Source: Dermanyssus gallinae
Taxonomy: Eukaryota; Arthropoda; Arachnida; Mesostigmata; Dermanyssidae
DNA length: 64,000 nt
Assembly (NCBI GenBank): GCA_003439945.1
Contig: QVRM01001471.1
Span: forward strand, 280,501-344,500
Direction of reading: 5' to 3'
In this document: one piece after another, positions 1 to 64,000 of the stretch
How the letters are laid out: every line of letters begins with the position of its first letter
Numbering within the stretch: the stretch's first letter is position 1
Made by a program: the position numbers and the translations under genes
Notes under the pieces: generated by a model
Seen by the model: only the letters and a program-made list of their open reading frames with translations
Told to the model about the DNA's origin: nothing
Databases searched by the model: none

Positions 1-27
1 ATTTTAACCGATATTCGTGCGTTTGAT

Positions 28-297
28 TTAGAAGTGGCCGAGTCGAGGATGGTAGCCACGCTTGCCTGTATGGCCCAGACGGTGAGTTTCGACTTCGTGA
101 GCAAGCGCCATCAGTACGGAGTCACACAAAATAAAGACCATTCCCAGCAGGTTCAAATGACTCTGTCCAGACAAACCTCCAATAACTTGGCATGCGCCGC
201 CTATAAATGTCAAAAAACGGTCAGACAAATCGAACAAGTCGGGCTCGTCGTGAAGCAGCCCAGCGATCCCATATTGGCTTGCGCGTGAGAGATCCAT
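28..297 (-). CDS. Small two-helix membrane protein, member A of a novel family
   Basis: The frame is 89 codons from an ATG at 297-295 to a TAA at 30-28. It starts MDLS, has a polar N-terminus of about 26 residues containing HDEPD (16-20) and FDL (22-24), then a hydrophobic segment at about 27-44 and a second at about 48-66 (NLLGMVFILCD). A basic tail of about 20 residues follows. DEPD-x-F-x-L and LLG match the member at 38430-38654, and the spacing from Arg27 to Gly52 matches the other members within two residues. The frame stays open upstream to 495, so a longer 155-residue start is possible. I prefer 297 because the other members start M-[SDE]-L at the same place. ACAACGAA lies just 5' of this ATG, as it does upstream of the two middle members. 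Function is unknown; an integral membrane location is inferred from hydrophobicity only. Confidence 0.55.
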   Translation of the reverse strand: MDLSRASQYGIAGLLHDEPDLFDLSDRFLTFIGGACQVIGGLSGQSHLNLLGMVFILCDSVLMALAHEVETHRLGHTGKRGYHPRLGHF

Positions 298-944
298 TGC
301 TCTCTGGCCTTTCGTTGTTTTACGCGATAAGCAGCTACGTACGCGTCCACACGGGGGCACGGCCGCGTTCGGTGCTTTAAATGCTATGTAGAATGTATTA
401 CTACTATACAGCGTAGCCCTTAAAAAGCCCTGTCGTTGCGACATTGCGACCATGGCCACTGTGTTCTCTTCGAATACCGCTGGCACCAGTTGCACTTCTA
501 TGTGCTTCTATGTATGCGGACAGAGACGGTGAACTCTAGCCTACACATTATGTTGTTATCAAACGGCTTTCATTCTCGGCGTCATGTTCAATCCGGTTCA
601 ATGGTTTGGGAATAAAAACAAATAACATAATAAACGCCCACCACAATACGTTGTAGTGGTACTCTATGCTTAAGCGACGTCGTCATTGTCGTCTTTATTC
701 ATCGTTTCTCATACCTTACCGGGATCTCCTCGCCCGACTGCCATTGTACCGCCGGTCTACTAAACGCGCTCACACAATATCACTCTTCCCATTCTTCTTC
801 TTGTTCTTCTGTCGCGTCGACCACTTCGAATCGTTTAGGCGCGCTGGTCTCCGTCGAATCCAAAAACCGCTATTTTTTTGCCGTACCGACGCTTGACGGT
901 TCGTTTGCAGTCAATTCTGCTTTCGTGCGTTTTACATTACATTA
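298..944. other. Interval without a recognised gene
   Basis: This is the presumed 5' flank of the minus-strand small gene ending at 28. The reading frame continues upstream to 495 without a stop, so part of it could be coding. Beyond 500 I see no motif, repeat or domain that I can name. Confidence 0.4.
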
Positions 945-1168
945 ACATTATGGGAGGGGTGGATGGTAATGCACCATCTCTTTTTATTGAGACATCTGTG
1001 CTTCCCGTTTTTTTTTCGATCATGGTCGATTTTTAGTCCACTCCGGCATTCACCTTGTTTAAATTGGGAACCATGAAAACCAATTTTGGAGCGGCCGGTC
1101 TGGGTATCGAACCCAGGCCTTCCGAATGCAAGGCAAAGACTTTTGCCACTAAGCCATCTTGCTCGGTT
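945..1168 (-). repeat. tRNA-derived SINE, tail type 1
   Basis: Read on the minus strand it begins CCGAGCAAGATGGCTTAGTG (A-box-like TGGCTTAGTG) and carries a B box (GGTTCGATACC) about 45 bases later. A body mentioning AATTGG and AAATGCCGG-type sequence follows. The 3' tail contains GGGAAGCACAGA and AAAGAGATGGTGCATTA. The same tail is on the copy at 21313-21530, whereas copies at 32.6 and 50.3 kb have a different tail. Family identity is unknown. Confidence 0.8.
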
Positions 1169-1334
1169 TCTGTTCAGTTTGGACAGGCGTCCGCCTGCGT
1201 CCGTGCGATCCGTTATCCGTAGTCAAGCAATGCCGCCCGGGGTGGAGCACGCCTCGCGGGTGGCGCGCTTGCAGCTCAAACTCGTGCTCTATGGTGAAGC
1301 GCTTCCCTTCCGGGTATCGCTTTTGATCTGATAC

Positions 1335-1362
1335 ACATATATATATATATATATATATATAT
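1335..1362. repeat. (TA)n microsatellite
   Basis: Uninterrupted TA dinucleotide run of about 26 bases, directly beside the perfect palindrome at 1366-1397. Confidence 0.95.
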
Positions 1363-1365
1363 CAG

Positions 1366-1397
1366 ACCCAATATACTATATATATAGTATATTGGGT
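1366..1397. repeat. Perfect 32-bp palindrome
   Basis: The arm ACCCAATATACTATAT is followed immediately by its exact reverse complement, with no loop. It lies one base-pair group away from a (TA)n run, so it may have formed by microsatellite slippage or be a fold-back end of a small transposon. Confidence 0.9.
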
Positions 1398-4300
1398 TGG
1401 GCCTACAAAATAGTACCGTAGAACAATATTTTATAAAAAGAAGATAGCATGTGAAGCCTGTGCCCGTACAGCAGCCAGATCGGCAAGTCATCTAAAAAAA
1501 TGAACATCGGCACCGAAACCTTGACAACAATAAATGAACACAGATGAAAAAACAACGTTTTTTCTCATGGAACCTATCCACTTGTTTTCTTTTCAGAATG
1601 CGAGCTTTCTATTTGTTTAGGAAACGCTATAAAAATGGTTTTCTACTCTTCTAGAATTTTCTGCCGTGAGGTTACAGCAAGTTGCCTCAAAATACGAAAT
1701 AGACGGGAGAACATGAAAGGTTGTTTCGCATACCCAAAAGTAATAACCACTATTCATACTTTTACGTCGCCGACTGACCGAAGCTGTCCAATTAGGACAT
1801 CGAAACATACCAAAATCATCTTGACGACTTTCAGAGTTTGCGGCACGTTAGAGTTTACCAGTACGTAGGATACTGGCGAGCTTCAGAAGCCAATACGGTG
1901 ACCAAAAATCACAGGGGAATTCCAATGATTCCTGCAAACCGAGCGTAGCACCGTCTTGGCTTAGGTCGGTCCTCGGGAGATCCGGGTCTACTGGGTTGGT
2001 AAAATTTATACTGGTCACCACCGGCTACTGATGATTCATGTGCATCATAAATTGTTGCGAGACCACTGGTGAATCCAGGCAACAAGATTCCGAATATACG
2101 AGACTGGCTAGACAGGCACATCATATTGTGAGATTCACCACGCAAAACCATATGCATGTTCATAAGCATCCAGTACAATCGACATATATTCGTAACATAT
2201 ACGCACATTTACAGGTAAATTCTCCCATCTTGCAGTCTGCCGTCCACATATCTATAATAATATGATTAATCCCACCGATATAATTCAATAGACATGGACG
2301 TTTATGTGCTGTGTAAATCACATTAGTTTTAGTACATGCATTAATTAGATAAGGCACACTTATAATTTGTAGTATCAATTTTTTGACAGGTTTTTTGTTT
2401 AGGTACCACGTTAAGAATAAAAATGATTACGGTTAACAACTCATTTGCTGGCGCATAAAAGTTGTATACTAGCGCGCTCAAAAAAATATAAGTAAACCGT
2501 ATAAATGGTATCCTGAGAGCATCACTGTGTTGACCTTGACTATGAGGTGCCATATTCAAAAGAGGTATTAGCAAAAATTATTAGCCTACGTAAAAGTAAA
2601 ACATAAATAGTCTAATTTTTAACCAATTGTGTTAAAATTTTTCCCTGACCTGGTGTAGTCACTATATAGAGAATCGCCGTATTTGCTATACATAGCTTTG
2701 TGGCCCATTCCAAAAAATCATCGTTAATAACCTCTCACCGTTGCGACGTTATTCCTGGGCCGTAGCGCATAAGTGAACGAGAATTTGAGGTGAATTCGAC
2801 GAGAAGGATGTCTTTTAGCTCTTCAGCAAACCATGGCCTAGATAAATCGTAAAAAAACGCTAACCATGGGCAGACGAGAAAATTCAGAGTTCGGGGCCGT
2901 TAAGATCTCAAAGGAATCAAGCAGTGTTCAACTCCAGGTTGCCAGTTTCGTTCAAATCAACTGGCAACCGGATGCAGTCTCATAAGGCTAAGTCGGTCTG
3001 CAGAAAATATAGCCAACCAGGTTATTATATGCGATAAGGCCAGGAGAGAGCCCGATGCGCTATTTGCGGTAGCATTCGCGCGACAAAAGACAGCATTTGC
3101 TCAAGACACAGATAAGTATGCTTAAACGCAATGCCAAATGCTGTAGCAGAAGCCTTTAGTCGTGCTTGTCTGTAACAGCTTAGTCGGAAGGTTTTCCTAC
3201 AGTGCCCGGTAGTGTAGAAAACATTTATCGTTTAGCCCAATGTGAAAGAGATTCAAACACATTGAAGTAGCGAATGCCAAACGTACACTAATTAGTGATA
3301 GGAATGGCAACACCTATGCCATCTTTCCCCCAAGCAAACAACCATCTAGTACAAGACTAATCAAGCTCAAGTAAAGGCGCAAAATAGTCTTAAAATGATT
3401 AACGAATTCGTAAGAGTCCTGCAATTTTTCAAGCCCTTGAACCCTCTCTGAGGTGCTAGAGGGAACCCGGTTGTAGATGCACTGCTTATACATAGAAGTC
3501 ATTTTTATCGTAAGTCCGGCCTAAATACCTAATAAATTCAATATTGACATGCCATACACTCACGCAGTATTACGTGTATACGCGGGAACAAACTCGCACT
3601 TCTAACGACAAATTCCTCTACGCGCTACCATTATGGCCCCGCATTGTAAAGACTCTTCAGGGATCACGAGTTAATTAGCCACGATAACATCCGCCAAACC
3701 AATTACGAGATCTGCAACTACGCTTTCTTTTGACCTTTCTGCTCTTTCTCGCAGTTATTAGCACGAGCTCGCAAACAGCTGAGGCAAGTAAGGTTTATAC
3801 CTAGGATAAGTGAAGGAAGTTTCGGAAGTCGCTCACACGGCAGCCTTCGCCAAGCTGGAGTTTTTCAAGTACGCAACAAAGACTTACCAGTTAGTCGACA
3901 AGACGATGGCTGACAAGGCTCTAAAGGATCACTGTGACTAGAAAGCACCTCTAGAATAATATCGCGTTGTGCATCCTAGAATGTTTTTGCACATTGTTGA
4001 TGCGGAAGACGTGGTGGTTTAGAAGTTAGTGGAGCCAGCAGGTCTATTGACAGCGCCATCGACTACCACTTAACGGGATACCAAGGTTCAATACCAAGGT
4101 CGGGACGTTTTTGTATTCTACCTGAATTTGTTTTGGCTTTTGGCATCGCACTTGTGCTACACTGTCAATTGGGTGAGTTCAATTGAAGAAAACTTCCGGC
4201 TAGCCGAGAGATATCTAGGCTGCAGTGCAACACCGTGCCATGAGGCGTGTCAACTTTCGCTGAGCATGTAAATGACTCGAGCTCTAGCGCAACGATGATG

Positions 4301-4479
4301 GCGTTGGAGAATGGTGGTGAATTGCTTTTAGGTGTCGTCGGGCTAGACGTTCTCCTAGAAGCAAAATTGTCTCTTGCACCAAACGGTGAAAATGTTCGCT
4401 CACCGAAGCCGGAAACGACCCATAGCTGGAGACCAGAGATTACCCTGAATGTAGCTTTTCTTTGGTGATCTCACGCATA
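1398..4479. other. Long interval without a recognised gene
   Basis: I find no domain, transposon end or convincing frame in these 3 kb. Short open frames occur on both strands but are AT-rich and have no coding signature. One at 2341-2553 (-) encodes two hydrophobic stretches and was considered as a remote member of the small-protein family, but the support is weak. Confidence 0.4.
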
Positions 4480-5100
4480 GTAAAGTGTGTAATTGTTCAC
4501 AAGCAGTGTCAAGTAGAAAAACTCAAGAGCAAGATCTCGTCGAGGTCTCCCAATACCTCGAACGTTATTATCCGCAACAGCTGCTTAGACTCAGGTTCAA
4601 GTTCCAGTGACTTCGCGAAAAGCGCTCGAGCTAAGTAGTGTTGGGGTTACGGTCGTACGGCGCCTTCACGAATCAACGCAGGCGGAAAAAATATCGCTCA
4701 GAAAGGCGATTGTAACGTTTGAACGCCACCAACCAGCGTCAGTGTTTTTTTGGTTTTAATGTCCATCCAGTGATATTTGAATCAGACCAGGCAAAGCTGT
4801 GCGTTAACTCTCAAAGAGCCTGGTCATTTTGCTGACAGATGCACCTTGCAAAAGCCTTGCAAGTGTGACGAGTTAGACCACTTAGCTGCGGAATGTCTTA
4901 ATCTCAACTGCAACGGGTATCACGCGGCTGCTTCACCTACTAGAAGAAGCACAGTGCTCGATTACAGTGGGAAATTCTACATAAGGATTCTAACAGATGC
5001 TGAGCCGTCGTACGCAGCAGTCTTGCGGGAAATCTCATCGGGGCAGGGCGGAAGCGCTCCACACGTTCTTTTACCTAGATCTCGGCGCCATCCTTGGTGA
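4480..5100 (+). pseudogene. Decayed LINE ORF1 with zinc-knuckle remnants
   Basis: The open stretch 4777-5100 encodes GHFADRC followed by CKCDELDHLAAEC and CNGYH. This resembles degraded CCHC zinc knuckles of the gag-like ORF1 of R1-type LINEs, which bind nucleic acid in the retrotransposon particle. Upstream, 4640-4780 reads as a broken frame of similar character. At least one knuckle cysteine is missing and no start can be assigned. The assignment rests on the spacing of Cys and His only. Confidence 0.45.
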
Positions 5101-5810
5101 AAGCCTCACATTGTAGGTAAGCTCGGACATTCCACCGGATACTCCAGGATATTAATCCTGACCTGGCAGCCACACTGGCAGCCAAAACGCTAAATCCGTT
5201 ATTGGCTAAAGAAGTTTTCCTTATAACCACAAACCTAGCACTGCCACAAAAGTCTCGGGTGATTCCAAGACGGACACTAACAGGATCGCCTGCCCTGTGC
5301 GCAACAAGAGATATACGAAAACAGGACTTCCTAGGCATATATTCGTCAGAACGTCCGGCGTCGGGAGTATAGAAGTCACGCCGACCACTGGCGCATTGGC
5401 CACCTTGGAGGAACTAATTGGACACATTCAGAATACCATCCAAGATGCAAACCTAGTCTGATTGATGCCCAAAGCGGTCAGGACATCCGTCGCAGACTAG
5501 TTCACGAAAATATTAAACATTAAAGTAATATTATTATTATTTAGGCCTGGCGCTCACTATGGCACTCCTTCTTTAGCGCCGGTGGTGCTGCGCCCTTCGC
5601 GGATTTGAAATGACGCGGGCCCTCAAAGTAATTATTAAACAGAAGCTTCGCGACTTTTTGCAGGGTTCGAGGATTATAAACATCGTGCACCATAATCCTA
5701 GGACAAATAAACAGGAGGACCGAGAGCATTAGACCTGTAGACGCGCCACAGTCAAGCTCTCCAAATGTGACGTTTCTGGCGCCGCGTTGTATATTATATC
5801 TGCGTATAAA
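5101..5810. other. Unresolved interval with possible retroelement remnants
   Basis: A short (ATT)n-like stretch lies at 5528-5543, beside a minus-strand frame of 62 codons (5541-5729) with no domain I recognise. It could be a LINE 3' end with an (AAT)n tail, by analogy with the elements at 33.4 and 49.5 kb. I cannot show that. Confidence 0.25.
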
Positions 5811-5901
5811 TCAAATCAAATCAAATCAAATGCACCTTTATTTAGTCAAAGGGGGGACAATATTTACATTTTAGAAACTGTTACCTAGATACATACAATA
5901 G

Positions 5902-8900
5902 TCAGTTTACTTGTGTGGCGACATTTGCACTGTTAGTGCTGTAAGTTCTCATTGCCCTCGCCATCCGCCACGAAAACATGTTATTTACACGATCTGTCTT
6001 GGCAATTTGTTTCGACGAGATGGTGTTACCGCTTCTAAGATTGTTCAAACGAATGCTAAAATAATTTGACTTATTTGATGAGTTTATAATACGATTGAAC
6101 ATGCGATAATCCGCTCTGGACTGAAGTTCCCGAATAGGGCCTATCACAATAGAATTTCGGGCAACGTTACACCTTAACGAGACACGACGAAGGAATCTCC
6201 TCTGTACACTTTCCATTGCTTCAATGTGTTTATCTAAGTAAGGCCGCCAAACCTCACAGCAATAGAGAAACTTAGGTACAACCAAACTATTATAAAGCCT
6301 CATGTAAAAATTGTAATCATTAATTATGAAACAACGAAATATGGTATTAGATATAAGATTAGCTGATCGGATGACTTGTGTAATATGGGTGCTAAAATCC
6401 AGTTGCGGTGTCACCGCAACCCCTAGGTCCCTAATACAATTTAAAATAGGGATAGCCTCCCCATGTAGCGTGTAGTTATGGGCTTCTTTTATACACAATA
6501 CAGCACATTTTGGCACTGATATAAGCATTTCATTATCCACACACCACTTAGAAACCGCTTCAATCGTACTCTGTAGTACTTGCCTTTCGCTAGCGGTGTT
6601 GGAAGGTCCGTATAGTTTCAAATCATCAGCATAAAGCTTATAAGTTATCGACTCAGGAATAACGTTTCTAAGATCTAAAACAAATGTGCAAAATAAAAGT
6701 GGCCCGAGGCTTGATCCCTGAGGAACACCTGAGGGGCACGTGCCCGACTCACTAAAGCTATTGTTTACGCGAACGCAGAACTCTCTACGGGTAAGATAAC
6801 TAGCAATCCATGATATAGAGCGAGTATCTACATCCAAGTACCTAAGCTTTTGTACAAGTTTTACATGGTTTACTCTATCAAATGCCTTCGAGAAATCAAA
6901 ATATATACAATCAAAGGCCAGCCTATTGTTTATCATAACAGCCCAATCTTGAGTCATTTCGACGAGTTGAGTTGCCGTGGATTTGCCTTTAGTAAAACCA
7001 TGTTGATTCTCATCCAGCAAGCATTTAGATTGAAAAAAATTAAAAATGTGGTCCACTAGCAGTTTTTCAAAGATGATACATGCGATAGATGATTGAGCTA
7101 CAGGTCTGTAATTATCTACATTTGACCTTAGACCCTTCTTATGCACAGGGGTTACGACTGATTGCCGAAAATGTTTTGGCACAATGCCATCCTCATAAGA
7201 CCTACTGAATATCAAGAAAAGGGGTTCAGTTATCGCAGACGCTACATTTTTATAAAATATGGGTGGGATTAAATCAGGAGTAAAGCTGCATTTTGTGGGT
7301 AGTTGTTTGATTTTAGAAAGAATATTATATTCTGATATTTCCAAGTATGGACAACTATCTTTCGAGACCACGTCGTTGGAAACACCTTCGGGAACTGAAC
7401 TCCCTTGGGCAACATAAACCGACGAGAAGAAGTCCTTAAATGCATTTGCTTTAGAAGCGTCGTCTACGAGGACCGTCTGATCTATATTTAAAGCCGCAAT
7501 GTTTTCTTTTCCTTTTAATCGCTTATTTGCATATCTAAAAAACGACTTTGTGTTTTTAAAATCAAGACTGGCTTCTTCCATTATACGAAGTCTTCTAGTC
7601 GCCTTCCTTAACTTTTTTTCATACTGCACATTTGGCTCCTGGTCAATCAACCGTTCTAGATTGGTGACATATTTACGTAAATTTGCATTATTTTTTGACT
7701 TGCCATTTCGTTTAGGTACAAACTCTTCAATTAGTGAATGTATCTGGTATACAAAGCTATCATACATCGAGTCAACGGTATCGCAATTTAAAAACAAGTT
7801 CCTCCAGTTTATACAAGCAAGCCTACAGCGGATTATTTCATAGTCCCCCTTCCAGAAATTATAACCTCCCTCGTCTACCGTAGGATAATTAGCATCAAAT
7901 AAAATAGAAAACGAAATGGCATTGTGGTCGGATGGAATTGGCGACTGAAATACTCGTATATCTTCAATGATGGACGGGTCTGAGGTTAAAACTAAATCAA
8001 TAATAGAGCCCAGATTGTCGTCGTCATCGTCGGAGATACCTAAGATTCTTTCATCAGTGACAATACAACTATTAGTAACACTAGTAGCTAATTGGCTAAC
8101 ACTACTAAGGTTACCATTACTATCAATGTGACTAGTTGCATGACTGTCATTACTATATCTATTACCATTACTATTGGTGTGACTGGATAGTTTACTGAAA
8201 TTATTATTTATGTTAGTGTCATTACATTGAGTAGCGAAGTGATTCTTGGCATTACCTACAGTGGCGAATGTGTTATCTATTTCATCATTGGAACTGGCCT
8301 GCGCAGCCTCAGCACCATGGCAATACAGTCGAGGGCGAGTGACCTCGTCTATTTGTTGGTGTAAGCCGTTAGTGATGCAGGCATTAACAAAGGTGGACTC
8401 CATGGTTTGCGAATCTAAAAGCGTAATATCCTTCCAGTGTATTTTTGGAAGGTTGAAATCTCCAGAAATTAAAATTGGACTGGTTGTATCACAAATTAAG
8501 TCAAATGAATCACATACAGTTTTCATGCGTTTCTTGCGTTCAGCAAGGGTGCCGGCGTTTGTTGCATAATAACAGGCAACCCTGATGGAACTATGTTTGG
8601 AATATACGTCTAACGCGACAGCTTCGATGCCACTCTCTGGTCTTAGTTCACAAACTTTCATCGTGTTTTGAATTAATATACAAACCCCCCCTCCTCGGGA
8701 GCCACGATCACATCGAAATACTGAGTACCTATCATCACACGACAGTTCTCTATCGGTTACGTGCTTGCCACCTACACCTAACCAGGTTTCGGTTATAAAC
8801 ACTATATTAATATCATTTAAGGCAGTATATGAACTGAGCAATTGTGTACGATCATCTTTACCTATCGAACGTGCATTAAAATATAAACATTTTATCGCGT

Positions 8901-8928
8901 TTTTATCCGCAGGGGTAAGTGATGCCAA
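5902..8928 (-). CDS. LINE ORF2: endonuclease-reverse transcriptase
   Basis: The open frame runs uninterrupted for about 1000 codons. It starts with an apurinic-type endonuclease domain (FNARSIG near the start, FITETWLG, GDFNLPKIHW, then SDHNAISF at about 335). The reverse transcriptase follows, with DFSKAFDRV, GVPQGSSLGP and the catalytic YADD. ORF2 nicks the target and copies the element RNA at the nick. There is no ATG before the endonuclease domain. The frame is also open further upstream for about 200 nt and overlaps the end of ORF1 by about 160 nt in the -1 frame, so the true start is uncertain. The uninterrupted frame suggests fairly recent activity. Confidence 0.9.
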   Translation of the reverse strand: MASLTPADKNAIKCLYFNARSIGKDDRTQLLSSYTALNDINIVFITETWLGVGGKHVTDRELSCDDRYSVFRCDRGSRGGGVCILIQNTMKVCELRPESGIEAVALDVYSKHSSIRVACYYATNAGTLAERKKRMKTVCDSFDLICDTTSPILISGDFNLPKIHWKDITLLDSQTMESTFVNACITNGLHQQIDEVTRPRLYCHGAEAAQASSNDEIDNTFATVGNAKNHFATQCNDTNINNNFSKLSSHTNSNGNRYSNDSHATSHIDSNGNLSSVSQLATSVTNSCIVTDERILGISDDDDDNLGSIIDLVLTSDPSIIEDIRVFQSPIPSDHNAISFSILFDANYPTVDEGGYNFWKGDYEIIRCRLACINWRNLFLNCDTVDSMYDSFVYQIHSLIEEFVPKRNGKSKNNANLRKYVTNLERLIDQEPNVQYEKKLRKATRRLRIMEEASLDFKNTKSFFRYANKRLKGKENIAALNIDQTVLVDDASKANAFKDFFSSVYVAQGSSVPEGVSNDVVSKDSCPYLEISEYNILSKIKQLPTKCSFTPDLIPPIFYKNVASAITEPLFLIFSRSYEDGIVPKHFRQSVVTPVHKKGLRSNVDNYRPVAQSSIACIIFEKLLVDHIFNFFQSKCLLDENQHGFTKGKSTATQLVEMTQDWAVMINNRLAFDCIYFDFSKAFDRVNHVKLVQKLRYLDVDTRSISWIASYLTRREFCVRVNNSFSESGTCPSGVPQGSSLGPLLFCTFVLDLRNVIPESITYKLYADDLKLYGPSNTASERQVLQSTIEAVSKWCVDNEMLISVPKCAVLCIKEAHNYTLHGEAIPILNCIRDLGVAVTPQLDFSTHITQVIRSANLISNTIFRCFIINDYNFYMRLYNSLVVPKFLYCCEVWRPYLDKHIEAMESVQRRFLRRVSLRCNVARNSIVIGPIRELQSRADYRMFNRIINSSNKSNYFSIRLNNLRSGNTISSKQIAKTDRVNNMFSWRMARAMRTYSTNSANVATQVN

Positions 8929-8972
8929 CTGTTCGGCGGAGACTTTGGGGTGGTAATTTAATCTAGATTGTT

Positions 8973-9992
8973 TTAAAACAGCAGGTAGTCTGGGAAGAGG
9001 CTGGGAAGTGGAGGTACTGGTGGCAGAGGTGGAGGCGGTATGTGGAGCCGGGGGGGCCAGATGGCTGGGAGAACCGGCGGTGGAAGAAGGGGTGGAGGAC
9101 GGTGTTGAAAAGGAGCGATCCCGGTTTGGTAGTTAAAGTTGTTTATACTACTGCCGGCAACAGAGGAGGAAAATGCCCGGGAGGAATGGTCAGCTGGTTG
9201 ACGCCGAGTTGCATTGAACTTAATGTTAATTCCCGCAATATTAGGTTTCACTCCCAGGAAACTGGCGGCTTCACGGGCGATAGGCCTGGCCGCCTGCCTT
9301 GCTCCACGGCGGTTGAAATGAACTCCATCGGTGTCCATAGACCGGGCACAGCGCTGGATATACGAGAAGTCACGATAAAGCACGGCCGAATCCTTAAATT
9401 TAGCCCACATTTTACCGTTAACAACTTCGCAATCCGCGCGGCGGTCTTTGCCTGGACCGCCTGTTACTACCGGGATAGAACAGACGGTCAGCCTGACGTT
9501 GTTGGCTTCGCAGAACTTCACCAGGTCATTCAGCTGATGCTCCATCCGCCTCCACACCTCGACAATATCCTCACTGGCTGGGCTCTTCAAGATATCATTC
9601 AACCCGGCGTGCAGCATGACGAGCTGGTCCGTCGGCTGTGTGTTATATATGGCAATATGGCGACGCACGTTTGCGATAACCTTGCTTAACGTGGCGCCGC
9701 CTTGCCCCGAGATAATACAGCGCACGTCGCCACCCATCATGTCAAGCACGTTGGTCGCAAGACGGGAGATGTTGGAGTCACCGGCCAGAAGAACGGACTT
9801 AACGGGTGATGAGTGGAAGGACGACTCTCGGGTAGGCTGAGAGTCGACTGCAGTGCCATCGATGCCAGCCTGCACGAAGATGTCTGTTTGTGTGCAAGCG
9901 GTGACATTGCATATAGCAGTTGGGATTCCGTTGTTTGTGGATAAAACTGCTGTTTTACTATTTTCAATCAGCTGCTGTTTTAATATTTTCAA
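8973..9992 (-). CDS. LINE ORF1: SGNH-type esterase protein, 5' partial
   Basis: About 339 codons are open. The SGNH hydrolase signature is intact: GDSN (catalytic Ser block I), GQGG, HAGLND and DGVHFN (Asp-His block V). A Pro-rich C-terminal tail follows. Esterase ORF1 proteins are known in CR1-like LINEs, where they are thought to act in the ribonucleoprotein particle. No ATG is present at the start and a TGA lies directly upstream, so the N-terminal part (often a PHD finger or coiled coil in this group) is missing. The last ~160 nt also encode the Ser/Thr-rich beginning of the ORF2 frame. Confidence 0.85.
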   Translation of the reverse strand: MKILKQQLIENSKTAVLSTNNGIPTAICNVTACTQTDIFVQAGIDGTAVDSQPTRESSFHSSPVKSVLLAGDSNISRLATNVLDMMGGDVRCIISGQGGATLSKVIANVRRHIAIYNTQPTDQLVMLHAGLNDILKSPASEDIVEVWRRMEHQLNDLVKFCEANNVRLTVCSIPVVTGGPGKDRRADCEVVNGKMWAKFKDSAVLYRDFSYIQRCARSMDTDGVHFNRRGARQAARPIAREAASFLGVKPNIAGINIKFNATRRQPADHSSRAFSSSVAGSSINNFNYQTGIAPFQHRPPPLLPPPVLPAIWPPRLHIPPPPLPPVPPLPSLFPDYLLF

Positions 9993-9999
9993 TCAATAA

Positions 10000-10371
10000 G
10001 CTCCACGGACCCATTTATATCACGGTCCGAAAGCCGTGAGTCTCTCTAGGACAAACATCCACAGGCCCCGTTCACCAGATGCATGCGGCTTACGCCCAAC
10101 GGTTGCACTTAGCCTATCACACAGCACTATATTTGTCTTGTCTGTTTTTTATATAGGAGGTTTGAAAACGCTAATGCACTATCGGTACTTGCACCCAACG
10201 GCACCTACTACCGGTGCTCCACTAGCGTCTTCAGCTCACGAACCCGATGCGATACGTCGAGCCGTTATACAGAGGGCTGGGTTGCCTTGGAAAATCTTCG
10301 GCAATCAATAAGGAGACCCTTTAGTTTCATCCTTGTTCTGTTTGTGCGTATAGGACTTCATTCATTTCGAA
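10000..10371. other. Interval without a recognised gene
   Basis: Flank of the CR1-like LINE. I see no feature beyond short non-conserved frames. Confidence 0.4.
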
Positions 10372-10587
10372 ATGGTGAGTGAGCTATCCCTAAACCCCGA
10401 GAAATGCGAGGTCTACGTCGCGGGGCCCCGAAGATATGATCTCTCCACATATATTGGAGCTTTTAGCTTTTCGGTGGCCCGGACAACTCAATTGCTTAAG
10501 AGAAACAATTGTTTCGACTTGACCGAGAACCTTCGAGCCTTCAACGAGAGGACCTTAATGACACTGGAGGCGTTACTGACCCATTGA
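10372..10587 (+). pseudogene. LINE reverse transcriptase C-terminal fragment
   Basis: The frame contains LSLNPEKCEVYVAG. This resembles the segment just after the YADD box of LINE reverse transcriptases, where L-x-x-N-x-x-K-C is conserved. The rest of the 71 codons is unrecognisable. A short relic with no element ends visible. Confidence 0.55.
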
Positions 10588-10976
10588 ATAAATGAATGTA
10601 TTGTTTATTAACCAATATTTGGTTTATGCATATATGTGCTACAGCTCTCCTAAATAATTGTCATCAGCGATATTGCTTTTGTACACTGTTGGAGATGATA
10701 CAGATCACATAATTTTCCGCATAGGTTGCATTCACACTCGGTTGATATCTCATACCTCCCATTTCGTATACATATCTTCATATGAAATCATGTATTGCAA
10801 ACCCAGTAACGAAGTATCTGTTTCTGCAACATGGGCCCTGGGATATTATGAAACGACTAAATGCCCTTACGAGCTCTTACCTCGATATGTTTCGTAAAAT
10901 GTAAGCCCTGCGTTGAAAAGATTACTCCAAGATAAGAAAAATGTTGAACAAAATCTATTGGTGCTGAGCTCAAGCA

Positions 10977-11555
10977 TTATTCGTCTTTTTCGGCGAGCCT
11001 ACCTCCGCGGCGAAACTTAATTGCTTTAGTTTTTGCTACGTTTATCACTAGAGCATTTAGGTCAACAAACGTTTGCAGTAAGGCAAGCGACTGGTGCAGA
11101 TGAAATCGACTCCGGGAGTAGACGACGAGGTCATCAGCATACATGAGTGTACTAACTTGCGGGTGTCGACGCTGGATTTTGTCTGGCAGATCGCTCACTA
11201 ATATTGAGAATAATAGCTGGCTAAGATTATCGCCGTGTGCAACTCCTGTAGTCTGAGTAGTTCGGGTGTGCTCAGTTACCCCGTCGTCGATGATTACATA
11301 CCCCTCTTGCAGCATAGCTTGTAATAACTTTAGTATTCCCGCGGGGACACCACATAGCGCTAATTACTCTAGGAATATTGTTCGTGACGCCGTATCAAAA
11401 GCCGCCTTAAAGTCTACGAAAACAGCAAAAAGAAAGTTACGTTTAACCCGGAGAGTCATTTGAATACTATTGAGAAGAACAGAGCAAGCCGTCATCGTCG
11501 ACCTCCCTCGCCTAAAGCCGTACTGACCCATTAGACCCTTCATTGGCCAGTGCAT
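10977..11555 (-). pseudogene. LINE reverse transcriptase fragment, frameshifted
   Basis: Two minus-strand frames carry consecutive RT motifs. 11555-11364 encodes QYGFRRGRSTMTA and VFVDFKAAFDTAS (palm motif A). 11315-10977 encodes GVAHGDNLSQLLFSI (motif B, degenerate from G-x-x-Q-G-D-x-L-S-P-L-L) and LMYADDLVVYS (motif C). A frameshift at about 11340 separates them. The clade is not clear, and I see no 5' or 3' end. Confidence 0.75.
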
Positions 11556-11752
11556 GAGCGGAACATGCTGGTCGTGCGCCTAGGTTGGCGGGGGCAATTA
11601 AGTGCATAAAGTATGCCTGTGTGACCTACCCCCACAATTTTCGCCCGCTGGCATTTGATACACTAAGGGAACTGGCCCGAAAACGCACACACTAGTGTGT
11701 ACGTTCATAAGAAGACAATGTTGCCTTTTATATATAAGCAAATAAACTACTA

Positions 11753-11756
<4 letters not shown>

Positions 11757-11842
<86 letters not shown>
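11757..11842. repeat. (TA)n microsatellite, left arm of a transposon-loaded array
   Basis: A pure TA run of about 85 bases, interrupted by the mariner that starts at 11843. The right arm resumes at 13135. Confidence 0.95.
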
Positions 11843-11845
<3 letters not shown>

Positions 11846-13134
11846 GTAGTTCAATAAGTTCTTAGAATGAAAACCAAGAATTTTTCAAATCATGTTTTTA
11901 AATTTATCTTATTCGATATACTTCCCGAGATGCTCAATACACTTTTCCCACCAAGATTTCAGAGCTTTTATACATCTTAAGTAGAATTCCGCGTCTTTAG
12001 ACTGAAAATAGGCATTGACAGCAGCCTTAGCCTCTTCATTGCTGGAAAAAACGCTTTCCACTGAGACTATTATTCAAATGTTCGAAGAGGAAATAATCAG
12101 AGGGGGCCAGGTCTGGAGAATAGGAAGGTTGTTCAATAAATTCGAACCTCAGTTGGGCCAGTTTTGCCGATGCTTGCCGGGACTTGTGTGCAGGAGCATT
12201 GTCCTGGTGAAACAGGACAATCTTCTTCTGCAAAGCGGGCCGTTTCACGATGAGTTCTTGCTTCAGGCAGCCCAACAGTCTTGCATAATATTCTCCTGTG
12301 ATCGTTTTACCGCTCTCAAGGTAGTCGACCAGCATTATTCCACGTTGGTCTTAAAAAACTGTAGCCATCACCTTTCCGGTCAATGCCGTTGTCCGCACCC
12401 TCTTCGGAGGTCCTTCATCAGGTGCACACCATTGGCAAGATGCTTCTTGGGTCTCGGGAGTGTAGTGATGGACCCAGCTTTCATCGACGATCATGAATCT
12501 GCGCCAAAAATCCGACGGATTGTTCGACATCTTGGCCAAATTTCGCCGTGAAGCGAAAACAGGCGCGTTTTTTTTGGCCTTGGTTAAGCAAATGCGGCAG
12601 CCATTTTTCTCTGAGCTCTTTCATCTTCAAGTTTTCGTATAGGATACAATGCACACTACCTAAACTAATTCCTAATGCCTCCGCTATCTCCTTAATGTTC
12701 ATTCGCTTATCTGTGCCAACGATGTTTCGCACTTTCTCTATGTTTTCCTCATCAGTTGCTGTTTTTTGGCCTCCTGGACGTAGTTCATTCTCGGTGCTCC
12801 TGCGACCTCTTTTTAACACGTTAATCCAGTTGGAAACAGTGGCAAAACATGGCGCAGAGTCACCGTACGTCTCGTCCAACCCAATTTTTACTTGGGTCGC
12901 ATTCCAACCTTTGAAATAAAAATGCTTGATAACCACTCGAAACTCTTTTTTCTTCATTTTTAAAAATCACGCCGATACGTTGCACGGGAAAAGCTATCAA
13001 ACGAAATCGCAACGGCCAATCACCATAATATTTTGAGTGCTAGCAGTCGAAAAGTTGCAGTTCCTAATAGCGGTGGAAGCGCGCCAAAATTCGAATTCTA
13101 AAAAGCTCATTCTAAGAACTTATTGAACTACCTG
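11843..13134 (-). mobile_element. Mariner copy 1, full length
   Basis: The ends are inverted repeats reading CAGGTAGTTCAATAAGTTCT inward from both sides, and the element sits at TA dinucleotides (11841-11842 and 13135-13136). Its 1292-bp length fits a mariner. It landed inside a (TA)n array, as expected of a TA-targeting transposon. The same family is present at 30.5-33.0 kb and 61.4-62.7 kb. Confidence 0.93.
12036..12957 (-). pseudogene. Mariner transposase, mildly disrupted
   Basis: The reading begins MKKKEFRVV at 12957, with an N-terminal helix-turn-helix region (ATVSNWIN, then ISLGSVHCIL). The catalytic core follows: IVDESW, HQDNAPAH and SPDLAPSDYF, giving the D-D34D arrangement of mariner transposases. 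One frameshift lies at about 12540, a stop at 12351, and a further frameshift at about 12050 in an A-run. All three catalytic aspartates are still encoded, so the copy died recently. Confidence 0.9.
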
Positions 13135-13160
13135 TATATATATATATATATATACATATG

Positions 13161-13225
<65 letters not shown>

Positions 13226-13227
13226 GT

Positions 13228-13275
<48 letters not shown>

Positions 13276-13277
13276 GT

Positions 13278-13314
<37 letters not shown>

Positions 13315-13326
13315 CATATATAAATA
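13135..13326. repeat. (TA)n microsatellite, right arm
   Basis: A nearly pure TA tract with regular CATATG and AAATAT variants in a higher-order pattern. It continues the array broken by the mariner. Confidence 0.95.
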
Positions 13327-13332
13327 TACCTA

Positions 13333-13675
13333 GCGGAGGCAGCCAAGTGCCGAAAGTATTCAAGCGTCGCTTACCCACACATGTACTCACCCCTTGCGTT
13401 TGAGACGTTGGGGGGGCCTGGGCTGCTAACGAAGAAACTGCTTAACGATGTCGGAAGAAGATTGATGCTTGCTACAGGAGACAAGAGGGCGGGGGAATAT
13501 TTACAGGAACGTCTGTCATTAGACGTTCAGAGAGGGAATGCCGCTTCGGTGAGAGGCACCCTGGCTAGGTGGACCAGCCCAAGCCTTGACCTAACGCCTT
13601 GAGTTATGCCCCGAGCGGGCTGTGCACATGTTCTTACATCACAAATGTATACCTTGATACACATAAATAAATAAT
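13333..13675 (+). pseudogene. 3' end of an RPDG-type LINE
   Basis: The frame from 13333 to 13602 encodes [12 protein letters not shown], then FETLGG, DVGRRLMLATGD and RLSLDVQRGNAASVRGT. This is the C-terminal half of the module found after RPDG in the copy at 36.5 kb (compare FLRQMMSLAVCRGNVASIIG). A short 3' UTR and an AATAAATAATAAT tail end it at about 13675. It is a 5'-truncated copy lying between (TA)n tracts. Confidence 0.7.
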
Positions 13676-13679
13676 AATA

Positions 13680-13813
13680 TGACTATATACATGTATATAT
13701 ATGTATATATATATATGTATATGTATGTATATATATATATGTATGTGTATGTGTGTATATATATATATGTATATGTATGTATATATATATATGTATGTGT
13801 ATGTGTGTATATA

Positions 13814-13862
<49 letters not shown>

Positions 13863-13886
13863 ATATGTATGTATATATTTATATAT
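13680..13886. repeat. (TA)n microsatellite with TG variants
   Basis: A TA/TG-rich tract with repeated TATATGTATG blocks. It directly precedes the truncated R1-clade LINE at 13887. Confidence 0.95.
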
Positions 13887-14809
13887 ACAAGGCGGCTAAA
13901 GCGGCTAACGCGATAGGCAAGATTCTGCCAAACTTACACGGCCCGCGGGAGTGCCGGCGACGACTACTAATGTCGGTTACCGAGTCCATTGCACTTTTCG
14001 CGGCGCCAGTCTGGCTGCAGAACACCTTGAAAACGAGAACGGCAAAAACAGCCCTAAGAAGAACGCAGAGAACAGCGGCGCTTAGGATCCTCCAGGCCTA
14101 CCGCACGGTTAGCACGAACGCAGCTCTAGTACTGGCTGGCTCCCCACCTTGGGACTTGGTAGTGAATGAAAGGAAAAGTATATGGGAACGAGGGTCTGAA
14201 TCTAACAAAGAAGCTGAAAGGGAAAAGACGATAAGATTGTGGCAAGAAGAATGGGATGCCATTCCCGCAGGCTCATCGGGTTATTCACTTCGCCTGCTCA
14301 TCCCGGATATAAAGAAGTGGATTGACCGCCCGGCGGGAGAAATGAACTTTTTCCTCACGCAGTGTCTCACTGGCCACGGTGATTTTCAAAGTTATCTATT
14401 TCGTATAGGCAAAGCTCCCTCGGTAACCTGCGTGCACTGTGAAGACGGCATCGACGATGACCCTGAGCATACCCTCTTAAAATGCAAGGGACTAGAGCAG
14501 GCAAGGACAACCGCCATAGCGCTGCTACGATTGAGATGGGCCAAAGAAGCAGGAAAACAAGGAGTCGGGATACCAGACCCGCCGAAAAGTAACATGAGAA
14601 CGTTTGTAGAGTACATATGCAGCACAGCATCGGCATGGAGGCTGGGCGAGGAAATGGCAACTGCGGTGATGAAAAAGAAAGCGGAGCTTGGCAGGTACAG
14701 AAGAGAACGGATAGCGCTTACGACATCAACAGATGACGTGGCTTGTAATCAAGCGGGTTCGCAGGTGTTGGGACAAGCACGTCGGACTGGTGGGGGAACC
14801 CGTGAGTGA
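13887..14809 (+). pseudogene. R1-clade LINE ORF2, C-terminal fragment
   Basis: About 306 codons are open from the (TA)n junction to TGA at 14807-14809. They cover the region after the reverse transcriptase palm. [20 protein letters not shown] is typical of the R1 thumb region, and [19 protein letters not shown] is the C-terminal zinc-knuckle-like motif. The upstream TA tract is also open in this frame, so the apparent Tyr/Ile-rich extension is an artefact. The same region is encoded at 54780-55560. Confidence 0.85.
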
Positions 14810-15035
14810 CCTCGGCCAAATGATCCGTTAGGCGCTCGCCACTTCTCCTAATGGCCCATAGTACTGTTCTATGGATATCTGGGCCATTAGAGAGTGAAGC
14901 TTAAGGGGGGAGGTGTGTTTAGTGGGTAGTGGTCTTGGTGGACCAACATCCAACCGCCAGGGTCGAGCCCCACACTGCTCTCGAGAGCGGAAATACTCCG
15001 TACTCAAAGCGTGCGTAAATGCATTCACCCTCCTC

Positions 15036-15038
<3 letters not shown>

Positions 15039-15073
<35 letters not shown>
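15039..15073 (+). repeat. Poly(A) tail of the R1-clade copy
   Basis: A run of about 35 adenines terminates the 3' UTR of the LINE that starts at 13887. Confidence 0.95.
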
Positions 15074-15077
<4 letters not shown>

Positions 15078-15081
15078 TTTA

Positions 15082-15119
<38 letters not shown>

Positions 15120-15238
15120 TATACTACATATATATATTTATATATATATATATATATATATCTAATGTATATATTTATATGTAATTATATATATATATAT
15201 ATCTATATATCTATATATATATCTATCCCTCTCTCTTC

Positions 15239-15282
<44 letters not shown>

Positions 15283-15287
15283 CCTCC

Positions 15288-15318
<31 letters not shown>

Positions 15319-15441
15319 CCTCTCTCTCTCTCTCTCTCCCTCCCTCTCTCTCTTCTCTCTCTCTCTCTCTCTCCCTCTCTCTCTCCTCCTCTCTAATATA
15401 TATATATTATATATATATCTATATATATATATATATATATC
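15074..15441. repeat. (TA)n and (TC)n tract between two convergent LINEs
   Basis: About 150 bases of TA-rich sequence are followed by about 165 bases of (TC)n with TTCT and CCT interruptions, then TA again. It lies between the poly(A) of one R1-clade copy and the poly(T) of an opposite one, so their 3' ends face each other. Confidence 0.95.
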
Positions 15442-18400
15442 TTTTTTTTTTTTTTTTTTTAGAGGTAACTGGTAAAATGCGTTATGCACACCGGGCGACG
15501 TTGTTAAAGCCTCGGTAGTGTGGGACTCGCACCCACTAAAATCCAGTCGTCCTCTTTGCCCCTTGACGGGGGGTGGCCGCAGTACTGTCTTCTCGAGATT
15601 ACTTCGCCTGGCCACTCTTCTTGCCATTTAGGCTGCTCGGCTTTGTGCGGCGGTTATTTTCGCCTCAGAGATTCCTTGTGCGAATCTTCTTACTAGAATC
15701 CAGGATTTGTGATCTTTGAGGAGCGCCTCTACAAGGGCCTGGCATGTCAGGGGGTTCTGCAGTCCTAGGTTCCGGGACAATAGCTCTCGCTCAGTGTCGA
15801 AGAAGGAGCACCGCTCATAGCAGTGCCTAACATCATCAGGCTCCCCCGAGTTGCACATGCGGCATACAGGGGAGTCAGTTTTACCGATGCGGTGTAGGTA
15901 CTGCTGAAAACAGGCACCATGGCCTGTTAACAGATACGCGAGTGGGTAGGTAAGCGAGCCGTGTTTAAGGCTGTACCATTTTTTAAGATCCGGAAGTATT
16001 GATCTTGTCCAATATCCAGGATGGCCCGGCTGGATTGCTTCCCATTGCTGGCTCCATTCGCTTAGTGTGTCGGTTCTGCTGACTAGTGTGCCCTCCGTCA
16101 GAACGTTGGTTACAGGGCTTCTTGATGCCAATTCTTTTACTCTCAAGTCCCAGGGAATTTGTCTGGAGAGTACCTGTACGGCTGCTGTGGAGGCCGTGCG
16201 ACTTGCTCGTGTTAGGTTAAGCGCCATAGATCTTTGGGTCTTGTTGAGAAGGCGACGTGTTGTAGCTCTTGTAGTAGTGCGCTTCCATAAGGGTGCGGCG
16301 TATAGCATGATGCTGTCTATTACTGATGCTAAGAGTCGGCGCCGAGAGTCGCTTGCCCCTCTGGTCCGTGGGAGGATTTTCCGTAACTCTGCTGAGGCTT
16401 TGGCTGCTTTTTTAGCTGCATAGCGCACATGAGGTGTTCCTGTGAGAGCTCTATCCAGGATCACGCCCAGGTACTTGACCACGGGCGTGGGTGTTATTGG
16501 ATGGCCTTCCAGGTGTAAATTTAGGTTGCGTGGAGGACGCTTCAGTCCGTTTAGAAGGATTGCTTCCGTTTTTTGTGAAGCCAGTTCGAGGCCAAGCGTG
16601 CGGAGGTGTTGTCGGATATCCGCCAAGGCTCCGTTGGCTGTACCTTCGAGCAAATCCTCGTCACTGGCGGTAACGATCAGTGCCAGATCGTCTGCGTAGG
16701 CGATAGAAATAACTCCCGGGGGATGCGGCAGTCTTAGTACTCCATCATAGGTTATGTTCCACAGGGTTGGTCCCAGTACAGATCCTTGGGGAACCCCGGC
16801 AGTGACGGCGTAGTCCACTCCATCGTATGTAGATGCTCGGTCCTTTAGATACGACGCTAGGATACGTTGTAGGTAGGGAGACACGCCTTTATTTCCAAGT
16901 GCTTGGTTTAAGGCGTCCCACGAGAGCGTATTAAACGCGTTTTTGACATCAATAAGGACGGCAAGGCAGTGCGCCCGGTTTGCGATAGGTGAATTTCTTT
17001 GTGTTTCAGCTATGTTTAGAACTTTGCTGATAGCCGAGTGTGTGGAGTGCCCGGCGCGGAAACCATGCTGGTTTTCTGACAGCGCCTCCTTGTCTTCTAA
17101 TTCTGTAACTAGTCGCCCGTTGATAATATGCTCAGCTGCCTTGGATAGGCAGGAGAGCATGCTTATAGGGCGGTATGCTGAGGGGTCTCCTTGTGGCTTC
17201 CCGGGTTTCGGGATAAGGGTAAGGCGTGCCGTTTTCCAAGGCTTTGGGTATTCTCCGCTGGTGAGAATTGTGTCCATCATGCGTTTGAATACCTTTGGAT
17301 GGTTCTTTAGGAGTACGCGTACTGCTTGAGGGGGGACAGCATCTGGGCCCGGCGCTTTCCCTGGTCGTATGCGTTCAGCCACTATTCTGATCTCTTGAAT
17401 TGAGATTGGCTCGAAGGAAAGATCTGAGGTTTCTTCAAAGACTACCGACTCCGGCAATGGTCTTCGTGTAAAGAGCGCATTTACAATCGGTCGCGCCACT
17501 TCTACAGGTAAAGGCGGCTGTGCGTGGCGCATTTTTTTTCGCACAATCATGTATCCTTTGCCCCAAGGGTTTCCCTCGACCTCCTCACCCAGAGAGATCC
17601 AGTGGTCTTTTTTACTAACCTTAATGGCTTTATGTAAGGCTCTTCGTGCTTCTTTGTACTTTTCCCATAGGTAGAAGAGTTCTCGTCGGTGCCTTGCTCT
17701 GCGGCGCGTGCATACTCGCCGTATGCGGTGGCAGGCCCTTCGCTTTTCGGCAATCCGATTATTCCACCAGTAGCACGGTGGTCGATTGGCTATCTTAGGG
17801 TGTGGGCGGGAGCTGGACTCTCGGCAGGCTTCCTCTAGTAGTGTAGAGATTTCTGCTGCCGAGTATTCAGTGAGGTTATGTACTTTTCCTCTTAATGCTT
17901 TCTGCAGGCGGGTATAATTTAGCCTGGGAAAACGTTGCGGTTTTGTAGGACGATGAAGCTGGGAAGAAGTTAGATTGACAGAGAAGGTTACGTAGAGATG
18001 GTCGGATAGAGTTTCTGCTTCCTCGTGAATCCTCCAGTCGGTTACTCGGTGCGATAGTCTCTCTGATGCAAATGTCAGGTCTAATGTTGATTTGTGCCTG
18101 CCATTATCAAAGGTGTATCCCTGGGTGTTCATGAGTTGTAGATCCGCCCGGGTTGCCCATTCTAGCAGGATCTCTCCCTTCCTTGATGAGGACCTGCTTC
18201 CCCACAGACTGTGGGCCGCATTGAAGTCCCCTCTCACAATCGCCTTTCGGTGACCGCGAGCGCTCATGCTGAGGTCCAGTTCTTCAAGGAAGTCCTCGTA
18301 TTCCTGTAGGGTGGAGTTCGGAGAGATATAGACTGAGTAGATCGCGAAGTCGTAAGTGGTAATAAAGGAGAAGTGGGTCCCCTGTCCCACTGACGTGGGC

Positions 18401-18457
18401 GAGTATCTTGTAGGAAATACCTTGATCGAAGCGGATTTGTTACCAGCGTGGGGCCCG
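15442..18457 (-). mobile_element. R1-clade LINE copy 2, truncated within the endonuclease
   Basis: On the minus strand it begins at (TA)n at 18457 inside the endonuclease domain and carries an uninterrupted ORF2. A 3' UTR (15461-15627) with GGGTGCGAGTCCCACACTAC follows, then a run of about 19 A (seen as T at 15442-15460) and (TA)n again. Both flanks are therefore (TA)n. Confidence 0.9.
15628..18456 (-). CDS. R1-clade LINE ORF2: endonuclease (partial) and reverse transcriptase
   Basis: More than 940 codons are open without a break. The partial endonuclease domain has [11 protein letters not shown] and the SDHLYV motif. The reverse transcriptase has [13 protein letters not shown] (A), [14 protein letters not shown] (B) and [10 protein letters not shown] (C, catalytic aspartates). 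The C-terminus has [15 protein letters not shown], a zinc-knuckle-like motif. The enzyme would copy element RNA into nicked DNA. The N-terminus is lost at the (TA)n junction, where the frame only appears to continue as Tyr/Ile repeats. The undamaged frame implies a young insertion. Confidence 0.9.
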
Positions 18458-18459
18458 TA

Positions 18460-18544
<85 letters not shown>
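18458..18544. repeat. (TA)n microsatellite
   Basis: A TA run of about 85 bases at the 5' junction of the R1-clade copy and the end of the 6.8-kb TA-rich island. Confidence 0.95.
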
Positions 18545-18551
<7 letters not shown>

Positions 18552-18941
18552 GAAAGCTACCAGGTTACACAAAGAAAGATTCATACCTTATAATTACATA
18601 TCGCAGAAGGATTAAACCTGCGATTCATTTAGACAAAATCAGAGCAATAGGCTTTCACCACCAGTTGCCGTTCGGCCAACGACTACTGCAGAAGAATTTT
18701 ACACTTTGAGCGTCCGATCGCAGGAGAAAACATGTACCTGCTCAATGAAGAGCGTTCCATATGCGCCTTGGGAGATACTTAAGGGCGATGATGACAAACA
18801 ACATCAACGCGTGAGCAAGTGCTGGTGGTGCAAGAAGCTCTTTCGCACGCACACGTACTTAAGTATTTACAGCAGCGGCTCTTACCAGCACAATCGTTTG
18901 AATAAACAACGAAACGATCGTTCTTTGCGCGTATAGGCTCG

Positions 18942-19169
18942 ATGTCACTGGAATGGTTTTGGTCACCCGGTGACGAAATCGAAGATGGGCTCTCCTGTTG
19001 GGGGCGCGATACACCGGATGCATTCGACTTGTTTAGAATCCTTATTGCTGCCACCGGTACACTCTACAGCAGCCAAGGAATACTTGGTGGGTTTTCTGGG
19101 CTCAAAACGACAGGCTATATAATTCTTTTAACGTCAGCTCTCATGTGTCTCTTCGAGATCGACGACTAA
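18942..19169 (+). CDS. Small two-helix membrane protein, member B of a novel family
   Basis: 75 codons, ATG to TAA. The acidic, Trp-rich N-terminus (W5, W7, GDE 10-12) is followed by WGRD (20-23), PDAF (25-28) and LFR (30-32). A hydrophobic segment covers about 30-48, then G46, G49, K55 and a second hydrophobic segment at about 58-71, with an acidic EIDD end. It aligns without gaps to the 74-residue protein at 38430-38654, with 34 identities by eye. Many codon differences between them are silent (TCA/TCG, GGG/GGT), which suggests selection on the protein. The start is fixed by the shared MSL and by homologous 5' non-coding sequence. No cleavable signal peptide is evident. Function is unknown. 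It could be an exon of a longer gene, but the conserved flanks argue for a complete single-exon frame. Confidence 0.7.
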   Translation: MSLEWFWSPGDEIEDGLSCWGRDTPDAFDLFRILIAATGTLYSSQGILGGFSGLKTTGYIILLTSALMCLFEIDD

Positions 19170-19620
19170 AATGCCCCTGGCTATGCAGTGCCTGGCTGGC
19201 AGTCACCACTGTTGTTGTGCGGGCAAAGGATACGTGAGCATACCAAGTCAGTTGAAGCATGTTATATTGCCCTACATAGCTTTGCAGTGACAAACTGTAA
19301 GTTACTTAACTGTTTGTCCGTTTGATGCCTGCAGCAAACATGCTGGCACTTAATACCTCAAAGGGGTAGAATTGTCACTGTGAAAACACATGCATCTATG
19401 GACGCGCTGCTCAGAGTGGATCGGCGGACGAAGCCTTTTAATAAAAGGTAAACTATAGTTACAGCTGTTGACTGCGACCGGCGTCGGATATCTTAAAATG
19501 GCTATCGAATAGCTCCGCTACTGAATGGACCTGGCTTAGATGCGGCAAAGCAATTCACTTGTCTGTCGTCCTCAAGCTAAATGCCTGCTTTGCTATAAAT
19601 AAAACAAATTTAAAAGTTTG
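19170..19620 (+). promoter_or_regulatory. Probable 3' UTR and polyadenylation signal of member B
   Basis: AATAAA lies at 19598-19603. It is preceded by AAGCTAAATGCCTGCTTTG, which is nearly identical to sequence in the 3' flank of the 38.4-kb paralogue at the same relative position. The intervening 400 bases are also alignable to the paralogue in patches. Confidence 0.5.
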
Positions 19621-19800
19621 CATTCTAGAACGTACATTTAGTAAAATGTTTATCATTATTATACAGAGTGTAGATTTCGTTAGTAAAACTTGAAACATTA
19701 TTTTAAATGTAAGCGCTGCAACTAATTGCATCTCATTCGTCTGCCCAGGAGTGCTTTCTAAATGTTCATGTGCACATGGCTCAAAGACTTACGATATATA

Positions 19801-20747
19801 CATAGTGTGTTCAAAACGTATCGCGACTTTTGTGTTTTTTCAAAAATTATTCATTTATTCATGAATATCTATTTTGTCCCCTTCAAAGTAATCCCCATGA
19901 GATATTATACACTTGTGCCAACGGTTTTTCCAATCTTCGAAGCACTTCAAAAAACCATTTTTTTAACCTTGTTCAGCTCCTCCTTCGATGCCGTCTTTAT
20001 CTCGTCAAGCGTAGCGTAACGTCGTCCTTTCATGGGCCTCTTCAGTTTAGGGAACAAGAAAAAGTCACAGGGGGCCAGATCTGGGGAATACGGTGGCTGT
20101 GGCATCATTAGTGTGTTGTTTTTGGCCAAAAACTCGCGCACAAGCAACGATGTGTGAGCAGGGGCGTTATCGTGGTGCAAAAGCCAATTTTTGTTCTTCC
20201 ACAAATCCGGGCGTTTCTGGCGGATTGCTTCGCGCAAATTGCGCATAACTTGCAGGTAATATTCCTTATTGACCGTTCTACCCTGTGGCAAGAACTCATG
20301 ATGCACCACGCCCCTGCAATCGTTAATCATTAATTTTTTCGTCTGTTGTTGAAGTGCTCGGGCGTCCGGCACGCTCTTCGTCGTTCACATCTTCTCGGCC
20401 TTCTGAGAACATTTTGTACCACCGATAAACGTTGCTTCGGTCCAAGGTAGCTTCTCCGTATGCCACAGTCAACATTCGGAATGCATCCGCGCACTTAATT
20501 TCGTTTTTCACAAAAAATTTGATACAGGTTCTTTGATCCATTTTTTGGAATAGGTAAAAATCGAAGACGATCCAAAACACGTGCAAGCAAAGCAGCTGTC
20601 AACAATTAAGTGAACATTCAAAATGGCCGAGCTTGTCGGCATAAGTGAGAGACATGAGTACCAACATAACGCCACAAAAAATCGAAATTCGAATATACGT
20701 AACCCCATGAAAATTCAAAAGTCGCGATACGTTTTGAACACACCTCG
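19801..20747 (-). mobile_element. Mariner of a second family, internally deleted
   Basis: The inverted ends read GTGTGTTCAAAACGTATCGC inward (the outermost four bases differ between the two ends), and TA flanks the element on both sides. At about 947 bp it is shorter than a full mariner. The terminal repeats are well preserved, so it could have been moved by a transposase supplied elsewhere. Confidence 0.88.
19947..20541 (-). pseudogene. Second-family mariner transposase with a large internal gap
   Basis: The N-terminal frame starts MDQRTCIKFF at 20541 and runs to about 20330, including an HTH region (SNVYRWYKMF) and GRPSTSTTDEK. The frame then jumps to 20341-19947 with GVVHHEFLPQGRTVN, HHDNAPAHTS and SPDLAPCDFF. 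The second and third catalytic Asp are present. The region that should hold the first one (normally in a [VT]-x-DESW motif) is absent, by roughly 100 residues. Confidence 0.85.
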
Positions 20748-20749
20748 TA

Positions 20750-21310
20750 CTACGAGGGACCGACTTGATGCCATGCCTTCGTGGTGTTAAGAAATAACCC
20801 TATAATCTGAACAAGTGCGATTTTATTATCTGATTGTGTATTTGTTTATTTTTGAAAACTAGTTCATTGTCAAGTGCCAAAAGTGATGTCTTGCAATAGC
20901 GAGTATTGTTATTAAAATTTTGTTTAAGCAACGGTACGCAAATGTAATAGAAGGTCGAAGTAGTTTAATTACTACATTTGCACTTTTAGGCAGTTTTGTG
21001 TGATCTTTGTTTAGCGATGAGTTTATTTTGAGTTCTCTTTTGTTCGGGCGCTTTAGATCTTAGAATCGTTTTTTGCTGTGCGAAGGGCCCTGTCCCAGCT
21101 GTACGAAGAGCTTTGTCGGATTGGCAGACGTTCTAATAACTTTGTTTACGTCCATAACAGTGTTCTTCCGTGCGTTGGTAGCGCGCTATTTGATGCATGT
21201 CGATGCAGCCTGTCGCTCCGCGTATCGGCTGGTGACGTTAACTGGAACGCGTACATTAGGTTGACCGTCTTGTTTCCTGTTCTTGCGAGACGTGTGCGAG
21301 ACCTCGGAAA
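20750..21310. other. Interval without a recognised gene
   Basis: AT-rich sequence between a mariner and a SINE. No domain or repeat seen. Confidence 0.4.
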
Positions 21311-21312
21311 AA

Positions 21313-21530
21313 ACCGAGCAAAATGGCTTAGTGGCAAAAGCCTTTGCCTTGCATTCGGGAGACTTGGGTTTGAGACCCGACCGGCACTCTTAAAATGGGC
21401 TTCATGGCTTCCAATTTACACAAGACAAATGCCGGCGTGGATTAAAAGCCGAGCATGATGGAAAAAAACAACGGGGAGCACAGAGATGCCTCAGTAGAAA
21501 GAGATGGTGCATTATCTTTCAACCACCATT
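21313..21530 (+). repeat. tRNA-derived SINE, tail type 1
   Basis: It starts CCGAGCAAAATGGCTTAGTG and has a degenerate B box (GGTTTGAGACC). The same body as the other SINE copies follows, and the tail has GGGGAGCACAGAG and AAAGAGATGGTGCATTA. This matches the copy at 945-1168. Confidence 0.8.
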
Positions 21531-22356
21531 AAAAGTAAAAAACTGGCGCCGAATATAAGCACCACAATTTATAGTGTTTACGTTGCCATAAAGCGATGAA
21601 AGCCCTCTCGGAGTCGGTCTTGGCTGAACTAATCAGTACTTTTCGGCTTGAATGACTGAAGCTTTTTGAGCACAAAACGTCTAATTTCCTCATGCACGGG
21701 ATATTTTAGTCTCTTTTGAGCTCAGGTAAACTCTTAAATACTTCTTATAGGATCACATTGTGATCATAAAAGTATTGTTAAAGCCTAAGGAATTTTAGCC
21801 AGGACGTCACTGGCTTAAAACTGCAGTTCAAGAGCCCGTGATAGAAGAGTGTGATTCTCTTCATGTCTATTCGCAGTATCAGCTTATCTTGGTGAGTGGA
21901 CAGGTGTATATTTCATACTAGTTTAATTCTAGACTGAAGTCTACTCCTCAAAAATAGCTGACAACGGCACAAGCAGCACATAAGCAAGTCATTGGCCTCC
22001 ATGCATTTATCCGGTGGCCTCCGCTGCTCTGATTCGATGAGGTGGTGAAGAAAAAGCTTCAGGTACCGGGGTGTGCAGGCTGTGTTCGTTTCCTAACCGG
22101 TTGAGACAACGGCGACATGCTTAAGCATTGGAGTTTGTCTTTGAAGAATCGGATCAGATAAGCCTCAGACACATCCTACAGGGCCAGGGCTTTAAAAAAG
22201 GAGATCTTCTAGAGGCTCCGCCTTCTATGAGATCTTGAGGTGATCCCACTTACGTGCCGCTTAAGGGCAGCTTACGAATAAACAGCTCAGATTTTATCTA
22301 CTTTTATTAACGACAGATCTCACAAAAAGCGATGGTATCCGGTTTGTACGGCGGGG

Positions 22357-22770
22357 CTATTTCACACCAGTGACAGGCGCCCATTTACAAGCCCTTCGCT
22401 TCGTACGCGTTATAGCTGGCCAGTTTTCGAATGCACCAGCTGGTCTGCCTGCCACCAACGGGCTGGTGAAGACAAGGTCGTCAGCGTACCGTGCGAGAAT
22501 CGGTCTCGAAGGGGGTTCTACCTGCAGGAACAGGCCAACAGAAACGATCTTTAACGTTACTGCAGGAATGCCGCGGGACTCCATACTTGGCCGCCCCTGT
22601 GATATATACATAGTGTTTGATGACGTACCGTACTGTGGAATCTCCCCTCGTTGTCAACGTCCTGGCGAGGCATGGGGCTAACAGTAAGGACAAAAGTGCA
22701 ATGGCGCGCAATGAGGTAGACGCCCGAGGCGAGGTCCCCGTTACAGTACGTCATCGTATACTATGTTTCA
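22357..22770. pseudogene. R1-type reverse transcriptase fragments on opposite strands
   Basis: On the plus strand 22557-22640 encodes TAGMPRDSILGRP and VFDDV, a decayed motif B region of an R1-clade RT. On the minus strand 22520-22440 encodes ILARYADDLVFTSP, the catalytic motif C. Near 22740-22765 the minus strand again encodes YDDV, next to sequence resembling 22610-22650 in inverted orientation. In an intact element motif C follows motif B on the same strand, so this is an inverted, rearranged relic. Confidence 0.6.
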
Positions 22771-22884
22771 ACCAGATTTAATCAATTGCGTCAAAGTTTT
22801 GCGGTAACACGGTACAATACATCCTGTGAAGAGCGTTTGCGAAACTATTTAGAATCTAACCTTAGATCGGCTTGTTTCCCATGC

Positions 22885-23079
22885 ATGCTCAAAGCACCAG
22901 GTTTTTATCCAGACGACAGCATACATTTCTGCCATTCGAGAAAGGTAGTATCTTTTTTTAGGACGCTACTTGAGACATACAGTGCAGCCTTGAGTAATTA
23001 TGCAGTTAAGTCGGCATTTTGGGATGCTTCAGAAACGCTAGGAATAATGTTTTTTTTTCTATACACAGTAGATAATTAA
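22885..23079 (+). CDS. Possible remote member of the small two-helix family
   Basis: A 64-codon frame, ATG to TAA. It has a polar N-terminus of 24 residues, then FFRTLLETYSAAL, a short polar loop and ETLGIMFFFLYTVDN. The distance from the Arg of FFR to the Gly of LGI (28 positions counted inclusively) matches the other members (26-28). Residue identity is otherwise low, and the run of T in the frame makes it sensitive to sequencing error. This may be chance. Confidence 0.25.
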   Translation: MLKAPGFYPDDSIHFCHSRKVVSFFRTLLETYSAALSNYAVKSAFWDASETLGIMFFFLYTVDN

Positions 23080-24540
23080 CTAAAAAGTTTTTTAAGCAAG
23101 TGTTGCTACTTGATAGTTTGCCTGGCAAGTTTGCTAAATGGGAATTGCCGGGCTATCTTTTAGTTAGAGTTCACGTTCATCTCGGGGACGGTTGTCAACC
23201 TATGAGTAAAATAAAATAGATAATAATACACGGCGATTAAAGGTCTCGCTCCAACATGTAGAGTACCTCTGGTGGAGAGCGCGTGAAAAATTGGTAAATA
23301 AATGAGAGTATAATGTATGCGTCGAAATCATAAAGATAAAGACTTGTGTGATATTTCTAGGAGTCATTTAGTACCAAGTTACTCTTATTTCCTTCGCACT
23401 GGTACTAAGCGGTCGTAAATTTAGAAGGACACTACCGGGGATCTTTAAATCCTTCAACAAAAACACAAATACAAAAGCGAAAAATCTATATACCATACCA
23501 AAGGAGCATGGTTTTTTTTATCATAAGTATAAGTCGTTTTTAAACGTATATTACTTAATACTATTTCAGTATATTTATTTCTCTGATAGAAATATGGTTT
23601 TGTCTAGACGCAGTTGTCAACTGCGATATTTGGTTTAGATTTAGCTTAATCTCTTGCAGTTCCGACGTGTATGGTGGCCCGTGAGGTCATGCTTGTGGTA
23701 TGGAAATATTGAGTCTTAGGGTGATCTCTTCTCACTCTTCATCACTATGTTAATAAAAGCTGCTCCGCAACCCAGTGCATCCTTTTGTCTCGTCCTATGT
23801 CTAGTGATCTTACCTCTTCACTAGCACCAAAAACAGCTGAACCTTTATTCCACACACATCTCGTCTCTGTTGTGTCTGAGGTGGATTAAAGCGCGGGCAC
23901 TGGCTCTCCTGCGGTAAGTACGGAACATTACTGCAATCTATAGTACTATTAACCGAAGGCCTAGGAGATCTGGGGCGAAACTTAAGAGAGGCGGCTGCGG
24001 TCCTCAGACCATTGAAAACCTAATCGGTTCTAATCGGTTAGTCCGACACTGTCTGGCCCATCCAAAGATTGTATCCGCGTTATACATTTTTTCTTCCTTA
24101 AAAAAATGTAAACTATCGCTTTGCGACCACGATTCTATCTATCAAACAGAGTGTTCGAGATACCTGCGGACAGTTTCCCTCCGCCAGGTGACCGGTTACC
24201 GGTGTATAGATACAACAACAGACAAAGCAAGGTGTCCTTAATGAACATAAGTCGGTACGCAATATTTCAACTCTAGAACAAACGATGCAGAAATGTAATG
24301 GAAGTGGTACTTTGCTAAAATGTTTAAATTGTGCTCGCGCAGTAGGCCCAACCGTTGACGACTGTCAGGGATCTAGTCGGTCAGGTTTGGAGGTTAAACT
24401 GGACCGTTCGCACAATAGTATCAAAGAAGATAAAAAGTTAGATAAGTTATATATATTAACAGAGATGCGTCGTACAATAAGAGTAACAAAGTTGAGGGTA
24501 CTCGCTTTGATAGCCCACACAGAGGTAGGGGAAGAATACT
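23080..24540. other. Interval without a recognised gene
   Basis: AT-rich sequence with no transposon end or domain that I can identify. A 122-codon plus-strand frame (24285-24653) runs into the tandem repeats at its end and shows no family signature. Confidence 0.35.
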
Positions 24541-24560
24541 CATACCTGCATATCGCTTAT

Positions 24561-24616
24561 CAAACCGATCTCTCAGCAGATCGCAATCAAACCGATCTCT
24601 CAGCAGATCGCAATCA
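24561..24616. repeat. Tandem duplication of a 27-bp unit
   Basis: AAACCGATCTCTCAGCAGAT plus seven further bases occurs twice head to tail without change. Confidence 0.9.
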
Positions 24617-24649
24617 AAATGGTTTCAACAGTCTTAAGAGTAATTATTA

Positions 24650-24782
24650 TTAATCAAGTAAAAAAGACTCAATTAATATTATCAAGTAAAAAAGACTACA
24701 ATTAATATTATCAAGTAAAAAAATACTACAATTAATATTATCAAGTAAAAAATACTACAATTAATATTATCACGTAAACAAA
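24650..24782. repeat. AT-rich minisatellite, about 28-bp unit, four to five copies
   Basis: The unit contains AATTAATATTATCAAGTAAA and repeats with small length changes in its A-run and a terminal variant reading ATCACGTAAA. Confidence 0.9.
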
Positions 24783-25554
24783 TCGTATTAAAGAAAACGG
24801 AAATCAAAGCGTGTTCTGGTGGCTCAAAATTGCAAGAAATAACGTCTCTATGCTTTCCATAATGCCTCGGTGCGTCCACACACGGAACGTATCCGGGAAA
24901 GAGCTTGGGCTGACCGAGCTACATGACTGCCTAATGAAGTGCGGCTGTGTCCGATCTTGATTGCTGAGATGCTGACAACTCACGTTGCCTATTATAGCTC
25001 CTCCTATGTTGAAGTCCCTGACACCGTTGTGGATAAGAAGTTTAACGAAGGTATCTGCAATGAAGGTACCATAATCAAAGTCTTCAACGGGTCCTTCAAT
25101 GCCTACGAGACGTGGTTGATGTGATTAAACGACATTGACCCCAATGACTGAACAGGTTATGCTAGTGGACATCAACTTTAGACACTGATAAGCTTTTGAA
25201 TAAAAAATTGACTCTGACTGATTATAGTATGTACTCTGAATCTAAATAAATATGTCTCTTAACGAGCGTTCACTAGCCAAAGCAGGAGCGATTGACTGTT
25301 CTCACGTGTCTGTGGAAATAGAAGAAATTTACATTGCGTTGTGTAACGGGCTGACCGCCAAAGTAACGTGCGCTGACTTGACCGCGGATGGAAGGTACGA
25401 GAGAGTGTCAAGTAGTGATCGTGTCGGCTAAAGTGAAGGAGGCGTCTTACAGCTAGTAAGTAGTTCTAGGTTTCCCTGTGCCAAAGTGGCCCAACGCTAC
25501 TCATCCTTGTCCATCCGAAACTATCGCGGTTGACGTGCTTCTACCTGGACTTTT

Positions 25555-25985
25555 TTTTTTTTAGGGACTAACTGAGAAATGCGGTTCGCACACACGGACA
25601 CCACGGCAGGAAAGCTCACTGCAAATGTGGGCCAGTAGTGTGGGGCTCCAACACACTAAAAAACAGTAATGTCCCCATCCCCACACTCAACTGGGAACTG
25701 CGCAAGCAATACTTCAAACAATTGAGGGGGGGGGTGAATAGTAGCGTCCTTATCTTAGCTGCCCTGGATAATACGTTCGATTGTTCGAGCTATAAGATTC
25801 CAGTCATCACGTGAGTACATAAGAAGGTGTGCCAGCTTCTTAAGACTGCCGTCACTTGCTGTGGTTATGTCCTTGCGTAATGGAGCCCACGCCGGGCACA
25901 GCAATATTGTGTGTTCCGGCGTGTCCTCCGTTGTTCCTTCACAGTGCTTGCAGAGTGGCGTGTCTGCTTTTCCTTTCTATCTGGA
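25555..25985 (-). pseudogene. 3' end of an R1-clade LINE
   Basis: On the minus strand, 25985-25730 encodes KADTPLCKHCEGTTEDTPEH followed by T-I-L-L-C, the C-terminal zinc-knuckle-like motif, and about 50 more codons. A 3' UTR with GAGCCCCACACTAC-type sequence and a poly(A) (T at 25549-25561) complete it. The 5' part is missing. Confidence 0.75.
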
Positions 25986-25989
25986 CTAA

Positions 25990-27860
25990 ATTGGTCGGAT
26001 TGGCGGGGGGTTTCGTCATCACAACGCACCAATGAGTCCCACAGCGAGGAGTGATCTTTCAGTTGCAGAGATGCTTCTTCAGTTCTGCCGTGCCATCTGG
26101 GGGGTTTCGCAGTTGATGTGCATCCTAGCCTAGTGACTTAATACAATGCAGGACGTTGTCCTAGCTACTGATGACTTAAATTGCAACCAACATTTTTTTT
26201 ATCGACAGCATTCTTCGCCGCTGATATCATACAGTGAGTGGTCCAATTCGCGATATCTCGCGGTACGCCTGAGACGCGCACTAACTGGTGGGACTATGAC
26301 TATAAAAGTAACTACGATGGGGGATAGATGATCACAAATCTAACTGGGCTTATTTATTTGCCGTCTGTCCTTAGGCGTAAATAGCATGCATAACACGTTT
26401 GTGAGCTACATGCAGTTCTTACTTGAGATCGTTTGCAACTCGAGGAACTCTCGTCGGCTCGAGAGAGTATACTAAACTTCAGTATCTACCAGAACACAAC
26501 TGCCCGGCAACTAAGCCGCAACGCCGAGCCGGAGCGAGGACCTGCATTGCAGAAAAGACTGCACAAGATGGACGCTCCATAGGAAGCGCATCATTGATAT
26601 GGGGGGTAGATGAGAGTGTTGCTCAGTCTGCCGGCCTCAGCGCCGTCTATACGTATGTTCCAAAACGTATGAGAATTAAGCTTAAAATAGTTTTAAATTT
26701 TAGTTTGGAGTTGAACGCAGTTAGGTGACCAAATTGATGTACTGCTATGGATGGTAACGAGCAAGCTAACGGTATTCAGGTACGCCGAGCTGCTATGGCG
26801 AAACACTCACCCCGCTCTTCTCTTACATGAGCGCTTCAGCGTGCAGGCGGTAAACAATGCCGACTTCTCACCGAAGAACCTTAAACGGCATCTGCGCGGA
26901 TTAACGACATGCGTACCTCCACCGCAAGGAACAATTCGCCTATCGTCTTCTAAAGTTACGTGAAACTCACAACGATTGGGCTCCCTTCATAAATTATGGA
27001 AGACCGCTTGATTGACCGTGCATTTCGCGCTAAACTATAAATCGAATTTTTAGAGAGTACTACACACTAAACTACTCAATACCTTTCCTCAACACAATGA
27101 GCAGTCGAATAGTTAACTGGATTAAGTGATAAACTTATAGGACTCGGACTGAACGACTGTCTGTCATCTACGACTGAGGTTACTTCGGGCTATCCGCAAC
27201 GTACTATCTCGGCCCTTTATTGAACATACTGTATACCGACGTATTGTCTTTAACTAATGTAATACTCCAAGGCGTTCATGTTACAATTTATTCTGGTGAT
27301 GTCAAATTGTAGATACCATGTGCCATGCTACACTGTAGACACAATAACCCTGCACACAGGTACATGCTAGGAGCTATGGAACTAACCATTAAGAAGGCGA
27401 TCAAAGACTTGAGCTATACACCTGATATATTGGAAGTGGTAACGGCTGCTATAAGCATACTGAACTAAATATTGCACTCGTTTGTGACTTTAGATGCTGC
27501 ATATCAGTTATTTATCTGCATGCCTTTATCTCTCCTGGTTTCTTAATACGATTCATCCGGATAGCATCAAAGAGACTTATGTGTAATGGAAATATTCTTG
27601 CCAAAATACACAGAAAGTGCATCAGACGTGGTGCCTAGCGCTGCAAAGTAATGTTGAGTGCATGGGCATAACCGTTAGATTCAATACGTCCTTTGAAGTC
27701 ACGACGACGACGACAACCCGCATTGGTATGAACATCCAGGCTAAAGCTGTAGCCAAGAAAGTGTTCATAAAACGTTTGCGTGGCGAATGCCCGCAGGTGC
27801 AAGCATGTACAACCAAACGCCTAAATCGCCAGATGGCGTGTTTGTTATTAAAATTCAGTA
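25990..27860. other. Interval without a recognised gene
   Basis: Several 60-100 codon frames occur, but none has a motif, and none is supported by a second copy in the window. I cannot assign anything here. Confidence 0.35.
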
Positions 27861-27864
27861 ATCC

Positions 27865-28431
27865 TCAATAAAGCCCCCCCCCCCTTTTAAAGGGTGCGTG
27901 ATTTAATTTAGGAGCGCCAAACTTGGCTTGACGCAACCCTTGAGACGGAGGCGCCTCCAGGGGACGTGTAGAGCGCTGAAAAATGCGAGATTGCCTCAAG
28001 GATTTTAAAGCAATACCATGCAATTCTGAACCTGAGTTAGTACGACAAAAGTTCAGTGAGGGAAAGTCCCACACTAGGTGCCAATAGTTGCCGGTACCGA
28101 CAGTGCATATGACATTCCCCAAAACCTCCCAAAACAAAAAAGGAGTGCCGAACGCGTCTCCATAATATACTTGGACTGTAATGCTCCATAATATACTTGC
28201 GACGGAATAGCTCCTTTTATTCCCAGAAATGGGGTGAGCTGCTGGCAAATATGCAATAACAATCATTTGCAGATGCAGCTTTTCTTGGCGATTCCTCTTC
28301 AGGCCGCCGGGTCCGATAAGATAGAAGATTTTTTGGCCTTCCAGTTTGTTGAGTGATACTTGGCGCACTCTTATGACCAGAGCTGGTCGCGCCATTTTTC
28401 CCCCACCAGCTGAAGTCCAAGAGTAGAACAT
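27865..28431 (-). other. Unassigned 188-codon open frame
   Basis: An ATG-initiated minus-strand frame (ATG at 28429-28431) with no domain I recognise. It ends in a poly(C)/poly(G) region (27873-27885) that encodes a Gly run. Overlapping frames on the same strand are also open, and codon choice is not distinctive. A local duplication of TCCATAATATACTTG (28161 and 28185) lies inside it. I leave its coding status open. Confidence 0.2.
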
Positions 28432-28556
28432 GGTAGCCGTTCACTGCGTATTTTGCCTCCACATGACGACTAGTGCATGCCATTCCGTCCCATAGATTCC
28501 TATTGGTAAGATGCGCATTTGATAAAGCAACCTCTTTTATGGCTTCTACTACTTTT

Positions 28557-29280
28557 TCATATCATATAACCTTTATTGGGAACGAGGAGATTACAATAGA
28601 AGCATGGTCGTTTCAAATCTGTAAACGACGTGCAATCCTCCAGATAGACGCCGTTTTGGAGATTATTTGGTGCAATAAGATTTTGAGGCGCAAGCTGCTT
28701 AAACATGCGATTATCGGCGTGGATTTGTATTCTCATAAGGCACTGTGATTCGCTCGCGTGGTAGGCAGCACCGACAAGCAACTCGTTTCACAAATTTGTC
28801 CTGCACGCTCTGCAAAAGGTCAACATATCTTTTATTGAATGGCACCCATACGTAAGAGCAATCCAAGTCCACCTTGTTACCACTAAGGCTTGATACAGCC
28901 TTGGGTACACATTATGATTCTGTATAATAATAATAGACCGCATTATGAGATTGCACATTCGAGACGCGGCTTTGACAACCTCGGCCATGTGAGATCTAAA
29001 CTTTAATTGGCCGTTAAAAATTACCCCAAGGTCTTTGAGTGAGACTTCAATAATGGGCTGGCCATTTAGCAGATACTGATCAGTAGCTGGTATTGTCTTA
29101 AAAAAGACAGACTTAGAAGTAGATAACTGCATCTATCCATAAGGGTACAGCATCAATCGCTTTCTGTACAATTGCTGTGCTGTTGTCATTATTTTCCTCA
29201 ACATAAATCATAAGATCGTCTGCATACAGCTTATATGTAACGCCAATATCTCAAAGTATAACCCCAGGACTTTATATCGT
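28557..29280 (-). pseudogene. CR1-like reverse transcriptase C-terminal fragment
   Basis: Minus-strand frames read KLYADDLMIYVEE at about 29235-29190 (catalytic motif C), then STSKSVFFK, VSLKDLGVIFNGQLKFRSHM and VYPRLYQALV. A further piece at 28781-28557 follows after a frame change. The L-K-D-LGV-x-F block is the usual post-palm motif of CR1/jockey-type LINEs. No element ends are seen. Confidence 0.75.
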
Positions 29281-30500
29281 CATTTCCGCAAAAAAATAGC
29301 TAGAAAGGCTCAGTGAGTGGTAGCATCAGTCTGATTCGTTTCCATTGCTGTCCCGCAGCTTACCATTAAGTACAGGTATCGGCTCCGTGCCGAACGCCGC
29401 AGACCGAAATCCCGTTTCATGTATAGTCCAAAACGATTTAATTGTGCAAATTTTGCCACGGGAAATATGTCCCCAATAAAATATACCCTCGTATATGATT
29501 CTAAGTTATTATTGGTCAAATTTAAGCTAGAATGGTCGGCTTAATTACGACACCCATACCTTATTTCCATACATACACCAATGCATTTACTGCGCGGCAC
29601 CTGTCTACGATGTGCTGTGCAAAGGTCGTTCCCATTTAGTGAACCCTGAGACGCAAATATGGAAAGGAGTTTACAAATTACTGTGGCTAGCCACTACAGA
29701 TCATTTAATGCGCTGCAGCCAATTGAATGCCTCTTAGTGAAACTTGATCGCTTTTGTCTTCTGGAAATAGACTTGAAGTCCCTTACTGTTTATATAGGCC
29801 TCCATACAACGCCACATATATACGCCATCATACAATTGGTGGTTCCGGGAATACGGTGCAATTACAATGTCATCCGCGTTTCACAAGTTATTTTTTACTT
29901 ACTTCATCTCGCAAAAAGCGGGCCGGGACCACTTCAACAGCATGCCTCGGACAGATGCCGCGTTCCCGCGTTGGACGTCGGGATCGAGGCCCTGCCTCAG
30001 ATAGGTCAAACCTTCGCGTTGCAAGGTTCAGCTGCCCACCGACTTTGTGGAGGAAATTTTGTGACATGCATTATAACTTCGTTTGCATTATGACAACTGC
30101 GTTTCTAAACTCCTTTCGCTCATGGTAAGCTAGGTAAGCGAAAAATATAGCTAACGCAACATAGCTGAGTGAATTTTCTTGCGAGATCCCAACGTTTTGC
30201 CTCAGCTTTATAGCCTTCTCGCTCTACATGTCTACCTCAGCGAACAAGCTCCTCAGGGTGGCGCAGATATATCGAGTCCCGTAAAACCTCGGCCTTTCCT
30301 AAACCCAACTAACTTCGGAGGAAGGGTTTTCTCTACAGTTGAAAATACACTCTATATGACCACATTGGCAAAGACCTGTTTATCTGTATCCCGACGCAAC
30401 ACTACAATTTGGATCGTTCACGTTACCACCGCATTTTTACTTGAAAAGAAGCATGAGCTACTTGTTGAGTTGTTGGTTGGGTTATGGGATCCCCTCTGAA
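29281..30500. other. Interval without a recognised gene
   Basis: Two overlapping plus-strand frames at 29659-30128 are open for over 120 codons but show no motif. No transposon ends seen. Confidence 0.35.
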
Positions 30501-30619
30501 TCTTTTCGACTGCTACCAGTCAAAATATTATGGTGATTGGCCGTTGCGATTTCGTTTGATCGTTTTTCCGTGCAACCTATTGGCGTGATTTTGAAGAATT
30601 GAGAAAAAAATAGTTTCGA

Positions 30620-31038
30620 GTGGTTATCATGCATTTTTATTTCAAAGGTTGGAAAGCGATTCAAGTAAAAACTGAAATAGACGAGGTGTACGGTGACTCT
30701 GCGCCATGTTTTGCCACTGTTTCCAACTGGATTAATGAGTTAAAAAGAGGTCGCAGGGGCACCGAGGATAAACTACGTTCAGGACGCCCAGAAACGGCAA
30801 CTGATGAGAAAAACGTGGAAAAAGTGCGGAAAATCTTTGCCGCAGATAAGCGAGTGAACATTAGGGAGATAGCGGAGGCCTTGGGGATCAGTTTGGGTAG
30901 TGTGCATTTTATCCTGCACGAGAACTTGAAGATGAAAAAGCTCAGAGCAAAATGGGTGCCGCATTTGCTCAACCAAGGCCAAAAAGACGCGCGTGTTTCC
31001 GCTTCACAGCGAAGTTTGGCCAAGATGTCGGACAATCC
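30620..31038 (+). pseudogene. Mariner copy 2 transposase, N-terminal part
   Basis: Encodes VIMHFYFKGW, ATVSNWINELKRG, IAEALGISLGSVHF and HENLKMKKLRAKW, the DNA-binding half of the transposase, up to the LTR insertion after the fourth codon of an 'MSDNP' segment. The continuation, with several stops and frameshifts, is at 32125-32560 (FHQDNA and SPDLAPSDFF recognisable) and 32775-32950. Confidence 0.85.
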
Positions 31039-31336
31039 TGTAGTGTCCACCACCCCCATGGCTGGCCGGCGATCGTTACGAGCTCATTCCATACGCCATT
31101 CTCTCTCTCAAGCAAAACACGTCCTCTGTCTGGCTCGCACCAATGACTACTAACTCATTTATTCTCATGCCTCCTTATATACTCACAGATTGCCCGCGCA
31201 TTTAGTGACTTCCCGCGTCTTCGCTAGTAGGGTGGCGGCATCTTCTAATTGGCGCCATGCATTTAGCTTGCTTCGGCATTGCCGCTAACCGACGCTGTCT
31301 ATGCCCGCGCTGCTTAACGGACACTGCTATACTACA
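31039..31336 (-). repeat. 3' long terminal repeat
   Basis: The right-hand (3') LTR in element orientation. About 90% similar by eye to the other LTR, with small indels near 31080 and 31225. Confidence 0.9.
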
Positions 31337-31383
31337 TTCTCCCCCCCTTCACAGGCTTGTTTTGAATTATATCCCGTCTTTAC

Positions 31384-31788
31384 TCACGAACTCCCGTAAA
31401 TGCCTAAGTGCGCGTCTAACCCGTCGTGGACGTCCTTCAGAGCCGTGCTGTCGTCTTCATGTTCATCATGTGGCGCACCCGGGGACGGCTGGCCTCCGTA
31501 TACTGACTCAGTCGCCGGGCACGAGCGCACGAACCTGGTTCCGACTGCCGTTCTTCTCCCGTCTGCGTGCTCCTTCGGTTCGTCCACTCGCGCTCGCTCA
31601 TCTTCATGTGCATCCTCCGCCGCCTGCAGGCATTCGCCGTTGGCCCAACGATCCCTGCGTGGCCGCTCCTCTACGCCGATCGCCTGCACATTCTGCCGCG
31701 TTCGTACACTTCCGGCCGAAATGGCCAAAGTTGTTGGCCGGTCCATGGATCGCAGAACCGGAGGTGGGGGTGGCAGACCTGTGTGCAT
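31384..31788 (-). CDS. 134-codon ORF inside the miniature LTR element
   Basis: ATG at 31786-31788, TGA at 31384-31386. It fills most of the internal region between the primer-binding site and the purine tract. The product starts with a Pro-run (GLPPPPP) and is rich in Asp, Glu, His and Arg. I see no zinc knuckle, protease or reverse transcriptase motif. The region is GC-rich, and the opposite strand is also open, so it may not be translated. If it is real it could be a remnant of gag or a captured sequence. Confidence 0.3.
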   Translation of the reverse strand: MHTGLPPPPPVLRSMDRPTTLAISAGSVRTRQNVQAIGVEERPRRDRWANGECLQAAEDAHEDERARVDEPKEHADGRRTAVGTRFVRSCPATESVYGGQPSPGAPHDEHEDDSTALKDVHDGLDAHLGIYGSS

Positions 31789-31812
31789 TGTTGCACTGCC
31801 TTTTCTTTCTTC

Positions 31813-31833
31813 CGGATCCTGTCGACTGCGCCA
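31813..31833 (-). other. Primer-binding site, tRNA-Ser type
   Basis: On the minus strand, two bases after the 5' LTR, the sequence is TGGCGCAGTCGACAGGATCC. TGGCGCAGTCG is complementary to the 3' end of animal serine tRNAs whose acceptor ends CGACTGCG-CCA, a primer used by several gypsy-type elements. Confidence 0.7.
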
Positions 31834-31835
31834 GT

Positions 31836-32124
31836 TGTAGTGTCCATCACCCCCATGGCTGGCCGGCGATCGTTACGAGTTCGCCATTCTCTCGCTCAAG
31901 CAACACACGTCCTCTGTCTGGCTCGCACCAATGACCAGCTCATTTATTCTCATGCCTCCTTATATACTCACAGATTGCCCGCGCATTTAGTGACTTCCCA
32001 CTTTTTCTTCGCTAGTAGGGTGGCGGCATCTTCAAATTGGCGCCATGCATTTAGCTTGCTTCGGCATTGCCGCTAACCGACGCTGTCTATGCCCGCGCTG
32101 CTTAACGGACCCTGCTACCCTACA
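31836..32124 (-). repeat. 5' long terminal repeat
   Basis: The left-hand (5') LTR in element orientation. It has TATATAAGGAGG followed by GAGAATAAATGAG, a TATA box and possible polyadenylation signal. Confidence 0.9.
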
Positions 32125-32564
32125 AATCCGTCGGATTGTTGGCACAGATTCGTCACCGTCGATAAAAGCTAGCCATCTACACTCCCGAGACCCAAGAAGC
32201 ATCTCGCCAATGGTGTGCACATGGTGAAAGACCTCCGAAGAGGGTGCGGACAACGGCATCGGCCGGAATAATGATGGCTACGGTTTTTTTGGGACCAACG
32301 TGAAATAATTCTGGTCGACTACCTTGAGAGCGGTAAAACGATCACGGGAGAATACTATGCAAGACTGTTAGACTGCCTGAAGTAAGAACTCATCGTGAAA
32401 CGGCCCGCTTTGCAGAAGAAGGTTGTCCTGTTTCACCAGGACAATGCCCTGCAGACAAGTCGCTGCAAGCGTCGGCAAAACTGGCTTAACTGAGGTTCGA
32501 ACTTATTGAACAACCTTCCTATTCTCCAGACCTGGCCCCCTCTGATTTTTTCCTCTTTGGAGAT

Positions 32565-32762
32565 TTTTTTTTAGATTTTCCGTAAGGCTATTGCCCGTGT
32601 ACGGTTTTTCATGTAATGGCTAATTTTAATCCACTCCGGCATTTACCTTGTCTAAATTGGAAACTATGCAAACCAATTTAAGAGTGGCCGGTCTGGGTCT
32701 CGAACCCAGTCCTCCCGAATGCAAGGCAAAGGCTTTGCCACTAAGCCATCTTGCTCGGTCTT
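32565..32762 (-). repeat. tRNA-derived SINE, tail type 2
   Basis: Nested in mariner copy 2. The minus strand begins CCGAGCAAGATGGCTTAGTG and has a B box GGTTCGAGACC, the common body (AAATGCCGGAGTGGATTAAA) and a tail CCGTACACGGGCAATAGCC. That tail differs from the copies at 0.95 and 21.3 kb. Confidence 0.85.
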
Positions 32763-33003
32763 TTTTTGAAAAATAGTCTCGGTGGAAAGCGTTTTTCCAG
32801 CAATGAAGAAAGAGGTTAAGGCTGCTGTCAATGCCTATTTTCAGTCTAAAGACGCGGAATTCGACTCAAGAGGTATAAATGCTCTGAAATCTTGGTGGGA
32901 AAAGTGTATTGAGCTTCTCGGGGTCGAATATCGAATAAGAAAAAATTAAAAACAAGATTTGGAAAATTCGTGGTTTTCATTTTAAGAATTTGTTGAACTA
33001 CCT

Positions 33004-33396
33004 ACTGTAAATGGCTACGCACGCCCTGCAGTGCCTATAAGTTTGAACACAGAACACCGAATACAGAAATAAGGCATATTCAGCCTGCTGCCGGAAAAAA
33101 ACCCGGATGTATCAGATACAGTGGCATTCACGCCGGAATGCGGCAAAAGACCGCATGCGTTTCATCAGACAGGCGTATGTTAGAATTCAATACCAAGGGA
33201 ACTTGACGCTTTCGTCGTCGCGATTGTCTGGATGTGACAATTAAATCGGAAATATTTTTTGTAGAATGAATCGTTAGTTCTTCTTCTTCTCATCAAAGCG
33301 GATGGGCAGACTCTTTGGTCTGTTGCCTTTATGGCATACAACTATTACTACATCTTCAAGTATCAGAAGCTGTTTTGTGCATAAGTTCAGTTAATT

Positions 33397-33398
<2 letters not shown>
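33004..33398. other. Interval without a recognised gene
   Basis: Nothing recognisable. The LINE fragment and its (ATT)n tail begin at its right edge. Confidence 0.4.

Positions 33399-33461
<63 letters not shown>
33399..33461. repeat. (ATT)n microsatellite, LINE 3' tail side
   Basis: About 62 bases of pure ATT (AAT on the minus strand). It forms the 3' tail of the minus-strand LINE fragment ending at about 33470. Confidence 0.95.
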
Positions 33462-33885
33462 TATTTAATATGTCTTAGAGCAATACAGTTGTGAGGTGTG
33501 AATGTGTATCCTCATTATTTTATAGTTTCTTTCTTGCTGTCGTCAGCCCATCGCACCTAATATCGACGCGGCGTTTCCTCTGCAAACTGCCAATGAAAGC
33601 AGCTGCCTCAGAAAGTCGCCTTCGCGTGCATCTCCGGTGTTTGCTTGTATTCGATCACTTAAGTCTTTAATAAATGTCCTTGTTCTTCTGCTGACTGGGC
33701 CCATTGTCTCCATTGCAATCGGCACGAAATTGTATCTTGACTCTAACTCTGTGTATTTACGCCACTTTTCTTTCTCTGTGTGTTCGGCCACCCATCCCGC
33801 CTCGGTAGCGCTCTGGCACACATAAGACGGTGCGGCTGTGCAGGAGACTGTCGCATCCCAAACCAGGCATTTGCCTTTTTCCAAA

Positions 33886-33886
<1 letters not shown>
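33462..33886 (-). pseudogene. RPDG-type LINE 3' end, between two (AAT)n arrays
   Basis: The minus-strand frame 33884-33543 encodes GKCLVWDATVSCTAAPSY, FVPIAMETMGP, FIKDLSDRI and FLRQLLSLAVCRGNAASILG, ending TGA near 33545. WD-x-T-V and the following Lys-rich segment resemble a PD-(D/E)XK-like nuclease core. Both edges are (AAT)n: the truncated 5' edge at 33887 and the tail at 33461. Confidence 0.75.

Positions 33887-33916
<30 letters not shown>
33887..33916. repeat. (ATT)n microsatellite, 5' junction of the LINE fragment
   Basis: About 30 bases of ATT directly at the truncated 5' edge of the minus-strand LINE fragment. Confidence 0.95.
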
Positions 33917-34018
33917 TTCAAAGCCACGCTCTTTACAGAACATCCGTGTTTCATACATCGTTTTACTTGTCATTCCAGTTATCTATAGTGTTATTAGTAC
34001 TTATTGGTACTCAGTTCA

Positions 34019-34089
<71 letters not shown>
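34019..34089. repeat. (AAT)n microsatellite, 5' junction of another LINE fragment
   Basis: About 70 bases of pure AAT, ending exactly where the LINE-like coding sequence at 34090 begins. Confidence 0.95.
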
Positions 34090-34913
34090 GAGATCTCAAA
34101 ATTGCCAGGGTCATACCCCGGGGAGCGAGAGAAGCCTGTGCCGTAGCTTTCGCAAAGGCGTTGAATTATTTCAACTCAAAGCTGGATGTTCAAAGCTGGA
34201 ATAGCCTAATGTCTGCTCCATCTTTGATGCTGGCCTTACCACATAGAAAAAATCATGAAGCCACACTAACCAGAATAATCAAAGACAACGCGTCAATGCT
34301 CGAACAAAAGACTCTGGAAAGCCTCCTGCAGACAGTTAGAAAGGCCCCAACTAATAGACTAGATAGCCCAGTTGGAGACAGGGAGAGCGTGTCTATGGCT
34401 GAAAGAAAATTAGCCGAGGGCGATGTACGCTCTGCCGCTAGAGTCCTGCTGTCATCAGATACATTTGCACTACGTAATTCTCGCACAAAGCGCGAATTAA
34501 GAAACAAACATCCGCCACCACCGGCCGCCTGGAGCGCTTAGAAACCTTCGAGCAATCTACAGTTGGATTCTGCGAGAGCGTCGAAAATTCGGCGATCTTA
34601 GAGGCAATTCGCTCATTCCCTGTTGCAAGCGGAGCCGGACTAGTGGATTGCGACCACGTCATCTGCGCGATATGTTGGATCAAACTGTTCCCTCGTCAGA
34701 ATGCCTGTTAAATGATCTAAGCATATTCCTTGGCAGAGTGTTAAACGGCACATTACCTAAGATTTGTCTACCACTATTTTATGGTGCACATCAGCTGATC
34801 GCCAAGCTGTTCGGCCGCAAAATTGTGCGCTCCGTAAAAATCCATCTAGATCCGAAGGTTAACGAGAGTGATGTCATGGTGAACTGTGCTCAACCGACCT
34901 GTGTAACTCAGTG
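34090..34913 (+). pseudogene. RPDG-type LINE, region before the reverse transcriptase core
   Basis: The frame 34090-34541 encodes IARVIPRGAREACAVAFAKA, SWNSLMSAPSLMLALPHR and RNKHPPPPAAW. After a frameshift 34550-34640 reads EAIRSFPVASGAGL, and 34648-34830 reads RPRHLRDML and LPLFYGAHQLIAK. From established patterns the KHPPPP and RSFP-x-x-SGAG-x-DG-x-RP-x-HL blocks precede the palm of a LINE reverse transcriptase that ends in the RPDG module. The GxRP region and palm are broken, and no catalytic YADD is present. Confidence 0.65.
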
Positions 34914-35250
34914 AACATATCGGAACAGCAAAAGTGAAAGTGGAAAGTTTTACGGAGTGAAGTACTAAATTGAACGAATACGGTATCAGCCATGCTATAT
35001 CGGTCAGCGTAACATGTATATAAGGACAACCTACGAACTCCTGCTCTCAATGCAACATACCGGCGCTGTCGATGCCTGTAAGTGATAGAGAGTCTTCTAG
35101 TTTATCTGCCGACATCGCTTCCATTCGCCCCTCTGCTAGGCTGCCAAACCAGGCGATCCTAGTCTCAGAAGCCTGTCCGCACTCTCACAGCCTAAATTAA
35201 CGGAAGCGCCGCGCTTCTCAACACAGTGACGATAGCTCCGACGAATCGCG
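34914..35250. other. Interval without a recognised gene
   Basis: Presumably the 5' flank or UTR of the retroelement ORF1 starting near 35273. No ends identified. Confidence 0.4.
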
Positions 35251-35272
35251 AGTGTTTGTAAACACGAAACGT

Positions 35273-36145
35273 ATGAACACAATGGATGTGGATTGCGAAG
35301 AATCATGTGATCGCTGTACAGCACCACTAGGTGGAATAAGCTTAAAGTGCCGTAAATGCAAAAGACTTTTCCATGCCGGGTGCAGAACCAAATATGAGAA
35401 CGAACCTTCAGCCGCAGCAGGTGCGACATGGAGCTGCCGACTGTGTTCTATGCCCGCGACAAACATGAACTCGAACCAGATGATGGCGTTACTGGACAAG
35501 CAAGATGTCGATAGCGAGATAATGAGCTATATAACTTATCTCGTAAGTCGTGTCAAGTACTTGGAAGAAGAACTCATCAAAGTGAAGTCTGCATCCACAC
35601 AAGTACTGACGAATCCGATTGAAATCTGCCAAATAGAACACGTGAAAGAAGCACAGCAGAAGACACCAGAGAAAACAGTTCTTATTACCGGGGACAGAGT
35701 ACTTCGGCAGCTTAGAAAGCGAGTCCTCGCCTACATGCCAAAGAAAAGCTCGCTGTGTTTTCGACCGTCCTCGAAAGTGTTCTCAGATCAAACTCTCTTG
35801 GAAGCCGAGAAGTTTATCAACGAACATACACAGCCCATCCATGTGATCCTACATGCTGGTTACGAGGAGTGCATGGGATTCGAAAAAGACAGATTATCAG
35901 CAAGTGTAGCGAAATTTGCGTCGTTCTTGAAGACTAAGAGACCTGATTGCTCAATGTCAGTGGTCACGGTCCCGGAATTCCATAAAGAGTGCAAAGACGC
36001 GAACGACGTTCTACTTAATCGTCATCAGGAATGGAACATCGATGTTATCAACACAGTGCACCCACACCGTCTAATGGTTCAGAGAGGTAACAGACAGCGC
36101 TGCAAGTTCAGAACGACCACAGAGGCGCCAACAGACCCTCTCTGA
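35273..36145 (+). CDS. LINE ORF1: PHD finger, coiled coil and esterase-like domain
   Basis: 290 codons from ATG at 35273. The N-terminus is a PHD-type zinc finger: CDRC, CRKC, HAGC and WSCRLC give the C4-H-C3 ligands. A Glu/Lys-rich predicted coiled coil follows (VKYLEEELIKVKSA). Next is an SGNH-esterase-like domain beginning VLITGDRVLRQL with HVILHAGYEEC. The nucleophile position GDS is GDR here, so hydrolase activity is probably lost. PHD plus esterase is a known ORF1 layout of CR1-type LINEs. The frame is intact. Confidence 0.75.
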   Translation: MNTMDVDCEESCDRCTAPLGGISLKCRKCKRLFHAGCRTKYENEPSAAAGATWSCRLCSMPATNMNSNQMMALLDKQDVDSEIMSYITYLVSRVKYLEEELIKVKSASTQVLTNPIEICQIEHVKEAQQKTPEKTVLITGDRVLRQLRKRVLAYMPKKSSLCFRPSSKVFSDQTLLEAEKFINEHTQPIHVILHAGYEECMGFEKDRLSASVAKFASFLKTKRPDCSMSVVTVPEFHKECKDANDVLLNRHQEWNIDVINTVHPHRLMVQRGNRQRCKFRTTTEAPTDPL

Positions 36146-36155
36146 GCCACCTGTA

Positions 36156-36450
36156 GTGACGAAAAACAAGCAACAACAAGGGCGGCGGAGTCAGGACGTT
36201 CAGCACGAGACGAACAGAGTCACCGAGAGACCGCAAAACGGAGGTAACCGCAGGAGTCCGAATCGGGATTTTGTACCTTCTCCGAAAACACTTCTCAGCG
36301 ACCTAATAGCAGCGGCACTTCAAGGGATGTGCTGGACCCCTCCCCCCAGACAGAAAGGTCCTCCCCGAAAACCCCGCAGACACTAACTGTAATACAGTGG
36401 AACTGTGAGAACATCTCGTCATCACTGTTACTACTCCCCAGTTAAGCTGT
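36156..36450 (+). pseudogene. Start of a LINE endonuclease domain
   Basis: A Pro/Arg-rich linker is followed, in the frame ending about 36430, by LTVIQWNCENISS. I-Q-W-N-C is the usual opening of the apurinic-type endonuclease of LINE ORF2. Nothing more of the domain follows; the sequence passes into the RPDG module within about 30 bases. Confidence 0.55.
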
Positions 36451-36932
36451 CTGAAAAGTTCCGGCAGAATTACAAGACACGAACTTAACGCCATAGTTAG
36501 AAGAGCTCTTAGAAGGGCAGGGATACCATCTACACCCGAACCAGTAGGTCTTAATGGCAGCAGTGAGCTGCGGCCTGACGGGGTCACAATCCCGCTGTGG
36601 TCACACGGAAAAAGCCTTGTATGGGATGTAACGGTTTCATGCACGGCGGCCTTATCGTATTTACACCACAGCACCGTTGAGTCGGGATCGGTAGCCGAGC
36701 GCGCGGATTCTGAAAAACGAAGGAAGTATCTCGAGCTATCTAGAAGCTACCACTTTGTACCCATTACATTAGAGACGCTCGGCCCCATCAGCTCAGGTAC
36801 AGCGAAAATCCTAAAAGATATCAGAAAACGCATAGCAGAAGTTACGGGCGATCGACGCGAGGCCATGTTTTTGAGACAGATGATGTCTTTGGCCGTTTGT
36901 AGAGGAAATGTGGCTTCCATCATAGGCGCATG
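36451..36932 (+). pseudogene. RPDG nuclease-like C-terminal module of a LINE
   Basis: A frame of about 155 codons reads RHELNAIVRRALRRAGIPST, ELRPDGVTIPLW, KSLVWDVTVSCTA, KRRKYLEL, FVPITLETLGP, EVTGDRREAMFLRQ and LAVCRGNVASIIG, ending TGA at 36930-36932. RPD-G ... W-D-V-T-V ... K is consistent with a PD-(D/E)XK-type fold. The module is the best preserved of four in the window. It is joined almost directly to the start of an endonuclease domain, so the reverse transcriptase is missing. Confidence 0.7.
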
Positions 36933-37029
36933 AATTGATAGAAAGCGACCGGAGCAGGATAAACCTGGCATAAACGTTCATACCTCACAATTGTAATAAC
37001 TAAATGATAATAATAAATAATGGTAAACA

Positions 37030-37030
37030 A

Positions 37031-37072
<42 letters not shown>
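37030..37072. repeat. (AAT)n 3' tail of the RPDG-type LINE
   Basis: About 42 bases of AAT, beginning about 95 bases after the stop of the RPDG module. Confidence 0.95.
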
Positions 37073-37815
37073 TCCCCCGCATAGTCATCGTTACACCTGC
37101 CCACCACTCGTTCCAAAAGTTTTCCTGTTGTTGTCGTTGTTGTTGTTGAACAACACGCTTTTTGAAATTATTCTACAATGGGTGATAAAAAACACAAGAG
37201 GCGACAATATCGCAACAACAACAACCGCAACAACAACAACAACAACTGTCACCAGCTACACTAGGGTTGAAAACTCTCTAGCTAAAAGTCAACCAGCCAC
37301 TGTCGCAGGTTATCAGCGGCCGCGACAAAATTGTCTCGAGCGCCAACACGAATGTTAAACAAAAGATCCACGTCATTGGGAGAACAGTGTCGGCACTCTA
37401 GCGGAGAGTTTTTGCGAATGAAGTAAATATGCGTTTGTTTGTCGCAAATCGTTCAACCGTGGTGAGATCGCATTCGTATACTCAGCAAATCGCTCCTGCA
37501 TGATCTAACAAAAGAGAAATAAAAGGAAACACGTGGCATTGGCTTGAGAAGCATAGCAATTGTCAATGTCTTGAAATCATTTATGCGTTATTTTGTTAAC
37601 ACCAGGTTTGGCAACTGGTAACGCCCGGCCTGACGTGCTTTTCTAACCGCAAACTAAGGGGAACGTGCTTTGGCAGTACTTAAGTTTCCTAGACAGCGCT
37701 GAGTTTTTCAAGTAGCCCGTTTCAAGTTTTCAGGCTGACCCTCAGCCAAGATTTAACGTCCGCGGAACTGTTTTTCACATTGCTTCATAGGCGGACGACC
37801 CCATAAATGCAAATG
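37073..37815. other. Interval with short CAA/GTT repeats, no gene recognised
   Basis: Contains a (GTT)n-like stretch at 37131-37150 and an (AAC)n-like stretch at 37212-37246, which could base-pair with each other. Nothing else assigned. Confidence 0.4.
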
Positions 37816-37819
37816 TACG

Positions 37820-37903
37820 GCAAGGGTGGGGCTCGAACCCACACACCTATGTGTCTCCTCCGGTTGCGAGGCGCAGACTTAAGCACCCACCACGCCATCG
37901 GTA
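37820..37903 (-). repeat. tRNA-derived sequence, probably a second SINE family
   Basis: The minus strand carries an A-box-like GATGGCGTGGTGGGTGC and, about 45 bases later, a perfect B box GGTTCGAGCCC. The acceptor ends do not pair, so it is not a functional tRNA. Confidence 0.6.
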
Positions 37904-38154
37904 GTAGTCCGTGCAACAGGGAGTTTTTAGTTGATTGACAAAACGCTGGCGTCAGGAAACAATATGTAGTGTGAGGATGAAACCTTCGACTAGGTCACAC
38001 AAAATTAAAGTTGCAGGCCATCGCCACTCCGTCCCCGTATGAGAAAATTTTACGTGAAAATTCAACGCCTTCTGGGAAAATAGTACATTTTTCGCGAGCA
38101 ATGCTAGACGAGAGAACTCGTCTTTACTTAATGAAGAAGGGTTCATATGCAGCT

Positions 38155-38205
38155 TGAGAGAGAGAGAAAGAGAGAGCGCACGCGAGACCGAGAGAGAGAG
38201 TCAAC
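38155..38205. repeat. (GA)n tract upstream of member C
   Basis: GAGAGA runs with short interruptions, about 230 bases 5' of the small gene at 38430. It is inserted relative to the homologous flank of the paralogue at 18.75 kb. Confidence 0.85.
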
Positions 38206-38317
38206 GAAATTATATTGTCAAATATCCAACGCTATCGAAAGCTACACAGCTCCGAAAACAAAACTTGTGAAAAAAACTGTGTGCTGGTACAGGCAGATAG
38301 ACAGTTCGTGAGTGAAA

Positions 38318-38389
38318 ATGGGATTTAATTATTTGCTGCAGCAGCTGCCCTTACTAGCGCAATCCTTGTTAGAGTTACTTGTTATTTGA
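38318..38389 (+). CDS. Possible 23-codon upstream ORF
   Basis: ATG to TGA, encoding MGFNYLLQQLPLLAQSLLEL and three more residues, a Leu-rich peptide, 40 bases before the ATG of the small protein gene. The homologous flank at 18.86 kb is alignable but has no equivalent frame, so this may be chance or a member-specific regulatory uORF. Confidence 0.25.
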   Translation: MGFNYLLQQLPLLAQSLLELLVI

Positions 38390-38429
38390 ATTGACAACGA
38401 AGCCATTGTTCGATCTACGTTCGGGCTCG

Positions 38430-38654
38430 ATGTCGCTGGACAGGTATTGGCCGCACGGTGACGAACTCGGGGAGGTATACTCCCATTGGGGTCGCGATGA
38501 ACCGGATGCATTCCAGTTGTTTCGAGTACTTGTGAGTGCGACCGGTTTACTTTTTGCCGCCGATGGAATAATCAATAAGTACATTGAGTTCAAATTACTA
38601 GGCTATCTAATACTTGGATGTACAGCTCTCGTGTCTATCTTTGACGAAATCTAA
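38430..38654 (+). CDS. Small two-helix membrane protein, member C of a novel family
   Basis: 74 codons, ATG to TAA. Conserved with the protein at 18942-19169 at M1-S2-L3, W7, G10-D11-E12, S18, W20-G21-R22-D23, P25-D26-A27-F28, L30-F31-R32, A37-T38-G39, G46-I47, K55, G58-Y59, I61-L62, A66-L67 and F71. Hydrophobic segments are at about 30-48 and 56-71. The frame continues 17 codons upstream, but ATG at 38430 is favoured because the paralogue starts there and the upstream DNA matches the paralogue's non-coding flank. The length and acidic ends suggest a compact helical hairpin in a membrane. The invariant WGRD-x-PDAF just before helix 1 would be the functional signature. Function is unknown. Confidence 0.7.
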   Translation: MSLDRYWPHGDELGEVYSHWGRDEPDAFQLFRVLVSATGLLFAADGIINKYIEFKLLGYLILGCTALVSIFDEI

Positions 38655-39230
38655 GCCGATTCTGACGCGTGTCACTCACTGGCAGCCTCAAGTTCCAAGC
38701 CCTCCCAATGTTGACATTGGGAGGAGAGCGGTGAGAGAAGCGGTGCGGGCGTATCAACAACCTTCGTCGAAGTGCCTGTACATTGCCATTCGTCCAACCT
38801 TGGCGAATCGTGAGCTATTTCCCTGTTTATCTGTTTGATACCGACGGGTGCAGCCGTAGACATGACTGGCGCCGAATACTTCAACGGGGTGCCCTTATCG
38901 CTGTGCATAAACACAAATGTATGCACGCGCTGTTTCGGAATGGTGGGATCGGTCGACAGAAAGATCACTGAAAAACTCAGCTGTAACCACTGTTACAGCT
39001 GTTAACCAACCGCATTCAAAGACGCGTGTTCAGCATTTCCCGACAAATACTGACAACGTTAGTTTCTCTTGGAGTTAAGAATACTTAAGCGCTATCGAGT
39101 TCTGCTGCTGAATGGATCTGCCTGCCTCACAGTAGTGTGGGAACGCGATGAGTTCGTCTGCCGTTAAGTAAGCTCACGCGGCAACAAGCTAAATGCTTGC
39201 TTTGATATAGATAAAGCAGTTTGAAAGACA
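38655..39230 (+). promoter_or_regulatory. Probable 3' UTR of member C
   Basis: Alignable in patches to the 3' flank of the 18.9-kb paralogue. It includes CAAGCTAAATGCTTGCTTTG at about 39186-39205, followed by ATATAGATAAAG where the paralogue has the polyadenylation signal. It also contains the hairpin at 38701-38724. Confidence 0.45.
38701..38724. repeat. 11-bp-arm hairpin shortly after the stop of member C
   Basis: CCTCCCAATGT, a two-base loop TG, then ACATTGGGAGG, 47 bases after the stop codon. A stable RNA stem-loop would form in the 3' UTR. Confidence 0.7.
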
Positions 39231-40873
39231 TTACAATAGAAAACTGGTGTGTACTCAATATTGGTGATATAAGTGAACGCGTTTTTTTTCGTATATGAGA
39301 AACCGGTTGCAAGCTAGATAGATATGCGTAATCATTTGCTGTGTAGGTACTCAACACGTATCACTTTTGTCTCGTATTATCTCAAGCATTAACACACACA
39401 ACTAATTTAGAAAATATTTGAAGAACACGCATGCAATTCCTATAATAGAAGGTATGCGACAAATGCTTTCGGCTACCACTAACCAGCGGATTTTCCCTCC
39501 ATTGTTTTGGGTGGGATCTGAAATGTATTTCGGCCTCTAGGGCTTTGCTTCTCACATTTTGCAGAGTTATCTGAGATGAGCGTCTCACCTTTTGTGTGGC
39601 CAACTGATAATAGTGGGACCAGATCATTGTCCAGACTTTAATGATTTCCACCATCTTCGTCCACGTCTTCTAGAAATTGTCTGCTCACATCTGGTAACTA
39701 ATTCATTGCGAGCCGAGCTGTCTGTATTTTATTAATTTATGTCGTACGTATTTCCGTGCTAGCAAACAGCAAATATAGTATCGTGTTTGGCCATTGAATC
39801 GCTTAGCTTTGCCATGCATGTCTATATATATATATATTTTTTTTAATATAAAATACATATTTATTTAACATTTATTCAGTACAAAACATGTCTCGACGCT
39901 CGCAATGCGCTTTAAGGCCTGTGGCACGGACGTCGGATATATCGACGGGATTGACTGGAATGATGACCGGCGACTCTGACACGAGTCGTGGGTTTAATCC
40001 CACGACTCGCATGCACGACACGCATACAACTTCGAAGCCGCTGCACGTGTGAAAATCTACTGACTCTAGTACAAGAGACTATAGTATGCATTTGTAGCGG
40101 GGTTGATTTTGTGTGCGAATGAGGCGAGGTAACCCCGGAACGTTTGGTACAATTTGTATCCCCAATATGAGATTTAAATAGAAATAAAAACAGGAAGGTA
40201 CAAACAGGTGAACGTCCTTCTATGTGTAGACGTCAGCAGTCCCTTGCGGCATTAAGTCGACTGGAACAAGTTGGAGATACATATAATGAAAATAAAGGCA
40301 AATAAAAATATCATGGTAGATAGGCTATATTGCCTTGGTTATCGAAGGTAAACTTTAAGCTCTCAACAGATTAGTCCATTTACTGGCGTCGACTCCGCTA
40401 TTTGTTCACGTCCTTCAGAAGATGCACGTTCTATAAAAAAAACGAGAACATATCTAAATGTAGAATAAGATGGCAGAAACTGCTGCTTTATGAAGCCCAG
40501 TCAATGTCGTGTAGTTCGTCAAAGCGCTGCAGTTATGAGAATAGACACCTAATTGCACAATTTGCTGTACATGCCTTCCACATGAAGATCAATCGCCAAG
40601 ATACGTTCCAAGATACGTTCCATGAAATCTCTTAGTTTTGTTTGTGCAAACTTAGCTGGCGACAGTATGATTTATATAACCTCAAACAATGCGATAGAGC
40701 AGTTCCGTCGACTCGACTTTTGGAACCGTGATAAATGTACATGCATGTTTACCACCCTCTACGCGTATTATGTAAACCAACAATCTGTTAATAAAGCAAC
40801 GTATATATAAAAGCTGGAGCATTATCTGCATCTCGGTAGGCCCAGTCAAAAACAAGAATTTAAACTTAATTAT
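39231..40873. other. Interval without a recognised gene
   Basis: Holds a perfect inverted repeat at 39980-40007 and a duplicated AAGATACGTTCC at 40598-40622. No coding signature. Confidence 0.35.
39980..40007. repeat. Perfect hairpin, 11-bp arms
   Basis: CGAGTCGTGGG, loop TTTAAT, then CCCACGACTCG. GTGGGTTTAATCCCAC resembles a tRNA T-arm, so it may be a remnant of a tRNA-like sequence. Confidence 0.75.
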
Positions 40874-41165
40874 TGTAGGATAGCAGTGTCCGTTACGCAG
40901 CGCGGGCATAGACAGCGTCGGTTGGCCGGGAATGCCGAAGCAAGCGAAATACATGGCGCCAAATAGAAGATGCCGCCACCGTACTAGCGAAGACGCGTGA
41001 AGTCACACAAAATGCGCGTGACATCTGTGAGTATATAAGGAGGCATGAGAATAAGCGAGTCAGTAGTCGTTGGTGCGAGCCAGGCAGAGGACGTGTGGTG
41101 TTTGAGCGAAAGACTTGCGAACTTGTAACGGTTGCCGTCCGGTCGTTAGGGTGGTGGATACTACA
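40874..41165 (+). repeat. Solo LTR related to the miniature LTR element
   Basis: Begins TGTAGGATAGCAG and ends ATACTACA. It contains GAGTATATAAGGAGGCATGA and ACGTGTGGTG, matching the minus-strand LTRs at 31.0-32.1 kb. The flanking pentamers ATTAT and CTTAT differ at one base, consistent with an old target duplication. There is no internal region. Confidence 0.85.
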
Positions 41166-43960
41166 CTTATTTTATTAATGTGTATTTGGCTTATACACAT
41201 TTGTATTACGACTTTCTGAACAAACTTTATTTGTACAAAAGTTAGGATTGCCAACAAAGAAGCCAAATGTATCTTTGTTGGCAAGCTTACGAGCTCCGCA
41301 ACAAAATATTAATAGAGAGCTAAGGAGCAGCATCAACAAGGGCAAAGAGGCAGAATCAAAGGAGACAACAAAAAAAGCTAGACAGTACTACAACTCCTAG
41401 CGAGCTACAGGTTTTCAGCTTAACTAGGATCCCCTCCAACGCAAAACTGAAGAGGAGCAAGTGAAAAAATAACGACGGGCAAAAAATCGAACTTATGGAC
41501 CAAATACTACGAGAAACTACGGCACGGGGGCATCAGCAAAAATCAATACCTTTGCAAGCAAAAAAACGAGAATACCTCTCGCACTAGCTGAGTATTGCGC
41601 AAGCATGGAAATGGGATCAAAGCAGAGTCGGGTTGGGTAAAGTGGAAATTTAGTGTGCCCACCAGACTAAGAGAGAAGTCAGACAGCAGGTTAGAGTCAC
41701 AAAAAAATGAGTGCAGGTAGCCTGACACAGAACATTAAAGAACGGATTAAAGAACTTGCTCGCATAGAGAAAACCACCGACCAGAAATCACTACAACAAC
41801 AACAATTAAGAAAATTAGAGGAAACAAATGCACTTGATGTAATTAATCAACGAATTGAAGCGATGGACAGAAAGCCCAAGGAACAATAACCTATTATAGG
41901 ATAAATAGCCACAGTCCGACTATTAATGCAGGAAGCCGATGCCTTCGTCGTCAGACATCTTAAGCTGGGCTAAGTTTAGCCATAATTTGTCAAAGTTGCG
42001 GATTCGTGACGCGTAACTACAAGGAAACGAATATGGCACAGGATATTTGCTACAGCAACGAGAAAGGTGAAAGAAAGCTACATAGCCAGAAACTGCTAGA
42101 AGAATCACAAGATCTGCAAAGAGCCCTGGCGAGCCCGATGACATGTCCAAAGTATTGCATGAACTGTACATACATGAACTGTTGGCGTCTTGAAAACAGA
42201 AACAAAAGAAGAAAGCAACTAGGCGGAGATTTCGAGCGGAAAATACAAAGTTATACTCACAGCACAGACACAAAACAACAATTCGGATAAACAAAGGGAT
42301 ACGCTTACTCATGGCCGCCCTAAACGGTATGGAGGAAAAACCGAGAACGAGAAGAAACCGCAAGAATCAAATGCCCATCATGAAAACAAGATAGACAATT
42401 AAGTTCCTACAGGTAATCTAAAGAGATGCCGCATGGCTATAATCCCAACGCACAGTAAGGAAACAGAGGAGGGACGTAATAGTTATAGGTAACGAAACCG
42501 AGGCTATGGCAAAGTGGTTGGCGAACAGACGAAGACCGAGCATTGTCAATCGCAAAAATATAAACGGCAAAAATGGCGACGGATACCATTTAAGAAAGGA
42601 GCTAGAAACGGTTAGCCGATGCCGGGGGTTGTATGAACAGCAGACGGGACAATGATCGCAGAGGAGATGGCAATCACAGGAGGAGAAGCTACACTTAGAT
42701 GGCCAGAAGGTAGGAAAAGGGGAATGTAGCCGAAACAGAAGTAGAACAGCATAACATAAAAAACAAGAGAATCCATAAACGACGCACAACATGAATAGTG
42801 AGAAGCAATAGAAGAAAATAGCAAGCATTTTGTCCACGGGTGGAAGAGGCTTCGTGGAGCAAGCCCTACAAGCTCGTCATGAAAAGATTAAAAGTTCCAA
42901 GACAACTAGGCAGAAAGACAATCGAATGTCTGATATTAACACACCAGGGCAACACACTAAACGACAGCGCCGGCGGGGGAACACCACATTTCTAGCCGAA
43001 GTCGCAAACAGACTACTGTAGCAGGGTAAATTCCCCGCGGGTCTGTATCTATGACCAAACCTGGAAAGTTTGCTGACTCGCCAATATGCCATAGATGGCT
43101 ATGCTTCTGAGACGGAAGCTTATATATATAACGCACAGTATAGTTCTTATAAAGGAACGGCAACGACGTCGGCGATATAGCAGGTCACAAACATGCCGGA
43201 GAAAAAAACAACAATTAACCCTATAAATGCGCAAACTATGCCTCGTTATAACGATTTGATTGGATTGGCAGATAGTCTTGGAAGCTAGAGAAAAAGCCAT
43301 ATTCTTTAAATATCTGGCAGATGGTACGAAGCTATCTCAATGAACGGGAAGTGACTAGTCGTCAAAGTTCCTTCTCACACATAAGCAGATAGTCGCCACA
43401 CAAACATATATGCATCACAGGTAATTAAAACCCAGCACAGAAGACAATAGTCTGCGTATACGACGAACCGGTTGGTAAATGCCGCTTCAATAAAAAAAAA
43501 CCCTCATCCCGGTTTTTAAGTTCATGCTTCTGGCGTACTCGGTTTTGACGGCACAAATAATATTCTACTTCTACTGAGTAGAATAATGTTAACCAAAGTT
43601 AGATTTTTACATACAGATTTTAAGGTTCAACGTTTTGTATTCTAAAATTAAATCTTCTGCATCTGTATATTTGCTGGATGGCTAATGCTGCTCAAACTAC
43701 TAGGAAAAGCAAGTCGATCTAGAACAAATTTATGATTAAGCCGTGACGGCTGCTCCTGATTAATGAGTATTTGTCTCCAAAAGACCCCACTAAACCACCT
43801 ATCTTACTCCAAGCGTTTTTTTTAGAAAAAGTAGGCTCTGTTTCTTGGAAATCAAATCGTAAACATATAACATCCCGAATGCTTTTATAGCGATTGTTTT
43901 AAATTATTTTTTCTTATAGCGATTGACATATTCCAAATAGTATTGCGGGCGTAGCAATAT
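41166..43960. other. Purine-rich interval, possibly decayed retroelement coding sequence
   Basis: The plus strand is A/G-rich for over 2 kb and encodes short Lys/Glu/Gln-rich frames, such as 41707-41889 (LTQNIKERIKELARIEKTTD). That bias is common in decayed LINE or gag-like ORFs, but I find no catalytic motif and no ends. Confidence 0.3.
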
Positions 43961-44365
43961 ATTTATATATATAGTACTTGCTTAAAGACTTTTAATTCTA
44001 AATCAGGTCTTAATTTACACCGTCGTCGTGCCCATCCGGACGAATATAATGAGAACATTTTAGCCCCCCCCTCTAAGAAGGCCAGATAGAACCCACAAGA
44101 CCGTGAACTTTTAGCAACATTAAAAGCAGATTTTATATTAGATAATAATAACGAAACACCTAGATAAATTGACCACCTTTTAGCTACTAATTTTAACTCA
44201 CGCATACCTGGGGAGATTAGAAGCCAACGTAAGTCTCAGGCGCATAAGAATCTGGTAGGGGACCTCCGTAAAAAGAGGTCTCACCTGGATTCCAATTCTG
44301 ACGGATCTGAGCTTCCTGGGCCTAGTCGGCCTCGATACTCTGAATCGCTGGACGGCAAACACACC

Positions 44366-45616
44366 ATGCACAACATGCAGGCCACCGAAGTTGTAGAACA
44401 CTGGGCCAACACGATGACACAACCACCCCTTGAACTACTCCCTTGCCCCGTATACACTCCTAACTCTGATCTCTTCGAGGTTTCCCTCCCTATCTCCCTA
44501 AAGGAGACCCACGTAGCTCTCCGCGGACCTTCTAAAGCACTAGGCTTAGACGGGATTTGCCTTTCGTCCCTCCCTAAACTCCCGTTAGAAGTAGTCTGTT
44601 GTATTCTTAATATACTATTAATTAGCGATATTGCCTCAGCCCATGAAACTGCTCGGTTAGCGTTCATCCCTAAAATTAACAATGCCACATTCTGCAGGAC
44701 GTGAGCTCAGACTCGCCTCAATAAACCTTCGTAAGGTGTTCGACATGGTGAGTCATGACTCCGTTCTGTGGTCACTCCGGACTCGCGGATACCCGGAGGA
44801 ATTCATTAATTATATCGAACGCTTGTACCTCTCATCTAAAACTCTCATAGAATTTGGACAAGAATGTCGCACATTTCGGCCAACTAGGGGTGTTAGGCAG
44901 GGAGATCCTCTGTCCCCTCTTTTATTTAATCTAGTTCTCGACGACATTTTTTCAAAATTAGACAAAACTAATATCGGGTACCAACTTACTGATGACTTCC
45001 GCCTTATGGTCTTAGCCTTTGCGGATGATCTTATTCTCCTAGCCTCCACGAAATCAACTCTCCAACGGCTCCTCAATATTGCGGACCCCCTTTTGAAATC
45101 CCGAGGCCTTAAAATTAATACTAATAAAAGCTTTACTCTCTCCCACTTATTTAATAGGAAGGAAGGTAAAGGTTTTATTAATACCGTACCAAAATTTAAC
45201 GTTGGAGATCGGCAATTGCCAGCTAAAGGTACGAGCGATCGATGGAGATATCTTGGAGTCGACTTTGACAGCAATGGCAAAGTTGACTCCACCAAGGATA
45301 TACTCCTTGGCTCCCCCTAAACCCCATTAAAGACTCAGATTTTTGAAAGACTGTCTCGTTCCCCGCCTCCTATATAAACTGGTCTCCGGTCCCAGACCAT
45401 CTTACGCACTTCTTAGCGACCTAGATAAAGAGATCAGAAAGGTTGTTAAGTCGAAATGGCTTAAGCTTGAAAACTCGGTGCCGAACGCCTACCTGTACAT
45501 GCACACAGCACACGGCGGTCTGGACATTTCCTGCCTCCAAACATTCGTCCCCAGACTCCGCCTCTCCCGCCTGACAGCACTACAACACTCCACGCACTTG
45601 GGGTCCATTGGATGCT
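44366..45616 (+). pseudogene. R2-like reverse transcriptase, broken
   Basis: 44366-44690 reads LRGPSKALGLDGICLSSL and RLAFIPKI (fingers). 44692-45300 reads ASINLRKVFDMVSHDS (motif A, with Asn in place of an expected Asp), GVRQGDPLSPLLFNLVLDDI (B) and LAFADDLILLAST (C, catalytic FADD). The thumb follows at 45343-45616 (LVPRLLYKLVSG, VPNAYLYMHTAHGGLDI). Frameshifts lie at about 44690 and 45300-45345. Confidence 0.85.
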
Positions 45617-45649
45617 AACCACCGACTGTATTAAGGGTATGCCCTACCT

Positions 45650-46303
45650 ATCTGGTAACGAGTATTTAAACCTACTAAAGTTCAGGATCAACGCACTACC
45701 AACGCGTGCCAGATAGCTAGGGGACGCCCGCATGACACCCGTGCCTACAACACACGTTGTAGGCACGGGTGTCATGCGCCTGAGACGTTGGCTTATGTCG
45801 CTCAGATGTGCGATACAATACACAAACAAACTATAAGGAGACAGGACGACGTCTGTGATCGCGTGGCGTGTCTTCTCCGCGAGAGGGGTCATGAGGTGGT
45901 TCGTGAGCGAGTATTCCGTCGACCGGGCGCACCGGGTCTAAAGCCCGACCTCGTAATAACAACACCTACCGAGGTCTGGGTTTTAGATGCCGAGGTTTGC
46001 GGCCCGAACCGGGACCTGGCAAAAGCGCGGCAGGACAAGATCACCAAATATGACGTCGAGTTCCTAAGAGCGGCGCTCCCCGACCCGCAAAAACCTCGCA
46101 GATTCGGATCCATCACTATCTCTATGAGTGGTGTACGGGACTCCGAATCTGCGAGGACGCTCTTGGGGCTCGGCGTCACGAAGAGGAATCTTATGGATCT
46201 TACCGTTTTAACGTTGCAAGGAACCTTAAGGATATACCGCTCGCACCGGGTCCATAAGAGCGGGGGCTACCATCAAGCAAGGACACGGACAGGTTATTCT
46301 TAA
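45650..46303 (+). pseudogene. R2-like CCHC motif and restriction-like endonuclease
   Basis: LLKFRINALPTRAR is followed after a +1 shift by ARGRPHDT, CRHGCHAPETLAYVAQMC (degenerate CCHC, the His replaced by Tyr), then GLKPDLVITTPTEVWVLDAEVC. KPD ... D-x-E is the PD-(D/E)XK core used by R2 elements to nick their target. The frame then stays open to TAA at 46301-46303. A perfect inverted repeat lies in the coding sequence at 45729-45778. Confidence 0.8.
45729..45778. repeat. Perfect inverted repeat with 23-bp arms
   Basis: The left arm begins CGCATGACACCCGTGCC, the loop is ACAC, and the right arm is its exact reverse complement. It sits in the R2-like frame just before the CCHC motif. Confidence 0.95.
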
Positions 46304-46682
46304 CCTCACGTGACACCTTTTTACTACCATTTTTATTAAGACGAGCACTGCCGAGTGTGCAAACGTATTTTAAATGATTAATAAATCTTCACAATATTTT
46401 CTATATATGTATATATATATATATACATATTACTAACGTCCCAGTTGGGTACATTAAATACATGTGTAGTTTCTGTCGTACGATTGTAATCTCTCATAAA
46501 ATAGCCCGAGATAAATAAATGAAAACCCTTTATCACCACCATGACAGACGTAACCGTCGTGCTCTAGGATCTACACTTAAAGACAACCAAAATGTCCAGA
46601 AGCAACGGATGAACGGAGCACGCAAGACCCACTCACAACATTCTTATCGGTACGGTTGAGCCGGTACCGTCGGAGAAAACCC

Positions 46683-46694
46683 GCTATATACATA

Positions 46695-46742
<48 letters not shown>
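46683..46742. repeat. (TA)n microsatellite
   Basis: About 58 bases of TA with one TG and one CA variant near the left edge. No LINE junction is visible here. Confidence 0.95.
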
Positions 46743-46745
<3 letters not shown>

Positions 46746-47172
46746 AACAATTTAAACTATAAATGCATTAGTCATCGCTATTATGTGCGTTGGTACGAAG
46801 GGTCGATAAAACAGGCTAAATCACGTTACGGCAGATTATGCAAAAAATCTTCGTTTGTGTTGGTTCTCTCACAAAGAAACACAATAAACACGCTCGTTTT
46901 GCTTTACTATGTTTAGTGTGTTGAGATAGTAACTAAGCATAGCTGCAATACATCAACTATATATTTGATTATACGTATACACACATACAAATGAATATAG
47001 GGGCTCAAAGCCTGCAGAATCCGCATAATCTCGTATTGCATCGAGACCGGATGACTGCGTCGTGCACACAGGGTAATCGAGTTAGCCCGTCCTGAGAACT
47101 GCTGCAAACGGCTTTGCTAGTAGACATCATACGTGTGGCATACCCGACAAGGTCTCGGCAAAACGTGTTTTG

Positions 47173-47301
47173 TCAATCGTGATAGTGGAGGAAATACTGC
47201 AATCTATAAGCAACATTTAGTAGAATAGGAACAGCAATACCTACTCCTGTTACCAAAATAGGCAGAGCAGAGTAGACGATTCTCCTAGGATAACCAACCA
47301 T
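47173..47301 (-). CDS. Possible 42-codon single-helix microprotein
   Basis: ATG at 47301, TGA at 47173. Encodes MVGYPRRIVYSALPILVTG and then VGIAVPILLNVAYRLQYFL, a basic N-terminus and one long hydrophobic helix. Its 5' side runs into (TA)n within 30 bases, so it cannot be followed upstream. I do not recognise it and cannot show that it is translated. It differs from the two-helix family. Confidence 0.25.
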   Translation of the reverse strand: MVGYPRRIVYSALPILVTGVGIAVPILLNVAYRLQYFLHYHD

Positions 47302-47323
47302 CGTTGCGTTTGTGTTTATTTCC

Positions 47324-47327
<4 letters not shown>

Positions 47328-47386
<59 letters not shown>
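47328..47386. repeat. (TA)n microsatellite
   Basis: Pure TA run of about 56 bases. Confidence 0.95.
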
Positions 47387-47387
<1 letters not shown>

Positions 47388-47389
47388 GT

Positions 47390-48190
47390 GTATATTTCTT
47401 ACCATTGCGATGTGTAAACGCTTTCATTGAAAGGGTCATTTCGTTTCAGCCCATGGCGTCTCTAATATAATTCGGTGCTCCCTTTCTCTACGAAGTGCCA
47501 GTGGCATCATCATCATCACTAATCTTATCATCGTCATATACCTCAGAAACATTGCCTCGCGTCGGGCCAGTCATCGCTTCTAATATCCTCCGTACGGTAT
47601 CTGGGGCTTCGGCTTCATTATACTGGGACGACCTTCACTGTTCACATCGTCGAGACAGTGCGCACAGCCCTAATCTCTCTTCATGAAGAGTTAGGCGACT
47701 TCCGGCGACTGTCCGTTCCGACGGCAGTTACTGACAGTCAAAACTACCTCAAGATTGTTCTAACGCCGATGTATGGTCTTGGCAGAGTATGGGGACACCT
47801 CACTCGGGCAAACGTTGGTTTGCTTGAAAGGTGTTTCACAACGTACATGATACAAGATCCTTGACTGTCAATGTGGGCAAGAAGCCGCTTTGTGAACCTA
47901 ATGGCTGGCTGTGCACCGGTTGTTGGGATAATTCGATTGATGTTAAAGACGCCGCGTACAGTACCATTCGAGAGCTTTATCTCAGAATGGAAAAATTAAG
48001 TTAAACAAAACCGACGATAGGTTGGAGACCTGGATATTTTCAGTGCTTCTCACCTCTGGTCTAGTCTTGCATGTGACAATCGGCACGTCTTTACCAGATA
48101 CATAGTTCGTGGCTATCATCACCTGGTCTGTTCGAATACGAGCTTCTATAGGGAGTACACGGAGTGCATCTATCGACTGTGCTCTCAGTC
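47390..48190. other. Interval without a recognised gene
   Basis: Contains ATCATCATCATCA at 47506-47519 and an overlapping pair of short plus-strand frames (47495-47864). No domain seen. Confidence 0.35.
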
Positions 48191-48194
48191 GTGT

Positions 48195-48360
48195 ACGAAG
48201 CTTCATGCGTCTGCCTGCCTGGCCTTTGCGAAGAGATCACTAGCCTGCCCCTCTCGAGTAACATGCCGCGAGCAGCTGACTGTATATTGTATAATCTGTA
48301 TAATAATCTATGTTATATGCATACTTTACAGGAGTGAAATAAATATGATGATGATGAGGA
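48195..48360 (+). repeat. Retroposon 3' end with a (GAT)n tail, copy 1
   Basis: Contains CATGCGTCTGCCTGCCTGGC, ACATGCCGCGAGCAGCTGAC and the terminal AATAAATATGATGATGATGA. The same sequence is at 50190-50545, where it is interrupted by a SINE. It is probably the 3' UTR of a LINE whose coding part is not present. Confidence 0.75.
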
Positions 48361-49438
48361 TATCCTCCGTACGTTTAATAACTCTCTTATAATGCTCACT
48401 TATAAGCCTCAGGATGCTTTAGGCATGGCGGTTGGCACTTTGGCTGTCAGCACGTAACAGTACAAACGCCCTACTGATGCTGAACGGCGCAATACTGGAC
48501 GGGTCACCGATAAATTACTCACAGCGAAGGAAGGAGAAGGTAAAGTCTCACGCAGCCTTAAATGCTGCTAGCGACGCCCGGCGTCCTCTCTCGAAGCAAC
48601 TAGCGAGCCAACATCGCAGCGCCTCAAGTCCAATCCAACAGTCAATTCAAACAGAACGCACGCGCTAGTACGCCAACGACGCACGGGGGGTATACTGTTC
48701 GTCACGTGTTCGTGCATCAATCTAAATTCAGTGGCTCCCGCAAGTGGCGGCGTGGTCTAGGGGACTAGTGGGGCGCTAGTCATGGTTGTCATCTACCGGG
48801 GTGTCGCCAGTTTGATCTCTGTTGTTGGTTTGAATTTTCTTTGAGCGATGCTCAGTGAGAATATATGATAAACAGCCCTACCGCTGAGAGTCAGCGGCCA
48901 TGCTGCCACAAGGACTGTTGGGAAAACCCTAGATATCTCAATAGGTCCGGCCCTTCGTGCATTTAAGATATACCCCACGGTGAGTTCCAAGCCCGTAGGG
49001 GACGGAGGAGGATGATCGAGTTGCTCCCGCACATCTTGTTATCGCGCGCGCTCCATTGACGGCGCATGACGTGCTTACTCTGCCTCGCTCGCATCTCGAC
49101 ACCCACGCGCTCTCCTTACTTTCTGTGGCAGAAGTGTTGTGCCACCGGGGGCCAAACACGTCCGGGAAGCCAAGCGTCGTTTTCACTCCCAAAAATGTTT
49201 GAACTCAAAGAAAGGAAAAACTGCAACAGCAGGAGGTGAAGGCACTGATGTTCCATTGCGTACAGTTGATACAAACGCAATCCCTAGCCGGGATCGCGTA
49301 AATTACGGCCTGTCACGAACCACACTGACAGTCTGACATACACAGGAAGCAGCTGACACGACAACGATACGCGTCGCAAACGCGGCGGCTCGTCATTGAT
49401 TTATCTTGTCGAGCTAGAACCTAATTATACAGTACAGC

Positions 49439-49440
<2 letters not shown>
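48361..49440. other. Interval with one tRNA-like stretch, no gene recognised
   Basis: At 48748-48830 the plus strand reads GGCGTGGTCTAGGGGACTAG and later GCCAGTTTGATCTCTG, weakly like the A and B boxes of a tRNA. A functional tRNA fold is not apparent. Nothing else assigned. Confidence 0.3.

Positions 49441-49490
<50 letters not shown>
49441..49490. repeat. (AAT)n microsatellite at a LINE 5' junction
   Basis: 50 bases of AAT, ending exactly at the truncated 5' edge of the LINE fragment at 49491. Confidence 0.95.
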
Positions 49491-49491
<1 letters not shown>

Positions 49492-49680
49492 GGGGGACCA
49501 GCGCGAAGGCGAATATCTGAGACAGCTTCTGTCTCTCGCGGTGTGTAGATGCAATGCCGCTTCTATAATCGGCGCCATGGGATGAGCAGCTAAATACGTG
49601 CTTGAATCGACGCGACACGTTCGAACCTCACAACTGTACTCTGATAACACAATTACGAATAATAATAATAATAATAATTA
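49491..49680 (+). pseudogene. Extreme 3' end of an RPDG-type LINE
   Basis: Encodes GDQREGEYLRQLLSLAVCRC then NAASIIGAMG and TGA at 49583-49585, nearly identical in protein to the end of the copy at 33.5 kb. About 70 bases of 3' UTR and an (AAT)n tail (49658-49680) follow. With (AAT)n on both sides, this is the third copy lodged in such an array. Confidence 0.75.
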
Positions 49681-50189
49681 GTAAATACTTTTTTGATAAA
49701 CCTTTGGATGGTTATACGTTCGAACAACCTACAACTAATAAGACTTTTGCGCGTGTTTTGAGCTCCGCAAGGATACCCTGCATTCGAGAACCTACAGGTC
49801 ACTCAGAGACGATGGACGGCGCTCTGACAGGCTGCCTCTCATAACTTTTGTGATGGGACAGAAATACGTGTGGGTTCAAACATCTAAGTCGGCACTCCCA
49901 AAGACAGAGTCGTAGCTTAACTAATGATCGTTGGCTATAAGGCGGTTTATATGGGATGATTTCGTTTATTCTTTTTGGTTACCAATAAGTCTAAATGAAC
50001 GTCTTCACCTGTTGCCTAAAATGACTCTGGTGTGTACCATTCGGCAAGCGATTTTAGAATTAACATCGTGTTGCCCCCCGCTGGGCTTCAATCGAGAGTG
50101 TTTGGCGCAAAAACTGTGCGGCTCTCTTGTCCCCGGTATTAATTTTTAATTTTTTTCTAAATTGATATGTTTGTGCTGTCAGGTGTGTA

Positions 50190-50545
50190 AGAAGTTTCAT
50201 GCGTCTGCCAGCCTGGCCCTTGCGAAGAGATTATTGCACTGCCTCTTTTTTGTTTTCGTAAGGCTCCGTGCACGGTTTTTTTTTTCATGTCATGGCTGAT
50301 TTTTAATTCACTCCGGCATTTACCTTGTCCAAATTGGAACATATGCAAACCAATTTCAGAATGGCCGGTTTGGGTCTCGAACCCAGGCCTCCCGAATGCA
50401 AGGCAAAGGCTTTGCCACTAAGCCAATTTGCTTGGTTAATAACATGCCACGAGCAGCTGACTGTATAATTGTATAATCTGTATAGTTGTCTAGATTATAT
50501 GCAATACTCAATATGAGTGAAATAAATATGATGATGATGATGATT
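50190..50545 (+). repeat. Retroposon 3' end with a (GAT)n tail, copy 2, SINE-split
   Basis: Matches 48200-48360, but is interrupted between CTGCCTC and AATAACATGCC by the SINE at 50245-50436. It ends AATAAATATGATGATGATGA. Confidence 0.75.
50245..50436 (-). repeat. tRNA-derived SINE, tail type 2
   Basis: Minus strand: an AGCAAATTGGCTTAGTGGCA start, B box GGTTCGAGACC, body AAATGCCGGAGTGAATTAAA and tail ACCGTGCACGGAGCCTTACG. Inserted in the (GAT)n-tailed retroposon. Confidence 0.85.
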
Positions 50546-50559
50546 TATACTTAAACGCT

Positions 50560-50960
50560 TGCCTAACTTAGCGAGAAATGGCAGACCACCATGTTAAAAT
50601 TAATGGACAATCTCTCCAACTTGTCAGCCACTTCTCTTACCTTGGAGTCACCAGCATGAATATGTTTCGTATGAAAATAGTAAGTTACCAATAGTAAGTT
50701 ACTACTTGCCCGTAGTCGCAACACACTTGACCCTAAGCGATATAAAAAGTCTAGAAAAAATGAAGGCTTGCTATATACAACGAATATTAAGCTCACCAAA
50801 GAACGCGTCAGCAACATTCGCAATGAAGCTGTGTAGAGAACAAACATTAACAGAAGAGTTGGTACTGAACAAGCTACCCGTCAGTCTACAAGTGTCACAC
50901 GTTTACAGATATTTTGGAGAGACTAAGAACACGCAATTCGTTATGGACAATTATTGAATA
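50560..50960 (+). pseudogene. LINE reverse transcriptase C-terminal fragment
   Basis: Reads NGQSLQLVSHFSYLGVTSM, then in another frame SLEKMKACYIQRILSSPKNA and AMKLCREQTLTEEL. The YLGV block and the 'LxR-x-L-x-x-PK' block are post-palm features of LINE polymerases. Frameshifts are present. Confidence 0.55.
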
Positions 50961-51084
50961 ATTGATTAAGGGGACGCAATTTAAGGGTATCTAGATAAAG
51001 CACACTTAGATAGGTATTTCTGAGTTCTTGCGAATGTAGATGTCTGATGAGCTTATTCGCCATACCCCAAAGTTGTGTAGCACG

Positions 51085-51135
51085 AAGCCAAATGCTTGCT
51101 TTATTCTTAAGACAAACCAATTTGAAGTACATATT
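51085..51135 (+). other. Relic resembling the 3' UTR block of the small-gene family
   Basis: AAGCCAAATGCTTGCTTTAT followed by GACAAACCAATTTGAAG closely matches the block in the 3' flank of the 38.4-kb gene (39187-39230). The sequence about 45 bases upstream (GATGAGCTTATTCGCC) also resembles that flank. The expected coding region would lie where a LINE fragment and SINE now sit, and I do not find it. Confidence 0.4.
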
Positions 51136-51666
51136 GCAGTAATGTATTTCTATATAATCAATGGTTGGTCTCTGTCTGACGATATAGGTCCAAACAGCCA
51201 ACCTATCAGATTAGCTACCGAAACAGTTTGTCGGCCGAGTCGGTTCAAGGCTGCAACAGTAGGTTCAAGATGGTCACATTGACTGCGCGAGTTTACCTTC
51301 TCACTGCCGCCCTACGGCATCAGGACATTCAAATGCCTGAACCTGGTTCCTGCCACATTTGGCAGGTAAGCACGGTATGCCTTACATACTACAAACTTAT
51401 AAATGGTTACAAAACGTTAAAACTATGCTGATGCTTATAAAAACGCGGTTATATAATAGCAGTAATGATGTTGAACGAGAATTTAGCAAACACGTTAGAA
51501 TACTTCGTCACAGGGGGCCTCGCAACTTGGCGACCTGTGTGGGTGTGTGTGTCACTGAAGTCTCGACGCAGCCCAATATCAGCCTAAGGAATGATCGACG
51601 CCAATGATGTAGTAACTATAGATACTTACCATTAGATACTTTGCTAACCACTTATCTGACATTTCC

Positions 51667-51669
<3 letters not shown>

Positions 51670-51731
<62 letters not shown>
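51670..51731. repeat. (TA)n microsatellite at the 5' end of an R1-clade LINE
   Basis: About 60 bases of pure TA immediately before the leader of the two-ORF LINE. Confidence 0.95.
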
Positions 51732-51735
<4 letters not shown>

Positions 51736-51950
51736 ACGACTCAATTCAATTTGAATGCATATGTCATCGCCACCCATGCTGATACCGGTGATTGGTTTAT
51801 GTATATATAAAGCATTTTTGGCTCGACTCTTGCAATTGCGAGGCTCGAACGTAAAGAATAAAACAGAATCTCTTGTGTTTTGTCTTCAGGCACTCTCAGA
51901 TGTTGTTTTTGTTTTTTTTGCCCCTCATCCCTGGCTGACATCGCTACATT

Positions 51951-52754
51951 TTGCATTGCTCTCCTCCATTGCTCGTAACAACATGTAGCAACTCGGCACT
52001 GCAGGCTGCTTTGAACTCAGAGGGACTAGAAGGGGGGACTACCTCTTTTCTTGAAGCTCTCAAGAACGCCGGAGGAGCAGACTTCTCGTTGGACCGCGCC
52101 GACCTGGAAGTGGCCTTTTGTCAGTCAGTCCCGCTGACAGGGCCTATCCAGGTCGAATTGCCCCAAGTAGGTGCAACCGGACTATGGACGGCAATAATGC
52201 GGCTTACTGCAGCCGATCACGCTAGGGTCCTGCAAGCCAAACGAATCCAGATCGGATGGTCGGCCTGCGTAATCTCAGCTTGGATAACGGTCCCCACATG
52301 TCAACGCTGCCAAAGAGTGGGCCACACCGCACATTCTTGCTCCTTTGATACAATCACTGAGAAGCGCTGCCATAAGTGCGGCGGACTCGGACATACAGCA
52401 CAGGGGTGCAACGCTGCACTTTCCTGCTACAACTGCGGCATTCCAGGTCATGCAGCAAACTCGGCCGCCTGCCCCGCTTTCCGTCAGAAGACCGAGGAAG
52501 TCCGACGCCAATGGTCGAGTAGAACATCACCACAAGCACCACAGGTGAACACGCCGAGTCCTCTCCCAGACGAGAGCACACGGCCATCGACACACCGATC
52601 TTCTGGTGCAAACACTGACGAAGACGGTTTTAGACCTTTGACCGGGAATGCGCGGAAGCGAGCCATCCGGTCCCCCGCAACTAATGAGAGGGCCGCTAAA
52701 TCTTTTAACGCAAATGATCAGACATCTAAGAGTAGCCCAGCTAAACTGCAATAG
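51951..52754 (+). CDS. R1-clade LINE ORF1 (gag-like), 5' uncertain
   Basis: About 267 open codons with three CCHC zinc knuckles: CQRCQRVGHTAHSC, CHKCGGLGHTAQGC and CYNCGIPGHAANSAAC. Upstream ALKNAGGADFSLDRADLEVA and IQVELPQVGA are typical of the domain before the knuckles. ORF1 proteins of this type bind the element RNA. No ATG is found at the beginning and the normal ORF1 is longer, so the N-terminus is probably lost to mutation. The tail overlaps ORF2 by about 41 nt. Confidence 0.8.
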   Translation: MHCSPPLLVTTCSNSALQAALNSEGLEGGTTSFLEALKNAGGADFSLDRADLEVAFCQSVPLTGPIQVELPQVGATGLWTAIMRLTAADHARVLQAKRIQIGWSACVISAWITVPTCQRCQRVGHTAHSCSFDTITEKRCHKCGGLGHTAQGCNAALSCYNCGIPGHAANSAACPAFRQKTEEVRRQWSSRTSPQAPQVNTPSPLPDESTRPSTHRSSGANTDEDGFRPLTGNARKRAIRSPATNERAAKSFNANDQTSKSSPAKLQ

Positions 52755-53400
52755 AAGCAAAACAATCCATGATATGTTAGACATTTTAACAACCAGGATA
52801 CAAACGGATCTCTACCTTGTCAGTGAACCGAACGTACGGCTTACAGAACGACGAGCCCCAGCGTGGGTCTCAGATTCAGAACGCTCTACTTGTATCATTC
52901 TTAACGATCATAGCCCTTTCCACGCTCGAGCATCGGGCTCGAGAGTTGGGTTCTCATGGATCGAAATTGAGGAGGTAGGCCGCTTATATTCCTGTTATTC
53001 TAGTCCCAACAGACCCATAGACGATCTTTTTACCCTACTTGACAATCTTTCCAGATCCCTCAGACTATGTGACGCCTCTTTTATAGTAATCACAGGCGAT
53101 TCTAATGCAGCCTCGACCACTTGGGAATCCCCGGCAACTAGGGCTCGTGGGACTGCTCTTTTAGACTGGCTCGCCGCTGAAGACCTCGTCGTGTGCAACA
53201 CGGGGGATACGCTAACATATCACGGAGTCGGTAGAGTCTCCGTGATTGACATGACAATTTGCCGCCGTGGCCAAGCAGTCCGGCTAGCAAAGTGCACAGT
53301 TCTAAGTGATGAGGTAACCCTCAGCGGCCACCACTGTCTGGAGTTTGATATCCTCCTGAACCCTAGTTCTTCTCCAACGAACACGGCTTCACCCTCATGA
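52714..53400 (+). pseudogene. R1-clade LINE endonuclease domain, truncated ORF2
   Basis: ATG at 52714 in a different frame from ORF1. It begins MIRHLRVAQLNCNRSK, with LYLVSEPNV, GDSNAASTTWESPATRARG, LLDWLAAEDLVVCNTG, SVIDMTICRR and GHHCLEFDI, the full apurinic-type endonuclease layout of R1 elements. TGA at 53398-53400 cuts the frame before the reverse transcriptase. One SDH position reads SGHH. Confidence 0.85.
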
Positions 53401-55560
53401 CCAGTGCCGAGGAGACAAAGTCCAGAAGAACTTGACTAGAGAATGGACAAGCTATAGACAAGCTTATCCCCAAAAAATGAGCCATCAATCACAGCAGAAG
53501 GACTGCAGCAGCTACTGGAGGCTGAGAGCCTAGTGCAAAGACGTCAGTACCTGCACCCACAATGCAGACGCCCAGTTAGACCCAAATATTGGTGGAACGA
53601 GGCCGTGGCTGATTGTCGCCATGCATGCATCGGCGCCTGGCGCCAGCTAACCCGGGCCAAGCGTAGTCATGCACCGGAGGACAGAATAATCTACCTCTCA
53701 AAGAGGTACAAGGAGGCACGCGCTCTTTTAAAGAAAAATATTGCTAGAAGTAAGGCTACATCCTGAAGGGTTTTCTTAGATGAGATTGAAGATGACCCGT
53801 GGGGCCGCCCCTATCGGCTTATTAAAGGAATTCCGGGCCTTCAAAGAAAAGATTCGCTTTTGGACGAGCTGCGGGCGAGAACCATTTCAGCGTTGTTTCC
53901 TAGCCACCCCACGTTCGACCGCTCTCGCTATCTGGGAGACGCCACAGACCAAGTCCCGGCCATCACCAGGCTGGAGATAATCAGCGCCAAAGGACGGATT
54001 AAGGTGGGGAAGGCTCCCGGACCCGACGGAGTCCCAGCCGCTGCTACGAAGGCCCTCCTAGTAAAACTCTTGGAGGAGACTGCTGCGGTATTCACCCGAA
54101 GTCTGCAGGACCATTCCCGCCACGTAGAAGTCGGTTCGTGTCATCCTTATCCCGAAAGGGAATGGATCGTATAGACCGATATGCCTACTCGGCACGCTAG
54201 CAAAAGCGTTCGAGGCCATCCTAGAAAAGCGTCTTTGCGATTTGGCAGAGGAGCATGGGCTTCTCTCGGATTCCCAGTACGGATTTCGACGCGGCCGCAC
54301 GGCTCTCGAAGCTATAAACAAAGTGCAATCAAAAGCCGAGCTGTTTTCCTAGACGTTAAAAACGCGTTTACCAGTCTGCCATGAAGTACCATTCTTGAGG
54401 TGCTCTACAAGCGCAAGGTACCAGTTCACCTGCGCCGCCTTATCTCTAATTACCTAGGCAAACGGACTATTACGTGTCAAGGCTTTCATCTCAGCATGAC
54501 GGCTAAAGTGCCGCGGGACTCTATTCTCGGACCATTACTCTGGAACGTGACATATGACGAAGTGCTCCGGCTACAAGGCCTCCCACCTGGAGTCGGCTGG
54601 CGAGATCGGCTGACGAACTTGAGCGGCATACAAACGAAGTCCTTGAGGACGTGGCCTTCTGGATGAAATCAGCAAGACTGACCCTCGCGCCGACTAAGAG
54701 TGAAGCAATACTGCTGGGACGTAAACGCTGCAGGCCTTTGCAAATTGCAAAATTCTTTTACAGCATGCATGCGGGAAAGCCATCAAGGCGGCTAAAAACC
54801 TCGGTCGCCTAATGTTCGACTCTTACGGCCCGCGCCAGTCTAGACGCCGTCTTCTGATGTCGGTAGCCGAGTCCATTGTCTTATACGGTGCTCCAGTTTG
54901 GCCTAAGGCCACGCTAGCAACGGCCTCACGGAGATGCATGCCTCGTAGAGCGCAACGGGTTCCGGCTCTGCGTATTATCAGCGCGTACCGAACGGTGAGC
55001 ACGGAAGCGGCCCTGTTGCTAGCTGGCACCGTGCCATGAGATCTTAAAGCCGAGGAACGACGTCGACTCTGGGAAGATCCGACACTAACCAAGCAACACC
55101 GCTGGCAAAAAGAGTGGAACAATATTCAGAGCGGATGCCCCGGGGCGCGAACAAAGGCCCGCCTCCCAGATATAAGGGCGTAGATAGATCGGCCTGGAGG
55201 GAAAATGGACTACTACATCACACGGGACATGGGGAGTTTCGCTCCTACCTTCACCGAATTGGCAAGGCAGTGAGCCCGACATGTCTCCACTGCAGCCAGT
55301 CAGTGGACGACACACCCGAGCACATTGTCCTATTCTGTTCTGTCTGGGAGGCCCAGCGTCGACTCTTGCAAAGCCTACACGGCTGCACCTCGTCGACTTC
55401 ACCTGTTTCTTCCTGCTCTGGTAACAAGGATGACAACTTACTTGGTGACTGGTGCACAATCGCGACCGTTATCAGGCGTGTTTTAACCGAGAAAGAACGG
55501 GTTAACCGCATCCGCGTGTCGACGCCCTTTCTGGCTACAGGGGGCCGGCGCGACCAGTAA
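53401..55560 (+). pseudogene. R1-clade LINE reverse transcriptase, many breaks
   Basis: Pieces in shifting frames: KYWWNEAVADCRHACIGAWR (53587), VGKAPGPDGVPAAATKAL (54005), AVFLDVKNAFTSLP (54340, motif A), KVPRDSILGPLLWNVTYDEV (54508, motif B, QGS changed), [20 protein letters not shown] (54841) and CLHCSQSVDDTPEHIVLFC (55279, zinc knuckle). The catalytic YADD is missing from its expected place at about 54600. Confidence 0.8.
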
Positions 55561-55573
55561 ACCGGGCTATTAT

Positions 55574-55647
55574 CCCCCCCCCCCACCCCTCAGTAGTTTG
55601 TAGTGATGCTAACAGCACTTCCCTGCTCGGGGGGGGGGGGGGGGGGA
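55574..55647. repeat. Poly(C) and poly(G) runs in the LINE 3' UTR
   Basis: A run of about 10 C at 55575-55584 and a run of about 17 G at 55630-55646. The G-run could form a G-quadruplex or reflect polymerase slippage. Confidence 0.85.
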
Positions 55648-55755
55648 AGGAGGACATGGCTGGTTTTTAGTGGGTTGGAGCCCCACACTACTGGCCCACA
55701 GTGGTGACCGTGTGTGCGTTCCGCATTTCCCATTTAGTCGTCTTAAAAAAAGGCT

Positions 55756-58547
55756 GCTTTGAACTCATTGCTGCAATCAACAATCTTCTCAGCCGATGAG
55801 ACCCACGCTGGTGGATATCGTGTATAGTTGCTGCAGACCGCACTGCATCCGGCATGACGTCGCTGCTTGCCACGCCCTCTGCCGGTGTAAGTGGCTGCAG
55901 ACGTCATTGCGCCAATGTTAGTCGTCACATGCGCTTCTAGGAGATTTGCCGATTGCAGCAGCAGCAACAAGCTGGTTAGAAGGGATCAATCATAACTGGT
56001 GGGGCCATTATTACTATAAAGCACCTGCAAACGTGTGCACCTTTACCAGGTGGGGGTCCAGTTTATGGACCAGCCATATCTGGAGGGGTTCCCGGACCAA
56101 GGCCGCATTGCCCCGTTGCACACATGAAATCGCCCGCTCGCCTATCTCCGCTTGCTAGACTTAGACGCTTTCCGACCTTCAGTAGCAAACTGAAAGTAAA
56201 CGGGCCAGGGTCCGCCAAGGGCCTCGAAGGCAAGTCGGTAAAACCCGTACGGGTACCCGATGTTCTGGTACTTTCTAAGCCTGCCTCGACGATAGCTGAA
56301 GCATGACCGGCCTGGGCCGCGCCAGCACTGACCCTTGAAGGGTCTAGTGAGTCCGTAACTGTCGGGTCCTAAACCAGCATGCGACCGCTCTCTCGGGTCT
56401 TTCATTACTGGAGATGCCGTAACTGATCTCTATAGGCCGGTAAACACTAAACCGACAGTACTAGAACGTATACAAAACAAACTGTCACGCAAGTAAGCCA
56501 AACTCATCAATCGTTACGACACGACAAAGGCGAACATTTTACACGGCAATTTATTTTTGTTCAATCACTGGTGCAATTAATGAACGCGTTTGTGTTCCTG
56601 CCTCGTTTCGGCATTGCTGCACGGCCCCAGTGTACACCTTTGATGCCATCACTGTCACTAGAAAGACAGTGCCGACAGTCATACCAACAGTCAGTTTGGC
56701 AAAGTTTGGCACAGACACCAGAGGGCAGCGAAAGACGTTATCATCATCATTGGCAGCACACGACGTCGGTATCGCGTGCTTGCGAAATGACTGTTGTCAG
56801 ATCGCTATGTCGTGCTATAGACGACAGGAGAAAACCAATCAGTTATTACCGTCGTAGGCTAATTCGTCAAAACGCGACGTTCTATCCGGTGTTTGTTGCA
56901 GAAGTGGAAAACTGTCTCGCCAAGTTTTCGTTCGACGCTCAGATCGTCCGCGAAGTTAGTCAAAGGAAAACGACGTTGACGTTCTTAATAACAGACAGAA
57001 GTTAGGTGAAGATTGGTTGGAAGACGGGTTTGTTCCGAATACAGGCATCGATCGATGTACGCCACTGCAGTGACGACTGCGTCGGCGTCGTAACACAGAT
57101 ACATAAACATTCGTAGAGATAGGCAAGAAAAAGTAGGCTTGCTGTGGTCCTAGGCTAGTGGACGCAAAGGCGCATGGACGTCATTGTGCAGGTCTTGTTG
57201 GCCACCCAACCGGGCCGGATCGGTTAGCCAATTTAGTTACCGTCTCTGTGCTCGAGTTGTGTTGTTATAACCATCGTCTGCAGATTTCGTTATGGCGTTA
57301 AGAAAAAGAAAAAGAGGAAACGCTTTTATCATATGTCCGTACAGCTATAGTTGAGGTGTAAAAAGTACACGTAAGTGTCTACGAACCATTCACAATGTCT
57401 TACGAACTATTGTCTTACTCTAGGCATAGGGTAAAACACAACTTAAGTTATCATTGTTTCGATCGCGTGCTGCTTCTGGCTGAAATCGAGCAATGAGCGT
57501 CATCTTTAGGCAAACATTGCAAGTGTTTGTTAATTTGCATCACTGGGTTTCTTTGCAAAGCTTGCCTCAGTTGCAAAGCTTGCCTCAGCGGGATCCTGGA
57601 CTCTTATGTCCTGGTCTGGGCTGTCGGGGAGAGTGTATTGTTTTCTAGAGGTTCAACGAATAATTAACTGCTTAGATTTGCCCGAGTTATCTTTTGTATA
57701 TTTAAACATTCTTTAAAACTGCTGCTAATACACATTTTAAATACTTTTACATACGAGAACGGTTTCGTAAATAAACCTTAATTTGAAATTGATAATGAAA
57801 AATTGAAAACTGACAGGACAAAACATCCGAATGTTTGCGCATTCTTTACAATTACGGACCTAGTTAACGGAATGCTAGCGTGAAAGCAGTCTAGTTCCAA
57901 GGGTTATAAAACGACATTTTTTGTTTGCACAAATTATGCACATGGCACATATGGGTTATCCAACTAATAATAATGCTTATTATTAGTGTTGCCTCTCTAT
58001 CTTTCGAAACGACGTAATAATGCCTTTTAGCAACAAAAAAAATCAGTGAGCAGTACTTAAGTGAATACTCACGCGTCGTAAGCAGCAGTTGGCGCTTCAT
58101 TTTCAAAAGATAAATTTTTAAAACACGGTGCACTACCTGTCAAGATTTAGGCCGTTTTTACGATGTCAAGATTTAGCCACACCTCTGTGAGCATGCAAGC
58201 GATCGAACACCGTTTAAAAAATTCCGGTAATAATGGGAGGAGGGTAACTAAAGATACGGGGTCGATCGACTACAAAGCAGATTAAAGGTGAGAATTGGTC
58301 TCTCTAGTACACAGACTCTCTAATACACCTAATTGATAGCGATGTACGTGCATACAATAATGGGCAGCAAAATGCATACGGCGGACTCTTACAGCAGTTC
58401 ATTTACGAATTCACACACAGACATATAAAAACGCCCGCTCACACCTAAATGTAGATGCCACAGTGGTGCAGCAAACTCTCTGAGGACGACTTTATGCTCA
58501 CTTTGTGCAGCAAGAGATGTGGCCCGACGAAAAGGAGAACGTCGCAT
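55756..58547. other. Interval without a recognised gene
   Basis: A 144-codon plus-strand frame at 56571-57005 shows no domain. A tandem pair of TTGCAAAGCTTGCCTCAG is at 57553-57588. AT-rich from 57600. It includes the 3' flank of the minus-strand small gene at 58548, but I do not find the 3' UTR block seen in the other members. Confidence 0.35.
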
Positions 58548-58814
58548 TTACAAGATGCGAGGGTTGAAACGGTAGCCATCTCGCAGGCCTCGGGCGGTCT
58601 GTGCACAGTGCGCACTGAGTGCAACCATGATGAACATGATGGACATACTGAACATCTTGAAGACATTCAACTTTTCGAAGTGTCCCAACATCATTAAGAC
58701 GTTAGCTCCGTAAAATACTGCAAGTTCAGTCCATGGAACCTGGTACGGTCCGGCTGGTTCGACTCCTGGCCCATACGAAACGCGGAGACGGTCGATCGGG
58801 GGAGACAGCTCCAT
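58548..58814 (-). CDS. Small two-helix membrane protein, member D of a novel family
   Basis: 88 codons, ATG at 58814-58812 to TAA at 58550-58548. It starts MELS, with a Gly/Pro-rich polar stretch to residue 27. A first hydrophobic segment covers about 30-44 (ELAVFYGANVLMMLG), then FEKLNVFK, and a second segment about 54-68 (MFSMSIMFIMVALSA). A basic 20-residue tail ends GYRFNPRIL. From Glu30 to Ser56 it aligns without gaps to the 18.9- and 38.4-kb members, including the Gly at 44 and Lys at 53. Its tail resembles that of the 28-297 member (GYHPRLGHF). WGRD is absent. Third codon positions are G/C-rich compared with the AT-rich flank, supporting a real coding sequence. Confidence 0.5.
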   Translation of the reverse strand: MELSPPIDRLRVSYGPGVEPAGPYQVPWTELAVFYGANVLMMLGHFEKLNVFKMFSMSIMFIMVALSAHCAQTARGLRDGYRFNPRIL

Positions 58815-60325
58815 CTAATTTCTTCTAGGTTGAAATCCTTGAGCAGTTCACTAAGGGAAATTATAAACTTCGTCGTTCTGACTAACTTGCTAACTTGCTA
58901 TTCGTTCTAACCTAAGCTCTGGCAAGCGATTTAACCATAGACACAATATAGAATGCGTTCTGTAGACGGTCTGTACGCTGACAGTTTGCCTGAAGGCCGG
59001 TTTCATTTTAAATTGCTGCAGCCAGTTACTGTCCGGCTTCTCATTTTGTTTCCCGCAGGCCTACTATGAGGCATGAAGTAATCCTTATTGGGTCCTAGAG
59101 ATTCCGTTGACCGTAGTACTCAGGTCGTTCGTGCGTGTTAACAACGTTCTTATGCCCTTGAACGTCTCTGCGAATAACTTTCTTTCTACCACTTTGGCTC
59201 AGATGTAGTTCGCAGACAGTCTTTGCCCTTCTGGGGTTCCGGAGTTCCCATAGGCTACACATGTGGTCTTGCGACAGAATAGCAGTATGTGATTCATTCG
59301 GCGCTTCCGGGTCAGATAGAGCAGGAGAGGATGTTTTCCATGTGCTGAATTCAGCGCCTTTCTCATCTGTGTCTACCCATCTTCGTGATCATACGGGCCA
59401 TCTTCGTGATCTATTACTCCCGCCATCAAGCGGCATGAAGTGGGCTCCCACGGAGCCATCTGCTGCCTCGAAGAGCTCCAGCGCGTCGCTATTTCAAGAT
59501 CGCCGCCCAGCCAGCCAGTTTGCATAGTTTGTATTATTGCGGTCGTATGGAACTGTGTCACTAGCCCGTCGAAACTCATCAGATTTGCGGTATCCTCGGT
59601 TAGTAGTAGATAGCCAGCACCTCTCTGTGCTCTACAAGCCCCTTTGTACGGTCTTCAGGTCATAGATCTTTTTCCACAGCCAGTGCCAGGCGGTAACCTT
59701 AGCCGCATTCTCCGCCGTGATGGCTGCGTTTACCTCTTTTTAAACTCCTTGGTCGTCATTCTTCTGCCTGAGCGTGTTCTCCCTGGTCTCTGTCAACTTA
59801 TCATCGGTATCCTTAGGTATCGCCTTAGCTTATCGTTTCTGCCGGGAGGGCATTTCGTTCTCGCACCGGAAACTCAGCTACGCATCTTTTTTTAATTTAG
59901 GTCTCACGGTGCGCTTGACCCATTGCCCCCGTTGGCGCTTGGGATGCGGTTCAATGCCCGTGAAAACTTCTGAGCGAATCTCTTAAGTTCCATCTTTGTG
60001 CTTTACGCTTTGCGGAGAACTACTACTTATTTAATGTGTGTGCGTATCACGCCGATGGTCATCTGTAGCGTGCTCTTTTTGTCCGACCAAGCCTCTAGGT
60101 CCTTTGCACACCGGTTAGTCTATCCCGGGGGAGTCTGTCCCAATCTCTTACGTTTCTCTCCCTGGTCGGCGTTGGAGTGGTCGCCCGCTCATACCAAGCA
60201 TACAAATGTTCTACCAGGTTTTCACAGTAAGCCACGGAACGCAGGAAAACGTGTCCACTCTGTTCTTTAAATAGCACAACACTCAGAAGCGATATACCTA
60301 TCTTCTCAGGCTAAAGGAGGACAAG
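58815..60325. other. Interval without a recognised gene
   Basis: Short frames on both strands without motifs. CCATCTTCGTGATC occurs twice in tandem at 59378-59412. Its minus strand reads in part like a broken, charged gag-like protein, but no knuckle or other anchor is present. Confidence 0.3.
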
Positions 60326-60450
60326 AGAAGGTAAGACCTGTGATGGCAGGCCACCCAGTAGAAATAAAAGAGAAGGCAAAGTACCTCGGGGTCATCCTCG
60401 ATACAAAATTTAAGGGATCGGCGCATGTCAGTATGTGGCTTCTGTAAGGA
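60326..60450 (+). pseudogene. R1-type LINE fragment, post-palm region
   Basis: Encodes [20 protein letters not shown], the YLGVILD block that follows the catalytic core in R1-clade polymerases. Frames break on both sides. Confidence 0.65.
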
Positions 60451-60679
60451 AACTCTCGTTGGTCCTAGCAAAAACGCTACTAAAGGACCTGCTTGGAGAA
60501 GAGAGAAGCAAGCGTTTTATAGCCGGAGACATGGACTTCACCAGGCCAGAAGTGCCAGAAGAAGACGACGTGCCCGGATGCACCTTCTCCTAAGGCCTTC
60601 TATTTCGGTCACCGACCAGTTATTCGGGGTCCCTCGGTGCAATCGGTGTGTTCCGCGGCCCGTGAGGACCCTGCTGACG

Positions 60680-61190
60680 GCTTCGAGGAAATTTTAGAGG
60701 CCCGCGGGTGTTGTTGGCATCCCGTCCTGGTTGATAAGTGTTCTAAGGGACTCCCGGATCTCGTTGACCCCCTGGCGCCTAATTGTAGGACGAAGCGTTG
60801 TGGGCAGTCGCTCGCAGGCGATAGTCACGTAAAACTCAAGTATATGATGGTCACTTAGCAATTCCTCGTCTAGTAAAACCTTCCAGTTTAGAATCCTGTG
60901 TGCTTCCGCTCTTCTTGTTATTGTAAGATCGATGCACGAGGTGCGCCCAGCTCTATAAAATGTGGGCGCACCCGTGTTAAAAACAACTAGGTCCTCCGCT
61001 GCCAGTCACTCGAGGACGGCGTGTCCTCTTCGGTTGGTAGCCGTAGAGCCCCATGTAGTGGAAGCTGCGTTAAAATCTCCGGTTAAGGCTAGAAGTGGCA
61101 CGTCGTTTCGGTTAGAAGACTCTGTCAAATTTTCTAAAAACCTATGAAAGTCTTTGAGAGGGGCGTTGGGACTGCAGTAGCAGCTTCTTT
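60680..61190 (-). pseudogene. R1-type LINE endonuclease fragment
   Basis: The minus strand reads GDFNAASTTWGSTATNRRGH, then EWLAAEDLVVFNTGAPTF, CIDLTITRRAEAH and SDHHILEFYV, with few breaks. It is close to the endonuclease encoded at 53.1-53.3 kb. The orientation is opposite to the R1 fragment at 60.4 kb. Confidence 0.75.
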
Positions 61191-61420
61191 ACAATTTACA
61201 GGGCTACAATTCCATATCTGCCTGTAGACCTCGGGGTGGAACAGAAGGCCTTACAATTAATTTGCATTGTGCGCTCGACCTTATGGATAACACTATGAAG
61301 TCTAGCGGTGACGGCAATGTACAGGCCATAAGGTTATGTCTGCGCCGCCCTGGCTTTGATGGCTATGTCGTTGGAGTATACTCTAATGACACACGATCGT
61401 CGAACACACACATGGAGATA

Positions 61421-62700
61421 CAGGTAGTTCAACAAGTTCTTAAAATGAAAACCAAGAATTTTCCAAATCTTGTTTTTATTTTTTTCTTATTCGATATGCT
61501 CCCCGAGAAGCTCAATACACTTTTCCCACCGAGATTTCAGAGCATTTATACCTCTTGAGTAGAATTCCGCGTCTTTAGACTGAAAATAGGCATTGACAGC
61601 AGCCTTAACCTCTTCATTGCTGGAAAAACGCTTTCCACCGAGACTATTCTTCAAATGTCCGAAAAGGAAATAATCAGAGGGGGCCAGGTCTGGAGAATAG
61701 GAAGGTTGTTCAATAAGTTCGAACCTCAGTTGGGCCAGTTTTGCCGTTGCTTGCCGCGACTTGTGTGCGGGAGCATTGTCCTGGTGAAACAGGACAACCT
61801 TCTTCTGCAAAGCGGGCCGTTTCACGATGAGTTCTTGCTTCAGGCAGTCCAGCAGTCCTGCATAATATTCTCCCGTGATCGTTTTACCGCTCTCAAGGTA
61901 GTCGACCAGAATTATTCCACGTTGGTTCCAAAAAACCGTAGCCATCATCTTTCCGGCCGTTGTCCGCACCCTCTTCGGAGGTCCTTCACCAGGTGCACAC
62001 CATTGACGAGATGCTTCTTGGGTCTCGGGAGTGTAGTGATGGACCCAGCTTTCATCGACGGTCACGAATCTGCGCCAAAAATCCGACGGATTTTTCGACA
62101 TCTTGGCCAAATTTCGCTGTGAAGCGGAAACACGCGCGTCTTTTTGGTCTTGGTTGAGCAAATGCGGCAGCCATTTTGCTCTGAGCTTTTTCATCTTCAA
62201 GTTTTCGTGCAGGATGAAATGCACACTACCCAAACTGATCCCCAAGGCCTCCGCTATCTCCCTAATGTTCACTCGCTTATCTGCAGCAACGATTTTACGC
62301 ACCTTTTCCACGTTTTTCTAATCAGTTGCCGTTTTTGGGCGTTTTGAACGTAGTTCATCCCGGTGCTCCTGCGACCTCTTTTTAACTCATTAATCCAGTT
62401 GGAAACAGTGGCAAAACATGGCGCAGAGTCACCGTACACCTCGTCTAACTCAGTTTTCACTTGGGTCGCATTCCAACCTTTGAAATAAAATGCTTGATAA
62501 CCACTCGAAACTCTTCTTTCTCAATTTTTCAAAATCACGCCGATACGTTGCACGGGAAAAGCGACCAAACGAAATCGCAACGGCCAATCACCATAATATT
62601 TTGACTGCTGGCAGTCGAAAAGTTGCCGTTTCCAATAACGGTGAAAGCGCGAAAATTCGAATTCTGAAAAGCTCATTTTAAGAACTTGTTGAAGTACCTG
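61421..62700 (-). mobile_element. Mariner copy 3, complete, inside a LINE
   Basis: The left end is CAGGTAGTTCAACAAGTTCT and the right end is its near-perfect inverted copy (one mismatch, GAAGTACCTG). Duplicated TA is at 61419-61420 and 62701-62702. At 1280 bp it is the cleanest of three copies of this family in the window. Confidence 0.95.
61487..62311 (-). pseudogene. Mariner transposase, nearly intact
   Basis: An unbroken frame of 274 codons from GISLGSVHF (HTH) through TVDESWVHHYTP, VLFHQDNAPAH and SYSPDLAPSDYFLFGHLKNS to ELLGEHIE. The three catalytic Asp with D34D spacing are all present. The N-terminal part (ATVSNWINELKRGRRST at about 62410-62360) is in another frame, owing to a small deletion near 62340. 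A further one-base loss lies near 62490. Only the DNA-binding region is damaged. Confidence 0.92.
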
Positions 62701-62701
62701 T

Positions 62702-63998
62702 ATTTGACGATATTCTGCCAGCGACTGGGGATTGTGTTCTTATGGGGAACACCAACATTAACCTACTAGAAGGGGACCCTATCTCTGTTGAATATTGTAC
62801 TGCTATTGCCAGCAAGGGTTTTGCAGTCAATGTGATAACACGTCCAAACCTCAGATCCAATGCTGTCTCTTTGGGCTTGTGCATTGATCACGTCTTTGTT
62901 GCAAACTGCGAACGATATCTACAGATTACTCCTTTCGTTGTTGGTACGGGCTTTTTTGACCACTGCCCAGTAGAAATCATGTTGGCGGGCAGCACGGCAC
63001 TATTGTCACAGTTTGTAAAACGTGAGGCTTGCCCTGCCTACCGAAAGTTCAATGATGAGGGTCTAGGGCGTTTTGAGGACGGTGTCTCCAGGGTGGACTG
63101 GTTCTCAGTTCTTGCCTCAGATGACCCCCATGAGGCTTACGAATCGTACAATAGGAAGCTTCGACACCTGTACGACAAACGTTTTCCGTTGAGGCAGCGT
63201 AGAGCTCCAAAAAAGGTAAATCGTGCTCCATGGTTTGGCCATGAACTGGCAGAGCTAAGACGTGTGGTTGACAGAGCACGTCGTCGGTGGCTTTACAAAC
63301 GGACCGTAGGTGACAGGGAGACGCTGCAGCGTTGGCAGGCAAATTATAGGAAAAGGCTCCGAGAAAAAAGGAACGTCTTTTTCGAGAAACAGTTTGTAGC
63401 TGTCAGTAATCGGCCTGCAAAACTGTGGGCGTCTCTTAATAAAATCTGCGGCCGTGGTAAAAGAAAGGCCACGATACCGAAGCGTCTGCTTGTCGACGGC
63501 CAAGAGCTCGAAGCGGCCCAGGAAGTAATAGACGCACTAAACGAGTTGTTCACCTCAATCGGTGCTAAAACCGCGGCTGGGCTTTCTCCACCGGAGGCGG
63601 TGGATGACGCCATTTTTGGCATGGGGAGCTTCGAGCCCAATTCATTTTCTTTTAGTGATACCACAGTTCAGGAGCTGCACTGCACTGCAAAAAATGTGAA
63701 ATCGGATCTATTTGAAGCCGGGGGAAACGTGCTTGGTCCATTACAGTTGAATTTAATCGACGCGTTTTCAGGCCCTCTAGCTGCGATATTTAACATGTCG
63801 ATCAGGACCGGGGTGTTCCCAGAACGCCTAAAGAGCAATAATCAGCAATAGTCCCGCTATAAAAAAGCAAGGGCGATAAGAACTAACCTGGAGACTATCG
63901 ACCGATATCGCTGGTGTCATTCATATCTAAGGTCTTTGAGAGACTTATTAAGAAGCAGGTCAAGGAATACCTTAACGCGTCAAATTTTCTTTATAAGA
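62702..63998 (+). pseudogene. LINE endonuclease-reverse transcriptase, 3' partial
   Basis: The frame 62742-63851 is open for 369 codons: GNTNINLLEGDP and HVFVANCERY, then FDHCPVEIML (endonuclease end), a basic linker (RRAPKKVNRAPWFGHELAEL), and the start of the polymerase with AIFNMSIRTGVFPERLK. After a stop at 63849-63851 the frame shifts, and LYKKGDKN, ENYRPISLVSFISKVFERLI and KKQVKEYLN can still be read in pieces to 64000. The palm lies outside the window. The family resembles LINEs with an I/CR1-like layout; the clade is not certain. Confidence 0.8.
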
Positions 63999-64000
63999 AC

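Follow-up and report, generated by a model that had tools for sequence, protein, structure and literature searches.

An old pair of paralogues in Dermanyssus gallinae that may encode a small two-helix membrane protein

In a window of 64,000 nucleotides of Dermanyssus gallinae DNA (the whole stretch that we analyzed), the small open reading frames near 18.9 kb and 38.4 kb are true paralogues, which an old duplication derived from a single small gene. We consider it reasonably probable that both loci are copies of a protein-coding gene whose product is predicted to be a two-helix hairpin membrane protein. A first-pass annotation had proposed that four frames of similar plan share a common origin. 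The coordinates, frames, and motifs that it gave are correct for all four, but the frames are not of equal quality: the 18.9- and 38.4-kb pair is established, the frame at 28–297 is a probable relative, and the frame near 58.5 kb has no support as a member. Our best reading is a small lineage-restricted family of membrane microproteins, with two or three members in the window.

Duplication of some 1 kb around the coding frame

Paralogue A (P0002, 75 amino acids; 18942–19169, forward strand) and paralogue B (P0003, 74 amino acids; 38430–38654, forward strand) are each a single open frame from ATG to TAA. As the first-pass annotation had noticed, their proteins align without gaps and both contain WGRD-x-PDAF and LFR-x-L. 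The alignment has 34 identical and 51 positive residues out of 72 (E = 5e-25), and none of 1000 shuffles that keep the hydrophobic pattern reached its local score.

The similarity is not limited to the coding sequences. Unit A (18614–19615, forward strand) includes the 5' flank, the coding sequence, and the 3' flank, and it corresponds to unit B (37980–39227, forward strand); these limits are from a MAFFT alignment, and the pieces of homology along the units are from BLASTN (the main piece has E = 3e-43). Over the main pieces, the units are 62–73% identical. The upstream, coding, and downstream parts each gave scores that none of 300 dinucleotide shuffles reached. Because the proteins align without gaps and both the coding sequences and the flanks are homologous, we conclude that the two loci are paralogous. 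The best-kept part of the unit alignment is the coding core: codons 1–39 of A and the 45 nt before them (18897–19058, forward strand) are 73% identical to 38385–38546 of B (forward strand). A second conserved block lies at the 3' end, where 19573–19614 (forward strand) is 83% identical to 39185–39226 (forward strand). This block contains AATAAA in unit A, which is likely a polyadenylation signal; unit B has GATAAA instead.

Conservative changes with dN/dS near 1

The first-pass annotation had set dN/dS near 1 beforehand as one of the signs of chance frames or dead duplicates. The ratio is indeed near 1 (1.05 by counting; 1.34 by likelihood, p = 0.40 against 1), and the codon positions show no excess of third-position changes (28, 22, and 21 differences of 72). 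We therefore considered that both loci might be dead or non-coding duplicates, whether gene copies in decay or a non-coding transcript that was duplicated, with a frame that is open by chance. This would also fit with the extent of the homology, as the flanks beyond the leader align at 57–64% identity and the best-conserved stretch takes in the 45 nt before the ATG. However, the conservative substitutions in the coding frame far exceed the neutral expectation. The 51 positives of 72 compare to neutral means of 38.7 and 39.8, and were matched just once in one set of 2000 simulations and never in the other; when the changed positions were fixed, neither of two sets of 500 simulations reached them. 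The BLOSUM sum is 187 in the coding frame versus 82–131 in the five other frames, all of which are interrupted by stops in both copies. (Identical residues are no more numerous than expected under neutrality: their number was reached in 240/2000 and 296/2000 simulations.) Also, neither copy has a stop or a frameshift. Both copies stayed free of stops in 5.5–6.0% of neutral runs, or in 1.3–1.8% if the ATG had to be kept as well. The MAFFT alignment of the coding sequences has one in-frame gap of 3 nt, near the C-terminus; by a hand calculation, 5.05 indel events are expected, and the chance of one or none is about 0.04. As for a non-coding transcript, Rfam gave no match in the window at gathering scores and none for 18550–19700, which covers unit A, at E = 0.1. 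Overall, dead or non-coding duplicates seem unlikely. Because the changes are strongly conservative and stops and frameshifts are absent, we read the pair, from its sequence, as a fast-evolving protein that keeps its chemistry. If the pair is expressed, then it is a clear example of a small gene that would be lost to filtering by dN/dS even though its substitutions preserve the chemistry of the protein. Genes like these are easy to overlook in annotation.

We also considered that the unit might not be a host gene but a low-copy interspersed repeat or a mobile element with a small frame inside it. LINE reverse transcriptases and mariner-type transposases abound in the window, and the 3' end of the unit has a weak third match at 51046–51126 (E = 0.0048). 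(Among the 120 of 561 matches listed for the LINE search, no tick appears, and the 11 with a named organism are all insects.) But a profile built from both units, which necessarily matches those two, found no further full copy in the window, and the two are more diverged (62–73% identity) than the mariner-like copies are (88–95%). Furthermore, we saw no terminal repeats when we checked the alignment by eye. On these observations within the window, a mobile element seems improbable.

Predicted structure and the proposed role of its parts

The AlphaFold2 model of paralogue B is a helical hairpin with helices at residues 27–49 and 52–73. Block-mean pLDDT is 90–95 across residues 31–70, while confidence in the whole model is moderate (mean pLDDT of 76.7; 55.5–76.7 across five models). 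The model of the 28–297 frame has the same hairpin plan, but the alignment for that run included the pair. The membrane location that the first-pass annotation suggested is thus a prediction. A search of PDB folds with the model of the 38.4-kb frame found nothing better than E = 4.3. Like SemiSWEET transporters, which have three membrane helices, the 38.4-kb frame is predicted to be a small helical membrane protein. The Foldseek matches to SemiSWEETs are weak (E of 5.5 or worse; TM-scores to the query of 0.47–0.56), and we rejected them as relatives on those scores.

A unit of about 1 kb was duplicated, carrying the coding frame, the leader, and the 3' end. The predicted product starts with a polar arm, about 26 residues long, that precedes two hydrophobic helices (in B, of 23 and 22 residues), and it would sit in a membrane as a hairpin. 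The conserved WGRD-x-PDAF-x-LFR, which leads from the arm into helix 1, may be the working surface; it might dock a partner or aid entry into the membrane. Helix 2 may vary freely provided that it remains hydrophobic. The 28–297 frame would be an older member that retains only D-x-PD-x-F-x-L, and we would set the 58.5-kb frame apart as unrelated.

A bolder idea is that selection on a family of hairpins keeps the physicochemical plan (the arm, the two helices, and the D-x-PD-x-F-x-L hinge) while the residues themselves may change, and that positive selection diversifies helix 2 as if in an arms race with a partner. Omega in helix 2 is 2.2 with a nominal p of 0.04, but this two-part test was post hoc, with the partition picked after seeing the data, and Fisher's test of the contrast between the two parts gave p = 0.094. 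We view this idea as speculative and doubtful.

A probable third member at 28–297

The frame at 28–297 (reverse strand; P0001, 89 amino acids) has an uncertain start, because no stop interrupts it upstream as far as 507. It does keep DEPD-x-F-x-L, as the first-pass annotation had reported. The profile of the pair finds it with E = 0.012, and a single-sequence search links it to the 18.9-kb frame with E = 0.0087; neither score was reached in any of 60 simulated windows. Against the 38.4-kb frame alone it is at chance level (E = 0.44; 15 of 60 simulated windows). Its local scores against the 18.9- and 38.4-kb frames were reached by 2 and 6 of 1000 shuffles, respectively, that preserve the hydrophobic pattern. 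At the DNA level, its similarity to the pair is at the level of shuffles. Judging from these protein comparisons, it is probably a distant relative of the pair. An 11-base sequence, AAACAACGAAA, is common to the regions upstream of the 28–297 and 18.9-kb frames, and is not significant (186 of 300 shuffles).

Among PDB chains, designed SAKe proteins matched the 28–297 frame with a whole-chain E of 1.5e-5. We take this match to be, most likely, a short likeness that is summed over repeats, because no stretch passes on its own and the best one spans just 20–22 residues (residues 30–51 of the frame).

The 58.5-kb frame

The fourth frame (58548–58814, reverse strand; P0004, 88 amino acids) is present, and has no detectable relation to the pair. 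As the first-pass annotation noted, it has a basic tail like that of the 28–297 frame (GY-RFN-PR versus GY-H-PR). The distance from the Arg/Glu of helix 1 to the Gly/Ser of helix 2 had been given as 26–27 positions in all four frames; by hand count it is 26, 26, 25, and 26. Two hydrophobic segments are found in 17 of the 111 ATG frames of 60–120 amino acids in the window, which is more than in 20 simulated windows (mean 7.6, range 3–14). Three frames in the window (the 18.9-, 38.4-, and 58.5-kb frames) combine the two-segment plan with this spacing, compared to an average of 1.05 in the simulated windows, so the plan of the 58.5-kb frame is about what chance would yield.

That all four frames form one ancient cluster, as was first proposed, is very improbable: the 28–297 frame might act as a bridge, as its global score with the 58.5-kb frame was reached by just 6 of 1000 class-preserving shuffles (50 of 1000 for the local score), their tails are alike, and the frames lie near 0.2, 19, 38.5, and 58.7 kb, but the 58.5-kb frame has no BLASTP match to the 38.4-kb frame, 918 and 960 of 1000 shuffles equal its local scores with the 18.9- and 38.4-kb frames, it ranks 32nd of the 1327 frames reported (1635 searched) with a three-member profile, and neither it nor the 28–297 frame is among the other's matches listed. 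Twelve DNA comparisons, of these two frames with the pair and with one another, all stayed at the level of shuffles (61–285 of 300 reached the score). Further members within the window were not found above chance.

Relatives elsewhere and similar genes

For the libraries that we searched (Pfam-A, a protein database, and PDB chains), the claim that the proteins match no known family stands. Pfam-A has no family for any of the four proteins at E up to 10. PDB chains gave no match to the profile of the pair at E up to 10, and the best match to the 58.5-kb frame has an E of only 0.71. In a database of 5.77 billion proteins (including insect proteins), no candidate shared three words with the 38.4-kb frame alone, and an alignment of all four gave 84 candidates, none with E of 10 or better; these searches require exact words of 5 residues, so distant relatives may escape. 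We also scanned genome contigs for two short peptide patterns, which would reveal close relatives only: 31 matches in prokaryotes and 8 in viruses were found, and none were confirmed. Within those limits, nothing points to an origin in bacteria or viruses. In the literature, three peptide words from the motif occur in no papers. We infer that the family either is confined to an under-sampled lineage or changes too quickly for sequence searches to trace. Pending transcripts and relatives, it counts as another orphan family of small genes.

Membrane microproteins from small ORFs are a general class (reviewed in PMC11475943). The proteins described here resemble them in being under 100 residues long and in their predicted hydrophobic helices, which occur in some members of the class. 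No sequence relation to any named protein turned up in the libraries searched. Mosquitoes have testis-expressed orphan genes, AAms among them (PMC2713267), that are lineage-restricted, possibly fast-evolving, and without known domains. For some AAms orthologues, two transmembrane segments were predicted by TopPred, while another analysis is reported to have identified no such segments. By description, the family resembles AAms in its lineage restriction, its possible fast evolution, its lack of known domains, and its two predicted membrane segments. Lineage-restricted genes of this kind are ordinary, and this one is chiefly notable for rapid change in sequence with its character kept.

Two paralogous frames in a duplicated unit

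All four frames that the first-pass annotation proposed as one family of two-helix proteins lie where it placed them. Those at 18942-19169 (+) and 38430-38654 (+), here copies A and B, encode 75 and 74 amino acids and align without gaps, with 34 of 72 residues identical and 51 of 72 positive (BLASTP). The upstream, coding, and downstream DNA of the two copies each outscore 300 of 300 shuffles. By BLASTN (a MAFFT alignment was also made), pieces of homology span about 18608-19614 versus 37974-39226. The main piece (18897-19472) has 62% identity (E = 3e-43); the best-conserved core, 18897-19058 versus 38385-38546, is 73% identical and comprises a 45 nt leader and the first 39 codons. The final 42 bp are 83% identical (BLASTN) and contain AATAAA in copy A and GATAAA in copy B. 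Homology thus covers the coding sequence, the flanks, and the 3' block, and the frames are paralogues within a duplicated unit (18614-19615 and 37980-39227) that takes in more than the frame itself. Identity climbs from 45% (18794-18853) to 73% (18854-18913), where CAG is present in both copies, and a terminal exon may begin here. The conserved 3' end of the unit (AAGC-x-AAATGCTTGCTTT) also has a weak match (E = 0.0048) at 51046-51126 (+); no related frame was seen by eye upstream of it.

Conservative change at dN/dS near 1

The first-pass annotation proposed dN/dS as a test and counted a value near 1 among the results that would speak against a functional pair; this is the value we found. Nei-Gojobori counting gives dN = 0.437 and dS = 0.417 (ratio 1.05), with 28, 22, and 21 differences at the three codon positions (72 each), and likelihood puts omega at 1.34, with no significant departure from 1 (p = 0.40). 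When the frame is divided at codon 42, omega is 0.93 for the first part (versus 1, p = 0.85) and 2.18 for the second (versus 1, p = 0.044), with p = 0.008 for the split, which was picked after the data had been seen (Fisher's test, p = 0.094).

Since dN/dS is blind to the nature of the replacing residues, we used simulation to examine how conservative the changes are. In neutral simulations that matched the real number of nucleotide differences (71 of 216) and disallowed stops, about 39 positions scored positive. The real pair has 51, a count attained in 1 of 2000 runs that started from copy A and in none of 2000 that started from copy B. With the changed nucleotide positions fixed and the bases redrawn, 51 positives were attained in 0 of 500 runs from each copy. 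The BLOSUM sum of 187 was attained in 3 of 2000 neutral simulations from either copy, and, when the positions were fixed, in 10 and 6 of 500 runs. The other five reading frames all contain stops and have sums of 82-131. The number of identical residues is ordinary under neutrality (attained in 240 and 296 of 2000 runs). Both copies stayed free of stops in 5.5-6.0% of neutral runs, and the real frame is open in both. Because positives exceed the neutral expectation and the frame is open, while identities are not above neutral, we conclude that there is probably selection on the protein chemistry of the pair, and little on residue identity. Two caveats apply: one of the two copies stood in for the ancestor, and the pair had been chosen because its frames look alike. 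Conservative change at a dN/dS near 1 is the sole unusual feature of the family.

Other proposed members

When a profile of the pair was searched against the window's 1635 stop-to-stop frames, the only further frame near significance was the one at 28-297 (-), of 89 amino acids (E = 0.012; next frame, 2.1). It matches copy A with E = 0.0087 and copy B with only 0.44. None of 60 simulated windows attained its profile score or its score against copy A, and 15 of 60 attained its score against copy B. It keeps D-x-PD-x-F-x-L and three glycines in equivalent columns. DNA comparison with the pair showed no similarity, the 3' flank being left out of this comparison as the window stops 27 bases past the stop codon. 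By its protein sequence, this frame is a probable distant relative. Its residues 30-51 show some similarity to designed SAKe repeat proteins (E = 1.5e-5 for the whole chain); no stretch is significant individually, and this is probably a short likeness added up across repeats.

The frame at 58548-58814 (-), of 88 amino acids, has no BLASTP match to copy B, its scores with the pair are equalled by shuffles, and it ranks 32nd of 1327 reported frames (1635 searched) against a three-member profile. Its score with the 28-297 frame is slightly raised (attained by 50 of 1000 shuffles locally and 6 of 1000 globally, among 18 shuffle counts made), and a window search with it did not return the 28-297 frame among the matches listed. 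The common two-helix plan is no help to its membership, because such frames appear 1.05 times per simulated window (range 0-3, 20 windows); the real window has three, the pair and one other. Frames with two hydrophobic segments at any spacing are in excess (17 of 111, versus a simulated mean of 7.6 and a highest of 14), in part from low-complexity sequence, to judge by translations at 47173-47439, 1276-1491, and 37020-37358. The four-member proposal thus holds in part: we judge that there are two paralogues, one probable distant relative, and one unsupported frame.

Predicted structure and relatives

AlphaFold2 models copy B (two sequences in the alignment) with helices at 27-49 and 52-73; block-mean pLDDT is 90-95 over residues 31-70, the arm is of low confidence, and the overall mean is 76.7. 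The 28-297 frame, with the pair in its alignment, is modelled with helices at 19-43 and 46-76 (mean 68.4). The pair's product is thus predicted to be a membrane hairpin with a polar arm. Arm and hinge (WGRD-x-PDAF-x-LFR) could be a contact surface, since they are the most conserved part of the protein, and helix 2 may be a hydrophobic anchor, free to drift. A Foldseek search of the PDB with the copy B model gave no match below E = 4.3.

The claim that these proteins match no known family is borne out in the libraries searched: we found no match in Pfam, among PDB sequences (searched with the pair), in the protein database, or in prokaryote and viral contigs. The absence from the protein database carries some weight because it contains insect entries (an R1-like LINE frame from the window gave 561 relatives, and of the 120 listed, the 11 with an organism name are all insects), although small genes left unannotated in an under-sampled arthropod would escape this search, as would relatives with no exact words in common. 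In our judgement the family is probably one of lineage-restricted small proteins, with a predicted membrane location. It is comparable in kind to orphan genes reported from mosquito testes (PMC2713267).

Mobile elements and repeats

The R1-like LINE frame (15628-18480, -) is long, has endonuclease and reverse transcriptase, and is 46% identical to its top-listed match, an unnamed protein. Copy A, on the opposite strand, has its start codon about 460 bp from this frame. A LINE-like element (5902-9992, -) has an SGNH/GDSL-like frame (8973-9992; under Pfam's curated cut-off), then endonuclease and reverse transcriptase (within 5902-9132). Three mariner-like copies (11840-13137; 30502-31038 plus 32124-33003; 61418-62703) are 88-95% identical, and a further mariner-type transposase fragment lies at 19947-20384. 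The middle copy is interrupted by about 1.1 kb bounded by direct repeats (31039-31336 and 31836-32124, 91% identical). This is perhaps an LTR-type insertion, because it has terminal direct repeats and a further copy of them stands alone at 40874-41165. A short dispersed repeat, possibly a SINE, has at least four copies (967-1169; 21308-21514; 32577-32764; 50253-50437), whose matches are 137-206 bp long and 80-90% identical.
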